From positions 1 through 64,000 of the IMG/VR virus record IMGVR_UViG_3300001846_000277: DNA of 64,000 nucleotides; one strand, written 5' to 3'. Positions 1 through 64,000 of the stretch are shown here, piece after piece. The notes under the pieces were generated by a model. The model saw nothing but the letters and a program-made list of their open reading frames with translations. It ran no database searches and had not been told where the DNA came from. Numbering within the stretch: the stretch's first letter is position 1; each line of letters starts with the position of its first letter. The translations under genes and the position numbers were made by a program. This DNA comes from a virus.

Positions 1-831
1 TGTTTAGAAGGACGCAGTTGGCGTAAGGACTATTACGAGCCTTATAAACGCAATCGCAAAGAAACTCGTGACGCTATGAGCCCACGTGAAGCAGAAGAAG
101 ATAAAGTGTTTTGGGAAATCTTTGACGAGTTTAAAGAGTTTGTTACAGATAAAACAAACTGCACAGTTTTGCACAATCCTGTGTTAGAAGCAGATGATCT
201 TATTGCAGGTTGGATACAGAATCACCCTAATGACAATCATGTTATTATTTCAACAGACGGTGACTTTGCACAACTAATTGCACCCAATGTTCGTCAATAC
301 AATGGGGTAAGTAATACTACTATTACTAATGAAGGATATTTTGATGACAAGGGCAAGGCCGTGTGCGATAAGAAGACAGGAGAGCCAAAGTCTGCTCCTG
401 AACCCGAATACATGCTTTTTGAGAAGTGTATGCGTGGTGACACTAGCGACAATGTTTTTAGTGCCTACCCTGGTGTGCGCAAGAAAGGCACAAAGAACAA
501 AGTAGGATTGCAAGAAGCATTTGCAGATAAACAAACAAAAGGCTACAACTGGAATAACATGATGCTACAACGTTGGGTAGATCATGAAGGTGTAGAGCAT
601 CGTGTGCTAGATGATTATACACGCAATGTTACATTGTGTGATTTAACTGCACAACCCGAACACATTAGACAAGAAATAAATAACACTATTCAAGCGGTAG
701 AATGTAAAAATATTTCACAAGTTGGTATGAGACTTATGAAGTTTTGTGCTCGTTGGGATTTACAACGTATTGCAGACAATGCAGCACAATTTGCAGAGCC
801 GTTACAAGCGAGGTATTCACATGTCAATTAA
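1..831 (+). CDS. 5'-3' exonuclease, FEN/T4 RNase H type (5' end outside window)
   Basis: The frame is open from base 1, so the N-terminus lies upstream. The visible protein has the acidic metal-binding motifs of the PIN/FEN nuclease fold: EADDLIAGW, then STDGDFAQL, then CMRGDTSDNVFSAYPGV, which combines a metal site with the start of the helix-hairpin-helix DNA-binding region. In T4-like phages this protein (RNase H) removes RNA primers and flaps during lagging-strand synthesis. The C-terminal part after about position 500 is a helical region typical of this family. The next gene starts 11 bp before its stop, so the two are probably co-translated. The family call is firm. Assigning it to the T4 rnh orthologue rather than another phage flap nuclease is inference. 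Confidence 0.85.
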   Translation, partial: CLEGRSWRKDYYEPYKRNRKETRDAMSPREAEEDKVFWEIFDEFKEFVTDKTNCTVLHNPVLEADDLIAGWIQNHPNDNHVIISTDGDFAQLIAPNVRQYNGVSNTTITNEGYFDDKGKAVCDKKTGEPKSAPEPEYMLFEKCMRGDTSDNVFSAYPGVRKKGTKNKVGLQEAFADKQTKGYNWNNMMLQRWVDHEGVEHRVLDDYTRNVTLCDLTAQPEHIRQEINNTIQAVECKNISQVGMRLMKFCARWDLQRIADNAAQFAEPLQARYSHVN

Positions 832-1294
832 AGCTAATCCTATTTTGCAAGACAAGTTTTGGATTGTAGAGGAACAAGGAGAAAAAGTAGGAACACTCAC
901 TAAAAATGATGATGGATATATTTTTAGTAAGAAGGGCAAGATAAGTTTTTTTCAATCAGCAAAAGACATTAATAATGAGTTTGGTAAAAATTTCCTTACT
1001 GCTAAAATTACCACACCTGAAGATAATAAAGAATTAAGTGTGCATGGATATCCTACACGTAGCACACCATTTAATAGCATGTATGATATTCAAAGAAAAC
1101 TTCCGTTGTTTACTAAAAGTGAAAAAAGTAAAAGCATTTATTGTGCTGGATTTTATCTAATACGATTTAATATTAACTGGCTTAAAAGTTTTTGCCCTAA
1201 ATTAATTACAGTTGAAGAAAATGATTATATGGGTCCATACAAAACTGAAATCGAAATGAAACTAGCACTTAGCAATGTCAAACGATCCCATTAA
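821..1294 (+). CDS. hypothetical protein, 157 aa
   Basis: The start is taken at 821 because a GAGG ribosome-binding site precedes it; an in-frame ATG at 746 lies deep inside the exonuclease gene and has no such site. The protein is lysine-rich with an N-terminal segment of short beta-like stretches (WIVEEQGEKVGTL) and no membrane segment or signal peptide. No catalytic motif is recognisable. It overlaps genes on both sides and belongs to the replication-side block. It resembles a type of conserved unknown often beside exonuclease genes in marine T4-like phages, but that is a memory-based impression. Confidence 0.75.
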   Translation: MSIKANPILQDKFWIVEEQGEKVGTLTKNDDGYIFSKKGKISFFQSAKDINNEFGKNFLTAKITTPEDNKELSVHGYPTRSTPFNSMYDIQRKLPLFTKSEKSKSIYCAGFYLIRFNINWLKSFCPKLITVEENDYMGPYKTEIEMKLALSNVKRSH

Positions 1295-1520
1295 TACCGG
1301 CCCCATACAAGCATTTATAAAACAAGTTCAAGCTGCTGAAAACAGTCGTGCTAAAGAAGTTCGTATGGATATTACACAAGCTAAAAACCTTTCATTTACA
1401 TTAGGCATAGTAATGAGTAGATTACATGGCGATCTTGAAAAATTTGTGAAAGAAAATGCAGGCGGGGGCTCTGACGAAGTCATACAAGTGCAAATTGGTG
1501 GCACTGGTGATTGGCAATAA
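1275..1520 (+). CDS. small hypothetical protein, 81 aa
   Basis: A short soluble protein, mostly helical in the middle (residues about 12-65), ending in a glycine-rich stretch and a short beta-like tail. It starts 20 bp before the end of the preceding gene, a coupling typical of this block. No motif reveals a function. It is followed by a late-type promoter, so it is the last gene of its unit. Confidence 0.7.
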   Translation: MSNDPINTGPIQAFIKQVQAAENSRAKEVRMDITQAKNLSFTLGIVMSRLHGDLEKFVKENAGGGSDEVIQVQIGGTGDWQ

Positions 1521-1534
1521 CATATTGCAGAAAT

Positions 1535-1542
1535 GATAAATA
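1535..1542 (+). promoter_or_regulatory. T4-type late promoter core GATAAATA
   Basis: GATAAATA lies 27 nt before the ATG at 1570. Just downstream, an inverted repeat (TATGCGTAT at 1543-1551, ATACGCATA at 1562-1570) holds the ribosome-binding site AAGGA in its loop and touches the start codon, so the predicted mRNA 5' end can fold into a hairpin. Confidence 0.6.
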
Positions 1543-1569
1543 TATGCGTATATAACTAAGGATACGCAT

Positions 1570-1851
1570 ATGAGTAGACCAAAGCCAATTGTTTTATGTG
1601 AATTTGTTGACGGAAAAACCTACAAAAGTGAGCAAGTGCTCGATGCCGAAGCCATATGGGCAGTATTCTACAAAGATAAACCTTTCAACTTAAAATCGCA
1701 AAATAAACTTACAAACTATCCTGGACCAAAATATAAAAAAACAAGTTTTTCAAATCCAGGACACGCAAAAAATCTAGCCAAAAAGTTAAACCAAATATTT
1801 AAAACTGACGAATTCAGTGTTTACAAATTAACCGCAGGCGAAAAAATGTAA
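1570..1851 (+). CDS. small basic hypothetical protein, 93 aa
   Basis: A lysine-rich soluble protein with an N-terminal segment suggesting a small alpha/beta fold. It has its own late-type promoter and an AAGGA ribosome-binding site within a predicted hairpin. Its stop codon directly abuts the start of the next gene. No known motif is present. Confidence 0.75.
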   Translation: MSRPKPIVLCEFVDGKTYKSEQVLDAEAIWAVFYKDKPFNLKSQNKLTNYPGPKYKKTSFSNPGHAKNLAKKLNQIFKTDEFSVYKLTAGEKM

Positions 1852-2244
1852 ATGAACAAACGTGTATTCACAAAACTTTTTCTAAAACAATTAAACAAAG
1901 CAACCAGTGAAGAAAATGTTGCACAATATATGCACATTTGGTGGCAAAACACAAGAGAAAAAGATGTTGGAGGGTTACGTCTTACAGAAGCAGGATTTGA
2001 TATGTTATCCGAAATAGATCTAACATCGTATCATATACCGTATCCTCCTGACATGCCCTTGACTACACAAGTAATTATATTTTTAGACCAATTTATTGAT
2101 TGTCCATACTACTTAACAAACAAAGGCATTCACGTCACAAATGAAAAGAAAGCTGTCGAACTTACACTATTCAGTGGAGACTTGCGTAAGTATGGTATTA
2201 CAAAAGCAATGAAAAGATCAGAAAATCTTCCAAATAAAGGTTGA
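1852..2244 (+). CDS. hypothetical protein, 130 aa
   Basis: Starts immediately after the preceding stop, so translation is probably coupled. The sequence has a basic helical N-terminus, a central GLRLTEAGFDML segment and a tract (TNKGIHVTNEKKAVELTLF) that resembles a small winged-helix or DNA-end-binding fold, but nothing diagnostic. It is the kind of small protein conserved in marine T4-like phages; function unknown. Confidence 0.75.
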   Translation: MNKRVFTKLFLKQLNKATSEENVAQYMHIWWQNTREKDVGGLRLTEAGFDMLSEIDLTSYHIPYPPDMPLTTQVIIFLDQFIDCPYYLTNKGIHVTNEKKAVELTLFSGDLRKYGITKAMKRSENLPNKG

Positions 2245-2268
2245 CCTTTACGTTTTTTATGCTATATT
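2241..2268 (+). promoter_or_regulatory. sigma70-type promoter for the MoxR-type ATPase gene
   Basis: TTGACC at 2241-2246 and TATATT at 2263-2268 are separated by 16 nt. The leader then contains GTATAGGCACTGAAA (2272-2286), which is repeated before the next gene at 3469-3483, and a GAGGAA ribosome-binding site. Confidence 0.6.
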
Positions 2269-2303
2269 AAAGTATAGGCACTGAAAACAATGAGGAATAC
2301 AAT

Positions 2304-3389
2304 ATGTCAGATTTAAGAACAGTTTCGCCAAACAAGGCAAAAAATAGTTTGCGCCGGGCTATGCGCAAAAAACGTCCTGTGTTTGTATGGGGTCCTCCAG
2401 GTATTGGTAAGTCAGATATTGTAAAACAGGTTACTGATAGTTTTCCTAACAGTCATCTGATTGATATTCGACTATCTCTTTGGGAACCCACAGACATCAA
2501 AGGTATCCCATACTTTGATAGTAATCAAAGTAAAATGGTTTGGGCTCCACCCATGGAGTTGCCAGATGAAGAAATGGCAGCAAAGTATGATCATATTACT
2601 TTGTTCCTAGACGAAATGAATTCTGCGGCACCAGCAGTTCAGGCAGCAGCCTATCAGCTGACACTAAACCGTAGAATTGGTAATTACCGTTTGCCAGACA
2701 ATGTTATGATTGTTGCGGCAGGTAATCGCGAAGCAGATAAAGGTGTTACTTACCGTATGCCTGCTCCGCTTGCAAACCGCTTCGTTCACTTAGAACTTGC
2801 TGTCAATTTTGATGATTGGCAGGAGTGGGCTGTTGCGAATACAATTCATAAAGATGTTGTTGGTTATTTGACATTTGCCAAAGGCGATCTTTATGATTTT
2901 GATCCACGTAGTTCTAGCCGTTCGTTTGCTTCTCCTCGCTCATGGACATTTGTAAGTGAACTTATCAGCGACGACGACGGAGACGAAGCAACCACTACAG
3001 ATCTTGTTGCTGGATCTGTTGGTGAAGGACTTGCAATCAAGTTTATGGCGCATAGGAAAATTGCAGGGCAAATGCCCAATCCAAGCGATATTCTTGCAGG
3101 CAAAGTTAAAGAGTTGCAGACACAAGAAATCAGTGCCAAGTATTCCTTAACTGTATCTCTTTGTTATGAGCTTAAAGAAGCAAGTGACAAAAATGATAAG
3201 AAGTTTGACGATAAAGTTAACAACTTCTTACGCTTTGCAATGGACAATTTTGAAACTGAGTTGGTTGTAATGGGCATAAAGCTCGCACTTACACAATACT
3301 CGTTGCCAATTGATCCAGACGCTATTGAGTGTTTTGACGAATTCCATGATCGTTATGGTAAGTATATCAAGGCAGCTCAGAGTGTGTAA
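2304..3389 (+). CDS. MoxR-type AAA+ ATPase, 361 aa
   Basis: Walker A is GPPGIGKS at residues 30-37 and Walker B is FLDEMN at about 101-106. A downstream NREADKG/MPAPLANRF region corresponds to the sensor 1 and arginine-finger part of AAA+ proteins of the MoxR class. MoxR ATPases act as chaperones that remodel or load cofactors into partners, often with a VWA-domain protein. The next gene encodes such a partner, so the two probably work as one complex. The gene has its own sigma70-type promoter and a strong intrinsic terminator after it. In marine phages this pair is conserved, but its target is unknown. Confidence 0.88.
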   Translation: MSDLRTVSPNKAKNSLRRAMRKKRPVFVWGPPGIGKSDIVKQVTDSFPNSHLIDIRLSLWEPTDIKGIPYFDSNQSKMVWAPPMELPDEEMAAKYDHITLFLDEMNSAAPAVQAAAYQLTLNRRIGNYRLPDNVMIVAAGNREADKGVTYRMPAPLANRFVHLELAVNFDDWQEWAVANTIHKDVVGYLTFAKGDLYDFDPRSSSRSFASPRSWTFVSELISDDDGDEATTTDLVAGSVGEGLAIKFMAHRKIAGQMPNPSDILAGKVKELQTQEISAKYSLTVSLCYELKEASDKNDKKFDDKVNNFLRFAMDNFETELVVMGIKLALTQYSLPIDPDAIECFDEFHDRYGKYIKAAQSV

Positions 3390-3402
3390 GACGCCATATG
3401 GG

Positions 3403-3434
3403 TGGGCAGAATTAATTTTCTGCCCATCTTTTCT
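3403..3434 (+). terminator. intrinsic terminator after the MoxR-type gene
   Basis: A perfect 9-bp stem (TGGGCAGAA 3403-3411 with TTCTGCCCA 3418-3426) encloses a 6-nt loop and is followed by a T-rich run. It is the clearest intrinsic terminator in the window. Confidence 0.8.
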
Positions 3435-3435
3435 C

Positions 3436-3463
3436 TTGACAAAAGTAAATAGTAGTGTATTAT
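3436..3463 (+). promoter_or_regulatory. sigma70-type promoter for the metallopeptidase/VWA gene
   Basis: TTGACA at 3436-3441 and TATTAT at 3458-3463 are separated by 16 nt, directly after the terminator. The leader repeats GTATAGGCACTGAAA seen before the MoxR-type gene and ends in GAGGAATACA-ATG. Confidence 0.65.
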
Positions 3464-3492
3464 ATATGTATAGGCACTGAAAGAGGAATACA

Positions 3493-4809
3493 ATGTTAGA
3501 TTTTTTACCGCAATATGTTGCAATGAAAATGTCAACAGAAAAGACAGCATCTGAACTTAGAACATGGCAACCAGATCCTGATCTCACTGATGCACAACTT
3601 GACGAAATGGACAAAGAAGTATATGAGCGTATTATTACAGCTCGTGTAGGACTACTATTACGTCATCCGTTTTTTGGTAATATGGCAACACGTTTAAAAA
3701 TACAACGTGCCGATTGGTTGCCTACTGCCGCAGTTGATGGTAGAAACTTGTTCTATAATGTGCAGTTCTTCAATGCAATGGACAATAAAGAAATCGAATT
3801 TGTTCTTGCACATGAAATCTTACACATGGTATTTGATCATTTAGAACGCAGAGATGACAGAGATCCACGCCTATACAATATCTCTGCAGATTACATTGTA
3901 AACAATACATTGGTAGATGAACGCATAGGCACCATTCCTAGTATTGTAAATTGCTTTCAAGACTTCAAATACAGAGGATGGACTTCAGAAGAAGTATATG
4001 ACGAACTTTTTGAAGAAGCTGAAAAGAATGGTAAAGAATTTTTAGAAAAACTTGGAGAAATGCTTGACGAACACATCGACTGGGAAGGCGACGGTGACGA
4101 CGAAGGCAAAGGTGGTAAGGGCAAAAGCAGACCTAAATACACCAAAGAAGAACGTGAACAGATCAAAGACGAAATAAAAGAAGCCATGATCCAGGCAGCG
4201 CAAAGTGCTGGTGCTGGAAATACACCTGTTGGTGTGCAACGTTTGATTAAAGAAATCACTGAACCTAAAATGAATTGGCGTGAGTTAATTCAACAACAAA
4301 TTCAAAGCACAGTAAAAAGCGATTATACATTTAGTCGTCTAAGCCGCAAAGGCTGGCATACTGGTGCTATATTGCCTGGTATGAACTTTATGGACACTAT
4401 TGATATTTGTATTGGTATTGATATGAGTGGCTCAATTGGTAATAAACAGTCTGCTGATTTCTTAGGTGAAGTCAAAGGTATCATGGAGCAATTCAAAGAT
4501 TACAAAATTAAAATCTGGTGTTTTGATACTCAAGTTTACAACGAAGACGACTTTAGTGCAGACGATGGTAGAGAAATTACCGAATATGAAGTTGTCGGCG
4601 GCGGTGGCACTGACTTTATGTGTAACTGGAATTACATGAAAGAAAACAACATTCAACCTAAGCGTTTTATCATGTTTACAGATGGATACGCTTGGGATAG
4701 CTGGGGAGATCCAGACTGGTGCGAAACTGTGTTCTTAATTCACAGTCATCATGATAAGAATCTTGAGGCGCCATTTGGAATGACAGCGCACTATGATGAG
4801 GCTGCATAA
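3493..4809 (+). CDS. VWA-like protein with putative metallopeptidase domain, 438 aa
   Basis: The N-terminal part carries HEILH at residues 107-111, the zinc-binding signature of the putative metallopeptidase domain found in DUF2201-type proteins. A charged, glycine/lysine-rich linker follows at about 198-225. The C-terminal part is a von Willebrand A-like domain with the MIDAS motif DMSGS at 310-314 and a later GGGTDF segment. Such proteins are encoded next to MoxR ATPases, as here, and act with them. It is separately promoted with an identical leader element. Whether HEILH is catalytic in the phage protein is unknown. Confidence 0.85.
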   Translation: MLDFLPQYVAMKMSTEKTASELRTWQPDPDLTDAQLDEMDKEVYERIITARVGLLLRHPFFGNMATRLKIQRADWLPTAAVDGRNLFYNVQFFNAMDNKEIEFVLAHEILHMVFDHLERRDDRDPRLYNISADYIVNNTLVDERIGTIPSIVNCFQDFKYRGWTSEEVYDELFEEAEKNGKEFLEKLGEMLDEHIDWEGDGDDEGKGGKGKSRPKYTKEEREQIKDEIKEAMIQAAQSAGAGNTPVGVQRLIKEITEPKMNWRELIQQQIQSTVKSDYTFSRLSRKGWHTGAILPGMNFMDTIDICIGIDMSGSIGNKQSADFLGEVKGIMEQFKDYKIKIWCFDTQVYNEDDFSADDGREITEYEVVGGGGTDFMCNWNYMKENNIQPKRFIMFTDGYAWDSWGDPDWCETVFLIHSHHDKNLEAPFGMTAHYDEAA

Positions 4810-4811
4810 GT

Positions 4812-5093
4812 ATGCTTAAAGGAAAAATAAATCCTTTAAATGTTTTTAAAGCTAGGAAGGTTGAATTTTGTCCTCCCTACTTTGAAACAACTATTTTTCC
4901 AACTAGATATAATCTATCTGATAGTATTGCAGATTGGATAGATAATCATTGTTCAGGAAGATATTATATTGGAAAAACAATGACGGTAGATAAACTTGAC
5001 AAACAAATGTCACAAGGAGTAAAGGTAGGCTTTGAAAACTCAAGAGAACTAAGTTATTTTTTACTGGCTTGTCCACATTTGAAATATAACTAA
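4812..5093 (+). CDS. small hypothetical protein, 93 aa
   Basis: Begins 2 nt after the preceding stop. It is a soluble, mixed-charge protein with a possible alpha/beta fold. Local base composition is more AT-rich than its neighbours, and no homologous motif is recognisable. The downstream gap carries a late-type promoter. Confidence 0.65.
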   Translation: MLKGKINPLNVFKARKVEFCPPYFETTIFPTRYNLSDSIADWIDNHCSGRYYIGKTMTVDKLDKQMSQGVKVGFENSRELSYFLLACPHLKYN

Positions 5094-5101
5094 TTTTGCC
5101 C

Positions 5102-5110
5102 AAATAAGTA
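5102..5110 (+). promoter_or_regulatory. late-type promoter core AAATAAGTA
   Basis: AAATAAGTA lies in a 36-bp gap, 19 nt before the ATG at 5130, with an AAGGAG ribosome-binding site between. The ATAAGTA core recurs before the starts at 22076, 30557 and 42572. Confidence 0.45.
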
Positions 5111-5129
5111 ATTACAAGGAGATATTAAA

Positions 5130-5390
5130 ATGGCAGAAGAAACAAAAACTGTAGCAAATCCAAATGAACTTACAATTCAAGATTTAGCAACTATGAAAGG
5201 TATTATTGATGTTGCAAGTGAACGCAGTGCGTTCAAGCCAAAAGAAATGGCAGCAGTAGGCATTATCTATAATAAACTTGAAATGTTTTTGAAAGATGTA
5301 GAAGAACAGCAAAAGGCTGCACAAGCAGCAGCAGCGGCAGCACAAACAGCGCCTCCTGCGCCGCAAGCAGAGGCTGTAGAAAGCGAGTAA
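5130..5390 (+). CDS. small helical hypothetical protein, 86 aa
   Basis: A helix-rich protein with a likely amphipathic or coiled-coil segment at residues 40-65, ending in a low-complexity Ala/Gln/Pro tail. A good AAGGAG site precedes the start. The composition fits a small structural or scaffold-like component, but no family is recognised. Confidence 0.75.
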   Translation: MAEETKTVANPNELTIQDLATMKGIIDVASERSAFKPKEMAAVGIIYNKLEMFLKDVEEQQKAAQAAAAAAQTAPPAPQAEAVESE

Positions 5391-5393
5391 ACT

Positions 5394-6014
5394 ATGTTAA
5401 AACACGTAGGAAGACTAAGAACAAACAAAAGAAGAGTTGTAGTAGCGTATAGAACAATACCTAATGACCCTTATAGTTGTTTATGTATCATGTCTGATTC
5501 ATTATCATCAGCTGATCATGACGATGTTATGAAATTGGTTGAATCGGATGCAGGACAATCAGCAGACGAATTTTATCAAGCAATGGATAGAGTGTATTTG
5601 TCAGATGGGAGACCAATGTTGGCAGGATTGCATACACAAGGTCATTTGCGTAAAATGGCAACCGCTGATGTTGAAATGACACCTAACCACAAATCGTCAG
5701 TGCCATTAAATGAACTCAATCAAATTATTGCAGATCAAAAAGGTGTTGCGCTAGAAGATTTGGCTATTAAACCAAATACACCACAAGCGAAAGCGCCGGC
5801 ACAAAAACCTGCTACAGAAACAGTAGCAGAGCCAACAGCAGCACCTTTGGCAGCAAGTGCGAATGAAGTGTTGACTGATGAACAAATTGCTGCAAAAATG
5901 CGTAGCGATGCAGATCGCTTATTTAAAGAGGCTAAAGCCTTACGAGAGCAAGCGGAAGAATTATCTCCAACTAAACGCAAAACTACTCGTAAACAGACTG
6001 AGAGTGCTACGTGA
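5394..6014 (+). CDS. hypothetical protein with Ala-rich linker, 206 aa
   Basis: The first 120 residues look like a compact alpha/beta domain. It is followed by an Ala/Pro/Thr-rich linker (about 128-155) and a basic helical coiled-coil-like C-terminus. It sits between two small genes in the block that leads into the structural genes, with only a few bases between stops and starts. I do not recognise a family. The linker and coiled coil suggest a virion-associated or assembly role, which is inference. Confidence 0.75.
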   Translation: MLKHVGRLRTNKRRVVVAYRTIPNDPYSCLCIMSDSLSSADHDDVMKLVESDAGQSADEFYQAMDRVYLSDGRPMLAGLHTQGHLRKMATADVEMTPNHKSSVPLNELNQIIADQKGVALEDLAIKPNTPQAKAPAQKPATETVAEPTAAPLAASANEVLTDEQIAAKMRSDADRLFKEAKALREQAEELSPTKRKTTRKQTESAT

Positions 6015-6017
6015 CAG

Positions 6018-6329
6018 GTGAATCAATCAAATTTTGACACTGAAAGTGAAGAATACTGGCAAGACATATTTGACTCAATTGAGATCGAAGTCTTGCCAGT
6101 TGAATATATGAATCAAGTTAATATCCATTTCAAAGATGGAACTGTTTGGGAAGTTGACATTAAAGACAGTTTGAAGAAGCAAACTTCAACGGATATCGAA
6201 GATAGTCTAGACGAATTATTTCAAGCATACGAAGAAAAAATACAAAATGTAGATTATCGTATGGATATGGATAAAATCAAAAAAGATGTTGCTAAACGAG
6301 TCAGACGTTTTCTTAAAGTGAACAAATAA
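6018..6329 (+). CDS. small acidic hypothetical protein, 103 aa (GTG start)
   Basis: Starts with GTG just after the preceding stop. The N-terminal half is acidic with a beta-hairpin-like stretch (VNIHFKDGTVWEVDI); the C-terminal half is a charged helix ending in a basic patch (KRVRRFLK). No known motif. It is the last gene before the late promoter of the fibre-like protein. Confidence 0.7.
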   Translation: MNQSNFDTESEEYWQDIFDSIEIEVLPVEYMNQVNIHFKDGTVWEVDIKDSLKKQTSTDIEDSLDELFQAYEEKIQNVDYRMDMDKIKKDVAKRVRRFLKVNK

Positions 6330-6341
6330 TAGCTCTTAGGT

Positions 6342-6349
6342 GATAAATA
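6342..6349 (+). promoter_or_regulatory. T4-type late promoter core GATAAATA with flanking inverted repeat
   Basis: GATAAATA lies inside the left arm of an inverted repeat (TAGGTGATA 6337-6345, TATCACCTA 6362-6370). An AGGAG ribosome-binding site directly follows, and the ATG is at 6381. This drives the structural genes. Confidence 0.65.
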
Positions 6350-6380
6350 CTTATAAGAACATATCACCTAGGAGATTCAT

Positions 6381-7943
6381 ATGGCATTACAGCTACGTCG
6401 TGGAACTAATGCAGAAAGAGCGACAGAAACGTTTGCAGCGGGCGAACTTGTCTATACAACAGATACAAAACAACTTTATATCGGTGACGGCTCTACAGTC
6501 GGCGGTATACTAGTATCAAACAGTGTTGCAAGCTCTCCAGCAAATCTTACACAAAATTTAAATTTAAACGGATTTAATATTTCAGGAACAGGAAATATTA
6601 CAGCAACCGCATTTGTCGGTGACGGTAGCGGATTAACAAATCTACCAGACACAGGCGGATCTGGAACCGGAATTATCGAAGGCCAAGAGTATGCTATTGA
6701 CATCCAAGGTAGTGTTAGAGGTGATGACACAACTATAATTGTTGATAGTGCATTAGGCAGAGTAAGTGCAGATCTATACGGCGATGGTAGTAATATCACT
6801 AACATTACACTAGACCAATTATCAGATGTTGATACAACAGGTATTTTTACAAACGCTATACTAAAATGGGATGGCGCAGCTTGGACAATAGCCAGCGACG
6901 AAACAGGTGACGGCGGTGGAGGAGGTACAGGTATCCTCGAAGGCCAAACATATTTTATTAGTATTACAGGTGATGTAGTAGCAGATGATTCAACTATCAT
7001 AGTTGACAGTTTTAATAAAACGTTCAGAGGCGTCTTAGAAGGTGAACTTCGCGGTAGTGTATTTGCAGAAAGTTCGTCGCTATTGGTAGATGCAATAAAC
7101 AGCACAATTGTTGGTGAGGTTGATTCGCCTTCAGTAACTGCTGAAATACTAGTAGTAGATGACCAAACTAATCCTCAATTTGATATTAAAAAATCATCCA
7201 CTGGAGATATGAGCGCCTATACAGGTAAGTTAGGAGACATTTTCTTTAAAACCAGAGGCAGTGATGGTGATAAAAGCTATGGAGTTATACAAGCATATAC
7301 AAATGGAATTATCATTGCAACAAATGATAATGGCGTAGACTTTCCTGCAGAGACATTAAACACTATAGGCAAAACTGGAATTGCATTAGGTGGAATTAAC
7401 CCCGCAGCAAGATTAGATGTTAGAGGCAATGCTATCATACTTGAAGAAGTAAAAATTGGTTCATTTACAACTGCTGAGCGCAATGCTTTGACAGCAGCAA
7501 ACGGTATGTTATTATACAATGCAGATACTAATGAGTTCCAAGCATACGAAAACGGCGGCTGGACTGCAATGATCTCTGACTTAGGTAATATTACATTTGC
7601 TGGTAGTGTAATTGATACTAGTGACAGTAGTGGGCTCACAGTAACACCAGCTGTTACACTGAGCAGTGATTTAACAGTAGAAAACAATTTAACAGTTACA
7701 AATACTGTTACAGCAGATAAATTTGTTGCCACAGGAACAGAAACACCAGAAATTGAAGCAGCAGCAAACTTGAACTTAACAGCAGGAAATGCTGTTGTTG
7801 TAACTAGTTCGCCATTGCGTATGGCAAGTTTTACCACTACTCAAAGAGATGCATTAGCAGCCCAAAACGGTGATGTTATCTATAACACAACTGATAATAA
7901 ATTCCAAGGTTATGAGAACGGCGCATGGGCTAACTTAATATAA
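6381..7943 (+). CDS. tail-fibre-like structural protein, 520 aa
   Basis: Residues 1-35 match the fibre N-terminal domain also found in the Bordetella phage major tropism determinant (LQLRRGTNAERA, then TDTKQLYIGDGS). Two copies of a module of about 45 residues follow (beginning GIIEGQEYAIDIQG and GILEGQTYFISITG), with DD(T/S)TIIVDS inside. The C-terminal half carries a repeated FTT-x-(E/Q)R-x-AL-x-A-x-NG...FQ-x-YENG unit twice. It is beta-rich, lacks cysteine-based catalytic motifs and is preceded by a late promoter, all consistent with a virion fibre or tail-surface protein. The same EGG/VDS module opens the structural protein at 39399. Confidence 0.8.
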   Translation: MALQLRRGTNAERATETFAAGELVYTTDTKQLYIGDGSTVGGILVSNSVASSPANLTQNLNLNGFNISGTGNITATAFVGDGSGLTNLPDTGGSGTGIIEGQEYAIDIQGSVRGDDTTIIVDSALGRVSADLYGDGSNITNITLDQLSDVDTTGIFTNAILKWDGAAWTIASDETGDGGGGGTGILEGQTYFISITGDVVADDSTIIVDSFNKTFRGVLEGELRGSVFAESSSLLVDAINSTIVGEVDSPSVTAEILVVDDQTNPQFDIKKSSTGDMSAYTGKLGDIFFKTRGSDGDKSYGVIQAYTNGIIIATNDNGVDFPAETLNTIGKTGIALGGINPAARLDVRGNAIILEEVKIGSFTTAERNALTAANGMLLYNADTNEFQAYENGGWTAMISDLGNITFAGSVIDTSDSSGLTVTPAVTLSSDLTVENNLTVTNTVTADKFVATGTETPEIEAAANLNLTAGNAVVVTSSPLRMASFTTTQRDALAAQNGDVIYNTTDNKFQGYENGAWANLI

Positions 7944-7953
7944 GGGGGCTTAA

Positions 7954-9933
7954 ATGAGCGAAAAGGAATACATTGTCACACTTAAAAAAGGTGTGGACTA
8001 TGATGCATTTAATGCAGAAATGATAGCGTCAACTGGGGCTGGCGATATTCCAAATAGAACAGTTGATGTAGCAAACGCAAGACCAGCTAGTCAGAGAAAT
8101 ACTCACTACAGTTTAACAGATGCTGAGGCAGCAGCATTACGCAATGACAGTAGAGTTGTAGATGTTCAAATTCCTCCTCAAGATAGAGAAGATATAGAAA
8201 TTGGCTTTCATGCTTATCAAAGTGGTGTATGGACACGAGACACTATTACACAGCAATCAAATTTAAATTGGGGTAATCTTCGTTGCACAAAAGTAAATGA
8301 CCCATGGAATGGAAATACACTTACTGATATCAGCGACGACTACAAATACACTCTAACAGGTAGAGGTGTAGATGTTGTAATTCAAGACAGTGGTATACAA
8401 CCAACTCATTGGCAGTTTACAAACGAATTTGGTGTAAGCAGAGTGCAACAAATAGATTGGTATGCTGAAAGCGGTATAAGCGGCACACAAAGCGCCAATC
8501 ACTATAGAGACTATAACGGACACGGATCACACTGTGCTGGCACCGTAGCAGGTCGCACATTGGGCTGGGCACGTGAAGCAAACATATATTCTGTAAAAGT
8601 TAATGGCTTAGAAGGTTCAGGCGATAGTGGAACTGGTATCAGTGTAACAAATTGCTTTGACGTTATTAAAGAATGGCACAACAGAAAACCAATAGATCCA
8701 AAAACAGGATTTAAGCGTCCTACAGTGGTCAATGCTAGTTGGGGTTATAGTGGAACAAGATCAGGAACATTAACCGGCGGTGTTTATAATGGACAAAGTT
8801 GGAGCACAGGAGCAGGTCAACCTTGGCCAGATACTGAAGCAAGTCATTTGGAATATGCAGGCATTCACGGAAAATATTACTCATTAGGCCTTTCAAGACG
8901 TATTAACGTAAGAGTTGCAAGCGTTGATACAGACTTACAAGAATGTATAGATGCTGGTATTATTTTCTGTATTGCAGCAGGAAACAGCTATTACTATATA
9001 GATAGTGCAACTGGACCAAATTGGAACGACACAGCTGATTTTGGAGCAGGGCAAGAAAATATTTTTAGAGGCAGTTCGCCATATGATACAGAAGCGTTCA
9101 TGGTAGGAAACATTGATAATACTTACTACTTAGGTAAAGAACAAAAAGCAGAATCAAGTTGTTTTGGCCCAGGCGTAGATATAAATGCACCTGGGACGTA
9201 TATTATGAGTTGTGCAAGTAGTGACAAAAGCGGAGCATGTGATTTAACCGATGGCACTGAGGCTAGTATTTCTACTGTCAACGACCCAGGATCAAATAGT
9301 GCAAGCGATCCTTTAATGAAAATATCAGGAACAAGTATGGCTTCACCACAGGTTGCTGGCATGGTTGCTTGTATACTACAAGCAAATCCCGGAATGACTC
9401 CTGCGCAAATAAAAACATATATACACAACAATAGTTTACAAGATCTGCTTTGGGAAGATACAAATCACACCATAGTGGCAGATACATTTACAGCTTCTAC
9501 CACTGTTGCTAACGGCACAACTGATTATACTTTTACAGCTGGCACAGATAGGAATGGTGCTGTCAGTGGAAACGATCCAACCATTACTATCTATCAAGGT
9601 GACACTATTGAAATTACAAATAGTACAGGCGCTCATCCTTTATATATTAAAACTGTCTCAGGTGTTGCAGATACAGCCAACCAAGTAACAACACCAGCAG
9701 CAACAGGACAGGGTGCTACAAATGGCACTGTTAGTTGGACACCTGCACTTCCAGGAAGATTTTACTATCAGTGTAGTTCTCATGCAGACATGTGGGGTCA
9801 GATAGAAGTATTACCAAGAGTAGATTGGAATAATACTGACAACATAGGAGACGGTCCTAATAGGTATCTTTATTCACCATTGTTTAGCACAGGTGATAAT
9901 ATACAGTATAAAGGTCCTATTTCAAGAACTTAA
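7954..9933 (+). CDS. subtilisin-like serine protease with C-terminal cupredoxin domain, 659 aa
   Basis: Residues 1-75 resemble an inhibitor I9-type propeptide. The subtilase triad is D145 (VVIQDSGIQ), H190 (NGHGSHCAG) and S461 (SGTSMASP), with the oxyanion N344 (AAGNS). After the catalytic domain, residues about 505-622 form a plastocyanin-like domain: beta-rich, with H561 (GAHPLY), C607, H610 and M613 (YYQCSSHADMWGQ), the ligand set of a type 1 copper site. A short tail follows. There is no signal peptide. It follows the fibre-like gene by 10 bp, so it is probably a virion-associated protease maturing itself or fibres. The combination with a copper-site domain is odd. Confidence 0.88.
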   Translation: MSEKEYIVTLKKGVDYDAFNAEMIASTGAGDIPNRTVDVANARPASQRNTHYSLTDAEAAALRNDSRVVDVQIPPQDREDIEIGFHAYQSGVWTRDTITQQSNLNWGNLRCTKVNDPWNGNTLTDISDDYKYTLTGRGVDVVIQDSGIQPTHWQFTNEFGVSRVQQIDWYAESGISGTQSANHYRDYNGHGSHCAGTVAGRTLGWAREANIYSVKVNGLEGSGDSGTGISVTNCFDVIKEWHNRKPIDPKTGFKRPTVVNASWGYSGTRSGTLTGGVYNGQSWSTGAGQPWPDTEASHLEYAGIHGKYYSLGLSRRINVRVASVDTDLQECIDAGIIFCIAAGNSYYYIDSATGPNWNDTADFGAGQENIFRGSSPYDTEAFMVGNIDNTYYLGKEQKAESSCFGPGVDINAPGTYIMSCASSDKSGACDLTDGTEASISTVNDPGSNSASDPLMKISGTSMASPQVAGMVACILQANPGMTPAQIKTYIHNNSLQDLLWEDTNHTIVADTFTASTTVANGTTDYTFTAGTDRNGAVSGNDPTITIYQGDTIEITNSTGAHPLYIKTVSGVADTANQVTTPAATGQGATNGTVSWTPALPGRFYYQCSSHADMWGQIEVLPRVDWNNTDNIGDGPNRYLYSPLFSTGDNIQYKGPISRT

Positions 9934-10838
9934 ATTTGGTTTGCGTTAGCGATAAAGTTTTTAAAATTACTAATTCTAAATGTAATTCTATGTAAAACCC
10001 TTTTTGCAAGTATTTCAGGATCGTCTTGTGTGCGTTTATGCAATGTAAGTAATTGATCCATTAAAACAATATCTCCTGGTTGCCACCAATGCTCATAAAT
10101 GTATTTGTCTTGGAAAAGATGATCTTTTAATTTTTGTTTTAGTGTTTCGTCTTTACTTACTATGTCACATCTATTATTGGTATAAAAGTATAATCCTTCT
10201 ACACCGGCAGTATTTTTTTGTTTTAGCCACATTTTATATGTAGTATTTTCTTGTGCTTTTTGGGCAAAGTGTTTGTATTCAGGAGCACCCTTTGCCCAAA
10301 CATCAGGACGATATTCGTATATTGCATAAACATTTTCTATTTGCTCTTTTAGTTCAGGCGATAAGTCATTGTAGGCTAAATTTGTATTCAAAAACAGTGT
10401 GCTTGTATTTTCACAGTGTTCTACACCTTGCAGTGCAACGCCATCGGCTCTATCTAAACCATTCAAATTGGCATGCCAATCAAGTGTGCCTGAGCCAAAA
10501 ATACCTGTGTGCTTATTGTTAATCTTTTTACCTGTAACCCGCTGGACAGGATAATTTGCCATATCTGTGCAAGTCATAGGATCAATAAATCTATCCCAAG
10601 TATCTACATCATTACCATATTGATCCCATTTCATTTGTGACCAGTTAGATACGCTACCGCTCATCAAGTGAATTAATTTAGTAAAACTGCCAGGACATTG
10701 TTTTTGATCTTTAAACACAACTACTAAACGCTCTTTAAGTATTTGAAATAGTTTGTCAGCTTGTGACTTATCTATATTTGTAATATCTATATCACTTACT
10801 TCTACTGCTACACCATTTTTTATTTCTTTAATTTGCAT
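9930..10838 (-). CDS. TauD/TfdA-family 2OG oxygenase-like protein, 302 aa
   Basis: The fold and motif spacing match TauD-type Fe(II)/2-oxoglutarate dioxygenases: an N-terminal VVVFKDQ segment, WHANLNG as the metal-binding motif, a distal His in LLTLHKRTQ and an Arg in the following HRITFRIS strand. The usual HxD/E is HxN here, so one metal ligand is changed; the enzyme may be altered or inactive. An AAGGA site precedes the start. It is the last gene of the leftward operon led by the desaturase. The substrate is unknown. Confidence 0.8.
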   Translation of the reverse strand: MQIKEIKNGVAVEVSDIDITNIDKSQADKLFQILKERLVVVFKDQKQCPGSFTKLIHLMSGSVSNWSQMKWDQYGNDVDTWDRFIDPMTCTDMANYPVQRVTGKKINNKHTGIFGSGTLDWHANLNGLDRADGVALQGVEHCENTSTLFLNTNLAYNDLSPELKEQIENVYAIYEYRPDVWAKGAPEYKHFAQKAQENTTYKMWLKQKNTAGVEGLYFYTNNRCDIVSKDETLKQKLKDHLFQDKYIYEHWWQPGDIVLMDQLLTLHKRTQDDPEILAKRVLHRITFRISNFKNFIANANQI

Positions 10839-11373
10839 TTGTCAAATCCTTATATATACCTAAGTCTTCAAACATTACATCATGCACAGCAATTCTAAAC
10901 AATAATCTATCTTTTGTAGGCTCTGCTACACCATGAGATACTTGTGTATTAAGTATGGTTAATGTTTGATATGTAAGCTCAAATTTTTCATTGTCTTTTT
11001 CGCATACTACGGGTCCTGTATTTTCACTTAATGGTAGTAAAAAAGCAACTTTGCTCATACCATCTACGTGCATAGGCATACTGCCGCCTGCTTTAGTAAG
11101 AAAAAAATCAGCACGAAAATCTTTTGTATGAACTCCAAAATCTTTAAACAATTTCATAACAAACTTTTTAAGTTTCATATCATAATTGCTAACATGTTTA
11201 ATGTAATGATAGACCATTTCTCTGCCATACATAGTTTCTTGGTATTCTTCATGTTCGGCATAAAGTTTATTTGTGTCTACCCATTCTGTGTCATCCATAT
11301 AAGGCGTAAAGAAATCAATGTCTCCTTTTATATCTGTTGTAATTACAAATGGATCAATTAATTCACAGTTCAT
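10828..11373 (-). CDS. 2OG-Fe(II) oxygenase-type protein, about 181 aa
   Basis: MPMHVDGMSK gives the HxD pair and a later SHGVAEPTKDRLLFR gives the distal His and the 2OG-binding Arg, in the spacing of aspartyl/asparaginyl beta-hydroxylase-like double-stranded beta-helix proteins. The start at 11373 has a GGAG site and overlaps the upstream stop (ATGA); an upstream in-frame start at 11394 has a poorer context. The substrate cannot be inferred. It is co-transcribed with the TauD-like protein. Confidence 0.75.
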   Translation of the reverse strand: MNCELIDPFVITTDIKGDIDFFTPYMDDTEWVDTNKLYAEHEEYQETMYGREMVYHYIKHVSNYDMKLKKFVMKLFKDFGVHTKDFRADFFLTKAGGSMPMHVDGMSKVAFLLPLSENTGPVVCEKDNEKFELTYQTLTILNTQVSHGVAEPTKDRLLFRIAVHDVMFEDLGIYKDLTNAN

Positions 11374-12002
11374 TTTGTTCTCCAATGGTTCCAAAAATCT
11401 TTAGTATCTTTTTTATTTAAATTTGCTACAGCAATAGTGTGCCAACATTGAGAATTATGAGGATCAGGTGCAATCAAATAAGGACCTTCTGATAACTCCC
11501 ATCTATACCTAGTAGCATTATTGAGTGCATCTATAAATTTATTAAAAAATGCGCTTGTTCTTAGTTCTCTAGATATAAAACAATTATCATATCCTAATCT
11601 TTTGGCCATTTCAATCTGCTGTTCTATAATATTAAATGTAGTAGGTCTCAAAATTTCTCTTGTAAAATTAATCCTTAATTTTTGGCTATCTTGATAGTAT
11701 CTTGTAAGTATTCTAACATCATTTTCTCTATAAAAATCTCTTGTATAACCAGCACTAAAGCCAACAATATTTTTATCTTGTTTGAGGCATGTAACAAACG
11801 GATAATCAAAAAAATCAAGATCAACATAATTTTTTATTAATCTATGATTGTCTTTTACTTGCAAAGATTTTGTATAGGTGTTTAATTCCTCTGTTAAATT
11901 AGGATATAATTTAGGTATAAAAGTTGTAACTTCTGCTGGTCTAGTATCAAAAGTAGTAGGACTAGATGAATAAAACAGATTGTGTGCTGTTTCACTAAAC
12001 AT
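11370..12002 (-). CDS. hypothetical protein, possible GNAT-type acyltransferase, about 210 aa
   Basis: The central part (VTCLKQDKNIVGFSAGY, then TRYYQDSQKLRI) resembles strands 3-4 of GNAT acyltransferases, and a helix after ...RLGYDNCFIS fits the next element, but the acetyl-CoA loop is not clear. The start at 12002 has a GAGG site and overlaps the upstream gene by 8 bp. An earlier in-frame start at 12020 is less likely. It may acylate a metabolite made by the operon; this is weak inference. Confidence 0.6.
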   Translation of the reverse strand: MFSETAHNLFYSSSPTTFDTRPAEVTTFIPKLYPNLTEELNTYTKSLQVKDNHRLIKNYVDLDFFDYPFVTCLKQDKNIVGFSAGYTRDFYRENDVRILTRYYQDSQKLRINFTREILRPTTFNIIEQQIEMAKRLGYDNCFISRELRTSAFFNKFIDALNNATRYRWELSEGPYLIAPDPHNSQCWHTIAVANLNKKDTKDFWNHWRTK

Positions 12003-12714
12003 ATAAATCCTCTTGTCCATTAAGTGAAATAACTAAATGTATTCTGCCTTCTGAACCGTTATTTTCTGCCCAATGAGTCATTCCAGTGTTTAAAAAATAT
12101 ACACTACCGTCAGCTGGCATATGCATTTTTTGCACTCCGTCTTTGTTTTTTACACAAAGGAATGCATTTTCGTTTGTAACAATAGGTATATGCACACGTA
12201 TGCTGTATGTAGTGTTATAGTCTATATGGGGCTTAATGCTATGTCCAGGCGCCATATAAGCGAAGCGTGTGCGTGTTACAGGCGCTTTAAACGTGTCTAG
12301 TATATGATTCCAATAACCAGTGCATATATCCTTGCGCTTGGTATATCTACGTTCATCCATCACAGGATTATAACTAGGATCATCAGGATTAGTGCTTTTC
12401 CTATATGTAGTAATTCCCGTATCTTGTTCAAGTTTTCTTTCTGGTCTATCACCTTCAAACTCTGTTAAACTTAATTGCCTATAGAACTGGCTGCCTTTAG
12501 TAACATCTTCATTACTGTCTGCAAACTTTTTTAAATGGTCAAGTTTGGTGCTACTGTTATAAAAGTCGCCGTATGCACTATCAGGATTGCTTGCATTTAG
12601 ATCATCATATAAATTAATATTTTCAAACTTTTTGAATTCTTCTAAAATCTTTTCTATATCAAACTTGTATGATAAAACTTTAAAAGCAGGTAATTGTTTC
12701 CTATCTAATAGCAT
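11995..12714 (-). CDS. 2OG-Fe(II) oxygenase-type protein (Asp/Asn hydroxylase-like), about 239 aa
   Basis: The C-terminal half carries KPHIDYNTTY (HxD) and GSVYFLNTGMTHWAENN with a following GRIHLV, the distal His and 2OG-binding Arg of the cupin fold. The N-terminal half is a variable helical extension. The ATG at 12714 has an AAGGA site, while the longer frame would use TTG. It overlaps the preceding SGNH gene by 14 bp. Probably a hydroxylase; the substrate is unknown. Confidence 0.75.
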   Translation of the reverse strand: MLLDRKQLPAFKVLSYKFDIEKILEEFKKFENINLYDDLNASNPDSAYGDFYNSSTKLDHLKKFADSNEDVTKGSQFYRQLSLTEFEGDRPERKLEQDTGITTYRKSTNPDDPSYNPVMDERRYTKRKDICTGYWNHILDTFKAPVTRTRFAYMAPGHSIKPHIDYNTTYSIRVHIPIVTNENAFLCVKNKDGVQKMHMPADGSVYFLNTGMTHWAENNGSEGRIHLVISLNGQEDLYV

Positions 12715-13444
12715 TTGCAATATTCCTTGCGATTACACTGTTAACATTAACATTAGGATGTAATCCATCTCTTGAAAGATTTTCGGGGCTATGACCAAAT
12801 ACTTGATAGAATGGCAAATTTAAAAAATCAGCAACTTGTTCATGCCACGCCCATTCAAAAAGATTTGCATCCTTTAAAAGTGTTCGTAATGTAATTGTAT
12901 TATAAAAATGTTTGTGTGTCAATCTCTTTTCTACTTTCATCCATTCGTTATACAAAGAATAGCTTTCAGGAGCAAAACTGTCATTTTCTTCTAACCACGG
13001 ACCTAAGTTTCCAGTTGATCCAATAGGATCCCAAATACGAGGCATACTCGGATGGCATAATACAACGTCTTTGACTGGAACACTCCGCAGTAATGAACAA
13101 ACTACTGCAATAAGAAATTCACTACTAGCACCTGGCACAGACATATTAACAACTTTTTTGCCAAGAATACTTTCTAATTGTTTTGGCACACAATGTTCAT
13201 TTGGTCCTGCTAATCCAAATGTTGCACTATCTCCCAAGCATATAATACAATTATCCCAGTCTATTTTTTCCCAGGCTTCTTCTCTATAACCATCTTTATT
13301 TCCAACATAAAAGATAGGCACACCAGTGTCAACCCAATCTCCATCAATAGCTTTCCAGTTTTTAGCGTTGTCATGAGGAGTGTCATTTAAAATATATTTT
13401 GCCTTGCCAGGTGGACAAACTCCAAACGGTAAATCTTTAAGCAT
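12701..13444 (-). CDS. SGNH-type hydrolase-like protein, 247 aa
   Basis: The SGNH pattern is visible: block I LGDSATFG with the nucleophile Ser, block II VPGASSE with the oxyanion Gly, and a C-terminal RDGLHPN with the Asp-x-x-His pair. Such enzymes are esterases or acyl transferases acting on lipids, sugars or peptides. It is a close paralogue of the next gene upstream (shared IYVGNKDGYRE-like segment, WDP-GSTGNLG and the C-terminal RDG-H). Its ATG overlaps the upstream stop as TAATG, so the pair is translationally coupled. Confidence 0.75.
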   Translation of the reverse strand: MLKDLPFGVCPPGKAKYILNDTPHDNAKNWKAIDGDWVDTGVPIFYVGNKDGYREEAWEKIDWDNCIICLGDSATFGLAGPNEHCVPKQLESILGKKVVNMSVPGASSEFLIAVVCSLLRSVPVKDVVLCHPSMPRIWDPIGSTGNLGPWLEENDSFAPESYSLYNEWMKVEKRLTHKHFYNTITLRTLLKDANLFEWAWHEQVADFLNLPFYQVFGHSPENLSRDGLHPNVNVNSVIARNIANAIR

Positions 13445-14190
13445 TATATATTAAGCCTATCTAGCAAACAGTCGGTTATAACATTATTAACTGATAGATT
13501 AGAATGCCACCCGTCTCTTGCCATTTTATCAGCTTCTTGATACAAATATTTATAATACTGTATATCAAAATGTTCCTGCATATGTTCTTCCCATGTCCAT
13601 TCCACCATATTAGCACTTCGCAACAGCGTTCTTATAGTGCGCAAATTTTCAGTGGCTTTGTGTATTTGACGTTGAGGCAATGACATGAATTCCTTGAAAT
13701 AAGCGTGTTGTCTTTCGCTATAAGGATCGCCAGGTGTAAGCCATAAACCTAAATTTCCAGTGCAACCAACAGGATCCCACATCCTAGACCAACTTGGATG
13801 ATTCACAATTATATGCTTTATATCAATTTTATTCATAAGGCTACAAACAATACTGATCATAAGTTCGCTAGATGCACCTGGAATACACATGTTTACACAT
13901 TCAATACCTGTTGCTTTTTCGATTAATTTGGGTATGGTATGATTTAATGGAATGCCAAGTCCATAAGAAGCACTATCACCAATATAGATTATACAATTAT
14001 TCCAATTTATCTTGTGCCATTCTTTTTCTCTATAGCCGTCTTTGTTGCCAACATACGATATTTCTTCTTGTGGTGCTTGCCATGATCCTGGTATTTTATC
14101 CCAACGTATTAGATTTTGCTTTGGATCATCGCTAAAAAGGTAAGTGCTTTTTGTTGAAGGAGTATGACCAAATGGCATATTTTCAAACAT
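13444..14190 (-). CDS. SGNH-type hydrolase-like protein, paralogue, 248 aa
   Basis: Block I is IGDSASYGLG, block II is CIPGASSELM and the catalytic Asp/His region is ARDGWHSNLS. The start at 14190 has a strong AAGGAG site. It is the likely duplicate partner of the following gene, with the same length and motif order. Both proteins have WDPVGCTGNLG/WDPIGSTGNLG segments, which suggests a shared substrate-binding region not seen in the other SGNH proteins of the window. Function: probable ester hydrolysis or acyl transfer in a glycan or lipid pathway (inference). Confidence 0.75.
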   Translation of the reverse strand: MFENMPFGHTPSTKSTYLFSDDPKQNLIRWDKIPGSWQAPQEEISYVGNKDGYREKEWHKINWNNCIIYIGDSASYGLGIPLNHTIPKLIEKATGIECVNMCIPGASSELMISIVCSLMNKIDIKHIIVNHPSWSRMWDPVGCTGNLGLWLTPGDPYSERQHAYFKEFMSLPQRQIHKATENLRTIRTLLRSANMVEWTWEEHMQEHFDIQYYKYLYQEADKMARDGWHSNLSVNNVITDCLLDRLNI

Positions 14191-14803
14191 CAATTATCTC
14201 CTTGTATTTTTCATACCATTCTGAATAAGGAAAGTATATACTCATCTGTAAATTATATCTTTCGTGAGCGCCTTTATTCATGACGCCATGTAGTATTCTT
14301 GTATTCCATGCATATACTTTGTTTGTATTACAAGGAATGCCATATATTTTATTGTTGTAGTAAATTTCCAAAGGAGTATAATCATCTCCTAAAGGATACA
14401 ATGGTATATAGATATTGACATATCTGTTTGGATCTGCATGTGGCATAATATATGAATTTTTTGCAAGTTTTAAAAATGCAAAAGTTTGTATTTCTTCAAA
14501 AGGAGAAAATGTTTGCGTTATCCAATCACGTGCATCTCCTTGTTGTATGTCACATAAATTTAGTTCATAATAACTTTTATAATCTGCAACAAAAGCCAAG
14601 TCTCTTAATTTCTGTAAGATATCATCTGGAACAGTAAAAGGTAGTTCGGTGATAACATTACTGCGGATTTCTTCTGTCCATTCTTTTTCTAAAACGTTAC
14701 GTCTAGCATTAGAATATTTGCCGTCATCGGTAAGAACATTTGTTCGAGCTTTTAACGCATCTTTGGCTATATCATCTAAAGTAGGAACATATTTTTCAGT
14801 CAT
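14183..14803 (-). CDS. 2OG-Fe(II) oxygenase-type protein, 206 aa
   Basis: YIMPHADPNRYVNIYIPL supplies HxD followed by the conserved beta-strand, and TRILHGVMNKGAHERYNLQM supplies the distal His and the Arg. The N-terminus is a charged helical extension. A strong AAGGAG precedes the start. It overlaps genes on both sides in the desaturase/SGNH/2OG operon. The substrate is unknown; the spacing fits prolyl or aspartyl-hydroxylase-like folds. Confidence 0.72.
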   Translation of the reverse strand: MTEKYVPTLDDIAKDALKARTNVLTDDGKYSNARRNVLEKEWTEEIRSNVITELPFTVPDDILQKLRDLAFVADYKSYYELNLCDIQQGDARDWITQTFSPFEEIQTFAFLKLAKNSYIMPHADPNRYVNIYIPLYPLGDDYTPLEIYYNNKIYGIPCNTNKVYAWNTRILHGVMNKGAHERYNLQMSIYFPYSEWYEKYKEIIDV

Positions 14804-15485
14804 TTATTTGCTCCTTCAAGTAATTATAAACTTTACAATGGTTATCATAATTTAAATGACCTACCCTTGTGTCAATACCGTTCATAATTTTAACATCATC
14901 TTCTTCGTCTAATTCACGTAAAACAATATTACTTACTACAAAATTGTCCTCTTGTAACAAGTCTTTTTGTTTTGTAGTAAAAGGATGCACAGGTATGAGT
15001 ATGATCTTTTTACTTAGTTTTCTATACTTACTTATTGCACTTGCTATCTTAAAAGGTTCAGTTTCTAAATAGGTATTTTCTGTAAGAAACAATTTATACC
15101 ACAAATCTAAAAATGTTGCATATCTGTTTTTATAGGTTTCATAATTTACATTTTTTTTACTTTGAGTAATACTCTTCAATCTATCACTTATACGTTTGCT
15201 TATACCTTTTACTTTGTCGTGCAAATACAAAAAACTATACACTTGATCTTTTGCTTCTAATCCTTGTAATGCTAAACGCAAATGATGTGGTAACACAAAA
15301 ACAATTACATCGTTTTGATTAGATTCAAAATGTTCTATAAATTTTTTTAATTGTAAGTCAGGACCACAACCTACTTGGGAATACACAGTTACATCAAAAT
15401 CATTAGCTAACATATCCACCCATGTGGATTGTTCACTGTTACCATTTACTGCATAACTGTCGCCAAATATTATTACTTTTTGCAT
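14796..15485 (-). CDS. SGNH-type hydrolase-like protein, 229 aa
   Basis: Block I is IIFGDSYAVNG at the N-terminus, with an upstream region that starts directly at the strand preceding the nucleophile. A C-terminal VGHLNYDNH segment probably holds the Asp and His. It differs from the pair downstream (12701-14190) and is a separate SGNH subgroup. It follows the desaturase gene with a 13-bp overlap. Function inferred: ester hydrolase or acyltransferase. Confidence 0.68.
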   Translation of the reverse strand: MQKVIIFGDSYAVNGNSEQSTWVDMLANDFDVTVYSQVGCGPDLQLKKFIEHFESNQNDVIVFVLPHHLRLALQGLEAKDQVYSFLYLHDKVKGISKRISDRLKSITQSKKNVNYETYKNRYATFLDLWYKLFLTENTYLETEPFKIASAISKYRKLSKKIILIPVHPFTTKQKDLLQEDNFVVSNIVLRELDEEDDVKIMNGIDTRVGHLNYDNHCKVYNYLKEQIND

Positions 15486-16120
15486 GCCTTGATTAAACCA
15501 AAACTTGAAAGTTTTTCTAATACAAATCCAGTGTGATCAAATTTATGAAAACGTAAATTTTTTCCTCCGTGATGTCCAGCATGATAACCTTCTCCTGCTA
15601 CAAGCAAGTTGATCCACGGAACATTTCTCACAGTGTTGTTCATGTGTGTAATTGCATTTACCATACCAAATCCAATTGGTGCAATTATTGCTGGCATTAC
15701 AATAAATGCTAAGAAAAATAACGGACTAATTACAAAAGCAATTACTGCACTAGCAAACCAAATTTTTGCCCAATGATAATGAAAAAACAGCATACGAGGA
15801 TTCTCAAACAAGTCTCCTACATACTTTTTTGGAATATTTTGAATTGTCCATAAACTAAAGAAAACTTTCCAAAAACCTTTTACATTTGGACTATGTGGAT
15901 CAAGCTCTGTATCACTGTGATGATGATGCATACGATGTGCTGCAATCCATCCAATAGGACTACGACTACCTGCTAAAACAGCAAGATACAACGTAAACAC
16001 TTCATACAATGCGTTTGCTTTAAATGCTTTATGTGCCCAATATCTATGTAGACCTGCACTAATGCCTATATGAGCTATAACTTGATACCATAAAAATCCA
16101 ATTATTAATGCTTCTAACAT
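15473..16120 (-). CDS. membrane fatty-acid desaturase (delta-9 acyl desaturase type), 215 aa
   Basis: The histidine boxes of membrane di-iron desaturases are all present: HRYWAH near residues 24-29, then HRMHHHHSD, and a C-terminal GEGYHAGHH. Hydrophobic segments near the N-terminus, after the second box and before the third form the usual membrane hairpins. At 215 residues it is a short, core-only form compared with bacterial enzymes of about 300 or more. The start at 16120 has an AAAGG site and a late-type promoter (16141-16148) upstream. It heads the leftward operon. It would insert a cis double bond into fatty acyl groups, perhaps altering host membrane fluidity or a lipid precursor. Confidence 0.85.
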   Translation of the reverse strand: MLEALIIGFLWYQVIAHIGISAGLHRYWAHKAFKANALYEVFTLYLAVLAGSRSPIGWIAAHRMHHHHSDTELDPHSPNVKGFWKVFFSLWTIQNIPKKYVGDLFENPRMLFFHYHWAKIWFASAVIAFVISPLFFLAFIVMPAIIAPIGFGMVNAITHMNNTVRNVPWINLLVAGEGYHAGHHGGKNLRFHKFDHTGFVLEKLSSFGLIKACKK

Positions 16121-16140
16121 TTCATTACCTTTTGTTAAAT

Positions 16141-16159
16141 TATTTATACCCAATAAATA
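16141..16159. promoter_or_regulatory. divergent late-type promoters for 16120 (-) and 16164 (+)
   Basis: TATTTATA at 16141-16148 reads TATAAATA on the minus strand and lies about 20 nt before the desaturase start, with a normal leader. On the plus strand AATAAATA (16152-16159) is only 4 nt before the ATG at 16164, which would give a leaderless transcript. Confidence 0.55.
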
Positions 16160-16163
16160 TCAT

Positions 16164-16619
16164 ATGAATCATTTTTATAAGAAATTAGAATGGAACAAAC
16201 TTCCTGAAAAACTCTGTATTACTGACGAACAATATATGATAGAAAACTTACATCCTGCTCATCCGGTTCCAGAATATGTATACTATCGCCAGTATAAGTA
16301 TAAGTGTAACACACTTTGTGAATTATTACAACCTTTATTTAATTTTGACATCACTAACAGAATTTTTATACAAATTATTAAAAAAGGTATCAGTATCCAT
16401 AAAGACGTTGGACGTAACAAAATCTACAATTATCTATTAGATACTGGTGGCGATAATGTGTATACTAGATTTTATGATGAAGACAAAGAAACAGAACTAT
16501 ACAAAGTTAACATTCCTCTACATACGTGGCATCAGTTAGATGTAACAGGATATCACAATGTGACAGGTATTGAACATGATAGAATATCCATAACTATATA
16601 CGAATCATATAAAGAGTAA
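16164..16619 (+). CDS. 2OG-Fe(II) oxygenase-type small protein, 151 aa
   Basis: A compact double-stranded beta-helix type protein: SIHKDVGRNKIYNYLL supplies HxD, then HTWHQLD, and a C-terminal YHNVTGIEHDRISITI supplies a distal His and the basic residue. At 151 residues it is the shortest such protein in the window. It is the only rightward gene between two leftward operons, and its start codon follows a late-type promoter by 4 nt. Its 3' end overlaps the opposite-strand gene by 15 bp. The substrate is unknown. Confidence 0.65.
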   Translation: MNHFYKKLEWNKLPEKLCITDEQYMIENLHPAHPVPEYVYYRQYKYKCNTLCELLQPLFNFDITNRIFIQIIKKGISIHKDVGRNKIYNYLLDTGGDNVYTRFYDEDKETELYKVNIPLHTWHQLDVTGYHNVTGIEHDRISITIYESYKE

Positions 16620-17237
16620 ATTTTTAGTGATAAATTCTATCGTATTTTTATTAATAGCAACATTTAAGACAATCATATAAGTTGTGTTAAAACTAGCATT
16701 AAAAAGATAATGCATTTTAGCTGTGTCAACAAAGTATACTCTGCCGTGATCCCATACCTGTATTTTATCATCTATGATAAATGTGAACGCAGGCGGATTA
16801 CAATCTTGAAGAGGAATAATTATCCTATAGCTATCAAATTCCATTCCGTAAAAGTCTCTGTGAGCAGGAAAAAAGCCACCTGCATCAACTCTTAATATAT
16901 GACTTCTAAAAAGGTCAGATTCTATAGGTTTAAGTATTTCAACTAGTTCTGGATAATAATATGCTGGAGTATGTATAGAAAAATCTTTTTCTTTGTATTT
17001 TGTGTTATTTTCTCGATTGTAATCCAGCAAACTATCTAAATCAGGAATGCCAGTCATACCGCCATCTAAGCTAGTAAGACTCAATCCATATCTAGCAATA
17101 TCTTTTCTAGGATTATATTTCACATAATCAAAATTTTCTTCAGTCCATCTTACATATCTTTCCGGATCTTTAAGTTTAAATTTAGTTTCTAAAACTGTGC
17201 CATATGTTGTTAAATAATTGTATAATTCTAAACTCAT
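16605..17237 (-). CDS. 2OG-Fe(II) oxygenase-type protein, about 210 aa
   Basis: FPAHRDFYGMEF is the HxD region; RVYFVDTAKMHYLFNAS with a following hydrophobic strand holds the distal His, but the usual Arg after it is replaced by Asn/Thr. The start at 17237 overlaps the upstream stop (TAATG); an in-frame GTG 12 bases upstream at 17249 is possible. It is the last gene of the leftward operon that starts at 22036. The substrate is unknown. Confidence 0.7.
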   Translation of the reverse strand: MSLELYNYLTTYGTVLETKFKLKDPERYVRWTEENFDYVKYNPRKDIARYGLSLTSLDGGMTGIPDLDSLLDYNRENNTKYKEKDFSIHTPAYYYPELVEILKPIESDLFRSHILRVDAGGFFPAHRDFYGMEFDSYRIIIPLQDCNPPAFTFIIDDKIQVWDHGRVYFVDTAKMHYLFNASFNTTYMIVLNVAINKNTIEFITKNLLFI

Positions 17238-17989
17238 TATTTTATCCACTTTACTGATATATTTCTAGCCTGTGTACTGAAGCTAGGATAATTTATATTA
17301 TCTCTTACCTCGTAAACATTACCATTATAATCAATTGTGTCTGTATTATTAATATCTATAATTTTCCAATCAGGCCAACCTACCAAAAGTTTATGTTCAT
17401 CGCTTTGATTATGTGTGTATCCAGGTTTGCCTTTGCCTATACCTAACCCATATGTGATTTCTTCTTCGTCGGGTATTCCTAAAACTTTACGGAAATACCC
17501 TTCTGATCCTGGTTTAGTATGATTTTTATTAAAGGCAGTTACATAACCCAAACTAGCTGCACAAAAAGCAACTATGCCCATGCTTATACCTATACTTGTC
17601 AAAGAATTGTCTTTTCTATTTGGGTGATGATTTTCCTTACTTTTTCCGTCTCTTGTAAAATTCCTAATAGTGTCAGGCCATTTACTTGTGTAGAGGAAAT
17701 ATGCACTTGCTCCTACTTGAGGGTTTCTAACCATACAAGGTAATTGGTCTTGTGTGGTTTGATTATTAACTGGATATGTAAATCCCCAAGTATGTTCTAG
17801 TAGATCTTGTAAGATATTTTTATCGGTAATCACATAAACATTATAATACGCCTCGTGCTGTTTAGTGGGAGTATTTTGCGCAAGGTATACAAAGTGCTCC
17901 ATGTGTTCTTCAGGTATAACAAAATCATCCCAATTCCGTTGACACTTTTTAATTGTTTCAACATATGTTTTTTGTGCATTTATATCCAT
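17237..17989 (-). CDS. nitroreductase-like flavoprotein, about 250 aa
   Basis: The SIGISMGIVAFCAASLGY stretch followed by a loop matches the conserved FMN-binding helix region of the nitroreductase fold, and a later VLGIPDEEEITYGLGIG resembles its C-terminal flavin-contact region. The N-terminal segment before LPCMVRNPQ is variable. The start at 17989 has a GGAG site and overlaps the rSAM gene upstream by 10 bp. Such proteins reduce or oxidise substrates with FMN; in peptide and natural product clusters they act as oxidases. That role here is inferred. Confidence 0.6.
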   Translation of the reverse strand: MDINAQKTYVETIKKCQRNWDDFVIPEEHMEHFVYLAQNTPTKQHEAYYNVYVITDKNILQDLLEHTWGFTYPVNNQTTQDQLPCMVRNPQVGASAYFLYTSKWPDTIRNFTRDGKSKENHHPNRKDNSLTSIGISMGIVAFCAASLGYVTAFNKNHTKPGSEGYFRKVLGIPDEEEITYGLGIGKGKPGYTHNQSDEHKLLVGWPDWKIIDINNTDTIDYNGNVYEVRDNINYPSFSTQARNISVKWIK

Positions 17990-19005
17990 TCCGCTAACTC
18001 CGGTATACAATCTTGTAAATTATTTTTTAACAATAAATCTTGTTTATAAGTTGTTTCTTTAAGTTTATTAAATAATTCTTGGTTATAATTATAATTATTC
18101 AAATATTTTTCATTAGATGAATTAAGATATTTTTTTACATATCCTGTTGGTAAAGCATCTAATGTGAATTCTTTTGGCGAGAATATTTTGAAATCACTAT
18201 GATGTAAATCATATTCAGAACACAGTTCTTGGATATTTTTTATGTCGTGATAATTGTATGCTTGCACAGTTGTATGAACATAGGTATACAACTCACATTC
18301 TTTTTTTAATTCTTCCCATAGTTGTAAATTTTTTAAAACGTTATTCCAGTTACTATCTTGTCTAATATAATTGTTAACTGATCCTATTCCATCTATACTA
18401 TAACCTACAATATTTTTATCAAATGTTTTAAGTATATCAACATATTTATTAGGAAAAAGTGTAAGATTAGTGTTACAATAAAATTTGATTTTATTTGGTA
18501 ACGTTTGCATCCATTCAAATAAAATTTTAATTTCAGGTGTAATAAAAGGTTCACCACCAAGATATTTTATAACTTTTAGATTTTGTGTATCTATATCTTC
18601 TAAGAATTTGCTAAAATTTTCTATCTTAATAACTTGAATATTTAATGTGTCAGCCCATTTACTGCTACTGTCTGCCTTACACATTCTGCATCTTATATTA
18701 CAAGAATTATTGCAACTTAATTCAATATATTCTATTTTTGGTTTATCTGACTTACAATATACATCTACAACGTTTCTATAGCTCCTTAAATTTTGTAATT
18801 CTAGTTGTTCACAATGATTACAACCAGAGTCCCAACCATCTTCCATATTTTTTCTGATATTCTGCATATATGCAGAATCATAGAATTCTTTCCATGATAA
18901 ATTTGAATAGTGATATTTTTGTCTTTCTTTATAAAAGCAGCAAGGTGCATAAAAACCTTGCACATCTACATACAAATGGTTATAGAGAGCTTTACAATAT
19001 GGCAT
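17980..19005 (-). CDS. radical SAM protein with N-terminal twitch-type cysteine region, 341 aa
   Basis: The N-terminal region has PCCF (C22, C23) and a CNHC pair (C62, C65), the auxiliary cluster pattern of twitch-domain rSAM proteins. The core motif is C102-x3-C106-x2-C109 (SCNIRCRMC), binding the SAM-cleaving [4Fe-4S] cluster, followed by LGGEP at 149-153. A GYSIDG strand is visible further on. It is coupled to the rSAM gene upstream and to the nitroreductase-like gene downstream. The substrate is unknown; twitch rSAMs are peptide, lipid or sugar modifiers in different systems. Confidence 0.85.
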   Translation of the reverse strand: MPYCKALYNHLYVDVQGFYAPCCFYKERQKYHYSNLSWKEFYDSAYMQNIRKNMEDGWDSGCNHCEQLELQNLRSYRNVVDVYCKSDKPKIEYIELSCNNSCNIRCRMCKADSSSKWADTLNIQVIKIENFSKFLEDIDTQNLKVIKYLGGEPFITPEIKILFEWMQTLPNKIKFYCNTNLTLFPNKYVDILKTFDKNIVGYSIDGIGSVNNYIRQDSNWNNVLKNLQLWEELKKECELYTYVHTTVQAYNYHDIKNIQELCSEYDLHHSDFKIFSPKEFTLDALPTGYVKKYLNSSNEKYLNNYNYNQELFNKLKETTYKQDLLLKNNLQDCIPELAEWI

Positions 19006-20113
19006 TTTTTCTTTTTGGTATTTTACTATCAGCTGAACTTACACAACTTTCAGTTATGCAAGGAGCAGGCTTATCAAAGAGTTTGAAACCAGTTTCAATG
19101 TTTCCAAGAGGCACATCGTGACAGCTATAGGAGCGTTTAACGGAACCGTCGGGTTCTCGAATGATGATTCCTTGGTATCCTGCGTTGCAATTCCAGCCTT
19201 TAAACTTGTTAAAGTTAAAAGCATTAAAACGCTCAGCCTGATCCATATACCAACGCTTACCTGCGGAATCTTTGAATTCTACTTGCATATGCCAAGGAAC
19301 ACTTGCATCATTCATGCCTTCTACTCCTGTAGGTATTTGGAATGACGGTTTTGGTCTATCATTCCATTTTCGTTTGCTTTCTGTATATGCTCTTTGTGGC
19401 ATACCGTTCCAGAGTCGCTCAAGCATATCCCCAGTGTATCCATCAACCACTCTTGACGCAGTCGGATCCGATTGAGGCTTGAGGGTGACATTGATTCCTT
19501 GTTCATGGAAGAATAAGGCGTTTTCCCAGTCTCTTTCAAACCAGTCTGGAACCATGACTTGATTAATTGTAACTTGAACATCGTTTTCCTGACATAAAAT
19601 TAATTTATCTGCAAAGTCTTGCAACTTATCAACAGTATTTAAGTGTTCTGTATGCAAACTTGCTGTAATGCTTGCTCTGTGAAATGGCTTTGCACGTTCT
19701 ACATATTCTTCAAACCAACTCATTGGTCGAGAGCAGTTTGATGTCATATGAATGGAAGTGTAATTAGTATTAGGCACATCATCAGCCAGATAACCGAGTA
19801 TTTCCAAGTAGCCTGGATGAAAGGTAGGCTCCCCGCCAGACAAACTAAAATGAAAACTGTTAAAACCGTTAGCACGAGCTTGCCTTTTTATCTCATCGAT
19901 TGTAAGAAGACAGAGCTCTGTTGGCCTGTGATCTTTACGATCTGATCTGGCGTATGGCCAGCAATAACTACAACGATAGTTGCAAAAGCGGCCAAGAAGC
20001 CAACTAACAGTAAAAATATCTCTGTATAGGAGCGTCCTTTGTCCGACTTGAACAATGTCTTCAAAGGGGATTTGTGTAAAATCATAATTGCTCCATTTTA
20101 AATCTTCATTCAT
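18992..20113 (-). CDS. radical SAM protein with SPASM-like C-terminus, 373 aa
   Basis: C44-x3-C48-x2-C51 (CNYRCSYC) and LSGGEP at about 92-96 mark the rSAM core. A C-terminal region with GWNCNAGYQGI, SYSC and a PCITESC pair forms a SPASM-like auxiliary cluster domain. The gene has its own sigma70-type promoter 5 nt before the ATG, unlike most of the island. It is the second gene in a four-gene chain with other rSAMs. SPASM rSAMs commonly modify peptides or oxidise alcohols; the target is unknown. Confidence 0.85.
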   Translation of the reverse strand: MNEDLKWSNYDFTQIPFEDIVQVGQRTLLYRDIFTVSWLLGRFCNYRCSYCWPYARSDRKDHRPTELCLLTIDEIKRQARANGFNSFHFSLSGGEPTFHPGYLEILGYLADDVPNTNYTSIHMTSNCSRPMSWFEEYVERAKPFHRASITASLHTEHLNTVDKLQDFADKLILCQENDVQVTINQVMVPDWFERDWENALFFHEQGINVTLKPQSDPTASRVVDGYTGDMLERLWNGMPQRAYTESKRKWNDRPKPSFQIPTGVEGMNDASVPWHMQVEFKDSAGKRWYMDQAERFNAFNFNKFKGWNCNAGYQGIIIREPDGSVKRSYSCHDVPLGNIETGFKLFDKPAPCITESCVSSADSKIPKRKNAIL

Positions 20114-20118
20114 ATTTT

Positions 20119-20147
20119 AGTATAGCACCTTATACATTTTTTGTCAA
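20119..20147 (-). promoter_or_regulatory. sigma70-type promoter, leaderless configuration
   Basis: On the minus strand TTGACA (20142-20147) and TATACT (20119-20124) are 17 nt apart, and only 5 nt separate the -10 box from the ATG at 20113. The expected transcript starts at or next to the start codon. Confidence 0.65.
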
Positions 20148-21344
20148 TTATATTAACTCATACTTATGTAATTCTATTTCTTTAAAACTATGTTTCCAAT
20201 TTATGTTTCTAGCACAATCAAGGTCGTCTAAATAATTAATAAAAGTTTTTCCGTATTCTGGCCAGAGATTTTTTTCATTCATATGATTTAAATAGAACGG
20301 AACTTTTTTTGATTTTTTACCAAAGTTGTAGTTTTCTATCTTATCAGTAATAATCTTTTTTACAACATTTGGGAGGACTTGCGCACTCATATGCACTGGC
20401 CACTCAACGTGATTTGCTAATATAAACTCTATGTTTGGATAGTTCTTTTGCATAAAATCAAAAGTTTCTGTGAGATAAAACATACTTATGTTACTACATG
20501 TCCACTGAACACCTATATCAAAATTTGAATAATGCTTTGCATATTTTTGCATCAACTCAAGTTTTGTTTTGAATGTATTCCATTTAATAGGAAATCTAAA
20601 ATACTCGCCAGGTTCTTGGATTGCATCAAGGCTTAATCTTATGATTACACATTTAAAGTTTTTTAACTGTTCAAATATTTTTTCAGTTAACAGCGTTCCG
20701 TTGCTAACATATGATAAAGTTATATCTTTTGCATATTCAGTCTGACTAATATCTTGTATAAACTTATTGTGTTGTTTGTTAGCAAAAGGTTCGCCTCCTA
20801 AAAAATTAAAACGTTTTGTGTAATTTAAATTTTCTTTTATGTTGTCCCAGATAAAACTATCTTGTTCAATCCATTTGTTATCAATATCATAAAACTCTGT
20901 GTTAGGATATTTGTCTAACATTGCTTTATCTTCATTCCATTTGCTACTTGCACCTGTTCCGCAATGGATACATTTTAGATTACAAATTGTGCCTACTCTT
21001 ATATCTATGTTACTTGGATAATATGGCACACTACCATCTTGTGCTGTCTGTTCTAAAAGGTGTTCGTTGTTATCATAATGATAATAGTTTTCTTCTATAC
21101 GTTTACTGTTGCCTTTTAAACTTTCAACATATTCACAGCGTTTACAGTTTTCTGGCCAACGCCCTTCTAAAAACTCTTTACGTATATGTTTAAAATAGTC
21201 GTTATTCCACTCATTGGCAATACTACTACCTTTTAGTTTTACTTGTGCTTGTTTAACAACTGATTGATCAGCATATCCGCAAGTTCTCGGTCTTCCAAAC
21301 GTATTGGTGCTAAAATTAATCCACGGAAGTATACAAGGTTTCAT
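20148..21344 (-). CDS. radical SAM protein with N-terminal twitch-type cysteine region, 398 aa
   Basis: Auxiliary cysteines C4, C22 and the CKRC pair (C67, C70) precede the rSAM core C121-x3-C125-x2-C128 (CNLKCIHC). FLGGEPFAN and a VIIRLSLDAI strand follow. It overlaps the preceding SGNH gene by 4 bp. The C-terminal 150 residues are unlike those of its neighbours. The reaction is unknown, though the CNxxC core implies normal SAM cleavage chemistry. Confidence 0.84.
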   Translation of the reverse strand: MKPCILPWINFSTNTFGRPRTCGYADQSVVKQAQVKLKGSSIANEWNNDYFKHIRKEFLEGRWPENCKRCEYVESLKGNSKRIEENYYHYDNNEHLLEQTAQDGSVPYYPSNIDIRVGTICNLKCIHCGTGASSKWNEDKAMLDKYPNTEFYDIDNKWIEQDSFIWDNIKENLNYTKRFNFLGGEPFANKQHNKFIQDISQTEYAKDITLSYVSNGTLLTEKIFEQLKNFKCVIIRLSLDAIQEPGEYFRFPIKWNTFKTKLELMQKYAKHYSNFDIGVQWTCSNISMFYLTETFDFMQKNYPNIEFILANHVEWPVHMSAQVLPNVVKKIITDKIENYNFGKKSKKVPFYLNHMNEKNLWPEYGKTFINYLDDLDCARNINWKHSFKEIELHKYELI

Positions 21345-22036
21345 AATTGATCCATTAAATGATGTGCAAACAGCAAATGAGATTCATGCCAGAAATGACC
21401 AGTAGGATATTGTGGCATATTATGTTCTTTACAAATAGAGTCTAATGAAATAGAATTAAGAGTATTTACAAGCATATGACTTTTAATATCTTGATGTCTG
21501 TCTGCCATTACATTTACAAAATGTACAGGATATTTATTCAGCAAAGAAATTATTCCAGCATAGAAATATTCCATAGAGTCTATTGCAGGCATTATTTCTT
21601 TATTGAGTTTATTGTAATGCAGACCATAAATTATATTACGACTATCTGCTCTATATCTATAAATTGGTGGCATTTCTATTGTTACTATATCTGTTTTCCA
21701 ATCTATGTTTGTTTTTTGATTAGTAAAATTTTTATATACTGTATCGATTCCAGACCCAGATCTAGCAAAATTTTTATAATTTAAATTAAGTAATTTGGCT
21801 AAATGAGCAGAATAAGAATTTTCAGGATAATCTACCTTTTTTCCTAATACTTTTTTATTCCATTTGTGTATGACTTTTTCTTTTTTAACTTCTGATATAT
21901 TTGCATTAAATTCGTCATAGTTATTTGCGTTCAAAGTCTCTCTGTAATAACTTTTTAAAAAGTCTGCTGTCACATCTTTTTTTAGACTATGTCCTGCTGT
22001 ATGTGAACACCCAAATGCAAATAACGTTCCTGTCAT
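21341..22036 (-). CDS. SGNH-type hydrolase-like protein, 231 aa
   Basis: The N-terminus FAFGCSHTAGH is block I of the GCSxT subgroup of SGNH proteins. GSGIDTVYKN is a candidate block II, and a TGHFWHESHL segment may include the catalytic His. It heads the leftward rSAM operon and is preceded by a TATAAATA promoter 5 nt before the ATG at 22036; another in-frame ATG at 22042 overlaps the promoter and is less likely. The function is inferred as an esterase or acyl transferase. Confidence 0.68.
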   Translation of the reverse strand: MTGTLFAFGCSHTAGHSLKKDVTADFLKSYYRETLNANNYDEFNANISEVKKEKVIHKWNKKVLGKKVDYPENSYSAHLAKLLNLNYKNFARSGSGIDTVYKNFTNQKTNIDWKTDIVTIEMPPIYRYRADSRNIIYGLHYNKLNKEIMPAIDSMEYFYAGIISLLNKYPVHFVNVMADRHQDIKSHMLVNTLNSISLDSICKEHNMPQYPTGHFWHESHLLFAHHLMDQL

Positions 22037-22041
22037 AAACA

Positions 22042-22070
22042 TATTTATATGCGCACTTATTGGCTAAGTA
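22042..22070. promoter_or_regulatory. divergent late-type promoters, leaderless configuration
   Basis: Minus strand: TATAAATA (22042-22049) lies 5 nt before the ATG at 22036. Plus strand: CTAAGTA (22064-22070) lies 5 nt before the ATG at 22076. The whole divergent gap is 39 bp. Confidence 0.55.
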
Positions 22071-22075
22071 TTTTT

Positions 22076-22918
22076 ATGAGAGATAACATAAACAGACAAT
22101 ACACAGAAGAATGGCTTCAATACGACAGACCTCAGCCTATGTATAGCAACAAAATTAACAAGTTTTATGATGATTTTTACCAAAACAATCCTGTGCATAC
22201 AATTGATTTAGATCAAAAGTTCAAAGATACATTTGTAAAATGGTTAGAGAATCATAAGTATAGCTCATTCAAAGGATTAGGCGCATTTCCTCGCCATGAT
22301 ATTATAAACGGTTGTACTCAATTTATAGACGATTTATATCAACGCTGCACTACACTGCAAACATTTGAGCATGATTACAAATATCATTGGCGTCTTAATA
22401 ACAATATAGAATATGCTACCATAGATACACTCAACCCTGCAAAAGAATTGTTAATAAGTATGCCTTTTCCATTCTACGGTGATGTGCATCCTCAAATGAA
22501 TGAGATACTTGCCGCAGCGAAAGAAAAAAATATTCCTGTTCACATAGACGGAGCATGGATTAGTTGTATAAGAGATATTGAATTTGACTTTGATCATCCT
22601 GCTATACAAACTGTAGGCATTAGTCTAAGTAAAGGTGGTATGGGAGGTAATCGCATTGGATTAAGATTTGCTAGGAAAAGACCTGAAGGTGCTGTGACTA
22701 TTATGAATGACTTCAATATGAACAGTCAAGCATTGGTTAGCATGGGGATTAAATTTATGGAAGAACTTGGTCCAGAATATTTTTGGACAACTTACAACGA
22801 AGCCTACAATCAAGTATTAACAGATTTTGACCTTGAACCTACAAAGGCAATTCATCTCGCAAAACAAAACGGAAATCCTGTGGGTGTGAGAGCATTACTC
22901 AGATGTTTAATTAAATAA
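22076..22918 (+). CDS. PLP-dependent aminotransferase-like protein (fold type I), 280 aa
   Basis: The segment IPVHIDGAWISC contains the Asp that would bind the PLP ring nitrogen, and a following GISLSKGGMGGNRIGLRF contains the candidate PLP lysine in the SxSK-G...R-G pattern of class I aminotransferases. The protein is about 100 residues shorter than usual family members. The start at 22076 fits the promoter spacing; an ATG at 22049 is also in frame. It is a lone rightward gene between two large leftward operons. Its substrate is unknown. Confidence 0.68.
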   Translation: MRDNINRQYTEEWLQYDRPQPMYSNKINKFYDDFYQNNPVHTIDLDQKFKDTFVKWLENHKYSSFKGLGAFPRHDIINGCTQFIDDLYQRCTTLQTFEHDYKYHWRLNNNIEYATIDTLNPAKELLISMPFPFYGDVHPQMNEILAAAKEKNIPVHIDGAWISCIRDIEFDFDHPAIQTVGISLSKGGMGGNRIGLRFARKRPEGAVTIMNDFNMNSQALVSMGIKFMEELGPEYFWTTYNEAYNQVLTDFDLEPTKAIHLAKQNGNPVGVRALLRCLIK

Positions 22919-23896
22919 TTTTTTTGATCTGTCTTTTCGTTCTGCTGTATCAAACCCTGGAGCAATAACTTTTTTACCAGTTGAAGGAAGAGTGTATTCA
23001 AAGTTATTAAAATTTTCAAACACTCCCCTGCCTATACAAAAACACAGAGTAGGGTCTCTATGATCAGGATGAGGAGAAACTCCCCATCTTTCTAACATTA
23101 TATCTTGCCATCTGTCTATTACACTCTGCGGAATTGGTTTATCGGGTCCGCAGCCTATAAAACTAAAATCATATCCATAAGAGATTGTTGTTTCCATTAT
23201 GGCGCCGCCGTGAATTCCAATTGCTTGTAATTGATTATATAAAGAAAATTCTTTATTTCCTATAATCTGTGCAACATAAACAAGCGGAGCACTAGATACT
23301 GCAACCATATGCCTAATCGGAGACTTATTGTCATTAAGGAAAAAATTTTCAACTAAAAAGTCCTTAATATACTGATCATTTTGTTTCAGTTTAAACAATC
23401 CAAAATGTGTATCTAATTGAGACGGAGTAGACATAATAGTATTATCTATAAATGATTCCAGTTCAGATGGAATATGTATAGTGCTATCAAACATTACCAT
23501 GTTTCTACGCTGCTGCATAACTTCTTCAGTATAGAATAAGTCAGGTCCTTCTTCTATTATTGTTTTTAAAATAGAAATCAGTTCACATATTTCTTTAGTT
23601 TTAGCTGGTATGATTTTTACTAGATTTTTTTCCAGTAAATCGTAGATAGCAAATTCAACATCAATATTTTTTATTTGTCTTTTGCCTCTATGCCAAAATT
23701 TTGAAGCTATTAATCTTGTTGAGTCAGTTGTTGAATTAAACAAATCAGCAGATATAGAACTATATATGTATTCTAAATCTCTAATACATTTTTTATATTC
23801 ATTTGTTCTCGTGCTATATTCAGTTCTTATAATAGAAACTAAATTTTTAATTATAGACTCTTTGTGTCGCCTTAAATCATTGTATTCTTGTTGCAT
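22907..23896 (-). CDS. nitroreductase-like protein with helical N-terminal extension, 329 aa
   Basis: Residues about 1-110 form a long charged helical extension. The C-terminal part contains AIGIHGGAIMETTISYGYDF and a nearby FIGCGPDKP, comparable with the FMN-contact helix region of nitroreductase folds and with the protein at 17237-17989. I see no further diagnostic motif, so a nitroreductase-like fold is the best guess but not certain. It is the last gene of the leftward operon beginning at 32646 and overlaps the opposite-strand aminotransferase-like gene by 12 bp. Confidence 0.5.
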   Translation of the reverse strand: MQQEYNDLRRHKESIIKNLVSIIRTEYSTRTNEYKKCIRDLEYIYSSISADLFNSTTDSTRLIASKFWHRGKRQIKNIDVEFAIYDLLEKNLVKIIPAKTKEICELISILKTIIEEGPDLFYTEEVMQQRRNMVMFDSTIHIPSELESFIDNTIMSTPSQLDTHFGLFKLKQNDQYIKDFLVENFFLNDNKSPIRHMVAVSSAPLVYVAQIIGNKEFSLYNQLQAIGIHGGAIMETTISYGYDFSFIGCGPDKPIPQSVIDRWQDIMLERWGVSPHPDHRDPTLCFCIGRGVFENFNNFEYTLPSTGKKVIAPGFDTAERKDRSKKLFN

Positions 23897-24995
23897 AATT
23901 CCAAACTCTATAGAAACCTTTATTTAAATCAAAAACCGAAGTCTTACGGATTTTATCATCTAATTCTGTTTTTCTTTTAAATTTCTCAAAATATTCTTTG
24001 CTATATGTATATGTGCTTGCTATATTACTTATCTGTGTTGCAAAAGGATGATTTAAGGAATTTAAATATTCAATTTTTTCTTCTCTTATATGATCTGGTA
24101 TTGCTGATATCTTTAAAGGTATTTGCCCATATACTGGACTAATGTCTAAAGTATGTTCTGGAAATTGAAAAAAGTATTCAACCCATTCTTCTACATTCAT
24201 AAAACTATACGCTGTAAGCACAGGACGCAAACTATAACTATCTGTTAAATCTATAGTTTTCCAAAGATTTTTTTCTATTATTTTCCAGTTTGCATTAGTT
24301 CTTACATATTCTAATGTATTGCCTATTGCATCTAAAGATATATTAATGTGTAAATCTCTAAACTGTTTTATTCTATATGTCCATTCTTCTGGAACTGAAG
24401 AACAGTTTGTTGTATAACTTATCATAATATTTTCGTTATACTTGTTATCAATTAGGTAATCTAAAATTTTATATAACTTTTTATTAAAAGTAGGTTCACC
24501 TCCTAGAATAGCAAATTCTTTTAGATTGCTAAAATCAAAATCTATAACATCGTCTGTAGGTCTTTTTTCAATATAGTCATCTAGTTTACCTATCTTGATA
24601 TATTCTTCCTCAATAAGATTACTGCTATATGGACTACACATACGACATTTAAAATTACATAAGTTATCAGGTCTGTAATCAATTCTCCATACAGCGTCAT
24701 ACTGATTATATTGTTTTGTTTTCTTTTCTATAAAATTCCTCTGAGACTTTAAGCCTTTTGACTCTATGTGTATACACGCATCGCAGGAAGTTTGTAATTC
24801 TTCCATATTATGATCTAGCATATGTTTTTTTACTTGTGTTAAATATTCGCTATCTAAGTAGTCTTTTACTTTACCAGTAAATCTTTTTCCGTGCCATTCA
24901 CAACATGGACTTGCACCACCACCTTCATAAACACCACTGTATTGTATATTAGTCCACGGAGCATAACAAAATGGTTTATTGTTTAATTTCGTCAT
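23877..24995 (-). CDS. radical SAM protein with N-terminal twitch-type cysteine region, 372 aa
   Basis: The start is taken at 24995 (ATG); an upstream TTG at 25007 extends it by 4 residues. N-terminal cysteines are C10, C31-C32 (SPCCE) and C71/C74 (CDAC); the core is C113-x3-C117-x2-C120 (CNFKCRMC), then LGGEP. The N-terminus FCYAPWTN is typical of the twitch group in this window. It overlaps the next gene upstream by 20 bp. Function unknown beyond radical SAM chemistry. Confidence 0.84.
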   Translation of the reverse strand: MTKLNNKPFCYAPWTNIQYSGVYEGGGASPCCEWHGKRFTGKVKDYLDSEYLTQVKKHMLDHNMEELQTSCDACIHIESKGLKSQRNFIEKKTKQYNQYDAVWRIDYRPDNLCNFKCRMCSPYSSNLIEEEYIKIGKLDDYIEKRPTDDVIDFDFSNLKEFAILGGEPTFNKKLYKILDYLIDNKYNENIMISYTTNCSSVPEEWTYRIKQFRDLHINISLDAIGNTLEYVRTNANWKIIEKNLWKTIDLTDSYSLRPVLTAYSFMNVEEWVEYFFQFPEHTLDISPVYGQIPLKISAIPDHIREEKIEYLNSLNHPFATQISNIASTYTYSKEYFEKFKRKTELDDKIRKTSVFDLNKGFYRVWNYATRIQ

Positions 24996-26154
24996 AGTGC
25001 CAGCCAATTATTTTCCAGGTATTACAATCTCTATAAGAATCTGTCATTTCGATATGAGATTTTAGCATATCTAAATCATGCGGTTCTTTAGTATTTTGTA
25101 ATATATTAACTAATTCTTCTATTTGTTGTTGTTCTTCATCTGTGTAATCAACAAACATAGAACTTTCTATTTCTGCTACTACACGATCTCTTGCCCATTT
25201 AGGACTATTGTCTAGACTATACCAAGGTGCTCCATTAAGCCAACTAAAACCTATTTTAAACCTATCTTGATAATCTGTATAATCTTTAAACCAAATAATA
25301 CTATCGCACAAATTCATTAAATTTAAATTATGTGGAACTATAGCAAACTCGCATGTTAACCAATCATATTTTTTTAGTATGTTAATTTTTTCTATAGTAT
25401 CTTCCCATTTTAATGGCCAACGTAAATATTCGTAAAACTCTTTACCACTTCCGTCTATACTGTAGTTTATGTGTAAATGGTCAAATGGTTTTAATTTCTG
25501 TATTTGTTCTTCAGTAAAACTTCCATTTGTTGTAATATTAAGTCCCGGAAGTTTTTTGCCACTTTCGAGCAAAGCATCGATCATTCTATCAAAATGAACA
25601 TTTATAAATGGTTCGCCGCCTGTGATTTCAAGTTTGCGTATATTGTCTGCTCTGTCTACAATATCATTAATGATATTTCTATACCATGTTTTACTTTTTG
25701 ACCAATCGTGTTGCTTAGAAACAAGTTTTAGTAAATTAGGATCTTCTACAGTATCTTTCATTTCTTTATATTGCTTTTCTATAAGACTACTACGACTTGC
25801 ATTGCATATACGACATGCTGTATTACACTGATTACCAAAGGTGATCATAATATGTTCTATGCCATTATCGGGGTTATCTTCGTAATATGCGTTACGTTTT
25901 TGACGCATACTTTTTGCGCCGTTGTCTTCTTGTCGCCAGCAAAAATCACATCCACTAACACGCTCGCCTGAATTTAATCTACTTTTAAATTCTTTAAGCC
26001 AATCACTTTTTAAGTATTCTTCAAAACTTTCAACTTCTGGCCGCTCACCAACATATTGACAGCAAGGTCCAAGATTACCTCTACTATCAAAATGTATCTG
26101 TTTATGTGGTTCAGAGCAGTATGTATCTACATCGCTGCTTGTAATAAGCGCCAT
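24976..26154 (-). CDS. radical SAM protein with N-terminal twitch-type cysteine region, 392 aa
   Basis: C13, C31-C32 (GPCCQ) and C69/C72 (CDFC) form the N-terminal cysteine set; the core is C110-x3-C114-x2-C117 (CNTACRIC) and ITGGEPF follows. The N-terminus begins directly in the twitch region, with no additional domain. A GAGGA site lies upstream. It overlaps the 2OG gene upstream by 28 bp and the next rSAM downstream, so the three are coupled. Confidence 0.84.
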   Translation of the reverse strand: MALITSSDVDTYCSEPHKQIHFDSRGNLGPCCQYVGERPEVESFEEYLKSDWLKEFKSRLNSGERVSGCDFCWRQEDNGAKSMRQKRNAYYEDNPDNGIEHIMITFGNQCNTACRICNASRSSLIEKQYKEMKDTVEDPNLLKLVSKQHDWSKSKTWYRNIINDIVDRADNIRKLEITGGEPFINVHFDRMIDALLESGKKLPGLNITTNGSFTEEQIQKLKPFDHLHINYSIDGSGKEFYEYLRWPLKWEDTIEKINILKKYDWLTCEFAIVPHNLNLMNLCDSIIWFKDYTDYQDRFKIGFSWLNGAPWYSLDNSPKWARDRVVAEIESSMFVDYTDEEQQQIEELVNILQNTKEPHDLDMLKSHIEMTDSYRDCNTWKIIGWHYDEIKQ

Positions 26155-27020
26155 TCTTCTTTTAAATCCTCGTCAAGCTCGATCATAAATGTCATTAGCA
26201 ATCCCATTTTGCTATTCCATTTTTTACGTGGTTCAGTATCAAGAGATCCTTCATTGGTTGCATGTAACTGCACTGCATCAAAAATACAAGGCGATCCAAC
26301 TTTCCAATCAAATACACTTTCAGCATTAAGTCCTGCAAGTCTACGATAAGGTGTATTCATGTATTTCTTATGGAACTCTTTATCAAACGGTTCATTGCTT
26401 TGAGGCATTGGGTTACCATCTCTATCATAAAATTGTAAATGACTGTAGTCTGTAACAATCTCATAAATGCTGGCAATGTTTTTAGTTTCCGCTCCACCAT
26501 TGTAAACTTTTGCCCAACCAATGTCACGTTGTTCAAAAAATACAATTTGTCCGCCATCTATTTCATCTAAATGTGAACCAATCCAAAGAGGCGTAATAAT
26601 ATTTTTCCATGTGCTGTAAACACGCTGTTCCGCATTTAGAGGCACATTTTCTAGCATATTATTATACCCCTTCTCACGCATAGCATCTTGATGCAAGCCG
26701 TATTGTTGCGGAGTAATAAAATAATTTCCGCCAATAGTAGGAGACTTTTCTGCAACTGGTCCTAGCACACTATCAAATTTTTCTTTAAATTTTTGATAGA
26801 TAGGATTCATATCAACATCAATAATTACTGTTCCGTTACGATTAAGACGTGGCTTGTTAAAGTCTGCTGTAAAAGCATTTTTCCATAACCAATCTAATTC
26901 ATCCTCATCGAATAAATTTTCTACACATTCTGCTTTACTACTGTGCCTGCGCACATTTTCAATATGCAATGGATGATCCATTGGTAATAAGTAATATCCT
27001 GGTTCGTCAGGTGTGCTCAT
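26127..27020 (-). CDS. 2OG-Fe(II) oxygenase-type protein, 297 aa
   Basis: YGLHQDAMREKGYN is the HxD region and FDAVQLHATNEG the distal His region, with basic residues on the following strand. This larger subgroup resembles other marine-phage 2OG proteins of about 300 residues. A GGAG site precedes the start. It is flanked by a B12-type rSAM and a twitch rSAM in one operon. The substrate is unknown, but co-expression suggests sequential oxidation of the rSAM product. Confidence 0.72.
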   Translation of the reverse strand: MSTPDEPGYYLLPMDHPLHIENVRRHSSKAECVENLFDEDELDWLWKNAFTADFNKPRLNRNGTVIIDVDMNPIYQKFKEKFDSVLGPVAEKSPTIGGNYFITPQQYGLHQDAMREKGYNNMLENVPLNAEQRVYSTWKNIITPLWIGSHLDEIDGGQIVFFEQRDIGWAKVYNGGAETKNIASIYEIVTDYSHLQFYDRDGNPMPQSNEPFDKEFHKKYMNTPYRRLAGLNAESVFDWKVGSPCIFDAVQLHATNEGSLDTEPRKKWNSKMGLLMTFMIELDEDLKEEWRLLQAAM

Positions 27021-27053
27021 TGTATTTCTCCATGTGTTTTTTAAAACTAGGCA

Positions 27054-28520
27054 TTAACCAAAACTTCTTTTTATCATTTCAATCTTTTTACGTACCATCC
27101 AAGATTTACTCTGGTCACAATATTTTTCTAAATGTGTATTTGCTTCTAATAATCTTTGTAATCGCACATCTAATGTATTATCTCTAAATTTCCAGTTCCA
27201 GTCATTATGCCAATAATCTAGTTCGTCTTTTACTTTGTGCCATAACGGTTGAGATTCGTCTAACATACAGGTGTTTGCCATACTAATATACATTAATTTT
27301 TTATTTTTGTCATTATTTTTATTTGAATAACCTTTTTTGGCAAGGGCTTTAATTGTTTGTTTTGTTATTTCGTGATCATCATTTGTTTCAAAAGGATGTC
27401 CTACAAACATTAGTAATGTGTGATGAATATCATATTTGTGTAACATATCAAAACAATGCCACATGTCTTCATCTGTAAACTTTTTACCTAGCTCAAATCT
27501 AACTTTTTCACTAAAACTTTCTATACCAACATCTAAAGCATAGCAACCACTTTCTTTAGCAAGTTTGTAATCTTCTTCTGGAGACTGGCGAAGATTTCGC
27601 ACAATCCATTGACTATGCCACTGTATTTTGTCATCTTCTTTAGTGCAATTATTATTATAGTCTGCAAGTATTTGTAACATCTGTCTAAATGCTTTCATAC
27701 TTCCATTTATAAGACTATCTGTAAATTTAAATGTAGTTCTGTTGTATTTCTTTTTTACAGTAATAATTTCGTTTGCAATACTTTCACCGCTGCGATATAC
27801 ATATTTTGGCCATATTTCGTAAACATTGCAAAAATCACATCTTTTTACACAGCCTCTACTTCCTGTAATATAAGCAGGCTTAGGTTCGTTTAATGACGGA
27901 TATTCTGACCAGTTGATATCATCATAATTAGGAACCATCACATCATCAAGATTGAGCATCTGATACGGAGGATTATCATCAATGCCATCTCTGTCTAAGT
28001 TTCCTTTAAGTAATTCTACAACAGGAATCTCGCCATCGCCTCCAATAAAATGATCAATTAGTCCTGCCTCCCAATATGGCATTGTTCTACCACGCTTGAC
28101 TTCAGCACCTCCCCAAACTATTTTTGTATTAGGTAAATGTTCTTTTACAAGTCTGCTAAGAAAAATAGCAACAGAAGTGCTCATATTAGTAAGCAAGCTC
28201 ATTCCAATAAATCTAGGATTCTTTTCTTTAAAAACTTCTATCCATCCGTCAAACACATATTTGTATTTTTTATATGTTTCGCCAAATACCTCATCAACAC
28301 GTTCTATTTCCCTACATTTAAAAACTGCATCTTGATCAAAGAACTGTTGTTTATCTCCATGCTTCACAAACTCATTATAAAGTTTTATATTTAAATCAAT
28401 TACTTCGCAAGAATATCCTGCATCCTCGATATGTGCTTTGAGAACCGCTGGACCTACGGTTGGTGCATCAGGTAATATCTTAGGTATGATACATATTAAC
28501 ATATCGAGTTGTTTAGACAT
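27054..28520 (-). CDS. radical SAM protein with N-terminal cobalamin-binding-like region, 488 aa
   Basis: Residues about 1-170 have the alternating strand/helix pattern of the cobalamin-binding region in class B-type rSAM enzymes, with KIVWGGAEV and an IDHFIGGDGE region. The canonical B12 DxHxxG motif is not apparent, so base-off binding is likely or binding may be lost. The rSAM core is C224-x3-C228-x2-C231 (GCVKRCDFC). Class B rSAMs often methylate inert carbon or phosphorus centres. It is the only B12-type rSAM among 18 here. Confidence 0.8.
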   Translation of the reverse strand: MSKQLDMLICIIPKILPDAPTVGPAVLKAHIEDAGYSCEVIDLNIKLYNEFVKHGDKQQFFDQDAVFKCREIERVDEVFGETYKKYKYVFDGWIEVFKEKNPRFIGMSLLTNMSTSVAIFLSRLVKEHLPNTKIVWGGAEVKRGRTMPYWEAGLIDHFIGGDGEIPVVELLKGNLDRDGIDDNPPYQMLNLDDVMVPNYDDINWSEYPSLNEPKPAYITGSRGCVKRCDFCNVYEIWPKYVYRSGESIANEIITVKKKYNRTTFKFTDSLINGSMKAFRQMLQILADYNNNCTKEDDKIQWHSQWIVRNLRQSPEEDYKLAKESGCYALDVGIESFSEKVRFELGKKFTDEDMWHCFDMLHKYDIHHTLLMFVGHPFETNDDHEITKQTIKALAKKGYSNKNNDKNKKLMYISMANTCMLDESQPLWHKVKDELDYWHNDWNWKFRDNTLDVRLQRLLEANTHLEKYCDQSKSWMVRKKIEMIKRSFG

Positions 28521-29149
28521 TAAGAAATCCGATTTATTTCAATATTTTCTTTATATAAACTATCAAAGAAAAATGAGTTTTTATTAAGCAAAAACCAGAT
28601 TGATGTATCTTTGATTAATACTAATTCTCTTTTATATTTATTTTTAGCTTCTAATACGTTTTTAATAACTATTGGATGTTCATCTATGAAATCATGTCCA
28701 GACATAATATTATTGTCTGTTATAAATTTATCTATTATTTTAATTTTTCTATTGTCGTGTGCTGCATCTAAATAAACAAAATCAAATGGAGTTTTTATTT
28801 CATAATTCTCTGCCTTTTGATGTAACACTGTAATGTCGTCGACAAAATCTTTGCATAAATCTAAAAACGAATAATAAGTTGTTTCAAATTTTTTTGATTG
28901 AGTTATTGCATTTTCAATTAATTCTTTGTTGCCTAATATTTTATTATCAGAATCTTCATACCAAAAGTCGTCAATAACTGTTAATTTTGAATTTTTTTGT
29001 TTATTATAGTAGTATACTCTTGATGTTCTACCATAATACGCTCCAATTTCAACTATATTACTAAAATCTGGAATAATTCTAGCAACTTTAGCCAATTGCT
29101 CACATTGATACTTGCTAGTGCTACCAGGATGATCGTTATAATCTATCAT
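28520..29149 (-). CDS. class I SAM-dependent methyltransferase-like protein, 209 aa
   Basis: IVEIGAYYGRTS is the glycine-rich SAM-binding strand-loop, and FDFVYLDAAHDN has the acidic end of strand 4, typical of the Methyltransf_24-like group. Start and stop overlap the neighbouring rSAM genes (TAATG at 28520). It could transfer a methyl group to a sugar or small molecule; the target is unknown. The motif set supports a Rossmann methyltransferase fold, not a particular reaction. Confidence 0.72.
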   Translation of the reverse strand: MIDYNDHPGSTSKYQCEQLAKVARIIPDFSNIVEIGAYYGRTSRVYYYNKQKNSKLTVIDDFWYEDSDNKILGNKELIENAITQSKKFETTYYSFLDLCKDFVDDITVLHQKAENYEIKTPFDFVYLDAAHDNRKIKIIDKFITDNNIMSGHDFIDEHPIVIKNVLEAKNKYKRELVLIKDTSIWFLLNKNSFFFDSLYKENIEINRIS

Positions 29150-30557
29150 CTGTTATATCCTTAAATATATCTTTCATTTCGGGAAATGTTTCAGCAAATG
29201 TAATGCCACGTTGCTTGTCACACAAATCCAAAAATTCTTTCATTTCGGGCAAGCGTCTGCTCCAATCCTCACTGTCCATAAAACTGAGTATGCCGTCTAA
29301 TCTTTTTATTCCATACTCTGCACTGCGGAATTGTTCATACGTAATTTTTCCTTTGTGCCAACTAGGAATACCAAGTTCCCAGTTTTGTTCCCACCACGGA
29401 TACCATGCTTCGTATTTTTCTCTAGTTTTTTCTTTAAACCATTTAGGCAAAACTTTTACGTTTAGATGTGCAGGCCAATACACAAAATGTTGACTAATGC
29501 CACCTGCACCAAATGGCCACATGTTTATTTTTCTATAACGTTGCTCTAGTTTCCATTGTATAAAATCTGGCAAGTAATGAATGTTGAGAGCTTGCACTGC
29601 GCAAGCAATAGTAACTTCTACATTGTCGCTAGTCTGTGTATCTAGAATACGGAACACTTCTTCTTGACGTTTCCATTTGCTTGGATAGCGTATGTAGTCA
29701 TTCATTTCCTTTATACTGTCTATAGAATAGTGAAAGCGCACTAACTTGAATTCTTTCCAAAGATCAAACAAATCTTCACGCCACTCAACACCGTTTGAAT
29801 TGTAACGTAATTCTAAGTCTTTTGCTAATCCTCTACGAATTGCTTCTTCAAGTATTTCATAATGTTCTTCAATAATAAGGCTTTCACCACCAGCAAAATA
29901 AATTTGCTGCATACTTGGCATTTGTTCATAAAACTGCTGCCAAAACACAGGATTTTGCTTGTGCCAATTGTAGCTACTACCGTTGGTGCTGCCTTTGTTT
30001 TCCCATTGCATTATTTCTTTTAATGATTCGTTTTTTACAGCAGGAAATATTGCTTTGTAATCTTTAATCCAACCCGAACTATCATGTGGGCTACACATTA
30101 CACATGCTAACTGACACTTGGTGCCAAAACGCAAATCAATATATGCCAAGTTAGGAGGCACACTTCCATCTTCGTTAGTATCTTGTAGTATCTTATCTAC
30201 ATCAACACGTTGGCTCCAGTAGTGTGTTTCCCACATGCGTTTGCTACGATGTCCTGCTGCTTCTTCTTTGTAGCATTTAAGACAACTAGGCGGCTTTTCT
30301 CCGTTGAGCATTTGCTTGCGAACGTTCTTCATATAATCGCTATTCCAAGCAGTTTGGAAATCACTTACATTAAGATTGTTTGGTCTTCCTTCATCATCTT
30401 TAAGGATACCAACTTGCCCACCGTGTTCTTTGTCATTGGTAGGTCCAACTGAACTAGCATTTGCTGTGCAGCAAACTCTCATACTACCATCTGGTCTTGT
30501 GCTTAGATGCACCCAAGGTAACAAACAAAATGTATCTGAGGGATAATTGTTATTCAT
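29136..30557 (-). CDS. radical SAM protein with N-terminal twitch-type cysteine region, 473 aa
   Basis: The N-terminus FCLLPWVHLSTRPDGSMRVCC holds C11, C29 and C30; CLKC supplies C92 and C95; the core is C148-x3-C152-x2-C155 (CQLACVMC). FAGGES replaces the usual GGEP. The architecture is the same as the protein at 53014-54393, its closest relative here. An ATAAGTA-type promoter core lies 5 nt before the ATG, inside the end of the upstream gene. It heads the lower part of the rSAM operon. Confidence 0.84.
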   Translation of the reverse strand: MNNNYPSDTFCLLPWVHLSTRPDGSMRVCCTANASSVGPTNDKEHGGQVGILKDDEGRPNNLNVSDFQTAWNSDYMKNVRKQMLNGEKPPSCLKCYKEEAAGHRSKRMWETHYWSQRVDVDKILQDTNEDGSVPPNLAYIDLRFGTKCQLACVMCSPHDSSGWIKDYKAIFPAVKNESLKEIMQWENKGSTNGSSYNWHKQNPVFWQQFYEQMPSMQQIYFAGGESLIIEEHYEILEEAIRRGLAKDLELRYNSNGVEWREDLFDLWKEFKLVRFHYSIDSIKEMNDYIRYPSKWKRQEEVFRILDTQTSDNVEVTIACAVQALNIHYLPDFIQWKLEQRYRKINMWPFGAGGISQHFVYWPAHLNVKVLPKWFKEKTREKYEAWYPWWEQNWELGIPSWHKGKITYEQFRSAEYGIKRLDGILSFMDSEDWSRRLPEMKEFLDLCDKQRGITFAETFPEMKDIFKDITDDRL

Positions 30558-30562
30558 GCAAT

Positions 30563-30570
30563 TACTTATG
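30563..30570 (-). promoter_or_regulatory. late-type promoter core CATAAGTA, leaderless configuration
   Basis: CATAAGTA on the minus strand lies 5 nt before the ATG at 30557, within the C-terminal codons of the upstream gene, so it would be an internal promoter in the 32646-22907 operon. Confidence 0.4.
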
Positions 30571-31567
30571 GTATATTTCCTACTATTTTATGATTTCCGA
30601 TATTCAATCTTTTTTTACTGCAAGTTTGTGTACATCTAATGATTCTATCACATGAATCAGTGCCGTGTAATGTAGATTTAAAACTTTCCTGCAAATCATT
30701 GTTGTAAAATTCATGATTAATTATATCATCAAATTTATTATAATATAAATTATTCCAATTAGGTCTGTAATTTAGATCAAACCTATTTTTAAATTCTTGC
30801 AATCTATCAGTTAATAGATACTGTGCATTATGTAGAAAACAACAAGGCCATACTAATCCTTCATGTGTAATAAAAAATTGTTGTTCTGTTGCAGCATAAC
30901 AGTTTACTTCTTGCTCTTTTGCAAGTTTATCCCAATTGGTATTATTTTTTTTATATGCAAGTCTATTTTCTATATCTGATCTGTCATGTCTGTATCTAAA
31001 TGATGCAAATCCTAAATCTTTACTTAACTGTCTTGCTTCTTCAACTTGATGCTCATTCCATGGAAACACAACATACTGCCACTGTGCCTTACCTCCGCTA
31101 TTGATATAGGCAGTTGCATTGTCAATAATTTTTTGGAAGTTTGATCCTCTCCTATACAAATGATTAGTATCTTGTAACCCGTCAATACTAAATTTAACAT
31201 ATGAACCTTTATGCTGACTTAGAATCAAAGCTATTTGTTTCCAATAATCAGGTGCCCGTAAACTACCGTTTGTTTGCACAATTACTTTTTTACCGGCATT
31301 AGTAATGTATTGTAAAATATCTAAAAACTTAGGATGCATTAAAGGATCATCTATTGAACCACAAAAATCAATATAGTCTAAATTTTTACACGCATCACTG
31401 TCTACTAAATCTTTTATTACGTCTACCGAAAGATATTGATTTTTTACAATCAATGGATGTATTTTATTTAAATCCTCGTTATACATGCGCACACAACCAG
31501 GACATTTTAAATTACAATTACTACTTATTTCTAATTGAAGTGCTAAAACATTTTCTATATATTTCAT
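30566..31567 (-). CDS. radical SAM protein with cysteine-rich C-terminus, 333 aa
   Basis: The core is C18-x3-C22-x2-C25 (CNLKCPGC) close to the N-terminus. The SAM-binding GGEP is replaced by CGSIDDP. C-terminal cysteines (WPCCFLH; DSCDRIIRCTQTC) suggest SPASM-like auxiliary clusters. It is a paralogue of the genes at 31567-32646 and 48156-49202. Start and upstream stop overlap as TAATG. The reaction is unknown. Confidence 0.82.
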   Translation of the reverse strand: MKYIENVLALQLEISSNCNLKCPGCVRMYNEDLNKIHPLIVKNQYLSVDVIKDLVDSDACKNLDYIDFCGSIDDPLMHPKFLDILQYITNAGKKVIVQTNGSLRAPDYWKQIALILSQHKGSYVKFSIDGLQDTNHLYRRGSNFQKIIDNATAYINSGGKAQWQYVVFPWNEHQVEEARQLSKDLGFASFRYRHDRSDIENRLAYKKNNTNWDKLAKEQEVNCYAATEQQFFITHEGLVWPCCFLHNAQYLLTDRLQEFKNRFDLNYRPNWNNLYYNKFDDIINHEFYNNDLQESFKSTLHGTDSCDRIIRCTQTCSKKRLNIGNHKIVGNIP

Positions 31568-32646
31568 TACGCAAACTGCTCTGCAAAAGGATCAAATTCT
31601 TTTCCGCATTTCATACTACAAACTTTTAATTTGCCATCAGCGCAACTAGGCTTGTTCCAACTGGCTTCTATGTTGTCAAAAATACCTGTGTCAAACACTG
31701 CACGTAATCCATGTGTTTTTGCACTGATTGCATCTTTACCTCCTACAGCATCAATAAAGTCCCATACTTGTTCTACCTTAGGATCTTTGTGCCACCATTT
31801 ATACATACGTCCAGCAGTCCAACAGCAAGGCATTGCAAGTCCTTCTGCTGTGATAAACAAACTACCTTCGTCTTTTACTTTACAATGTATTTCTGCACGA
31901 TCATAATAGGCATCCATACTACCATGTTTTTCTTTGACCTTGTCATACTGCATTATTGCTTTATTTTGATATTTTTCATCTGGCTTTTTAAGTTCAGCAG
32001 TTTTTTCACCTTTGCGATTAACAGCTTGATGTGATTCTTTCTTCTCGCTATTGGCAGTTACAAATCTACCTGTTTTTTTAGCAACAAACTTTTCAAATCC
32101 AAGGTGTTCACTTAACTGTTTAGCTTCATCAACTTGATGCTGGTTATGATCAAAAACTAAAAAGTCCCAACGTGCTCTGCCACCAGCAGCAATAAAACTA
32201 TGCATTGCTCGTTCTACATTGTCCCAGACAACACCCTGCCTGTATAAATGATTAGTGTCCCTAAGACCGTCAACGCTGAAAGTAACAGCACCCATCCTGC
32301 CAAAGACTTTGGCCAATTCACTCCACCACGCTTCATCTCTTGCTCCTGCGTTTGTATTCATAGAGAGCCACATGTCTTTGTTGTTCTCCCTGAAGTATTT
32401 AAATATTTCTAGTGTATCTCGTGCTACAATAGGATCACCCAAGTTACCACACATATACATTGTTTTTAATTGTGCAATAAACTCTGGCTCAAATATACGT
32501 TTACAATCATCAAGTGTAAGTTCGCTTAAATCTATGTGAGGATTTATTGCTCCGCCATTTTGATTGCGATCGCACATAGGACAACTTGCTTGGCAATTTT
32601 GTGTATTTTCTAAATGAATTGTTTTTATATTTTCATACTTATACAT
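31567..32646 (-). CDS. radical SAM protein with cysteine-rich C-terminus, 359 aa
   Basis: The core is C18-x3-C22-x2-C25 (CQASCPMC), followed by CGNLGDP in place of the GGEP motif. The C-terminus has MPCCWTAGR and a CADGKLKVCSMKC run, indicating auxiliary clusters. It is close in motif layout to the protein at 48156-49202 (CQAQCPMC, CGNFGDP). It is the first gene of the long leftward operon and is expressed from a palindromic late-type promoter. The reaction is unknown. Confidence 0.84.
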   Translation of the reverse strand: MYKYENIKTIHLENTQNCQASCPMCDRNQNGGAINPHIDLSELTLDDCKRIFEPEFIAQLKTMYMCGNLGDPIVARDTLEIFKYFRENNKDMWLSMNTNAGARDEAWWSELAKVFGRMGAVTFSVDGLRDTNHLYRQGVVWDNVERAMHSFIAAGGRARWDFLVFDHNQHQVDEAKQLSEHLGFEKFVAKKTGRFVTANSEKKESHQAVNRKGEKTAELKKPDEKYQNKAIMQYDKVKEKHGSMDAYYDRAEIHCKVKDEGSLFITAEGLAMPCCWTAGRMYKWWHKDPKVEQVWDFIDAVGGKDAISAKTHGLRAVFDTGIFDNIEASWNKPSCADGKLKVCSMKCGKEFDPFAEQFA

Positions 32647-32667
32647 TCAACTTTTTATCTCTTAATA

Positions 32668-32690
32668 AAGTGCGTATATAAATATTTATA
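32668..32690. promoter_or_regulatory. bidirectional palindromic late promoter
   Basis: TATAAATATTTATA (32677-32690) is a perfect palindrome: TATAAATA on plus (32677-32684) and TATAAATA on minus (32690-32683). The plus core lies 5 nt before the ATG at 32690; the minus core lies 36 nt before the ATG at 32646. The 17 nt from 32668 (AAGTGCGTATATAAATA) recur exactly, reversed, at 49207-49223. Confidence 0.65.
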
Positions 32691-33019
32691 TGGACTATTA
32701 TCACATTTGGGCAGATCCGGTAGAAGGAACTGACGCTAAAGATTTTGCAATAAAAATGAAACGATTCCTAGATCAACTTGTCAAAATGAACAAGATGGAA
32801 TCATATAAACTTACACGTATGAAATTGGGATTTCGAAGTATGGATATTCCAGAATTTCATATTATGATGCAATTTAAAAATATGCAACAGTTAGACAATG
32901 CAATGACTGCTGTGTTAAATGATGAAGAAAAAATAGAAGATGCACATGTCGGCTTTAATCAAATGGTAGATATTGAAACAATACAACATGCTTTATACAG
33001 GGACTATCCAGATGAGTAA
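32690..33019 (+). CDS. small protein of DUF6614-like type, 109 aa
   Basis: A soluble alpha/beta protein opening with DYYHIWADPVEGTD and a long helix (residues 18-35), with a later beta strand (FHIMMQFKNM). The pattern fits a small dimeric ferredoxin-like fold, and I recall a marine family of this kind (DUF6614); that name is tentative. It has its own leaderless late promoter, and its stop overlaps the amidinotransferase start, so it may act with that enzyme. Confidence 0.65.
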   Translation: MDYYHIWADPVEGTDAKDFAIKMKRFLDQLVKMNKMESYKLTRMKLGFRSMDIPEFHIMMQFKNMQQLDNAMTAVLNDEEKIEDAHVGFNQMVDIETIQHALYRDYPDE

Positions 33020-34196
33020 AATTAATAGTTGGGACGAATTTCAACAGTTAGAAGAATTAGTATTAGGTAGTCTATACGAAAGTAGTTTTTTTGATGATGT
33101 AAAAAATCCTAAGATTCGCGGTGCTCTTAAAAAAATTATAGACGAAACTCATGAGGATTTAGATAATTTTAAATCTACAATGAATAGTCACGGTATTACT
33201 GTATATCAAGCAACAACAAAAGAAATGGGCTATAAGGATAGCATCATGGATTATGTAAATGTTGATGGCCAACTTGGATATAAAAAGAACGTAGGAGACG
33301 ATTTTTTTCATACAGGAGTAAGTGCAAGTCTTATACCTAATCCTCCATTGCAGCCAAGAGACGATAGCATTGTAATGGGTAACAAAATACTATGCACTGA
33401 TCCAAAAACATTTGCAACGTCAAGAATGATACCAATGTTTAAAAAATGGTTTGGTAATGAAAATGTAGATACCAGTGTAGCAGACAATGATATGCTGTTT
33501 ATTAGAAGTGACAAGAATCTAAAAAACTTTTTACAAAAAGAAAATCTAGAAGCAACAGAAGAAAATCTAAGCAATGCTAGACAGAAAAACAAACTAGGCG
33601 GGTTTTGTAGTCCTAACCTAACACGTATTGGTAAAACCTGTTTGGTGGACACTTGGCAAACCCCAGGTGTGGTTGAAGAATTTTTAAGTATCAATGCACC
33701 TGAGTTTAATTATAAAAAGATTACCATAGGCGGACATAACGATGCAATTTTTAGTGTAATTAAGCCAGGACTTGTAGTTGCTACAAGAGAACTTACACCA
33801 TACAAACATATTTTTGATGGTTGGGATATTATTTGGTTTGAAGATCCTAACTGGGATAATGTAAGACATTTTAGAGAACTGCGTTTTAAAAACCACGGTA
33901 AATGGTGGGTGCCAGGTGAAGAAACCAACGACGAGTTTACATACTTTGTAGAAGGTTTCTTGAACAATTGGGTAGGACAAGCAGACGAAACTATTTTTGA
34001 TGTTAATTGTTTGGTTGTAGATGATAGGCATGTAGTAGTAAACAGTGATAATCCTTACTTAATTGATAACCTACGTAAACACCAGATGGAGCCAATTGTG
34101 TGTCCATTACGTCACAGCTTCTTTTGGGACGGCGGTTGGCATTGCTTAACTCTTGATGTAAAAAGAAACGGCGAGCAAACAGACTATGGAATTTGA
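33012..34196 (+). CDS. amidinotransferase-family protein, 394 aa
   Basis: The GGHNDAIFSVIKPGLVV segment holds the catalytic His and Asp region, and GGWHCLTLDVKR at the C-terminus holds the catalytic Cys, the layout of glycine amidinotransferase-type enzymes, which transfer the amidino group of arginine to an amine. The start at 33012 has an AGGGA site and overlaps the preceding stop; an upstream in-frame ATG at 32973 lies inside the preceding gene. A second member of this family is at 61125. Its acceptor is unknown. Confidence 0.82.
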   Translation: MSKINSWDEFQQLEELVLGSLYESSFFDDVKNPKIRGALKKIIDETHEDLDNFKSTMNSHGITVYQATTKEMGYKDSIMDYVNVDGQLGYKKNVGDDFFHTGVSASLIPNPPLQPRDDSIVMGNKILCTDPKTFATSRMIPMFKKWFGNENVDTSVADNDMLFIRSDKNLKNFLQKENLEATEENLSNARQKNKLGGFCSPNLTRIGKTCLVDTWQTPGVVEEFLSINAPEFNYKKITIGGHNDAIFSVIKPGLVVATRELTPYKHIFDGWDIIWFEDPNWDNVRHFRELRFKNHGKWWVPGEETNDEFTYFVEGFLNNWVGQADETIFDVNCLVVDDRHVVVNSDNPYLIDNLRKHQMEPIVCPLRHSFFWDGGWHCLTLDVKRNGEQTDYGI

Positions 34197-34689
34197 TATA
34201 AAGGATTGGATTATTTCTAGGCTAAGTGTTAATCTAGAAGAATTCAACGGAATGCCAGCTTGTCCTTTTGCAAAACAAGCACTGCTTGATAATAAAATTC
34301 AAATTGTAGAATTAAAAAACACTTTAAATCATATTTCAATGTTAGATTACTTTATTGCAGAACTAGAAAATTTTAGCTATCACTGGCCAAAAGATAAAGA
34401 GGTTGTTGTTTTAGGTTGCTTACCAGAATATATTAGTAGTGATGATTTATCATTGGCTGTAGAAGAAGCTAGTGAACGTTTTTTAAAAAAACGAGGGTAT
34501 GTTGCACTAGAAGATCATCCTAACGATTTAGAATCAGTTGCAGGTTATAATCTTAATCAAGGTAATTATGCTTTAATACTTTTACAAGAAAGAGACAAGT
34601 TAGAAAAGGCAAGAAAGATTTTAACTAAAAAAAATTATTATAAAAATTGGACTTCAAATTACAAACAAGAAGTGCTAGGCAGGACCTAA
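34186..34689 (+). CDS. hypothetical protein with CPFAK motif, 167 aa
   Basis: A small alpha/beta protein with NGMPACPFAKQALLDNKI near residues 22-38, recalling proteins where a CPFA motif sits in a metal- or thiol-active site, but no second ligand is obvious. It overlaps the amidinotransferase gene by 11 bp and meets the leftward operon with a 15-bp 3' overlap. It may be a partner of the amidinotransferase; not certain. Confidence 0.65.
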   Translation: MEFDIKDWIISRLSVNLEEFNGMPACPFAKQALLDNKIQIVELKNTLNHISMLDYFIAELENFSYHWPKDKEVVVLGCLPEYISSDDLSLAVEEASERFLKKRGYVALEDHPNDLESVAGYNLNQGNYALILLQERDKLEKARKILTKKNYYKNWTSNYKQEVLGRT

Positions 34690-35112
34690 TATTTCAAAAC
34701 CTGCAAAATTTTTCTTATATTGATCTGCTCTTTGTAAATACAGATACTTGTAACCTAAACTTTTATAATATGCACATTCGTGTTCCAGTGAAACAATACC
34801 CAATCTTAACTTTGGATTCTGATAGTTCCATGCAAATTGATCTGCAACTACGCTTAGTTGACTAGGATATACCAACATTATACTCCATGCAACTAAATGA
34901 CCGGTGTCATCATAATATCCTAATATTTCATTATCTTCATAATCTTCTAAAAAGATGGGCATCACGCTTTTAAATTTTTTATACCGACAATATCTAACAT
35001 AAATGTCATTTAATTCTTCGAATGACCAATTCTTTAGAACTTTTACTTTATCGTTACCCAATAAAGAATAGTTTGTTTTGCTCAAGTCAATCCTTGAGTA
35101 GTGATATTCCAT
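34675..35112 (-). CDS. GNAT-like acyltransferase, about 145 aa
   Basis: VSLEHECAYYKSLGYKYLYL towards the C-terminus resembles the last helix and strand of GNAT acetyltransferases, and the preceding NEILGYYDDTGHLVAWSIML fits strands 2-4. The acyl-CoA loop is not clearly conserved. The start at 35112 lacks a strong ribosome-binding site, and the gene is coupled to the rSAM gene upstream. It converges on the preceding gene with a 15-bp overlap. Confidence 0.5.
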   Translation of the reverse strand: MEYHYSRIDLSKTNYSLLGNDKVKVLKNWSFEELNDIYVRYCRYKKFKSVMPIFLEDYEDNEILGYYDDTGHLVAWSIMLVYPSQLSVVADQFAWNYQNPKLRLGIVSLEHECAYYKSLGYKYLYLQRADQYKKNFAGFEILGPA

Positions 35113-35996
35113 TTTTTTGTTAACCTTATATCTGCCACACAACTACAAGTATTTTTTGTGCAAATTATTCTTTGTAAATCTATGTTATAATCTTTCCAAA
35201 CATTTCCATATTTGACTGTCTTACATGCTGCGCCGTATATACTGCCATCTTTATCTATATATAGGTAATTATCGCCTTGCTGACATTTCCACCCTTTATA
35301 TTTGTTTTTTCTATTTCTGATATAATCATATAAATCAACAATTACTTTTCCATTTTGTTTTAAAGCTGAATCAGAAAAATGCCTATTTTTATAAAATACA
35401 CTGTTTTTATTCCATGTCTTATATTCCCTAGACATAAGTTTTTTATCTTCTTCTGTGTAATTTATTGCATTATCATTTATAAACTTAAATGCAAAATAAC
35501 AATTTTGTATATTATTTGATTGTATTTTATCGGCTAATTCTAAACATTTTTGTTTGTATGCAGGATTATACATGATAAGCACACTTGTAATGTATTTTGA
35601 GGACAAAACTTTTGTAACATTAACAAAATGATCTACATCAGCAAACTCTGCATGAAATGAAAGATAAATTCTATGCAAAGGGGCTTTGAAAGACTTCCAA
35701 TACCTTAAAGTACGAGAACCGTTTGAACTAAAACTAATATCTGCTATATCCTTTAACGCTTCACAAAAAATTTCTAAGCTAGGCCATAATGTTGGCTCTC
35801 CTCCCATAATATCAAACGCAATTTTTTCACCGTTACTGAAATCTTTTACCAACTTTATAATCTTATCAGTTTGTGCAGATGAAGGCCACCGATATTTACT
35901 ATCATGCAATTCAGGAGCACAATATGAACAGGCATAATTACATACTGTTGTACATTCCCATGTAACGTGCTTATATGGAGTTTTAAGCTCAATCAT
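35082..35996 (-). CDS. radical SAM protein with cysteine-rich C-terminus, 304 aa
   Basis: C19-x3-C23-x2-C26 (CNYACSYC) then CAPELHD, MGGEPTLWP and a late cysteine cluster (GWKCQQG; ACK; CTKNTCSC). The ordering matches the proteins at 45322, 46254, 51067 and 52109, especially the one at 46254 (CNLDCSYCPPEIHD; CTRNWCTCAADV). The reaction is unknown. It lies between the acyltransferase-like gene and a small gene in a leftward operon that starts with the repeat-built glycosyltransferase. Confidence 0.83.
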   Translation of the reverse strand: MIELKTPYKHVTWECTTVCNYACSYCAPELHDSKYRWPSSAQTDKIIKLVKDFSNGEKIAFDIMGGEPTLWPSLEIFCEALKDIADISFSSNGSRTLRYWKSFKAPLHRIYLSFHAEFADVDHFVNVTKVLSSKYITSVLIMYNPAYKQKCLELADKIQSNNIQNCYFAFKFINDNAINYTEEDKKLMSREYKTWNKNSVFYKNRHFSDSALKQNGKVIVDLYDYIRNRKNKYKGWKCQQGDNYLYIDKDGSIYGAACKTVKYGNVWKDYNIDLQRIICTKNTCSCVADIRLTKKWNITTQGLT

Positions 35997-36213
35997 CGAG
36001 AACTAACCTAATGTTTTTTCCAGGTCCTGTTTTGCTAGGCAAGTCACCGTATTGATCAATATACCAATGTATAACAGCACAATACCAATTCCAACTGTTA
36101 TGATGTGCTTCTTTGTTAAACATCCAAATATTATTATTTGTTGCTTCCATTGTGCTTAATGCTCTTGCACTTTCTAATTGTAACTGTCTTACTGAAAAAT
36201 TACTTAAATCCAA
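35989..36213 (-). CDS. small hypothetical protein, up to 74 aa (TTG start)
   Basis: The longest frame begins with TTG at 36213 after AAGG; an alternative ATG at 36150 would give about 53 residues. It is Trp/His-rich in the middle (NNIWMF, HHNSWNWYCAVIHWY) and ends in a short acidic tail. It sits between the methyltransferase gene and an rSAM gene, overlapping both. A substrate peptide or a small partner protein is possible but unsupported. Confidence 0.45.
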   Translation of the reverse strand: MDLSNFSVRQLQLESARALSTMEATNNNIWMFNKEAHHNSWNWYCAVIHWYIDQYGDLPSKTGPGKNIRLVLDD

Positions 36214-37114
36214 TTCTCATAAACCTTGTGTATTTTGGTAAATCTCTTTTACCATTATATAAAACTTTACTCATAGTAGTCATTGCTTCGAACTCTTGCA
36301 AACTATTTACACAATTTACATGCTCATCTATATCAAAATAATCATTATTTTGTAAAACTACTAATTTTCCATCTGGAATTTTAGCATACCAATCTGAAAA
36401 ATTTTCAATATGTTCGCAACTAGTGTTTATTATTGTGTCTGGTTTATCAAGAATAGGCTTGCTCATTCTATTATTAGCATTGCTCCAACTTTCCCACCAA
36501 TGCTCATCATATGTAATGTGCATGATATCTTTGGTAACTGATTTAAAACGCCAACTGTCTACAAACCATGGCTTGTTAAATGTTTCAGCAATGTCAACAC
36601 AAGTTGGATCAATATCAAAACTTCGTATCTTGTCTACTTTCATACCACTTTCAAAAAGCATTGTAGCAAGTGTAGCATACCACCCAGCACACAAATACAC
36701 TGTTCCTAAATCTACTTTACATTTTTTAAGTTCTTCAACTAACCATAATTTACTTTGTAATTGTCCTCTGCTAAAACAATCTTCCCAAATTTTAGTTTCA
36801 TTTACAAAGAAGTTTTTAAATGCTGCAATAAATTGTGTATCTACATATCTTTCAAGAATAGGCCACAGTTTCCAGGTGTTATCTTCTAACACAAGTTTAC
36901 GTAAATCATCATCGTTGACTAATCTAAATATACTGTGCAAGTTTTGTTCTATTACTGCTTTGCGTAGATCTTCTATGTCTCCTGAAACATTATCAGGTAA
37001 TAGTCTAAATATACTTGATAAATCTTTGTCTGTATATGCCCTACGTAAATCAGAAATTTTACTATTTGTTGGAAATAACAATTCAAATCTATCTAATAAC
37101 TCAAATGTTTGCAT
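36200..37114 (-). CDS. SAM-dependent methyltransferase-like protein with repeat extension, about 304 aa
   Basis: The N-terminal part (about 1-90) holds three imperfect repeats of a DLR-(R/K)-A...SIFRLL unit. The catalytic part resembles a Rossmann methyltransferase: VYLCAGWYATLA, SFDIDPTCVDIA, then INTSCEHI and LVVLQNNDYF. It is a longer relative of the protein at 54390-54995, which shares FDIDP/SIDIDP, NTS(C/T)EHI and QNN-(D/N)Y. The start at 37114 has a GGAG site. Its target is unknown. Confidence 0.72.
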   Translation of the reverse strand: MQTFELLDRFELLFPTNSKISDLRRAYTDKDLSSIFRLLPDNVSGDIEDLRKAVIEQNLHSIFRLVNDDDLRKLVLEDNTWKLWPILERYVDTQFIAAFKNFFVNETKIWEDCFSRGQLQSKLWLVEELKKCKVDLGTVYLCAGWYATLATMLFESGMKVDKIRSFDIDPTCVDIAETFNKPWFVDSWRFKSVTKDIMHITYDEHWWESWSNANNRMSKPILDKPDTIINTSCEHIENFSDWYAKIPDGKLVVLQNNDYFDIDEHVNCVNSLQEFEAMTTMSKVLYNGKRDLPKYTRFMRIGFK

Positions 37115-39326
37115 TTTCAAACTGCTCCTGTAACCAATCAAAGTCGTTTATCTTTTTCAATGCTTGTAAATCTCCTTGGTGCAACATACCATATGCTGCT
37201 CCTGCTTTTGCGCCTGCAATAGCATAGTTGCCATATTGTCTATGTTCACCAACACTACACCAAATTTTTAAACGCTCATTTGTTTCATCGTCTTTTTGTC
37301 TGTCAATTACTTTACTAGATAATTTACAACACTCTCTAAATCCACTTTTAAAACTATTGAATGCATCAGTGTTAAATGCAGTAATATTACTTATATCATG
37401 CACTGCTTTAAACTTGCCACTAATACTAGTTGTCATATCAGGTTTGCTAATATCCATGTTTATGGTTAATTCTTTTGGAAAAAGTTTTACACCACCATAC
37501 CCGTATACCATGTCATTAATTGGATTTTGACTACGCCATACATGCACACATTCTTTGTCCCAACGTGCAACTTGATAATCAAATTTAAAATCATCCACTA
37601 TGATTGCATCACCGTCGACGATCCATAACATTTCAGTATCACATAATTTTGCTGCTTCAATGTGTGCTTGGTGAATACCTTTTACACCATGGACTCGTTT
37701 ACAGTTAGGAAATCTTTCTAGTATTCTTTCGTAGTTTTCATCAGCATTAGGTTCTTGGTAACTGATAAAAACAATATCATAAGGCTTTGGTGTTGATATA
37801 ACTATGTTTACTTCTTTTTTAGCAGCTATAAATTTGTATTCAAATTCTCTTTTGCTAAACTTTGCCTGTTTGCTACACAACACAATACCATCGTGATACT
37901 TGCCATTTAGATAAGCATGATTAATTGCTCTATCGTAATCACGATCATGACTAAAATAGGTATCAAATCCAAATCTACTAGCAGGATTTACATAATCAGG
38001 TATAATCCAAAACATTTCTGTTTTGCTAGTTTTAAGTGCTGTAAGATAATCATCATAGGTGTTTGGTTTAAATATTTCATACTTAACTGGCCCGCTTGCT
38101 TCGATATCCCATTCCTTTGCATTGACTAAAAATCTATGTTCTATTTCACGCTGTGATAGAGGACGATGCTTGCTGCAAAGGAACAATCCGTTATACAAAT
38201 CTTCACCTTGCACCCTGTGTATAAATGCATGATTTTGTTTTCTATCATACTCGTTGTCGTGTGTGAAATAAACATCAGGAATAGTTGCTGAAATATTAGC
38301 ACTACCCATCCAAAACATTTCAGTTGAACTGCTTTCTAACGCAAGTAAGTATTCGTCATAACTATCTATATCAAAATAATCATATGCTTTAGGACCACTA
38401 CCTACTACATCCCATTCCTTTGCATTAACTAAAAATCTATGTTCAATTTCTTTTTCAGTAATCGGAACATGTTTGCTACATAAGAACAAGCCATTACGTT
38501 TATCTCCGCAATGCAAAAAATTGTGATTTGTTTTTCGATCATATTCGTTATCATGCGGAAAATACAAATCAGGAATATCTGCTTTAATATTAGCACTACT
38601 CATCCAAAACATTTCAGTTTTGCTATTATCAAATGCATGTAAATAATCTTCATAACTATCAATTTCAAAAACATCATAGTTTGTCCGTGTGCTACCTACT
38701 ATGTCATGTTCAATCCTGTTTACTAGAAATCTATGTTCTATTTCACGCTTGCTTAATTTTGCACGTTTACTACACAAAAACAATCCGTTATATGCACCGT
38801 ATTCAGTTAACCATGCATGATTTTGTGATCGTAGCTGCGATTCATGATGTGTAATGTAAAAAGAATTAACTAAATCTTTGTTGTGTTGTATATTTTTTGT
38901 ACTGATCCAAAACAAATCAGTTGTAGTATCTTCAAGAGCTTGTGAATACTGATCATAAGTGTCTACGTAGAATAAATCATACGGTTTAGGTTTACTTGCA
39001 ACAATATCTACTTTTTTTTGCTGCACAAAAAATCTATGTTCTAATTCTCTAGAGTTAAAATTTATTTTTTTAGGAACTAAACATATTCCGTCATAAGTTT
39101 TATCATTTAAAAAAACATGTGCAATATCTTGGCTGTAATCATCAGGCACATAATCAAAGTTAAAATCTTTTTCAACTTCTATGTCGTCAAAAACAATCCA
39201 AACAAATTTAGTCAAACTGATTTGCTGTGCTTTTTGCACAGTGTCGGCTTTTTTTGCTACTAAAACTCTTTGCTTGAGTTGATTATACTGTTCTTGGTTG
39301 TTTCCTACAAACACAATGTCAAACAT
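37101..39326 (-). CDS. repeat-built glycosyltransferase-like protein, 741 aa
   Basis: Five modules of about 95-100 residues run from residue 1 to about 512. Each has a strand (EMFW or similar), an Fxx-D-Y-type segment, NH-(A/N)(F/W/Y), then YNGLFLCSK-like and EHRFLV signatures. The C-terminal 225 residues look like a GT-A glycosyltransferase, with WIVDGDAII at 568-576 (DxD metal motif) and YGYGGVKLFPKEL. The modules match the middle of this C-terminal domain, so they look like degenerate GT copies. A sigma70-type promoter (39332-39360) lies 5 nt before the ATG. It probably adds sugars to DNA, glycan or a virion protein. Confidence 0.72.
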   Translation of the reverse strand: MFDIVFVGNNQEQYNQLKQRVLVAKKADTVQKAQQISLTKFVWIVFDDIEVEKDFNFDYVPDDYSQDIAHVFLNDKTYDGICLVPKKINFNSRELEHRFFVQQKKVDIVASKPKPYDLFYVDTYDQYSQALEDTTTDLFWISTKNIQHNKDLVNSFYITHHESQLRSQNHAWLTEYGAYNGLFLCSKRAKLSKREIEHRFLVNRIEHDIVGSTRTNYDVFEIDSYEDYLHAFDNSKTEMFWMSSANIKADIPDLYFPHDNEYDRKTNHNFLHCGDKRNGLFLCSKHVPITEKEIEHRFLVNAKEWDVVGSGPKAYDYFDIDSYDEYLLALESSSTEMFWMGSANISATIPDVYFTHDNEYDRKQNHAFIHRVQGEDLYNGLFLCSKHRPLSQREIEHRFLVNAKEWDIEASGPVKYEIFKPNTYDDYLTALKTSKTEMFWIIPDYVNPASRFGFDTYFSHDRDYDRAINHAYLNGKYHDGIVLCSKQAKFSKREFEYKFIAAKKEVNIVISTPKPYDIVFISYQEPNADENYERILERFPNCKRVHGVKGIHQAHIEAAKLCDTEMLWIVDGDAIIVDDFKFDYQVARWDKECVHVWRSQNPINDMVYGYGGVKLFPKELTINMDISKPDMTTSISGKFKAVHDISNITAFNTDAFNSFKSGFRECCKLSSKVIDRQKDDETNERLKIWCSVGEHRQYGNYAIAGAKAGAAYGMLHQGDLQALKKINDFDWLQEQFENANI

Positions 39327-39331
39327 ATCAT

Positions 39332-39381
39332 ATTATATATGTTCTAAATAACATTGTCAAGAACTAATTGACCGATAAATA
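39332..39381. promoter_or_regulatory. divergent promoters: sigma70-type (-) and late-type (+)
   Basis: Minus: TTGACA (39355-39360) and TATAAT (39332-39337), spaced 17 nt, with the -10 box 5 nt before the ATG at 39326. Plus: GATAAATA at 39374-39381 and an AGGAG site before the ATG at 39399. Early-type and late-type transcription are set back to back. Confidence 0.68.
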
Positions 39382-39398
39382 TGTTATAGGAGATTACC

Positions 39399-41255
39399 AT
39401 GGAATTATACGAAGGTGGCCAGTATCGCATTGATATTGTAGGAGGCGATAGCTCGCTAATTGTTGATAGTAGTTCAGGAACAATTAGAGCAAATATTGAA
39501 AATCACAGTGGCGCAATTGTTTTTGATTTAGATATCAGAAAATTATATGGTTCATTACAAGGAAATGTTTATGATACTGATAGTGATATAGCATATGACT
39601 CGTCACTTAAAATATTTCATGGAACATTTGACGGAACATTAACTAATAAAGGCTTTGTAGTGATTAATCAGCATAGCTCTAACGTTCCATTAGCATCAGA
39701 CATCTATGGTCCTGGCAACGTTCTTGCTTATGATAGATTACAAAACAAATTTTATGGCAACTTTACAGGTAATATTGTTGATTCAACCGGTAACGTTTTG
39801 CTTTCAACAGATTCAGACTTTCCAAAAATAGTTGCTGATGTCCAAGGTAACATTTACGATAGCAGCGGTGTTGTAATATTAGATGTCGAAAACAATCGTT
39901 TGAATAACATTTCATACACAGGCAGTATACAAAAACAAATAACACCAGGAAACTATGATTATGCATATAATCAAACTACAGATATTTTCAAAGGCAAATT
40001 CTACGGAAACATAATTGACGAATCTTCAAACATTCTAATAGACGCTGACACTCATAAAATTAATATTCCTTTGTATAGTGATATCAGAAGTTTGATAAAC
40101 GGCGATATTGTATATGACGCAAATACCGAAACCTTTGCAGGAAATGTATCAGGAGATATTGTAGATGACGGCTACGATATAGTTTTAAACCCAAGTTTAA
40201 GAATGTTACAAGCTAGTGTATACGACGGCCGAGGCAACATATTATTAGATTATGAGAACAGAACATTTTACGGATCTGTAGTATCTCAATATTCAACTAC
40301 ACTTGAAGGTGATATTGTAGACGGTGCTGATGTGATTTTTGCATTGCAAAGCAGAACCTTTTTAGAAGATATATCTGGTAATTTTGTTGGCAGCTTTAAG
40401 GGTAATGTTTTAAACGGTGATGATAATTATGTTTTTGATTATTCAGCTAATCAGTTAAGTGCAGAAATTGTTAGTGCAACAACATTAAATGGACACCATA
40501 CAGGAACGCATTCAGGTAATTATACACATTCAGACGGTGTTTTATTTGATGCAACGTTGAAACACTGGACCGGTGTTAGTCTAAACGGTAATATTTTTGC
40601 AGATAATGGTTTAGAAGTTTTTGATCCTACAGCAAATACCTTATCTACAACAACTGTATATGCAGATAATGTTGTTGCTACAAGTTTAGACCTTGACACT
40701 ACCGAAATAACATCAGACGGTATACGTGTAATTGTTGAAAGTGCATACAGTATGCCAGCAGTCACCGGAAAATTTTACCGTGCTACACAGCCAAATATTC
40801 CTGACTGGTATCAACAAGGTTTTAGAGTAGAAGCTATTGGAGGCACATGGTTAGACCCATTACCAGTTACAGCAGGAACAAAACTACCTGCTTTTGCATT
40901 TAATGCAGCAATTGAAGTCAATCCTGAGCCAGAAGATTCTACTTTCGAGCTTGATAGCGATATGAAATTTGCAAGTGTTGCAGGTATCTATGCAAAAATT
41001 CCCAACGATGCAGTAATAAGCACATCAGCAGGCGAACACAGAGGTTGTCCAGGCGAGTTAATTTTTGCTACACAATCACCCACCTATGGTGCCAATTATA
41101 TGGTATTTGATGCTAACGGACAACTTGCAGTTGACTTGAAAGATTTTAAAGTTCATGGAGAAACAGGAGTCACACCAAGCAACACTAGCACACCGGACAG
41201 TTGGCTACAAGCAACTGTCAATGGCGAAACTAGGTTTATCCCGCTTTACAGCTAA
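39399..41255 (+). CDS. repetitive virion fibre/structural protein, 618 aa
   Basis: Residues 1-30 (EGGQYRIDIVGGDSSLIVDS) repeat the module seen twice in the protein at 6381, so the two share a domain. The central 400 residues are built from short beta repeats with recurring (G/F)-x-G-(N/D)-(V/I)-x-D motifs, typical of fibre stalks. The C-terminal 150 residues are a distinct domain. It is preceded by a late promoter. Structural function is likely; receptor binding is inference. Confidence 0.72.
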   Translation: MELYEGGQYRIDIVGGDSSLIVDSSSGTIRANIENHSGAIVFDLDIRKLYGSLQGNVYDTDSDIAYDSSLKIFHGTFDGTLTNKGFVVINQHSSNVPLASDIYGPGNVLAYDRLQNKFYGNFTGNIVDSTGNVLLSTDSDFPKIVADVQGNIYDSSGVVILDVENNRLNNISYTGSIQKQITPGNYDYAYNQTTDIFKGKFYGNIIDESSNILIDADTHKINIPLYSDIRSLINGDIVYDANTETFAGNVSGDIVDDGYDIVLNPSLRMLQASVYDGRGNILLDYENRTFYGSVVSQYSTTLEGDIVDGADVIFALQSRTFLEDISGNFVGSFKGNVLNGDDNYVFDYSANQLSAEIVSATTLNGHHTGTHSGNYTHSDGVLFDATLKHWTGVSLNGNIFADNGLEVFDPTANTLSTTTVYADNVVATSLDLDTTEITSDGIRVIVESAYSMPAVTGKFYRATQPNIPDWYQQGFRVEAIGGTWLDPLPVTAGTKLPAFAFNAAIEVNPEPEDSTFELDSDMKFASVAGIYAKIPNDAVISTSAGEHRGCPGELIFATQSPTYGANYMVFDANGQLAVDLKDFKVHGETGVTPSNTSTPDSWLQATVNGETRFIPLYS

Positions 41256-41923
41256 TGTTTGAATACTACTATAACACAGTGCCAGGCAAAGGCCTGTGTA
41301 GAAATAATCTTGTATATACAAGCAAGATAGACAGACAAAATAATCTGTTTAGTGTTCATTACACAGTAGATCAAAACTATCACAAAAATCAATGTTTACC
41401 TCAAAGTGTGCTGAACGAAAAATGGCGTAGAGAATTTAAGTATACACTAGAAGCACCTCATACACTAGATGTAAAAGAACTAGACAGTGTTAAACGTAGA
41501 ATAATTTTTAACATACAAGGCGACGACTTTTGGCAACTTGCTAATTGTGATTGGCGTAATTTTGATAAAGTATTGCCAGACTGGCAAGAACAAATGCTCA
41601 CTATACTACAGGACTATAGAAATAAAGGCATTTGGAAATACAGTTTACATCCAAGCAGTTTTTTTATCATAGATGATCAGCTCAGAACTATAAATCATTT
41701 TTTTTGTTACAGTGATGACGAACCAGAAGTAAGTATAGAAAGTGTGCTAGATCATATTAGCAAAGATAGACAAGAAAAACTTTTTGAATATTTAAGTTAC
41801 AACAGCATAGATCCAAGCAAAACTTTTTCTTTTAAATTTTATGGAGGCGTAGTGTTAGATAACTTTAACAACGATTACCCTAAAGAATTTATCGAAGAAG
41901 CAAAGAAAATTTATTTGGCATAA
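41255..41923 (+). CDS. hypothetical protein, possibly kinase-fold-like, 222 aa
   Basis: Start and upstream stop overlap. The region around residues 127-150 (YSLHPSSFFIIDDQLRTIN) faintly recalls the HxD-x-x-x-N catalytic loop of protein-kinase-like phosphotransferases, but Ser replaces the usual Asn and the metal Asp is not obvious. No other motif is recognised. It follows the fibre gene, a place where phages often carry chaperones or assembly factors. It overlaps the opposite gene by 35 bp at its 3' end. Confidence 0.55.
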   Translation: MFEYYYNTVPGKGLCRNNLVYTSKIDRQNNLFSVHYTVDQNYHKNQCLPQSVLNEKWRREFKYTLEAPHTLDVKELDSVKRRIIFNIQGDDFWQLANCDWRNFDKVLPDWQEQMLTILQDYRNKGIWKYSLHPSSFFIIDDQLRTINHFFCYSDDEPEVSIESVLDHISKDRQEKLFEYLSYNSIDPSKTFSFKFYGGVVLDNFNNDYPKEFIEEAKKIYLA

Positions 41924-42545
41924 CATCGTGTAAATGTTGAATCCAAAAAGCATTGGTTTTAAATTTTACACCAGTTGATGTAACTGCAAAATTATTCATT
42001 GCATGTCTAGCATTGATTTCGTTCAGCAATGGCGAAATGTATTTGTCAAATATAAACCTTGGATTATCACCATCAGCTACAATTTCTACAGAATCAGTAA
42101 CCCAGTCGGCTCTCTTTAGTAAACATCTAACTACTAATTGGTATCTTGGGTATTGGCCAAAATTAGCAGCACTGTGAATACGTCCAGCATCCATCAAGTA
42201 GTAGTTTCCATCTGCTTTTAGTGGATATATCATGTTATTGTTTACATCAATCAAAGCTGCATTATCTCCTGACAAATTTAAATGGTATCTATTGTCAATA
42301 TCACTGTGTAATTGATAACAAGTTCCGCACTCTTGACGAATAATACGTGCTTCACCTACATCAGGTAATACATTCAATAATTCTTCAAATACAGTTCCTT
42401 TGTAATGGGGACTGATTTTCCACGGATCATAGAAAAAATCACCTGTAGGCATATTAAGAACATTTTTACCTGACCAATCTTTGCACAATTCTGCTGCTTT
42501 TTCAATTAATTCTAAGTCTATTTTGTATTCAGTGTTGCTAATCAT
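41889..42545 (-). CDS. 2OG-Fe(II) oxygenase-type protein, 218 aa
   Basis: HSDIDNRYH is the HxD region and AGRIHSAANFGQYPRYQLV is the distal His plus Arg. The double-stranded beta-helix spacing is normal. It is a single-gene leftward unit starting from a TTAAATA promoter 4 nt before its ATG. It is convergent with 41255-41923, with a 35-bp overlap of coding ends. Confidence 0.7.
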   Translation of the reverse strand: MISNTEYKIDLELIEKAAELCKDWSGKNVLNMPTGDFFYDPWKISPHYKGTVFEELLNVLPDVGEARIIRQECGTCYQLHSDIDNRYHLNLSGDNAALIDVNNNMIYPLKADGNYYLMDAGRIHSAANFGQYPRYQLVVRCLLKRADWVTDSVEIVADGDNPRFIFDKYISPLLNEINARHAMNNFAVTSTGVKFKTNAFWIQHLHDVMPNKFSLLLR

Positions 42546-42549
42546 ACAG

Positions 42550-42566
42550 TATTTAATGAATAAGTA
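42550..42566. promoter_or_regulatory. divergent late-type promoters, leaderless configuration
   Basis: Minus: TTAAATA (42550-42556) followed by CTGT and ATG at 42545. Plus: AATAAGTA (42559-42566) followed by 5 nt and ATG at 42572. TTAAATACTGTATG is identical to the sequence before 61125. Confidence 0.55.
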
Positions 42567-42571
42567 TTTGT

Positions 42572-43378
42572 ATGATACGTGGTTTCGAAAACTTACCCTA
42601 CATTGACTTAGATCCTTTTTTAGACATAGAAGGATTCAAAAATTTAAATGCCGAAATCTGTAGAGGCATGGCTCAAGCACGACCATTTGCCAAAGAAGGC
42701 ACATGGATGCCAGCAGGTTTTGATTTAAAAGATATGAGCTACATTGGCAATTGGAAGCCTGTGTATAAAGCCTTTGAAGAATATCAAGCATTAGAAGCAG
42801 ATGATCCTATACGTGTAGAAGGTGATAAGATTTTCCCTCAAGACTTTACTAACTATGCTGAACGTAATCAATTTGTTAGATATTTAAAAAGTGCCATGGG
42901 CGCACACGATCCGTATACCTACTATGTTTTACAAGAAGAAGGCACCAATATGAAAGATAGAGGTGCTGAACAAAGAGCAGCAACAGAAGAAAGTTCTTAC
43001 TTTCCGGGTGTTATGAGTTGGATAGCACAACTACAGGAAAAATCAATTGTAGAACACGTAGGTAGAGTAATGTTTTTTGTTAGTGAAGCAAGTAGTAGAC
43101 CTTTTGAGCATAGAGATTTAGATCCAGAAGTAAAAGACTATACTGATCACAATATTGAATTTATTCATATACGTCCAAACACCAAGCGTGGATTTTATAT
43201 TTGGGATCCAGAACACAAACGCAAACATTATGTAAATTCACTTGCTTGTTTTTTTAACGATCAAGATTGGCATGGTGGCGAATTTTCTATGGAGCAAGAA
43301 TATGGACTGCGTATTGACTGTAAATTTACACAAGAATTTAAAGAACGCATAGGAATAGGACACTTGACACATTACTAA
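42572..43378 (+). CDS. 2OG-Fe(II) oxygenase-type protein, 268 aa
   Basis: PFEHRDLDPEVK supplies HxD and FFNDQDWHGGE supplies the distal His, with LRID after it for the 2OG-binding Arg. The N-terminal 130 residues are a variable helical region. It opens a six-gene rightward unit that continues with the PP-loop protein and rSAM genes. The substrate is unknown. Confidence 0.7.
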   Translation: MIRGFENLPYIDLDPFLDIEGFKNLNAEICRGMAQARPFAKEGTWMPAGFDLKDMSYIGNWKPVYKAFEEYQALEADDPIRVEGDKIFPQDFTNYAERNQFVRYLKSAMGAHDPYTYYVLQEEGTNMKDRGAEQRAATEESSYFPGVMSWIAQLQEKSIVEHVGRVMFFVSEASSRPFEHRDLDPEVKDYTDHNIEFIHIRPNTKRGFYIWDPEHKRKHYVNSLACFFNDQDWHGGEFSMEQEYGLRIDCKFTQEFKERIGIGHLTHY

Positions 43379-43391
43379 TGTGTGTTATAAT
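43364..43391 (+). promoter_or_regulatory. sigma70-type promoter, leaderless configuration
   Basis: TTGACA (43364-43369) and TATAAT (43386-43391), spaced 16 nt; the -10 box is 5 nt before the ATG at 43397. It overlaps the end of the 2OG gene. Confidence 0.65.
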
Positions 43392-43396
43392 TTAAT

Positions 43397-44092
43397 ATGG
43401 TAATTGACGGAGTTTACATCCCCCTTAAAAGAAATTGGAATAGAATTGGCATCAGTCTAAGTGGCGGTGCTGACAGTGCTTTGCTGGCTTACTTTGTGTT
43501 GAGTAATACAAACGCTGATATCTACTTTATCACACAGGTGCGTATGTGGAAAACACGCCCTTGGCAACGTTGGGTTGCTAGAGATGTAGTAAGTTGGTTC
43601 CGTGAAAAGTTCCATAATCGCATTGAACACATAGAAGGCTTTATACCTCCCGAAATGGAAGAGCCACATACAACATTTATTACTGACGAATATGGACAAA
43701 GTAAGCCTGGTAACAGGATTATACTGCGAGCTCACAATGAATACATTGCACACCTACACAAACTTGACGCATGGTATGCTGCTGTGACACTTAATCCAGA
43801 TGAAAAGTTTGAAGGTGCTCCTGAGGACAGAGAATATGCTAGATTGCCTGCCGAAACAAAACATATGGGTGTAACAGTGTGTCATCCTTTTAGTATGGTT
43901 CGTAAAAATTGGATTATAAAACAGTATGTTGATTATGAAATTGGCGAACTGTTGGAAATAACACGTAGTTGTGAAGGAGAATTTGAAGGGCTAGACTATA
44001 CAACATACAAACCTTATCAACATGTGCCATACTGTAACGAATGTTTTTGGTGTAAAGAACGTGAATGGGGTATAGCTAATGCATCCAAGTAA
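43397..44092 (+). CDS. QueC-like PP-loop ATPase, 231 aa
   Basis: LSGGADSALL near residue 21 is the PP-loop that binds ATP in amide- or nitrile-forming ligases. A C-terminal TRSCEG and PYCNECFWCKERE give four cysteines arranged like the zinc site of QueC, the 7-cyano-7-deazaguanine synthase. The length (231 aa) also fits QueC. No other preQ0 genes (FolE, QueD, QueE) are visible here, so it may serve another adenylation chemistry. It has its own early-type promoter and heads the rSAM genes that follow. Confidence 0.75.
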   Translation: MVIDGVYIPLKRNWNRIGISLSGGADSALLAYFVLSNTNADIYFITQVRMWKTRPWQRWVARDVVSWFREKFHNRIEHIEGFIPPEMEEPHTTFITDEYGQSKPGNRIILRAHNEYIAHLHKLDAWYAAVTLNPDEKFEGAPEDREYARLPAETKHMGVTVCHPFSMVRKNWIIKQYVDYEIGELLEITRSCEGEFEGLDYTTYKPYQHVPYCNECFWCKEREWGIANASK

Positions 44093-45338
44093 AACTTTTT
44101 GTTTACACCCTTTTACAGGTCTTGCTACCAGAGAAGACGGTGCAATCAAAGTATGCTGTCGTAGTCAACCAATTGGCTGGATACAAGATGAAACATTGGA
44201 AAGTGCATGGAATAACAAAAACATGCTTAGAGTTCGTGAGCAAGTATTAAATAATGAAATACCAGCCGAATGTGTTCCTTGCTTTGATTTAGAAGCACAG
44301 GGTGTAGAAAGTTTAAGACAAAGACATATAAGAGACAGTTTTCCTGATGCACGTATAAACTTGTATCCTGATGCATTAGACAAACTCAATGATGACTATA
44401 CCATGCCGTTTGAGTTTCCTACTATTGAGATAAAAATTAACAACTTGTGCAATCTCAAGTGTAGAATGTGCAATCCATTAGACAGCACACAGTGGAAAGA
44501 CTGGGAAGAAGTAGAACAGTTTTATGAGGCAGAAGACAACTACTTAGTGGATGCTGTGCGCAAACTAGGATTAACACGAGCACCATACATTGGCTTGTTT
44601 GAAGATAGTGCAGAGTTTTGGAGCAATCTTGAAAAATTGCTTCCATATTTCCGCAGAATTGATTTTGCTGGTGGCGAACCACTGATGGATCCTAGTCACT
44701 ATCGCATTTTAGATATGTTAGCACCATACGGCGAAAACATTGAAATAAAGTATGCTACAAACGGCACAGTGACGGGTATAAAGGGCGGAAGAACCATACA
44801 CGACTATTGGCCTAAGTTTAAAAACGTGGTCGTAAATGTAAGCATAGACGGGCTACACGATGTGTATGAATACATTAGAGGCAATGGTAAGTTTGAAGAA
44901 GTGGAAGAAAATGTCAAAATCTTTAAGAGCTTTCCCAATGTTAAATATGTTGTAGGTGCTTGCACTGTCCAAGCAGGTAATGTTTTACAATTGCCACAGA
45001 TTATCGATTATTTTTTAAACACAATGGGCATTGTGTTTTACTCGCACAGAGTAAACTATCCAAATGTTTTAAGTGCTCAGTGTTTACCAAACAAATACAA
45101 GCAAAAAGTTGTAAAAGAATTAATTAAAATTAAAGAAGATGTAAAAAAATATCCTATTATGAGTTTAAACGATAAGTTACTACCTATTACATTACGACAA
45201 ATTGATGATAATATTAACTTTCTATTAGCCAAGGACTTGTCTCACAAATGGCCACAAACTGTAGAGTTCAATCGTAGATTAGACAAAAGTCGTAATCAAA
45301 CAAATTTTGAAGATTTAATTAATGATTACGGAAATTAA
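44079..45338 (+). CDS. radical SAM protein with N-terminal twitch-type cysteine region, 419 aa
   Basis: C8, C26-C27 (KVCCR) and C65/C68 (CVPC) precede the core C124-x3-C128-x2-C131 (CNLKCRMC); FAGGEP follows. N-terminal TFCLHPFTGLATREDG is typical of the twitch group and related to the proteins at 29136 and 53014. It starts 14 bp before the end of the PP-loop gene. It is the first of a cassette of four rSAM genes (twitch then three SPASM-like). Confidence 0.84.
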   Translation: MHPSKTFCLHPFTGLATREDGAIKVCCRSQPIGWIQDETLESAWNNKNMLRVREQVLNNEIPAECVPCFDLEAQGVESLRQRHIRDSFPDARINLYPDALDKLNDDYTMPFEFPTIEIKINNLCNLKCRMCNPLDSTQWKDWEEVEQFYEAEDNYLVDAVRKLGLTRAPYIGLFEDSAEFWSNLEKLLPYFRRIDFAGGEPLMDPSHYRILDMLAPYGENIEIKYATNGTVTGIKGGRTIHDYWPKFKNVVVNVSIDGLHDVYEYIRGNGKFEEVEENVKIFKSFPNVKYVVGACTVQAGNVLQLPQIIDYFLNTMGIVFYSHRVNYPNVLSAQCLPNKYKQKVVKELIKIKEDVKKYPIMSLNDKLLPITLRQIDDNINFLLAKDLSHKWPQTVEFNRRLDKSRNQTNFEDLINDYGN

Positions 45339-46266
45339 AAATAATATCAATGACGATACGCTAATGATAGATATGAGTATTGGTAATATTTGTAATTATC
45401 AATGTTGGTATTGTTTTAAAGGAGCCCACGAAGGTAATCATAAATGGTTTGATTACGATATATTAATTAAGAATACAGACAGACTGCTCAAATGGTATAT
45501 GAGTCAAGGTAAAACTAAATTTGATATTCATTTTGTAGGCGGTGAACCCACACACTGGCCAAAGTTACTAGATTATATAAAATATTTAAAAGACAACTAC
45601 AACTGTTTAATTAGTATGACCAGCAATGGTAGTAAAAAATTAGACTTATGGAATAAATTTGCCAAATATTTTGACAAAATACATCTAAGCTATCATCATA
45701 AACAGGCCAATCTACAGTCATTCATTAATGTTGCTGATTTACTGTATAAAAATAAAGTTATTGTAAGTGCTAGTGTAATGATGGATCCGTTAGATTGGGA
45801 CAAATGTATATCAGCAATTAAACAAATGAAAAAAAGCAAGTATCGCTGGACTATTAGATATTCAGAAATTTTAAGTCATGAAAAATATACAGAAAAACAA
45901 AAAATTATTTTAAAAAAACATAAAGCTCGTAGTGCTAATCCTTTTTGGTTTTTTATTAATAACAAATACAAATCAACTAAAATATATGTAGACAAGAAAC
46001 GTGTGCCAGACAATTATATTTTAGTAAATAAACTTAATAATTTCAAAGATTGGAAATGTAATTTAGGATTAGACTGGATACATGTTAGCCCAAACGGTGA
46101 ATTAAGTGGAACATGTGGACAACATTTATTTGGCGAAGATAAAAATTATAATTTTAGACAAAAAACATTTTATAAAAAGTTTAATCCTACATTACAACCT
46201 GTTATTTGTAATCAAAGCGAATGTAAGTGTATGCCGGAGACTAATATCAGTAAATGTTTAGTGTAG
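45322..46266 (+). CDS. radical SAM protein with cysteine-rich C-terminus, 314 aa
   Basis: C24-x3-C28-x2-C31 (CNYQCWYC), FVGGEPTHWP and a C-terminal cluster (WKCNLG; GTCGQH; CNQSECKC). It is the closest relative in the window of the protein at 52109-53017 (CNYQCGYC; CNLGVD; CSKYTCPC). Overlaps neighbours by 13-17 bp. The reaction is unknown. Confidence 0.83.
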   Translation: MITEIKNNINDDTLMIDMSIGNICNYQCWYCFKGAHEGNHKWFDYDILIKNTDRLLKWYMSQGKTKFDIHFVGGEPTHWPKLLDYIKYLKDNYNCLISMTSNGSKKLDLWNKFAKYFDKIHLSYHHKQANLQSFINVADLLYKNKVIVSASVMMDPLDWDKCISAIKQMKKSKYRWTIRYSEILSHEKYTEKQKIILKKHKARSANPFWFFINNKYKSTKIYVDKKRVPDNYILVNKLNNFKDWKCNLGLDWIHVSPNGELSGTCGQHLFGEDKNYNFRQKTFYKKFNPTLQPVICNQSECKCMPETNISKCLV

Positions 46267-47150
46267 AAAACAGATGGCCACATTATAGAGATAGTGTAAA
46301 AGTAGAATGGAACCTAGGTAAGCGTTGCAACCTAGATTGTTCTTATTGTCCTCCTGAAATACATGACCAACACAGTCCGCATACAAACGTAGGCAAACTT
46401 TTTGATACTGTAGATACGCTTTCCAAAATAGACAATGTGCGAATTAGTTTTACAGGAGGCGAGCCTTGTGTGCATCCTCAATTTGAACAATTGATAGAAT
46501 ATGCTAGACCAAAAATTAAATGGCTTAGTGTAACCACTAATGGAACAAGGAAGTCAGACTTCTATTTAAATTTACGTGTAAATTATATTGTTTTTAGTTT
46601 ACATTTTGAAGACGTTGACTGGAGTGTGAGACTTAATAACATAATTTATCTTGCCGGCACATTAGGAGGCACAAAATTTCCAAAAGATTATCATGTAATG
46701 GTAATGGCTCATCAAGATTATATGCCCGAAGTAAAATTAGCAACAAGATGGTTACTCGAGCATAATATTCCGTTTAGTATTAGACGTATACGTTGGACTG
46801 AAAAACATGATTGGTTTGACGATATGCGTTATAATTTAAAAGATCTAGAATGGATTAAAAGCACAGAAACAACTGCCAAGCCAAATACGCTTGTTGATAG
46901 CAAAGAACTAATGCACACTAACGATATACTTAAAAATAAATTAAATATGTTTAAAGGTTGGCAATGTAGAGCAGGAATAGAAAGTTTAATGATCAATTGG
47001 GACGGCGAAGTGCATAGAGCAACCTGTAGAGTTGGTGGCAGTCTGGGAAATATATACGAAGGAACATTTGTTAGACCAGAACAAAATATAATTTGCACTA
47101 GGAATTGGTGCACTTGTGCAGCAGATGTAAATATTACAAAATGGAAGTAG
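46254..47150 (+). CDS. radical SAM protein with cysteine-rich C-terminus, 298 aa
   Basis: C25-x3-C29-x2-C32 (CNLDCSYC) then CPPEIHD, a TGGEP region and late cysteines (WQCRAG; TCRV; CTRNWCTC). The motif pattern is closest to the protein at 35082-35996. It is the third rSAM of the rightward cassette. The substrate is unknown. Confidence 0.83.
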   Translation: MFSVENRWPHYRDSVKVEWNLGKRCNLDCSYCPPEIHDQHSPHTNVGKLFDTVDTLSKIDNVRISFTGGEPCVHPQFEQLIEYARPKIKWLSVTTNGTRKSDFYLNLRVNYIVFSLHFEDVDWSVRLNNIIYLAGTLGGTKFPKDYHVMVMAHQDYMPEVKLATRWLLEHNIPFSIRRIRWTEKHDWFDDMRYNLKDLEWIKSTETTAKPNTLVDSKELMHTNDILKNKLNMFKGWQCRAGIESLMINWDGEVHRATCRVGGSLGNIYEGTFVRPEQNIICTRNWCTCAADVNITKWK

Positions 47151-48202
47151 ATGCAATAAAATTAACCAAACCCGAACCTATGATGGTTACATGGGATATC
47201 GGTAGAAGATGTAATTTTGATTGTAGTTATTGTGAAAGCACACGGCACAATACTTATAGTCCTCCTACAAGTTGGGCTAATTTGTGTGCTACGCTAGATT
47301 TTATAAAACAATACACAAGATTATATAATCAACCCAATGCTAACATTGGATTTACTGGTGGCGAACCAACTGTAAATCCACGCTTCTGGGACTTTGTAGG
47401 AAAAATAAACAACGAAACTGAATTTCAAGTTGGTATGACCAGCAACGGCACATGGCCAGAAAAGCATATTGATTTTATTAAACAAAACTTTGTAGGCATA
47501 ACACTAAGTTATCATGCCGAAGCAAATCTTTTTAGCAAAGAACGCACAATTAACAATGCAATCTTAATAAAAGAAGCAGATATGTGGCTTACTGTAAATG
47601 TAATGATGCATACCGACCACTGGGATGAATGTGTTGAAGTTCACGAAAAACTCAAATCACACGGTATAGACAGCAAACCTACCATGATTGGTGACGGCAA
47701 CTTAGGTGTCACAGATTGGTTTGAGGACACAGAAGGTGTTCAGCGTAGGACCAGTCATCCATATACCAAACAACAACAAGAATGGTATCTACGAGAAAAA
47801 GGTTTGCCCACAAATATAGTGGAAAAAATTACTGAAGGCTATGAATTACCAAGAGGCTGCTGTGGTGCTAGAAGTATAGAAGGTAGTTGTAATGGCTGTT
47901 GGCAGAATGTAGAAGCAGTGAACACCAACTTCAAAGACTGGTATTGTGCTGTTAACCGTTATTTCCTACACATTGATCAACACACAGAAAAAGTATATCA
48001 CCATCAAACCTGTCAAACCAGTTTCAGTGGCAGGAAAGGACCAATAGGCAGACTCAGCAATCCTGATGGTATACTAAACTATGCTTATGAAAACAGAGAT
48101 AGGATCATACGCTGCCCGCACAGTAGATGTGGTTGCGGTATGTGTGTTCCTAAAGCTAGGTCACTTGATGTTTTTCAACAAATTGTTGGCTCGGGTTTGT
48201 AG
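47141..48202 (+). CDS. radical SAM protein with extended cysteine-rich C-terminus, 353 aa
   Basis: C24-x3-C28-x2-C31 (CNFDCSYC), FTGGEPTVNP, then a long C-terminal region with GCCGARS, GSCNGC, WYCAV, TCQTSFSG and a final CPHSRCGCGMC. It closely matches the protein at 51067-52116 in domain order. The start at 47141 overlaps the previous stop by 10 bp; an ATG at 47105 in the same frame lies further inside the previous gene. Its 3' end overlaps the opposite-strand rSAM by 47 bp. Confidence 0.83.
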   Translation: MEVDAIKLTKPEPMMVTWDIGRRCNFDCSYCESTRHNTYSPPTSWANLCATLDFIKQYTRLYNQPNANIGFTGGEPTVNPRFWDFVGKINNETEFQVGMTSNGTWPEKHIDFIKQNFVGITLSYHAEANLFSKERTINNAILIKEADMWLTVNVMMHTDHWDECVEVHEKLKSHGIDSKPTMIGDGNLGVTDWFEDTEGVQRRTSHPYTKQQQEWYLREKGLPTNIVEKITEGYELPRGCCGARSIEGSCNGCWQNVEAVNTNFKDWYCAVNRYFLHIDQHTEKVYHHQTCQTSFSGRKGPIGRLSNPDGILNYAYENRDRIIRCPHSRCGCGMCVPKARSLDVFQQIVGSGL

Positions 48203-49202
48203 TAAGATTGCCACAGGTTCTAGCACAAGTATATAATTTGTATGTAGTCCAGTAGCGTTTCCAAACGCTTGTATATCCAGGCTTGCTGATAACTTGTTTG
48301 ATGCTTTGGTTGCGTAAATTTGTGTTGCCTAAGTCTGCTATCAAAAACTCATATTGACTTTTGATTTTTTGTTTTGCTTCATAAAATGGGTCTTGCCTAA
48401 TGTGATAGTTGTAAGGTATGCTGGCTAAAAAGCAGCAAGGCATCAAATCTAAGTGTGCGTCTATGTAAACTTCATGTTGCTTTTTTGCCCAACAGTCTAT
48501 TACGCTTGCTTCTACTAGATCTGGTATTTGTTCAGGGTCAATAGGTTGTGTGGGCGTGTGTGGTTCTAGTGTGTCTATAACATATCCTAGATTGTTTTTT
48601 ACTGAGAAGCTGTTTTCAAAAGCAAATCTACTGCTGTCTTTCATAGTGAAATATTTAAATCCATAGTATTTTGCGACTTCTTGTGCTGCTTTTACTTGAT
48701 CAGCGTTGTGCTTGAATCTTATCATACTCCATTCTGCTGTGCCACCGGCATTAATAAATGTTCTAGCATTGTTTATGATTTTGTTGTAGTCAGTGTTGAT
48801 CCTATATCTACTGTGGGTATTGGCTAATCCGTCTATGGCAAAAACAACTTTGTGTTCTGCGGGCAAATGTTTTGGCAGGTCTTTCCACCAACGTTCATTT
48901 CGTAAACTACCATTGGTGTGTATGTCGATATAGATATCATCATCCTTTACCCAGTCTAACATTTTAACCAAATGAAAGTTTAGCAACGGATCACCAAAGT
49001 TGCCACAGAACGTAATTTTTTCAATTTGTCTCTTGACTTCTTCGTCAAAAACCTGTATAAAGTCGTTAAAGGTCCAGTCTGCTTCACGTAACAAAGGATT
49101 TTGTATGCCGCCATGATAGTTCCTGCTACACATAGGGCATTGTGCTTGACAGCGATTTGATATTTCTATGTGGACGCTTTTGAGATTTGTAAAACTAAAC
49201 AC
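48156..49202 (-). CDS. radical SAM protein with cysteine-rich C-terminus, 348 aa (GTG start)
   Basis: C18-x3-C22-x2-C25 (CQAQCPMC), CGNFGDP in place of GGEP, then MPCCFLAS and a CARTCG end. Paralogue of 30566-31567 and 31567-32646. It begins at GTG, 4 nt after a TATAAATA core, so its mRNA would be leaderless. It is a single-gene leftward unit facing the rightward cassette. Confidence 0.82.
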   Translation of the reverse strand: MFSFTNLKSVHIEISNRCQAQCPMCSRNYHGGIQNPLLREADWTFNDFIQVFDEEVKRQIEKITFCGNFGDPLLNFHLVKMLDWVKDDDIYIDIHTNGSLRNERWWKDLPKHLPAEHKVVFAIDGLANTHSRYRINTDYNKIINNARTFINAGGTAEWSMIRFKHNADQVKAAQEVAKYYGFKYFTMKDSSRFAFENSFSVKNNLGYVIDTLEPHTPTQPIDPEQIPDLVEASVIDCWAKKQHEVYIDAHLDLMPCCFLASIPYNYHIRQDPFYEAKQKIKSQYEFLIADLGNTNLRNQSIKQVISKPGYTSVWKRYWTTYKLYTCARTCGNLTTNPSQQFVEKHQVT

Positions 49203-49206
49203 TTTT

Positions 49207-49236
49207 TATTTATATACGCACTTAACGAACTAAATA
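49207..49236. promoter_or_regulatory. divergent late-type promoters, leaderless configuration
   Basis: Minus: TATAAATA (49207-49214) within the 17-nt element (49207-49223) shared with 32668-32684, 4 nt before the GTG at 49202. Plus: CTAAATA (49230-49236), 4 nt before the ATG at 49241. Confidence 0.6.
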
Positions 49237-49240
49237 CCAT

Positions 49241-49990
49241 ATGGATCATATAGAGTTTTATCAGCAGCATAAAAATGCCGCAACAGAATTACGTCCGCTT
49301 CCAGATTATGGATTAGAAGATCAAGCACGTTGGATTATTTCAGGACATGGCTATCAATATCTAGAACTAGACTGGATGTTCCCTACTGCTCAATGGCAAA
49401 AGGAAAGCAATTTAGCTGAACCTTATTATGTAGCACATAGAGATGAAGCCACAGGAGAAGGCACACACAATGGATGGAGTAGTTGTGTGCTACACGGTAT
49501 AGGCATAGACAAAACCAATGTGTATCAAACATACGGATATGAAACAGAGCCCACATATTCATGGACTGAACTAGGAGAAAAGTGTAAAAGCATACGCATG
49601 TTCTTTGAAACTGTGTTTCCAGCAGAACGTTTTGCTAGAATACGCTTTATGCGATTAGCACCTGGTGGTTGGATATCACCGCACAATGACTTTTCACCCA
49701 TGGTAACTTCAGAAAATCTTTTTGACTTTCCTATACCTGTGAACATTGCTGTAGATCATCCTGACAATTGCCACATGACCATAAAAGACTCTGGAGTAGT
49801 TCCTTTTGAATCTGGAAAGATGTGTTTAGTAAACATATTCCGTGATCACAGTGTAGTAAACTTCAGTGACCGACCAAGAATACACATTATTGCTCACTGT
49901 TATTTAGGCAATCGCAAAAAAGAATACTGTGAACTAATTGTAGATAGTTATCGTAAACAACATGAACGTATATCCAAGCAAATTCACTGA
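49241..49990 (+). CDS. 2OG-Fe(II) oxygenase-type protein (aspartyl/asparaginyl beta-hydroxylase-like), 249 aa
   Basis: WISPHNDFSPM is the HxD motif and FRDHSVVNFSDRPRIHII the distal His plus Arg. PFESGKMCLVN between them fits the beta-strand order of Asp/Asn beta-hydroxylases. The length matches the family. It is expressed from a leaderless late promoter and overlaps the next gene by 29 bp. Hydroxylation of an Asp or Asn-containing peptide is possible; the real substrate is unknown. Confidence 0.73.
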   Translation: MDHIEFYQQHKNAATELRPLPDYGLEDQARWIISGHGYQYLELDWMFPTAQWQKESNLAEPYYVAHRDEATGEGTHNGWSSCVLHGIGIDKTNVYQTYGYETEPTYSWTELGEKCKSIRMFFETVFPAERFARIRFMRLAPGGWISPHNDFSPMVTSENLFDFPIPVNIAVDHPDNCHMTIKDSGVVPFESGKMCLVNIFRDHSVVNFSDRPRIHIIAHCYLGNRKKEYCELIVDSYRKQHERISKQIH

Positions 49991-51119
49991 TAATAAAACC
50001 TGTGTGTGTATTGTAAACGATGTTGCTGAATACACTGTGGACCGAGAACTGGTTGTAAATCGTGCTGACTACACAATCAGCAACTTAACTGGCCAGGGCT
50101 ATACTGTGTTTGAACATACCAGCGTAGACAAACTGCTACAACGTGCCTGTGGCAAATACGATCGTGCTGTTGTAATCAGTGCTGGCACAGAATTCGTCAA
50201 CGGCACACAGTTTTTTGACACCCATCCTGAAGAATATGATTTGCTGTGCCACATACTGGACGGTGGCGATGCCTATTACGGAATACACCCACAATGTTTC
50301 AGCATCAACTTACAAACCTATGTTAACCTAGGCTGTCCTGAATTTGGAAAACCACAGTTCTTTACAGATTACCAAGCACTTGAACCAATGCGCAGTCACA
50401 GTAATATACACGACGACTACTTACCAACATGGGTAGGCGCTGGAAAAATTATTGTAAACTACAAACACAAACAAGCAGGGTGGAATCTAATCAAGACCAT
50501 GCTGGACAATCATCGTAGTATTCAAGCCTACTCAGGCGATCAACGTGCGGGCAAGTTTTATCAATACAGGGGTGGAGAGACCTCAAGCTATATCTATCAA
50601 AAATATAATTATTGTTTAACTACACATGTTCACACACAAGCAACAGGCAAGCCCAACTATCCAAGAGTGTATGACACACCCATTATGCGTCTTGTAGCGC
50701 CTGCTAATCCTGCTGCTGCTGAACAACGTGGCCCTGCTGCTGAATACATATACTATGATTACAATTTGTCAGCATTGGAAGCAGCAGGAGGCGGCATACA
50801 TGTTGATCCTGTGAACACACCTGATGATTTTGTAGCACACATACCCAAAGACAATCCACAAGGCACAGTGATTGACATGAGCAACATATTCTGTTATGAA
50901 GGCACTGCTGCTATGTATAGTTTACGCTACAGAGTGGCGCAAGAGAATAAACTAATTGAATTGCTACAACAAGAACTAGGTGATGCTACTGTGATATTTG
51001 ATCAACGGGCAGCAGAGGGTATACAGCCTTGGCGGGCGGAAACAGGCTTGGTGAAAGATCTCACACTTACTGATTTTGACTGTTTAGATCTGCCATCATG
51101 GCATCAAACTGTGATTTAG
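49962..51119 (+). CDS. hypothetical protein, 385 aa
   Basis: A large soluble protein with two halves separated by an Ala-rich stretch (ANPAAAEQRGPAA, around residue 248). The first half has AVVISAGTEF, LLCHILDGGDAYYGIHPQC and further beta segments that faintly recall nucleotide-sugar-binding enzymes; the second half (YYDYNLSALE, VIDMSNIFCY) is unlike anything I recognise. It is coupled to the beta-hydroxylase-like gene and converges with the rSAM at 51067-52116 over 53 bp. Possibly a glycan enzyme; no family assigned. Confidence 0.6.
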   Translation: MNVYPSKFTDNKTCVCIVNDVAEYTVDRELVVNRADYTISNLTGQGYTVFEHTSVDKLLQRACGKYDRAVVISAGTEFVNGTQFFDTHPEEYDLLCHILDGGDAYYGIHPQCFSINLQTYVNLGCPEFGKPQFFTDYQALEPMRSHSNIHDDYLPTWVGAGKIIVNYKHKQAGWNLIKTMLDNHRSIQAYSGDQRAGKFYQYRGGETSSYIYQKYNYCLTTHVHTQATGKPNYPRVYDTPIMRLVAPANPAAAEQRGPAAEYIYYDYNLSALEAAGGGIHVDPVNTPDDFVAHIPKDNPQGTVIDMSNIFCYEGTAAMYSLRYRVAQENKLIELLQQELGDATVIFDQRAAEGIQPWRAETGLVKDLTLTDFDCLDLPSWHQTVI

Positions 51120-52116
51120 TTCGTGCTTTAGGCGCACATATACCACACCAACAACTTGATTTTTTACAAACTATGCCGCGATTGTGTGCTGATTCTAACA
51201 TAGCATCTGGATCGCTCAAATTGCCAATAGGTCCTACACTGCCTGAATAATTCATCCTACAGTCTTTGTTTGTAAAAACTTCGCCTGTGTTTTGTCTAAT
51301 ATACAAAAAATGATCTGCTACACTACAATGCCAGTTTTTGAATCTGTTGTCAACACGTTTGGTATCACAGCCGCCGGCACACAGCGTTTTGCCACCGCAA
51401 CAGGCTCTGCCTTCAGCACTGAGATTCAGTCCTTTTACCAACGCATGAGCAATTTTGTCTTTTATACCAACTCTGCGGCCCAACAAATATTCTGCTTGTT
51501 CAGCAGTATAGTTCCAACGCATGTCCAACCAATGATGGTCAATCTGTCTTGGTAGATGTGGTATGTGATAGGCTTTACACCATTCAATCATTTGAACACA
51601 GTCTTCCCAATGTCTTGGATCCATCATGATGTTTACACAAAAGTTTTTGTCCTTGCCTTTACAATACATGATGTTTTGTCTAACCATGTCTTTTTGTTTT
51701 TGGGTAGCACTGGCATGATAGCTTATTGTGTAATAGTCCACAAACTCTGATACTCTGGTCCACTGTTTTACGCCAACTACAGCATTGGTTATAAATGCTA
51801 TGCCCATATACCAATCGTATTTTTGTCTTTTGAAGTTTATCCATTTCAGTATATCAACTATATGTGGATGGAATAGACTTTCACCACCTTGTATGTTTAA
51901 ATTGGCTTGCCTGGCTGATAGAGGACGTTCTGCCATCTTGCGATCAACATAGCGAAATATAAAATCCACAGTCTCATTACACTCGCCTAGTCCAGGATGT
52001 TCTGTTTTATTGTCATGACCATCGCCGCAATACGCACAATCAAGATTACATTTCAATGTGCTTTCCCAAGCAACTTGAAATATCCTGTCATCCTTTGGTA
52101 TTAGTGTATCAAACAT
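51067..52116 (-). CDS. radical SAM protein with extended cysteine-rich C-terminus, 349 aa
   Basis: C23-x3-C27-x2-C30 (CNLDCAYC) with QGGESLFHP in place of GGEP. C-terminal clusters ACCGGKTLCAGGC, WHCSV, DCRMNYSG and CKKSSCWCGIC parallel the rightward protein at 47141-48202. A GGAG site precedes the start. It is the last gene of the leftward operon from 57901. The reaction is unknown. Confidence 0.83.
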   Translation of the reverse strand: MFDTLIPKDDRIFQVAWESTLKCNLDCAYCGDGHDNKTEHPGLGECNETVDFIFRYVDRKMAERPLSARQANLNIQGGESLFHPHIVDILKWINFKRQKYDWYMGIAFITNAVVGVKQWTRVSEFVDYYTISYHASATQKQKDMVRQNIMYCKGKDKNFCVNIMMDPRHWEDCVQMIEWCKAYHIPHLPRQIDHHWLDMRWNYTAEQAEYLLGRRVGIKDKIAHALVKGLNLSAEGRACCGGKTLCAGGCDTKRVDNRFKNWHCSVADHFLYIRQNTGEVFTNKDCRMNYSGSVGPIGNLSDPDAMLESAHNRGIVCKKSSCWCGICAPKARTKSQFDAMMADLNSQNQ

Positions 52117-53017
52117 GTGCTCTCCACTTGGTGGTTATTGTTTCGCCGCTACATGGACAAGTGTATTTACTACATTTTACAGGTTTGATTTCAATATCGG
52201 ATAAATCGTAGATGTTGTAGCCGAGATCAGTTCCGCAATTGCCGCCAACATTGCCCTGTCTATCTATTTTTACCGTATCAACACCTAAATTACACTGCCA
52301 ACCCTCAAAGTGATTTAGATCATTTACCACAAAGTAGTTGTCGTCTGTGTGTGTTTCGCCGTCAATGCTGAATTTCGTTCTTGGCTTGCGTTGAACTTCT
52401 TGATACCAGTCCATATTAGGATATTGCTTAATTGGATCACGCACATACTCAAGTTGTTCCTCGTTGTAGCGATGTTTGCCGTCATACAAAACAGTCTTAG
52501 CAAGCACTGGAAAGAGCTTTACACCGCCCGTTACACGGTCTACAAGCGTCTTACAGCGTTCAAAGTGTAAAGGATCCATCAACACGTCAATATTTGTTTC
52601 TACACGATAATCGTATAACAGTTCAGCAACACTGAGACAATGAGCAGGGTCGCCTGATTCATGATGTAGACTTATGTGGACAACATCAAAACAATGCCAA
52701 TGTCTTTTCCACCAACTGATACTTTGACTAGCATTGGTGCTCAAGCATATTTTTATATCATGTGCCATTTTAAGTGTGTTACACAATCTTGGCAAGTGTT
52801 TCCACAATGTAGGCTCACCGCCTATAAGATACAGTCTTGTAGGTCTATCGTGTTGTTTGATATATTTTAGCAGTGCTGTTTCTAAACGATCTACTGAAGG
52901 CCAACGCACTGTGCCTTCGTTAGCACCTGGAAAGCAATAACCACACTGGTAATTACAAGTGTTGCCCAAATCTAATTCAATGACAAAGTCAGTGTCGTAG
53001 TTTTCAATACGCTTCAT
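52109..53017 (-). CDS. radical SAM protein with cysteine-rich C-terminus, 302 aa
   Basis: C21-x3-C25-x2-C28 (CNYQCGYC), IGGEPTLW and a late cluster (WQCNLG; GNCGTDL; CSKYTCPC). Parallel to 45322-46266, with the same GxN-CGT-type spacing. It starts just before the end of the upstream twitch rSAM gene, and no ribosome-binding site is obvious, suggesting translational coupling. Confidence 0.83.
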   Translation of the reverse strand: MKRIENYDTDFVIELDLGNTCNYQCGYCFPGANEGTVRWPSVDRLETALLKYIKQHDRPTRLYLIGGEPTLWKHLPRLCNTLKMAHDIKICLSTNASQSISWWKRHWHCFDVVHISLHHESGDPAHCLSVAELLYDYRVETNIDVLMDPLHFERCKTLVDRVTGGVKLFPVLAKTVLYDGKHRYNEEQLEYVRDPIKQYPNMDWYQEVQRKPRTKFSIDGETHTDDNYFVVNDLNHFEGWQCNLGVDTVKIDRQGNVGGNCGTDLGYNIYDLSDIEIKPVKCSKYTCPCSGETITTKWRAHV

Positions 53018-54393
53018 AACAAATGTGCCAATTCAGGAAATACTGCTTTAGCATTTACTCCTCTAATAGCATCAAGTTTGTTTACATACTCTCGAAATCC
53101 TGGCAGCATATCACTACGGTCTTCTGCGTCCATGTGATTCAATATTGCTTCCCAGCGTCTCCAGCCATAAGGATTATGTTCCCAAAAGGTAGAGTCCGTT
53201 GTCCAATGGTTATACAAGTAGTCTTTGAATTTTCGAAACAATTCACGTATTTCTGTTTTGTCCTCTTTGGGCAATATTTGTATGCTCAAAAACGTTGGTA
53301 TGTATAGTAGGTGCATGTTCACTAGACCGCCGCCTGCTTTTACGCCTCGAATTTCTTCTGTATTAACTTTTTTAAAATTCTGTGATATTTTCCAATGTAT
53401 GAAATCTGGCAAATGTTTTATGTTAAAAATTTGTATAGCAGTAGCAATACTTGGACGTATGTTGTCTGGTGTATTATCCAGCATGTGTAAATTGCGTTCT
53501 ACTGTATCCCAATCTGTAGGATAACGTATGTAGTTGTTGCGTGGTCCAGCAGCGTCCATGCTGACACCTACTTTTACTATTTCAAAATGACTCCACAGAT
53601 CAATTAAATCTTTGTCAACCAGTATACCATTTGTATTGTAGCGTAGACGTATACTTTTGTTATATCCTTGTCTAACAATTTCTTCAATAAACTTTTTGTG
53701 TTCAGCAATCATCAGTGGTTCGCCGCCAGCAAAGTATACTTCACGTAGATTAGGTATTTGTTTGTATAAGTCGTCCCAGAATATTTCTTGTTCATGCCAT
53801 TTGTTGTTGAAAGCAGATTTGTCCCACTGCATTTGTCTTTTAACTTCTGGATCTTCTAACTGTGGCTCTAATACTTTCCAGTCCTTTACCCACTTACTAC
53901 TGTCATGTGGTGAACACATTACACACTTGATATTACAAGTGTGCCCAAGGCGCAGGTCTAAATATTGTAATTCTTCTTTGTAGTATCCATTTTTGTGTGT
54001 TTCGTTTAATAAATTTTGTATATCAAGACCACGTTCCATCCATGTTCCTGTTTCCCACACACGTTTACTTACTACACCTTTTGATTCTTCAGCAAAACAT
54101 TTGCTACAACTTGCAGGTATCTTGCCTTCCATCATTGTGCGCCTTACACCACGCATGTATTCGCTGTTCCATGCTTCCATAGGAGATGTTGTCGCAAAGT
54201 TTATATGCTGTCCGCTATCGTCTTTTACAATACCCACTGTATGATCTGTGCCTGCTCCGCTGGCATTAGCACTACAGCATAGTCGCATATCTCCGTTAGG
54301 CCGTGTTGCCATGTGTATCCAAGGCAAAGCACAGAAAGTTTCTGTTGCTTCTGCTTTTAGTCTATTGTTGAATAAATCTAAAAAATCTTTCAT
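53014..54393 (-). CDS. radical SAM protein with N-terminal twitch-type cysteine region, 459 aa
   Basis: C21, C39-C40 (RLCCSANASGAG) and C96/C99 (CSKC) precede the core C153-x3-C157-x2-C160 (CNIKCVMC); FAGGEP follows. It is a close paralogue of 29136-30557 (same RLCC/RVCC-SANAS segment and length). It is followed by two rSAM genes, reproducing the order seen after 44079. The reaction is unknown. Confidence 0.84.
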   Translation of the reverse strand: MKDFLDLFNNRLKAEATETFCALPWIHMATRPNGDMRLCCSANASGAGTDHTVGIVKDDSGQHINFATTSPMEAWNSEYMRGVRRTMMEGKIPASCSKCFAEESKGVVSKRVWETGTWMERGLDIQNLLNETHKNGYYKEELQYLDLRLGHTCNIKCVMCSPHDSSKWVKDWKVLEPQLEDPEVKRQMQWDKSAFNNKWHEQEIFWDDLYKQIPNLREVYFAGGEPLMIAEHKKFIEEIVRQGYNKSIRLRYNTNGILVDKDLIDLWSHFEIVKVGVSMDAAGPRNNYIRYPTDWDTVERNLHMLDNTPDNIRPSIATAIQIFNIKHLPDFIHWKISQNFKKVNTEEIRGVKAGGGLVNMHLLYIPTFLSIQILPKEDKTEIRELFRKFKDYLYNHWTTDSTFWEHNPYGWRRWEAILNHMDAEDRSDMLPGFREYVNKLDAIRGVNAKAVFPELAHLL

Positions 54394-54995
54394 TTACGTC
54401 CGATCAATAGGTATCTATTATATAATGGCAAGTTAAGTGTATCTTTATACATTATATCTCCTAGCTCACTTGCTTCAGCAAATTCGTGTAGGCTATCATA
54501 GCACCTAACATGATCTGGCACTTCTTTATAATTATTGTTTTGTAACACAAGCAAACTATTATCAGGCACATTATTCAACCAACGGTTGTATTGTTCTTGG
54601 GTAATATGCTCTGTGCTTGTGTTAATAACTACGTCAGGCTCATACTCATATTTATATTCGCACATGTCTGCGGTAATTGCTGTAAACTTGCCTATCATTT
54701 CTTGACGTTTACATATCATATTTGCTGTTTCTTCGCAACTAGGATCAATATCAATGCTGCGTATATCATTAATGTCAAGTCTGCTGTTGAATAGTAAACT
54801 ACTTAACACTCCATTCCAGCCGCCGTGGATAACTATGTCCAAAGGTTTTATAGGTGCGTAACCAGTTAGTTTTTCAATAAGCCAAACTTTGCTTTTTATT
54901 TGACCTTTCCAAAAACTTTCTAACACACCAAAATGGTTTTCGCTGTTGCGCACAGCGTCCATCCAAAATGCTACATCGTCCAAGTTTACCAGCAT
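54390..54995 (-). CDS. SAM-dependent methyltransferase-like protein, 201 aa
   Basis: VLSSLLFNSRL, SIDIDPSCEETA, VVINTSTEHI and LLVLQNNNYK form the Rossmann-type pattern shared with 36200-37114, but without that protein's N-terminal repeats. It overlaps the glycosyltransferase-like gene upstream by 10 bp. It probably methylates a sugar or other metabolite of the cluster; the acceptor is unknown. Confidence 0.7.
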   Translation of the reverse strand: MLVNLDDVAFWMDAVRNSENHFGVLESFWKGQIKSKVWLIEKLTGYAPIKPLDIVIHGGWNGVLSSLLFNSRLDINDIRSIDIDPSCEETANMICKRQEMIGKFTAITADMCEYKYEYEPDVVINTSTEHITQEQYNRWLNNVPDNSLLVLQNNNYKEVPDHVRCYDSLHEFAEASELGDIMYKDTLNLPLYNRYLLIGRK

Positions 54996-56065
54996 GTTTT
55001 AACCATTTCTTTTCTTATTTTTTGGAAGTGTTTAAAATTATGTTTACGTATTTCTAATGTAATGCTGTTTAGTTCTTCCACACTATACTTTTTAATTGTA
55101 TTATACAATGTTTCTGTGGCTTTGTAAAGTCTTTTATCTTCTGGTAGTTCGTCATAACTTTCATCCCATATACTATTAAAAGTTTGAAAACCAAGCTCAC
55201 GTAAATATTTTAAACTATACTGCGGTCCAACAAGAATAAATGCTTGTTTACATACAATCGGTTTCCATATTTTTTCACTAAAAAATATGTGATGATGTAA
55301 GTTATGTTCTTTTCCATAAAATGTTTCGGTCACTAAGTTAATTAAACATTCGTCATAAATCATTCTATTGTAGTCATTAGGTCTGCTGCCACGAGAAAAA
55401 TCTTCTGTATCAAAATTTAATGGTAATTTTGTTTTTGTTATTTCTTTTTGATTATTCAGTATAATACCTATTTCTTGTGTGTAATTTTGATTATAAGACA
55501 TAACATTTTGTTCATATGGCATACGACTACTATTGGTTTCATATTGTGTGTCTAAGCATGTGACTATGCCTTTGTCTAATAGATCAAAATAATCGATTAG
55601 TGTGACTGTTTGTAATCTATGAGGATGAGGACGATTATTAAGACAACAAAAGTATGTTGGTTTATAATATTTAATTTTATCCAAACGATAATCTATTAAA
55701 TTATCATACACCCTATGATACCATTCTGGATAGTAAAACGTTTGGAAATTTCCAGTAAGTGGCCATTTAGCATATTCTTTTTCTGCATCTAAAAGGGACG
55801 TTGCAAAAAATACTTTTCCTTGTAAATTATTTTTTACAACAAAACTATCAATTTTACTAAATCTTCTGTAGGCAAATCCTTCTAAAATCTCGTGTAGTAG
55901 TAAAAATACATTTGGTTTATACAGTTCTTTTATGTAGTTCAGTTCTAATCTGCGTCTAAAATCTTCAATAAAAAAATATTTTCCGTTGCCTTGCCATTGT
56001 TCATAAGGTAGATATTGCAAACCAAAAGGGTTTGTATAACTTGTATGTTTTTTATTTGAATACAC
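54986..56065 (-). CDS. glycosyltransferase-like protein (GT10-type C-terminus), about 359 aa (GTG start)
   Basis: The LNNRPHPHR segment and a C-terminal TETFY...FFSEKIWKPI...FILVGPQYSLKYL pattern recall the donor-binding end of GT10 fucosyltransferase-like GT-B enzymes. Two relatives in the window (56052-57011 and 59331-60389) share both signatures; a third (62935) shares the C-terminal SEK pattern. The start at GTG 56065 has AAGG 9 nt upstream; an in-frame TTG at 56074 has poor spacing. It probably transfers a sugar in the surface-glycan part of the cluster (inference). Confidence 0.55.
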   Translation of the reverse strand: MYSNKKHTSYTNPFGLQYLPYEQWQGNGKYFFIEDFRRRLELNYIKELYKPNVFLLLHEILEGFAYRRFSKIDSFVVKNNLQGKVFFATSLLDAEKEYAKWPLTGNFQTFYYPEWYHRVYDNLIDYRLDKIKYYKPTYFCCLNNRPHPHRLQTVTLIDYFDLLDKGIVTCLDTQYETNSSRMPYEQNVMSYNQNYTQEIGIILNNQKEITKTKLPLNFDTEDFSRGSRPNDYNRMIYDECLINLVTETFYGKEHNLHHHIFFSEKIWKPIVCKQAFILVGPQYSLKYLRELGFQTFNSIWDESYDELPEDKRLYKATETLYNTIKKYSVEELNSITLEIRKHNFKHFQKIRKEMVKTCW

Positions 56066-57011
56066 GTTGGGCAACCTTAAAATTATGTCTACGTATTTTA
56101 AAAGTTATATTATTTAATTCTTCTAATGTATAATTTTCATACAAATGTTTAAGTTGATCCATAGCAGCAAACATTCTTTTATCATTATTCATATTGTCAT
56201 AACTTTCATCAATGATGCTGTCAAATGTTTTAAATCCTTTTGTTTTTAAATATTGCAAAGAATGTTTTTGCCCAATTAAAATTAGTATTTGTCCTGCAAA
56301 CATAGGTTTAATAATCTTTTCAGTAAGAAACAACCCCGGTTCATGATAAAATGTTTCAGATGTTAAATTTACCAAGCTATTATAAATTTTTGGATTTAAA
56401 TCAAACGGTTTACTATGTTGTAGTTTGTCAACACGCTCTACATAATCTAGGTGTAAAGGTATTTTGTTTTCCGTATCTTTAATATATTTTGCAACACTTT
56501 TTGGTAATATATCCGGCATCATACATCTTTGCATAAATTGATTTGCACTAAGTCTGTCAATCTCTCTAAAGCTAACTTTACCTTTGTCTAATAATTTTAA
56601 ATAATTCATATATACCAACGATTGACATCTATGAGAGTGTTGCCTGTTGTTTAAAAAACAAAAAAAGTTTTTCTTTTTATATTTAGGAGAGGCATAATTA
56701 CCACGAAAATGAGTTGCAAAAGTTTTAAAATGAATATTATAAACTTTAACAGAATAAAGTTTTGGCTTAGATGTTTGTTTTAACCATTTTTTATATAAAC
56801 TTTCAACATGAAAATTACCGCTTAAATAAACAAGTCTACAATCCATATTGTATTTTTTATAAAATACGTGCAAATTTAAAAAATGATTCCAGCAGTCGCC
56901 TTCGCTATTATTATCAACTATAACTGTAGTATTAGGATTCTTAACAGCTCTCAAATATTTACTAGGAAGATTTAAAGGTTCGTGATAGTTTAATTCAATA
57001 TGCTCTGCCAA
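56052..57011 (-). CDS. glycosyltransferase-like protein (GT10-type C-terminus), 319 aa (TTG start)
   Basis: LNNRQHSHR, then TSETFY...LFLTEKIIKPM and LILIGQKHSLQYLKTKGFKTF give the same layout as the downstream paralogue. The start is TTG at 57011 after AAGGA; no other start codon gives a full N-terminus. It overlaps the epimerase gene by 22 bp. Function inferred as glycosyl transfer. Confidence 0.55.
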   Translation of the reverse strand: MAEHIELNYHEPLNLPSKYLRAVKNPNTTVIVDNNSEGDCWNHFLNLHVFYKKYNMDCRLVYLSGNFHVESLYKKWLKQTSKPKLYSVKVYNIHFKTFATHFRGNYASPKYKKKNFFCFLNNRQHSHRCQSLVYMNYLKLLDKGKVSFREIDRLSANQFMQRCMMPDILPKSVAKYIKDTENKIPLHLDYVERVDKLQHSKPFDLNPKIYNSLVNLTSETFYHEPGLFLTEKIIKPMFAGQILILIGQKHSLQYLKTKGFKTFDSIIDESYDNMNNDKRMFAAMDQLKHLYENYTLEELNNITFKIRRHNFKVAQRVFK

Positions 57012-57901
57012 TGATGGATCGTCCTTTCAATACCTTCTTCATAAGATACTTTAGGTGTCCATCCTGTTTTACTTGTAAGCAAGTTGTGATTACTGTTAAG
57101 CCACCAAATTTCACCATGACGTGGATCTTTTGTATCCCAATTTATCTGTCCTGTCCAATCTAATTGTTCAGCAATGTAATCTGCACAATGTCTAATTTTT
57201 CTCGGATCGTCTGGTCCAATTGTATAGAAATTTCCTTTACATGAATCTCTATTTTCAATTACCGCCATCCATGCATCTAACAAATCACTAATGTAAATAA
57301 AGTTTCTATATGGTTCTGCATATCCTAAATTACAAGTATCGCCTTTGATCATTTGAGCAATAATTTGTTCTGTGACAAAAAAGTCATTGTCCTTACGTCC
57401 ATAACTGTTTGTTTGTCTAAAACTTGCCCAAGGCAAACCGTATGCTCTACCAGCATATTCTAAATATTTTTCACAACCATACTTAGCAACAGCATAAGGA
57501 GCATTTGGATTAGGCTGAGTATATTCATCAAAAGCAACGCTTTCTTTATAAGTTCCGGTTTGTTCTACTTCATCTGAAATGGGTTGCCAGCCATAAACTT
57601 CCATAGTGCTTGCGAATACAAAATAAGGTAATGTGCTAAGTTGTCTACATGCTTCAATAAGATTAACTGTGCCAACATAATTTACTTCACTAAAACTTAC
57701 TTGTTCATAAAAACTTTTTTGCACTTCAGTTCTAGCAGCAAGGTGAACCACAATGTCAGGATTCACTGACTTTACTTCTTGTTGTATTCCTGTATGATGT
57801 GTTAAATCTGTTTTAAGCTCATGGACTTCTCCAATTGCTTGTAATCTTGGCAACAAGTGTTGTCCAATAAATCCGCTAGATCCAGTTAGTAATATTTTCA
57901 T
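56990..57901 (-). CDS. NAD-dependent sugar epimerase/dehydratase (SDR superfamily), 303 aa
   Basis: GSSGFIGQHLL near residue 6 is the Rossmann GxxGxxG motif; YAVAKYG holds the YxxxK catalytic pair; a VFASTMEVYG strand and a later RHGEIWW segment match extended SDRs such as GDP-mannose dehydratase or UDP-glucose epimerase. The ATG at 57901 has AAGGAG. It heads the leftward operon into the glycosyltransferase, methyltransferase and rSAM genes. It supplies a nucleotide sugar; which one is unknown. Confidence 0.82.
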   Translation of the reverse strand: MKILLTGSSGFIGQHLLPRLQAIGEVHELKTDLTHHTGIQQEVKSVNPDIVVHLAARTEVQKSFYEQVSFSEVNYVGTVNLIEACRQLSTLPYFVFASTMEVYGWQPISDEVEQTGTYKESVAFDEYTQPNPNAPYAVAKYGCEKYLEYAGRAYGLPWASFRQTNSYGRKDNDFFVTEQIIAQMIKGDTCNLGYAEPYRNFIYISDLLDAWMAVIENRDSCKGNFYTIGPDDPRKIRHCADYIAEQLDWTGQINWDTKDPRHGEIWWLNSNHNLLTSKTGWTPKVSYEEGIERTIHHWQSILN

Positions 57902-57917
57902 GTAAAACTCCTTACTA

Positions 57918-57965
57918 TATTTACAATCCATTAAGTATGTAGTTATTAAATCTGGTGGTTAAATA
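57918..57965. promoter_or_regulatory. divergent late-type promoters
   Basis: Minus: GTAAATA (57918-57924) with an AAGGAG site before the ATG at 57901 (leadered). Plus: TTAAATA (57959-57965), 4 nt before the ATG at 57970 (leaderless configuration). Confidence 0.45.
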
Positions 57966-57969
57966 CATT

Positions 57970-58557
57970 ATGTTTGATATCGTAGATGAATTTGAAAAAC
58001 AAATAGCAGATTTTTTTGGTGCTCCGTATGCTGTAAGCACTGACTGCTGCACTCATGCTATTGAACTATGTTTAAGGTATAAAAAAATTAAACATGTAAC
58101 AATTCCTACACATACCTATCTAAGTGTTCCAATGACTGCAAAAAAAGTTGGTGCTACTGTGTCTTGGGCTAATAGTAGATGGGAAGAATATTATAACTTA
58201 CACAGCAACATATATGATGCTGCTGTTTTATGGAGACGAAACAGTTATGTAAAAGATAGTTACATGTGTTTGAGTTTTCAATACCGTAAGCATCTTAGTT
58301 TAGGCAGAGGCGGTATGATTTTATTAAGCAGCAAAGAAGAAAAAGATGATTTAATAAAATTAGGATATGACGGTAGACACAGAAATGCTCCTTGGGCAGA
58401 ACAAGATATTAACAGTATGGGTTATCATTATTACATGACACCAGAAACAGCACAATTAGGTTTAGACAAATTGCCAGATGCTATTACGTCTACTCCAAAA
58501 TTGTGGACATGGAAAGATTATCCTGATATATATAATCAGGTAGCTCATATGATTTGA
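57970..58557 (+). CDS. DegT/DnrJ/EryC1-like sugar aminotransferase, short form, 195 aa
   Basis: FGAPYAVSTDCCTHAIELCL near the N-terminus and PTHTYLSVPMTAKKVGA match the family's PLP-cofactor contact region, and SFQYRKHLSLGRGGMI contains the candidate PLP lysine. Usual members have about 370 residues, so half the protein is missing or this is a compact variant. The start at 57970 fits the late promoter; a GTG at 57955 is also in frame. Its 3' end overlaps the opposite gene by 68 bp. Confidence 0.68.
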   Translation: MFDIVDEFEKQIADFFGAPYAVSTDCCTHAIELCLRYKKIKHVTIPTHTYLSVPMTAKKVGATVSWANSRWEEYYNLHSNIYDAAVLWRRNSYVKDSYMCLSFQYRKHLSLGRGGMILLSSKEEKDDLIKLGYDGRHRNAPWAEQDINSMGYHYYMTPETAQLGLDKLPDAITSTPKLWTWKDYPDIYNQVAHMI

Positions 58558-59338
58558 ATAATCTGTGAAAAGGTTGATACTTGTCGTTTTTACGTAGCTC
58601 TCTGCACAAATAATCTTGCAATTTATGCGAATCCTTAATACGATTTGTTTGAACATATATCTCAATATCATGTTGCAATTGGTCTATTAATTTATGTGTA
58701 GACTTAGTTAATGTCCAGCCTAAATCTTTGTAAACATTTTCAACTAATAAATTTTTATGACTAGCAATATCTGGATGAATATCTTCTACAACCTTAAAAC
58801 ATAAATTCAAATCGTCAAATTCTCTAACTGTAATATTAGGTAGTTTTTTGTCATATAAATTTTTTAAGCCTTTTGCAATTTTTAGATCTTGTGGAAAATA
58901 ATTTATACCAGATAACCCGTGTTCTGCAAGTATTGGATCAAAGGCATGAGCTTGCCATAATATGTTTTCTGTATAAGATTTATTTACTGATAATATAGAG
59001 GTATAGTTTCTTACAATATCGTTAGTTATACTCCAATTACGTTGATGCCAAAACCTGCGTTCTTTTGGTGCATGAAACACACTTCCATAATTTTCCCAAT
59101 GAGTATTTGTTATCCAGTCAAATCTTTCAAAACCAGACCATAGTATTACAATTTTATCATGTTTAGTAAAATTAAATTTAGCATCCGCTTCAAACACCCT
59201 ACTTGCAATACCAACATTACCCAAGCCAGCAATTGCAAAATTATAAAAGTCTACACCTTTATCAAGTGCCATAATATCTGCCCATGTAGGCCAGCCATAC
59301 CTTGTAAAACTACAACCAAAAGCAAATAATCTATCCAT
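58490..59338 (-). CDS. SGNH-type hydrolase-like protein, 282 aa
   Basis: FAFGCSFTRYGWPTWADIM at the N-terminus is block I of the GCSxT subgroup, shared with the protein at 60386-61105 (FTFGCSFTHYYWPCWPEIL). IAGLGNVGIASRV is a possible block II, and a later DIHPDIASH segment may carry Asp and His. It is coupled to the gene upstream by an 8-bp overlap. Function inferred as esterase or acyl transferase. Confidence 0.68.
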   Translation of the reverse strand: MDRLFAFGCSFTRYGWPTWADIMALDKGVDFYNFAIAGLGNVGIASRVFEADAKFNFTKHDKIVILWSGFERFDWITNTHWENYGSVFHAPKERRFWHQRNWSITNDIVRNYTSILSVNKSYTENILWQAHAFDPILAEHGLSGINYFPQDLKIAKGLKNLYDKKLPNITVREFDDLNLCFKVVEDIHPDIASHKNLLVENVYKDLGWTLTKSTHKLIDQLQHDIEIYVQTNRIKDSHKLQDYLCRELRKNDKYQPFHRLFKSYELPDYIYQDNLSMSTILE

Positions 59339-60389
59339 TTTGAATAATCCATTTGTCTATACGTTTTGAATCAAAAAATATTTTATCTTTATAATGATTA
59401 TTAAAATGTTTATTATTAGTAGTAGAAAAATTTTTATATACTTCTGGAGGAAATATATTTTCAGTTGATTTAATCATTTCAATTAAATGTTGAAAATTAT
59501 GTTTTATTTTATATTCGCAAGCATCATATATGCGTGAATAATCATGATCCTTGTATTTTGCTACCTGTTGCCACAATGCATCTGCTCGGGCTTCATCGTC
59601 TTCTATACTATCAAAACTATAATCAAAAAGATTATCATATAAATCAAATCCTAATTCAACAAGTGCTTTATGATAGTTAGGCACACTAAATGTAATAAAA
59701 GGACGTTGATGTAAGATTGGCACAAAAGTTTTTTCTGTCATAAACAAACATTCAGTGTTGCTTTCACAAACTACACTCAATGCACTATCACTAAATTGCT
59801 CTGGAGGGTATAGTATTTCGCCGTCCCTTCCTTTCCAATCTAATCTTTTAGAAATCATATAATCAGTAAAATATTTCCATTCGTGTTCTTGTGAAATATT
59901 ATTTGTTGACCAAGAAATGTGACCATAGTTTTCACATTTGTTTTTATACAACATATCCATAAAAATACATCGATGAGGATGCCCTCTATTGTTTAAACTT
60001 GTAAACAATTTTTTTGGTGTATTGACTTTATGTAATTTCCAATTTCGATCTATATGAGATTGTAAAACTGCGTTTGCAAAGTAATGCATAAATTGCACTA
60101 AGTTTTTACCTTTTGTAATGTAATGTCTATTGTTTAATTTACCTAAATATGCTGGTCTAAACAAATAAACTTTTACATTGTTTTCCTCTGCAAATGCAAG
60201 AAATTCTTTCCAAGAGTTTTTATCATTATAAATGTAAATAATTTCATATTCTTCAAATCCTATCACATATAAAGTTTTACATTCTGGACGTTGCATTGAT
60301 TTTTTTAACTCAATGGCCATTTGTTCGTGTATACTATGGGCCCATACAAACCACCAAACGCATCCATTATTATCAATAGGAAAATTCAT
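59331..60389 (-). CDS. glycosyltransferase-like protein (GT10-type C-terminus), 352 aa
   Basis: LFTSLNNRGHPHR and LFMTEKTFVPILHQRPFITF match the layout of the proteins at 54986 and 56052, then FDLYDNLFDYSFDSIEDD parallels their DESYD region. The ATG overlaps the upstream stop (ATGA). It lies between two SGNH proteins that are close relatives, suggesting a sugar-modifying unit. Function inferred. Confidence 0.55.
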   Translation of the reverse strand: MNFPIDNNGCVWWFVWAHSIHEQMAIELKKSMQRPECKTLYVIGFEEYEIIYIYNDKNSWKEFLAFAEENNVKVYLFRPAYLGKLNNRHYITKGKNLVQFMHYFANAVLQSHIDRNWKLHKVNTPKKLFTSLNNRGHPHRCIFMDMLYKNKCENYGHISWSTNNISQEHEWKYFTDYMISKRLDWKGRDGEILYPPEQFSDSALSVVCESNTECLFMTEKTFVPILHQRPFITFSVPNYHKALVELGFDLYDNLFDYSFDSIEDDEARADALWQQVAKYKDHDYSRIYDACEYKIKHNFQHLIEMIKSTENIFPPEVYKNFSTTNNKHFNNHYKDKIFFDSKRIDKWIIQNG

Positions 60390-61105
60390 TTCATAAACTC
60401 TCTTGGATTAAAATCAAATACTTCATTTAATTTTTTTCTGTTACTTAGTTGAACACTAGCATTATTATGTATTTTATTCCAGTAATCTTTGTTTTTTTTA
60501 CTAATTTTTATATTCATCACTTTTTCAACGATTCTTACATGATCTAATATATCTGGATGAGAGTCTTGTAAAACTCCAAAAGATTTGCTGCCTTTTTCAG
60601 CTTTAAAATATTGCATTTCTGGTAATGTAGCAGCAAACTTATTATACAAATCATTTACTTCAGGTCCGGCTATATCTGTATCTTCCCAAGCAGAAGGAAA
60701 AGCACTTGCTTGAAATTTTATTAAATCTTTATATGTGCCATTTACATGATTTATAGCAGTAGTATTTTTTACAATGTCGTGTTCCCAGGACCAAAAATAC
60801 TTGTGATACTTGTTCCAAATACGTTCACCTATATTACTAAAGACGTTGCCATATTGTGCAAAGCCTTCGCCTAGTATTCTATCCTCACGATTCCAACTGG
60901 TCCATAGTATCATAATTTCATCATCTGATGTAAATTTATGCTTTACATCAGCTTCCATAATTCTATAGCTAATACCAACATTACCTATACCTGCTAAACC
61001 ATAATTGTAAACTTGTGTGTCAGTTAATTCTCTATCTAAAATTTCAGGCCAACAAGGCCAATAGTAATGAGTAAAACTGCAACCAAATGTGAATAATCTG
61101 CGCAT
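60386..61105 (-). CDS. SGNH-type hydrolase-like protein, paralogue, 239 aa
   Basis: FTFGCSFTHYYWPCWPEIL is block I, GLAGIGNVGISYR a candidate block II, and SHPDILDHVRI holds Asp and His. It is a paralogue of 58490-59338. It starts the leftward operon opposite the amidinotransferase gene. Function inferred as an esterase or acyl transferase. Confidence 0.68.
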   Translation of the reverse strand: MRRLFTFGCSFTHYYWPCWPEILDRELTDTQVYNYGLAGIGNVGISYRIMEADVKHKFTSDDEIMILWTSWNREDRILGEGFAQYGNVFSNIGERIWNKYHKYFWSWEHDIVKNTTAINHVNGTYKDLIKFQASAFPSAWEDTDIAGPEVNDLYNKFAATLPEMQYFKAEKGSKSFGVLQDSHPDILDHVRIVEKVMNIKISKKNKDYWNKIHNNASVQLSNRKKLNEVFDFNPREFMK

Positions 61106-61113
61106 ATATTGCC

Positions 61114-61120
61114 TTAAATA
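61114..61120 (+). promoter_or_regulatory. late-type promoter TTAAATA, leaderless configuration
   Basis: TTAAATA is followed by CTGT and the ATG at 61125; the 14-nt string TTAAATACTGTATG is identical to the minus-strand sequence before 42545. The opposite gene starts at 61105, leaving a 19-bp gap. Confidence 0.5.
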
Positions 61121-61124
61121 CTGT

Positions 61125-62126
61125 ATGAATATTTATAGTGTAAACGAATGGGATCCATTGAAAAAGGTTTGTGTTGGAGTCGCTGACTATTGCCGCATTC
61201 CTGAGATGGACGAAAGTTTGCGTGTAATAAATTACGCAGACAGACAGGATGTAAGTGATGTAAAGGCTGGTCTATATCCTGACCAAGTTGTAGAAGAATC
61301 AAACGAAGATCTTGAAACTTTTGTAAAGTTTTTAGAAGGCGAAGGGGTTGAAGTAGTCAGACCTAAGCGCACACCAGAAGTTGAATACTATAACTACTGC
61401 CCACGTGATACTGTATTTGTTCATGGCAACAGAGCTTTTGCTGCGCCAATGGCACTAGCAGCAAGAGAAACAGAATGGCGCCATCTACTGCCTGGTGTTG
61501 CTCCTATCGAAATAGGGCACCGCATAGACAGGACAGGATTATACGACGAATCATGTGTCGGAGATCCGGATCGCCTTGCCCTCACTGAAGTAGCACCATG
61601 CTTTGACGCTGCTAATGCAATTAGAGCTAACGACGATATTTTGTATTTGGTAAGCAATAGTGGCAACAAAGCAGGTGCTGCTTATTTAAGCACATGGATA
61701 AACAAACCTGAAAATAATTTTTCTGAGCCAGGCAACATACGTGTTCATAGATTAGAAAATGTCTATAGTTATATGCACATTGACAGCACTATTGCGTTCT
61801 TACGTGAAGGATTACTACTTGCTAATCCAAGCAGAATTAAAAGTATGGATGTATTACCTGCGCCATTCAACACATGGGATGTAATTTGGGCACCGGATCC
61901 TGTTGATGCAGGACATTATCCAGGGCTATGCAATAGTAGTATTTGGACTTGGAATGTCAACTTGTTTAGTGTTAATCCTAATCTAGTTGTATTAGAAGAA
62001 CATCAAGAACCAACTCGTAAAGCACTAGAAGCACACGGTATTGAATGTGCTATGCTACCACTGCGTCATGCTAGAACACTAGGTGGGTGTTTTCATTGTT
62101 GCACATTAGATCTTGTTAGAGGCTAA
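61125..62126 (+). CDS. amidinotransferase-family protein, 333 aa
   Basis: YCPRDTVFVHG near residue 95, MHIDSTIAFLREGLLLAN (catalytic His/Asp region) and GGCFHCCTLDLVRG with the catalytic Cys give the glycine-amidinotransferase layout. The start at 61125 fits the promoter; an in-frame ATG at 61089 lies inside the opposite gene. It is distinct from but related to 33012-34196. It would move an amidino group from arginine to an unknown amine, giving a guanidino group. Confidence 0.84.
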   Translation: MNIYSVNEWDPLKKVCVGVADYCRIPEMDESLRVINYADRQDVSDVKAGLYPDQVVEESNEDLETFVKFLEGEGVEVVRPKRTPEVEYYNYCPRDTVFVHGNRAFAAPMALAARETEWRHLLPGVAPIEIGHRIDRTGLYDESCVGDPDRLALTEVAPCFDAANAIRANDDILYLVSNSGNKAGAAYLSTWINKPENNFSEPGNIRVHRLENVYSYMHIDSTIAFLREGLLLANPSRIKSMDVLPAPFNTWDVIWAPDPVDAGHYPGLCNSSIWTWNVNLFSVNPNLVVLEEHQEPTRKALEAHGIECAMLPLRHARTLGGCFHCCTLDLVRG

Positions 62127-62882
62127 TAATTGATCCGTGGTTTGTCTGTGAAATTCAACTCCGTCATGCATACAATCTCTAGCCTCCATGCTTCCTGACG
62201 TAGGATTAATATATTGCATATCAACACTTAATAAAAAATCTAGTTCTCCTTCCCAAGTAAAGTTTACAACAGGAACTCCTAAACTTTGCCATACTAGATT
62301 GAAGCTTTCAATACTTGCAAACACAGATTTTTTAAGTTCTCCTATGTCTTGAATGTATCTTTTGCTCCACCATTTTCCGTCGATTGATCTTGTTCCACTC
62401 ATATCTTTCCAACGAATACTACCATCATCATCTTCAAATCCAAATTGTTTTCTTGTAATCTGTGGCCACTGTGCTACTACTAATTTTGGCAAGGGTAAAT
62501 TATTTAATTTCCATAAAAGACTGTTAAAATGTAGAACTTCAGGACTACTAGCTTGTTTTCCTATATTGACTAAATCAAGTTGCAACTCATTTGCTAACAT
62601 ACTACACCATATATCTTCAGTGTTTAACCCAACACCCTCTGTATAACTACATCCAGTTGCAAGTAGGAAAGGTTTTGAAATGTCATTTATTTCTTGCGTT
62701 CGATAACCTAGGCTGTTAAAATCATATCGAATTGTTTCTTTATGATATTTCCAGTCTTTTGGCATTTTTTTACAATTCTTTTTATATTCGTCTTGATCGT
62801 CGGTTGAGAAAAAATACATGCTTTTACCGTTTGTTTCTTGATCAACTAGCAAAGGACTATTTTTTTGAAAAAAGAGGGCCAT
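62106..62882 (-). CDS. SGNH-type hydrolase-like protein, 258 aa
   Basis: LLATGCSYTEGVGLNTEDIW is block I, LVNIGKQASSPE a candidate block II with Gly/Asn, and ARDCMHDGVEFH the catalytic Asp/His region. A different subgroup from 58490/60386, with a longer N-terminal part. The ATG at 62882 has a GGAG site; the longer frame to 62933 is less likely. It overlaps the amidinotransferase end by 21 bp. Function inferred. Confidence 0.68.
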   Translation of the reverse strand: MALFFQKNSPLLVDQETNGKSMYFFSTDDQDEYKKNCKKMPKDWKYHKETIRYDFNSLGYRTQEINDISKPFLLATGCSYTEGVGLNTEDIWCSMLANELQLDLVNIGKQASSPEVLHFNSLLWKLNNLPLPKLVVAQWPQITRKQFGFEDDDGSIRWKDMSGTRSIDGKWWSKRYIQDIGELKKSVFASIESFNLVWQSLGVPVVNFTWEGELDFLLSVDMQYINPTSGSMEARDCMHDGVEFHRQTTDQLLASNKI

Positions 62883-62895
62883 AAAAATTACTCCA

Positions 62896-62918
62896 AATAA
62901 ATAACTACGTATATTTAA
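62896..62918. promoter_or_regulatory. divergent late-type promoter cores
   Basis: Plus: AATAAATA (62896-62903) upstream of a GGAG site (62926-62929) and GTG at 62935. Minus: TTAAATA (62912-62918) upstream of a GGAG site and the ATG at 62882. Confidence 0.4.
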
Positions 62919-62934
62919 AAATATCGGAGTCATA

Positions 62935-64000
62935 GTGTCTTATAACTGGTTTAACTGTCTATATTTTAGTCCAAGAAACAAATGCTTGCCTGAGCTAATA
63001 ATGCAAGATGGTAATAGAGCACCGTTGCGACAAATAAGTAAAATAGAAATGCTTATGGATATTACCAAAGAAAGTTTTGTTGGTAAATTTAAAGAACCAT
63101 TGATTATCTATAATGGCACCCATAATATTCCTAATTTAGATAAACTTTTTATAAGCGATACACACACCAACATTTTGAAAACTCAGCGTGTGCATTTTTT
63201 CTTTATGGAAGTGCTTACACACTATATTCCTAATCCGTGGGGAAAACTAGAACCACATATTCTTAAAATTGACAACGAGCCTGAAAAATTAAACAAAATT
63301 AGATGCTACGAACTTGATACATTAAATCAATGGGCAAAAGAAAATGATATAGATTTGTATGTATACTGCACTGATCATAAAAGTTGGGAATATTATCAAA
63401 AAATATATCCTAACATAAAATTAAGAAGCATGGATTTATTTGTAAGTTGGTATAGTAGTAGATTTCAATTACAAGAAGAATATAACAGAAGTGGCATGCT
63501 TCCAGGTGATATCTATCCAGTTATAGAATATAAAAAAATTAGAAAGAAGTTTTTTAGTGGATCATGGAGATATGATCCAAGTAGACATTTTATTACAGCA
63601 TTTCTTGCAAGCGAAGGATTGACAAAAGATAACGAGATTAGTTTTTATCATAAATCAAGCAACGAAGATATGATTGCAAATATGTGGTTTGATTGGGAAA
63701 AGTTTGCAAATAAACATCCTGCTATGAGTCAATCATTATTAAAAGGAAATGAATTATTGCAACCACAACTTCCTTTGAGTTTTGAAGTTAAAAATCCTAT
63801 ATCTTGCGATTTAAAACAAGGCGATCCTGATTACAATACGCCAGGCATGTATAACAGACGTAGAACACAAGATCCATATAAAACCTACGAACGTGTATTT
63901 TGCGCAATCATAAACGAAAGTAGAGTTACTCAACCTTGGCCAAATGTCAGCGAAAAGACACTTAATGCAATGAAAAGTTTTAGACCATTTGTTTTAGTAG
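62935..64000 (+). CDS. glycosyltransferase-like protein (GT10-type), 3' end outside window
   Basis: The reading frame opens with GTG at 62935 after CGGAG and stays open to the window end (355 codons). The C-terminal region INESRVTQPWPNVSEKTLNA plus FRPFVLV parallels the SEK/TEK region of the proteins at 54986, 56052 and 59331. The middle contains KKFFSGSWRYDPSRHFITAF in place of their LNNR-HPHR motif. The stop codon and the last part of the fold lie beyond the window. Function inferred as glycosyl transfer. Confidence 0.55.
   Translation, partial: MSYNWFNCLYFSPRNKCLPELIMQDGNRAPLRQISKIEMLMDITKESFVGKFKEPLIIYNGTHNIPNLDKLFISDTHTNILKTQRVHFFFMEVLTHYIPNPWGKLEPHILKIDNEPEKLNKIRCYELDTLNQWAKENDIDLYVYCTDHKSWEYYQKIYPNIKLRSMDLFVSWYSSRFQLQEEYNRSGMLPGDIYPVIEYKKIRKKFFSGSWRYDPSRHFITAFLASEGLTKDNEISFYHKSSNEDMIANMWFDWEKFANKHPAMSQSLLKGNELLQPQLPLSFEVKNPISCDLKQGDPDYNTPGMYNRRRTQDPYKTYERVFCAIINESRVTQPWPNVSEKTLNAMKSFRPFVLV

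Follow-up and report, generated by a model that had tools for sequence, protein, structure and literature searches.

The question raised by this locus is why a large uncultured phage should carry so many radical SAM (rSAM) enzymes side by side, and what these enzymes act upon. The original prediction, made for the window analyzed here (the whole stretch of 64,000 nucleotides), placed 18 rSAM genes in about 36 kb and proposed that they belong to a multistep pathway directed at virion fibres, surface glycans or an ensemble of peptides.

Radical SAM Gene Content

All 18 ORFs are present at the predicted positions (Table 1; genes are named by their start coordinate), and searches against Pfam and NCBIfam profiles confirm each of them as an rSAM. 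Their summed length of ~20.1 kb agrees with the roughly 20 kb proposed. The genes are therefore real; the extent of the cluster, however, was set too small, as five further rSAMs lie just beyond the window at 64,972–70,958 of the record. The 71.7 kb virus record thus contains 23 rSAMs, and the cluster extends to at least 70.96 kb. When scanned singly, all 23 proteins (18 in the window, five past it) match PF04055; a scan of the whole record at once returns 22 matches and misses 31567, which is recovered as an rSAM by NCBIfam and by PF04055 on the single protein. Chance clustering of the CxxxCxxC motif is excluded, as the motif occurs in none of the 57 non-rSAM proteins of the record and shuffled proteins (n = 80, 200 shuffles) yield a mean of 0.26 motif bearers (maximum 2).

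The anticipated subtypes were also recovered. Seven window proteins (17980, 20148, 23877, 24976, 29136, 44079 and 53014) score 196–422 bits against the N-terminal-twitch model NF033640 (N_Twi_rSAM; curated NCBIfam cut-off 170 bits), matching the seven twitch proteins predicted, while the remaining eleven window rSAMs score under the cut-off. The name of this model gives no function for the family. The one cobalamin-binding-like rSAM corresponds to the single match to the B12-binding profile PF02310 among the 23 proteins (1.4e-8), assigned to 27054 by its matches to B12-rSAM models. The SPASM profile PF13186 is matched by seven of the 23 at E <= 0.01, including 17980; the others possess C-terminal Cys clusters, which in the A2 and A3 types were recognized by eye.

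Table 1. Features of the window, with strand and supporting evidence
Feature	Coordinates	Strand	Evidence
Phage backbone left of island: 5'-3' exonuclease-like, MoxR-type AAA ATPase (2304), VWA protein (3493)	76..5093	+	
Fibre, Major tropism determinant N-terminal domain; island left border	6381..7943	+	PF18454 8.8e-13
Subtilase-family protein, between fibre and island	7954..9933	+	PF00082 1.3e-31
Strain-variable segment: TauD-type and Asp/Asn-hydroxylase-type 2OG oxygenases, SGNH-like proteins, fatty-acid desaturase	9930..17249	-	
Nitroreductase-family protein	17237..18010	-	PF00881 8.1e-7
Twitch-type rSAM (A1)	17980..19005	-	NF033640 196 bits
Core rSAM, short type, C-terminal Cys cluster (A2core)	18992..20113	-	Orthologs in phage records and Bdellovibrionota
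Twitch-type rSAM (A1)	20148..21344	-	NF033640 294.7 bits
PLP aminotransferase-like protein	22049..22918	+	Weak NCBIfam valine-pyruvate transaminase 5.2e-7
Twitch-type rSAM (A1)	23877..25007	-	NF033640 215.4 bits
Twitch-type rSAM (A1)	24976..26154	-	NF033640 215.1 bits
B12-binding rSAM	27054..28520	-	Best NCBIfam B12-rSAM model 71.8 bits, under cut-offs
Core rSAM, N-terminal twitch type (A1core)	29136..30557	-	NF033640 422 bits
rSAM, A3 type	30566..31567	-	Profile matches incl. PF04055
Core rSAM, A3 type (A3core)	31567..32646	-	Phage alignment and Bdellovibrionota loci
Amidinotransferase-family (pentein) protein, HCxTxD motif	32973..34196	+	HsvA 4.3e-9, SxtG 3.7e-6, StrB1 4.5e-5
GNAT-like protein, weak ATE_C similarity	34675..35142	-	PF04377 1.5e-4, under cut-off
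Short rSAM (A2)	35082..35996	-	Profile matches incl. PF04055
Conserved 74-aa helical protein, phage-specific	35989..36213	-	16 records, 65-82%
Methyltransferase-like core companion	36200..37141	-	Motifs and annotated weak homolog
Large protein with glycosyltransferase-2-like C-terminus (515-739)	37101..39326	-	A5 profile 5.8e-39
Fibre-like protein inside island	39399..41255	+	Repeat-rich by eye; short motif common with 6381
PP-loop (SGGxDS) protein	43397..44092	+	Sequence motif; weak TilS-type match
Twitch-type rSAM (A1), swapped block	44079..45338	+	NF033640 322.8 bits
Short rSAM (A2)	45322..46266	+	Profile matches incl. PF04055
Short rSAM (A2)	46254..47150	+	Profile matches incl. PF04055
Short rSAM (A2), extra Cys	47105..48202	+	Profile matches and Cys motifs
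rSAM, A3 type	48156..49202	-	Profile matches incl. PF04055
Short rSAM (A2), extra Cys	51067..52116	-	Profile matches and Cys motifs
Short rSAM (A2)	52109..53017	-	Profile matches incl. PF04055
Twitch-type rSAM (A1)	53014..54393	-	NF033640 394 bits
Two putative glycosyltransferase-family members (NNRxHxHR motif)	54986..57011	-	Family alignment
Nucleotide-sugar epimerase/4,6-dehydratase	56990..57931	-	PF01370 1.1e-37
Short DegT-type sugar aminotransferase, 200 aa	57955..58557	+	PF01041 1.7e-18; LegC/PseC-like
StrB-like (inosamine-phosphate) amidinotransferase	61089..62126	+	1bwd StrB1 1.1e-52

Position and Lineage of the Island

The virus belongs to a jumbo phage lineage of the T4 superfamily, with the rSAM genes most likely forming a host-recognition (tail-fibre) island. 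The backbone genes left of the island served as the lineage anchor: the VWA protein has relatives at 71–97% identity, and MoxR is ~50% identical to PA5oct-like jumbo phages. The bordering fibre gene (6381) keeps its position in relatives; the domain that it was said to share with 39399 proved to be just a motif of ~35 residues (pairwise E 0.002). Eight records span the island position (G015, G020, G050, G053, G054, G057, G058 and G062). In each of them the Mtd_N-type fibre borders the island on one side and the fibre_gp176 array on the other; contigs that are long enough continue past the array with gp177, the giant gene and the baseplate wedge.

The same gene order, junctions and blocks recur in independent virus contigs, so the suspicion of a chimera with bacterial sequence is not borne out. 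Large portions of the island are strain-specific (the segment at 9930..17249 is near-identical solely in the same-species record G046), which would suit a passive collection at a variable insertion site with no common pathway. Both this idea and misassembly of phage with bacterium are nonetheless highly improbable given the reproduced junctions, the strong purifying selection on orthologs (dN/dS 0.02–0.12) and the retention of a three-gene core throughout the lineage and in bacteria. The non-core rSAMs move as swapped blocks, also under purifying selection; the block at 44079 is common to G003, G017, G050, G057 and G062.

Relation to Known Systems

It was initially thought that no described phage system has such a density of rSAMs. 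This claim does not hold, as there are several precedents, and other IMG/VR records contain 12–14 rSAMs within 27–34 kb. The Campylobacter phages CP220 and CPt10 encode 11 and 12 rSAMs (Timms et al. 2010, PMC2853527). Both are likewise T4-related and possess a swappable five-rSAM cluster with a glycine-amidinotransferase-type gene, nucleotide-sugar transferase genes and baseplate-type genes nearby; in contrast to the present island, they have half as many rSAMs, of distant sequence (27% identity, E 3e-7). The T4-like environmental genome TARA_ERS488813_N000010 encodes 12 rSAMs (PMC5332604) and is similarly marine and rich in rSAM and Fe-S genes, but the paper treats Fe-S assembly rather than an island or core set. 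In pelagimyophages, the host recognition cluster (HRC) combines tail fibres, glycosyltransferases and rSAM cassettes in a hypervariable stretch surrounded by structural genes (PMC7029224). The present island shares the hypervariability, the tail fibres and rSAMs, and the location within the structural/tail region, whereas its GT2-like and NNR proteins lack a significant glycosyltransferase (GT) profile match. Furthermore, pelagimyophages are SAR11 phages of ordinary T4-like size in which rSAMs are occasional cassettes, and their HRC lies between VrlC and gp14, whereas the present island runs from a VWA/Mtd_N-type fibre to a fibre array, giant gene and baseplate wedge; consequently, it is HRC-like and not the pelagimyophage HRC itself. 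An island between an Mtd_N-type fibre gene and fibre/giant baseplate-region genes in a jumbo T4-superfamily lineage is new.

Among cultured phages, Atu_ph07 (Agrobacterium) and Phosso (Sinorhizobium) have portal proteins ~50% identical to the lineage and rSAMs beside the same fibre/giant-gene array, but each has four PF04055 matches genome-wide, which are not orthologs of the core. An rSAM also occurs in a cyanophage heptose/GT locus, and twitch rSAMs accompany GT-like genes in Vibrio K566.

A Three-rSAM Core Shared with Bdellovibrionota

The core trio consists of 18992 (A2core), 29136 (A1core) and 31567 (A3core), whose orthogroups are kept in 16–18 records. A2core occurs exactly once in each of 18 records (identity of at least 45%); over 14 aligned rows, identities are 83–90% for A2core, 61–91% for A1core and 67–88% for A3core. 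Orthologs of all three are found together in Bdellovibrionota chromosomes (A2core 57–68%, A3core 40–51%), with GT2-like genes near in seven of ten loci and methyltransferase-like (MT-like) genes in five of ten. This proximity is seen even though the two families occur in only 0–3 copies per genome; each of ten trio-bearing bacterial genomes has one strong MT-like copy. The phage MT-like protein, 36200, matches no Pfam family. A conserved three-rSAM core with the same two companions is thus common to the phage lineage and Bdellovibrionota chromosomes, which is new. In contrast to the phage island, no fibre genes were recognized at the chromosomal trio loci examined. Relatives of 22049 occur at other phage and bacterial rSAM loci, and a relative of 32973 in a chromosomal rSAM island; in bacterial locus L244 an epimerase is found, with AsnB- and GT2-like genes recognized by eye. 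Individual Bdellovibrionota genomes contain as many as 37 twitch-rSAM matches.

It is tentatively proposed that a previously undescribed three-rSAM system (A1 twitch, short A2 and A3, with GT2-like and methyltransferase-like partners) in Bdellovibrionota may have been captured once by jumbo phages and elaborated into islands of 20 or more exchangeable rSAMs for modular rewriting of surface glycans in host recognition.

Proposed Function

The predicted multistep pathway is supported insofar as the island is phage-derived and equipped for tailoring: alongside the rSAMs it encodes amidinotransferases, sugar enzymes, SGNH-like proteins and 2OG oxygenases, its genes are under purifying selection, and no chimera is seen. 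With regard to substrate, fibres and glycans stand as candidates and the evidence leans to glycans. The reading favored here, at evenly balanced confidence, is that this host-recognition island builds or alters an unusual surface glycan, most likely containing amino- or guanidino-sugars, on the infected cell or the virion fibres. The epimerase/dehydratase and DegT aminotransferase would provide amino-sugar nucleotides, 61089 would transfer an amidino group from arginine, and glycosyltransferase-like proteins would assemble the glycan. The twitch/SPASM-type rSAMs, using an auxiliary Fe-S cluster, could oxidize, epimerize or dehydrate sugar units by radical chemistry, 27054 may C-methylate them, and methyltransferases and 2OG oxygenases may tailor them further. 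The MetK of some relatives (six of 26 records; absent from half of the records >100 kb) may contribute to SAM supply. The gain would be altered adsorption, with the infected cell hidden from rival phages or the virion's own surface varied.

Evidence leaning toward the glycan includes the position between fibre genes, the recurrent company of sugar and GT genes, and the sugar enzymes themselves, together with the conserved core, the purifying selection, the MetK genes of some records and the HRC precedent in pelagimyophages. The StrB1 structure 1bwd aligns with 61089 over residues 18–344, with HCCTLD opposite HCATLD, predicting a StrB type; the match to arginine:glycine amidinotransferase is 3e-27. 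The epimerase/dehydratase 56990 matches TIGR01181 (8e-31, under cut-off) and UDP-glucose 4-epimerase structures (2.7e-26), and the relative of DegT-type 57955 in G050 is likewise short. The matches of 32973 are confined to its C-terminal region. Against the glycan, the GT reading of 37101 is weak, as the core GT2-like family is marginal in Pfam (PF00535 E 0.09 in one A5 member), and the NNR-family proteins, putative glycosyltransferases, gave no match in Pfam or PDB searches. No Wzx/Wzy/ABC export genes were recognized among the scanned genes, and the lack of MetK in half of the records >100 kb also counts against it.

The Asp/Asn-hydroxylase-type oxygenases and nitroreductase suit peptide chemistry equally well, and characterized SPASM enzymes act mainly on peptides. 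The main rival is modification of virion proteins, in which the rSAMs would mature tail-fibre or baseplate proteins (crosslinks, epimerized or hydroxylated residues), stabilizing or diversifying the receptor-binding apparatus, and glycosyltransferases would decorate the same proteins. Fibre genes flank the island on both sides and the fibre-like 39399 lies within it. The relatives G050, G062 and G016 encode tryptophan-halogenase-family proteins, which also fit. Such maturation is nevertheless rather unlikely, as the trio also sits in bacterial loci lacking recognized fibre genes, GT or sugar genes accompany rSAMs in four phage lineages, and the StrB-like enzyme suggests aminocyclitols or amino-sugars.

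The peptide ensemble is disfavored because the island leaves almost no intergenic space for precursors and the bacterial trio loci show no small ORF that is conserved among them. A RiPP-like system, maturing small ribosomal peptides released in infection (e.g., against competing bacteria), would match the twitch/SPASM architecture, and T/S/D-rich proteins of 118–120 aa adjoin a twitch rSAM in G046 and G050; it is improbable all the same. Just 821 of the 61,571 bases at 9,930–71,500 lie outside called genes, 509 of them in one uncalled SGNH-like gene; nine bacterial trio loci show no conserved intergenic small ORF; and no peptidase/ABC export pair was recognized. The adjacent precursor-peptide gene characteristic of RiPP clusters was found neither in the island nor at the bacterial trio loci. 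The sole precursor candidate in the island, the conserved 74-aa protein (35989) adjoining core rSAM 31567, has no counterpart at the Bdellovibrionota loci inspected, gave no match in a family search, and is predicted to adopt an ordinary all-helical fold (pLDDT 86).

Nucleotide or nucleic-acid chemistry, whether the making of chain terminators in the manner of viperin or DNA modification of the 7-deazaguanine type, deserves very little credence. The short rSAMs weakly match prokaryotic-viperin and QueE models, and FolE- and QueE-like genes occur outside the island in relatives, but scores reach at most 48 bits for viperin (NF038283, cut-off 180) and 36 bits for QueE (7-carboxy-7-deazaguanine synthase, cut-off 206–260). 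Moreover, one such enzyme would leave the presence of 23 rSAM genes alongside GT-like and sugar enzymes unexplained.

Implications

If the surface-glycan reading is correct, this large-phage lineage would have more rSAMs than found described for any phage, arranged around a core common with some Bdellovibrio-like bacteria, and their chemistry would be aimed at cell or virion surfaces. The NF033640 twitch family would gain a testable context in its GT-like and MT-like partners, with Phosso, Atu_ph07 and CP220 as cultured models for gene removal, and the CP220 puzzle would become one case of a general pattern.

Composition and placement of the radical SAM island

Genes are named here by their start coordinates in the window, which covers bases 1-64,000 of the virus record. 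All 18 open reading frames claimed as radical SAM enzymes (rSAMs) in the original prediction were found in place and are radical SAM proteins, and the 71.7 kb record, including the genes past the window end (L009), encodes 23. Single-protein scans matched all 23 to PF04055, and the rSAM cluster motif is absent from all remaining proteins of the record; as a chance control, shuffled proteins gave 0.26 motif-bearing proteins on average. By sequence class, the set comprises 11 A1 enzymes with an N-terminal twitch, eight short A2 enzymes with a C-terminal Cys cluster, three A3 enzymes with a C-CC-CxxxC-type cluster at the C-terminus, and one B12 enzyme. The anticipated seven twitch-type enzymes correspond to seven window proteins above the cut-off of NF033640 (170 bits), and the cobalamin-type enzyme is the B12-rSAM 27054. 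Membership of the viperin and QueE families was rejected, as the window rSAMs fall below the family cut-offs. Recent tandem duplication was also ruled out, since within-phage paralogs are 20-42% identical while orthologs in other phages reach 93%.

Eight spanning records place the island between a side with the VWA gene and an Mtd_N-type fibre, and a fibre array, beyond which lie, as far as the contigs extend, gp177, a giant gene with a product of about 4,500 aa, and a gp6-type wedge. This shared position, together with synteny among relatives, rules out the assembly chimera that had been named as a refuting outcome. The island spans at least 61 kb, its right border falling outside the window. 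In the cultured jumbo phages Atu_ph07 and Phosso, small rSAM clusters directly adjoin homologs of the fibre, gp177 and giant genes.

Relatives of the VWA gene, at 71-97% identity, occur in at least 80 IMG/VR loci. On sequence grounds the source virus is assigned to the jumbo-type T4-superfamily phages, because a 170 kb relative (G050) carries a baseplate wedge and a T4-type portal (PHROG 213) about 50% identical to those of Phosso, Atu_ph07 and PA5oct. Among 14 records that are 38 kb or longer and were picked via VWA, a marker unrelated to rSAMs, twelve carry 8-22 rSAMs, and rSAM islands are therefore a trait of the lineage. A further 43 IMG/VR records carry 1-20 each, a sample biased by selection on an A3-type rSAM. 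No tRNAs were detected in the window or in scanned relatives, and hence tRNAs give no hint of the host.

A conserved core among exchanged blocks

Orthogroups built at 45% identity revealed a core trio. The A2 enzyme 18992 is present once in each of 18 records, the A3 enzyme 31567 forms a single-copy group in 16, and the A1 enzyme 29136 shares one group with 53014 (18 records). In most of these records 31567 has two neighbours, a protein of 74 aa (35989) and the MT-like 36200. Non-core rSAMs are arranged as blocks common to subsets of relatives (table). The dN/dS values of the rSAMs (0.02-0.12) are similar to those of MoxR and VWA, although rough, as many synonymous distances are near saturation. 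Across all the twitch rSAMs, or all the short ones, no segment is well enough conserved to serve as a common search pattern. The structure predicted for 29136 was of low quality (pLDDT 63.5), and Foldseek matched it to nothing at E <= 0.001. The 74-aa protein has a good predicted fold; it has no match in BFVD, and in the PDB just designed helical proteins and weak antibody matches.

Exchanged rSAM blocks and further features of the record, its relatives and G066 (Bdellovibrionota)
Feature	Position	Observation
rSAM block	44079-54995	Also in G003, G050, G062; partly G017, G057
rSAM block	64972-71500	Also in G050, G062
rSAM block, parts	20148-26154	Also in G049
Subtilase-family protein	window:7954-9933	Between fibre and island; kept in three relatives (57-68% identity)
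741-aa protein	window:37101-39326	Several degenerate repeats seen by eye ahead of GT2-like C-terminal domain; none picked up by self-BLAST
Tryptophan-halogenase-family protein	L175:7768-9180 (G050); G062 73386; G016 1866	In or beside relatives' rSAM island
Conserved ~300 aa protein	L237:17119-18009 (Atu_ph07 gp170); L238:16415-17335 (Phosso)	Within rSAM cluster
Second small locus, outside island	L172-L173 (G050 35,004-42,734); L191 (G046 22,500-30,600)	Past left end of window's record; GT-like, epimerase-like, twitch rSAM, PLP-type protein, amidinotransferase, T/S/D-rich protein (118-120 aa); MetK too in G050
QueE-like gene	G050_069 (44,611-45,510); G046_030 (21,667-22,563)	Third cluster Cys missing (CNFRCMNF) in both; FolE-like gene adjoins
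Chromosomal rSAM island	G066:C1:745000-775000 (L267-L269)	About 16 rSAMs in 30 kb (745-774 kb of 917 kb contig); amidinotransferase relative, PLP-type gene; flanking housekeeping genes read as rpoD, dnaG, rpsU

A counterpart in Bdellovibrionota

Scanning bacterial genomes with two twitch proteins returned 16 loci. The core trio lies within a single locus on Bdellovibrionota contigs (L240-L246, L248, L249) of up to 937 kb, and L250 holds two of its three members. GT2-like genes are nearby in seven of these ten loci and MT-like genes in five, although each genome carries only 0-3 and 1-2 copies, respectively; in a genome of 4 Mb, a lone copy would land within 10 kb by chance with odds near 0.5%. 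The same genomes contain 16-37 twitch-rSAM matches. The ortholog of 18992 (A2core) occurs in 12 of 192 sampled genomes of the phylum, seven of them already among the twitch-scan loci, and is thus a patchy trait. The A2core phylogeny groups the phage proteins into one clade (97/84) alongside the bacterial diversity, for which the simplest reading would be a single entry into the sampled phages; the direction of transfer is tentative. Loci labelled Thermoplasmata and Neisseriaceae (L239, L251) are likely misbinned phage contigs of this kind; L251 encodes the 74-aa protein.

Proposed chemistry

Sugar chemistry is the best-supported part of the putative mechanism. The amidinotransferase 61089 most closely resembles StrB1, an enzyme of streptomycin biosynthesis (1.1e-52), and an epimerase/4,6-dehydratase and a short DegT aminotransferase lie at most five genes away, with putative glycosyltransferases between. 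Comparable company is seen elsewhere: CP220 combines its rSAM genes with those of amidinotransferases and nucleotide-sugar transferases, while in a cyanophage the partners are heptose and GT genes, and in Vibrio K566 GT-like genes. The substrate of the twitch-type enzyme BtrN is an aminocyclitol, in agreement with this reading though not a test of it. The softest step is the tentative GT assignment of the core families; profile searches of the PDB gave no convincing match for any of three families, GT2-like, NNR and MT-like.

The main rival is that the rSAMs modify proteins instead of sugars, because fibre genes neighbour the island and peptides are the substrates of most characterised SPASM enzymes. 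Island genes abut or overlap, and intergenic sequence is very scarce. The production of RiPPs is a less favoured reading, since there is no room for a precursor gene. The ~300 aa protein of the Atu_ph07 and Phosso clusters is a possible substrate.

Relation to earlier work

Clusters of phage rSAMs have been described previously. Timms 2010 (PMC2853527) reported 11 rSAMs in CP220, a number that our scan also gave, and 12 in CPt10, with a swapped five-rSAM cluster that includes an amidinotransferase. Nishimura 2017 (PMC5332604) described a T4-like environmental genome with 12 rSAMs, and a pelagimyophage study (PMC7029224) a host recognition cluster rich in fibres and GTs and carrying rSAM cassettes. 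The literature searched (subscription papers and preprints lay outside its scope) held no account of the core trio or the Bdellovibrionota islands, an absence that is not proof. The island is real, non-chance and functional, and what is new is a trio common to phages and Bdellovibrionota and a fixed place among fibre genes.
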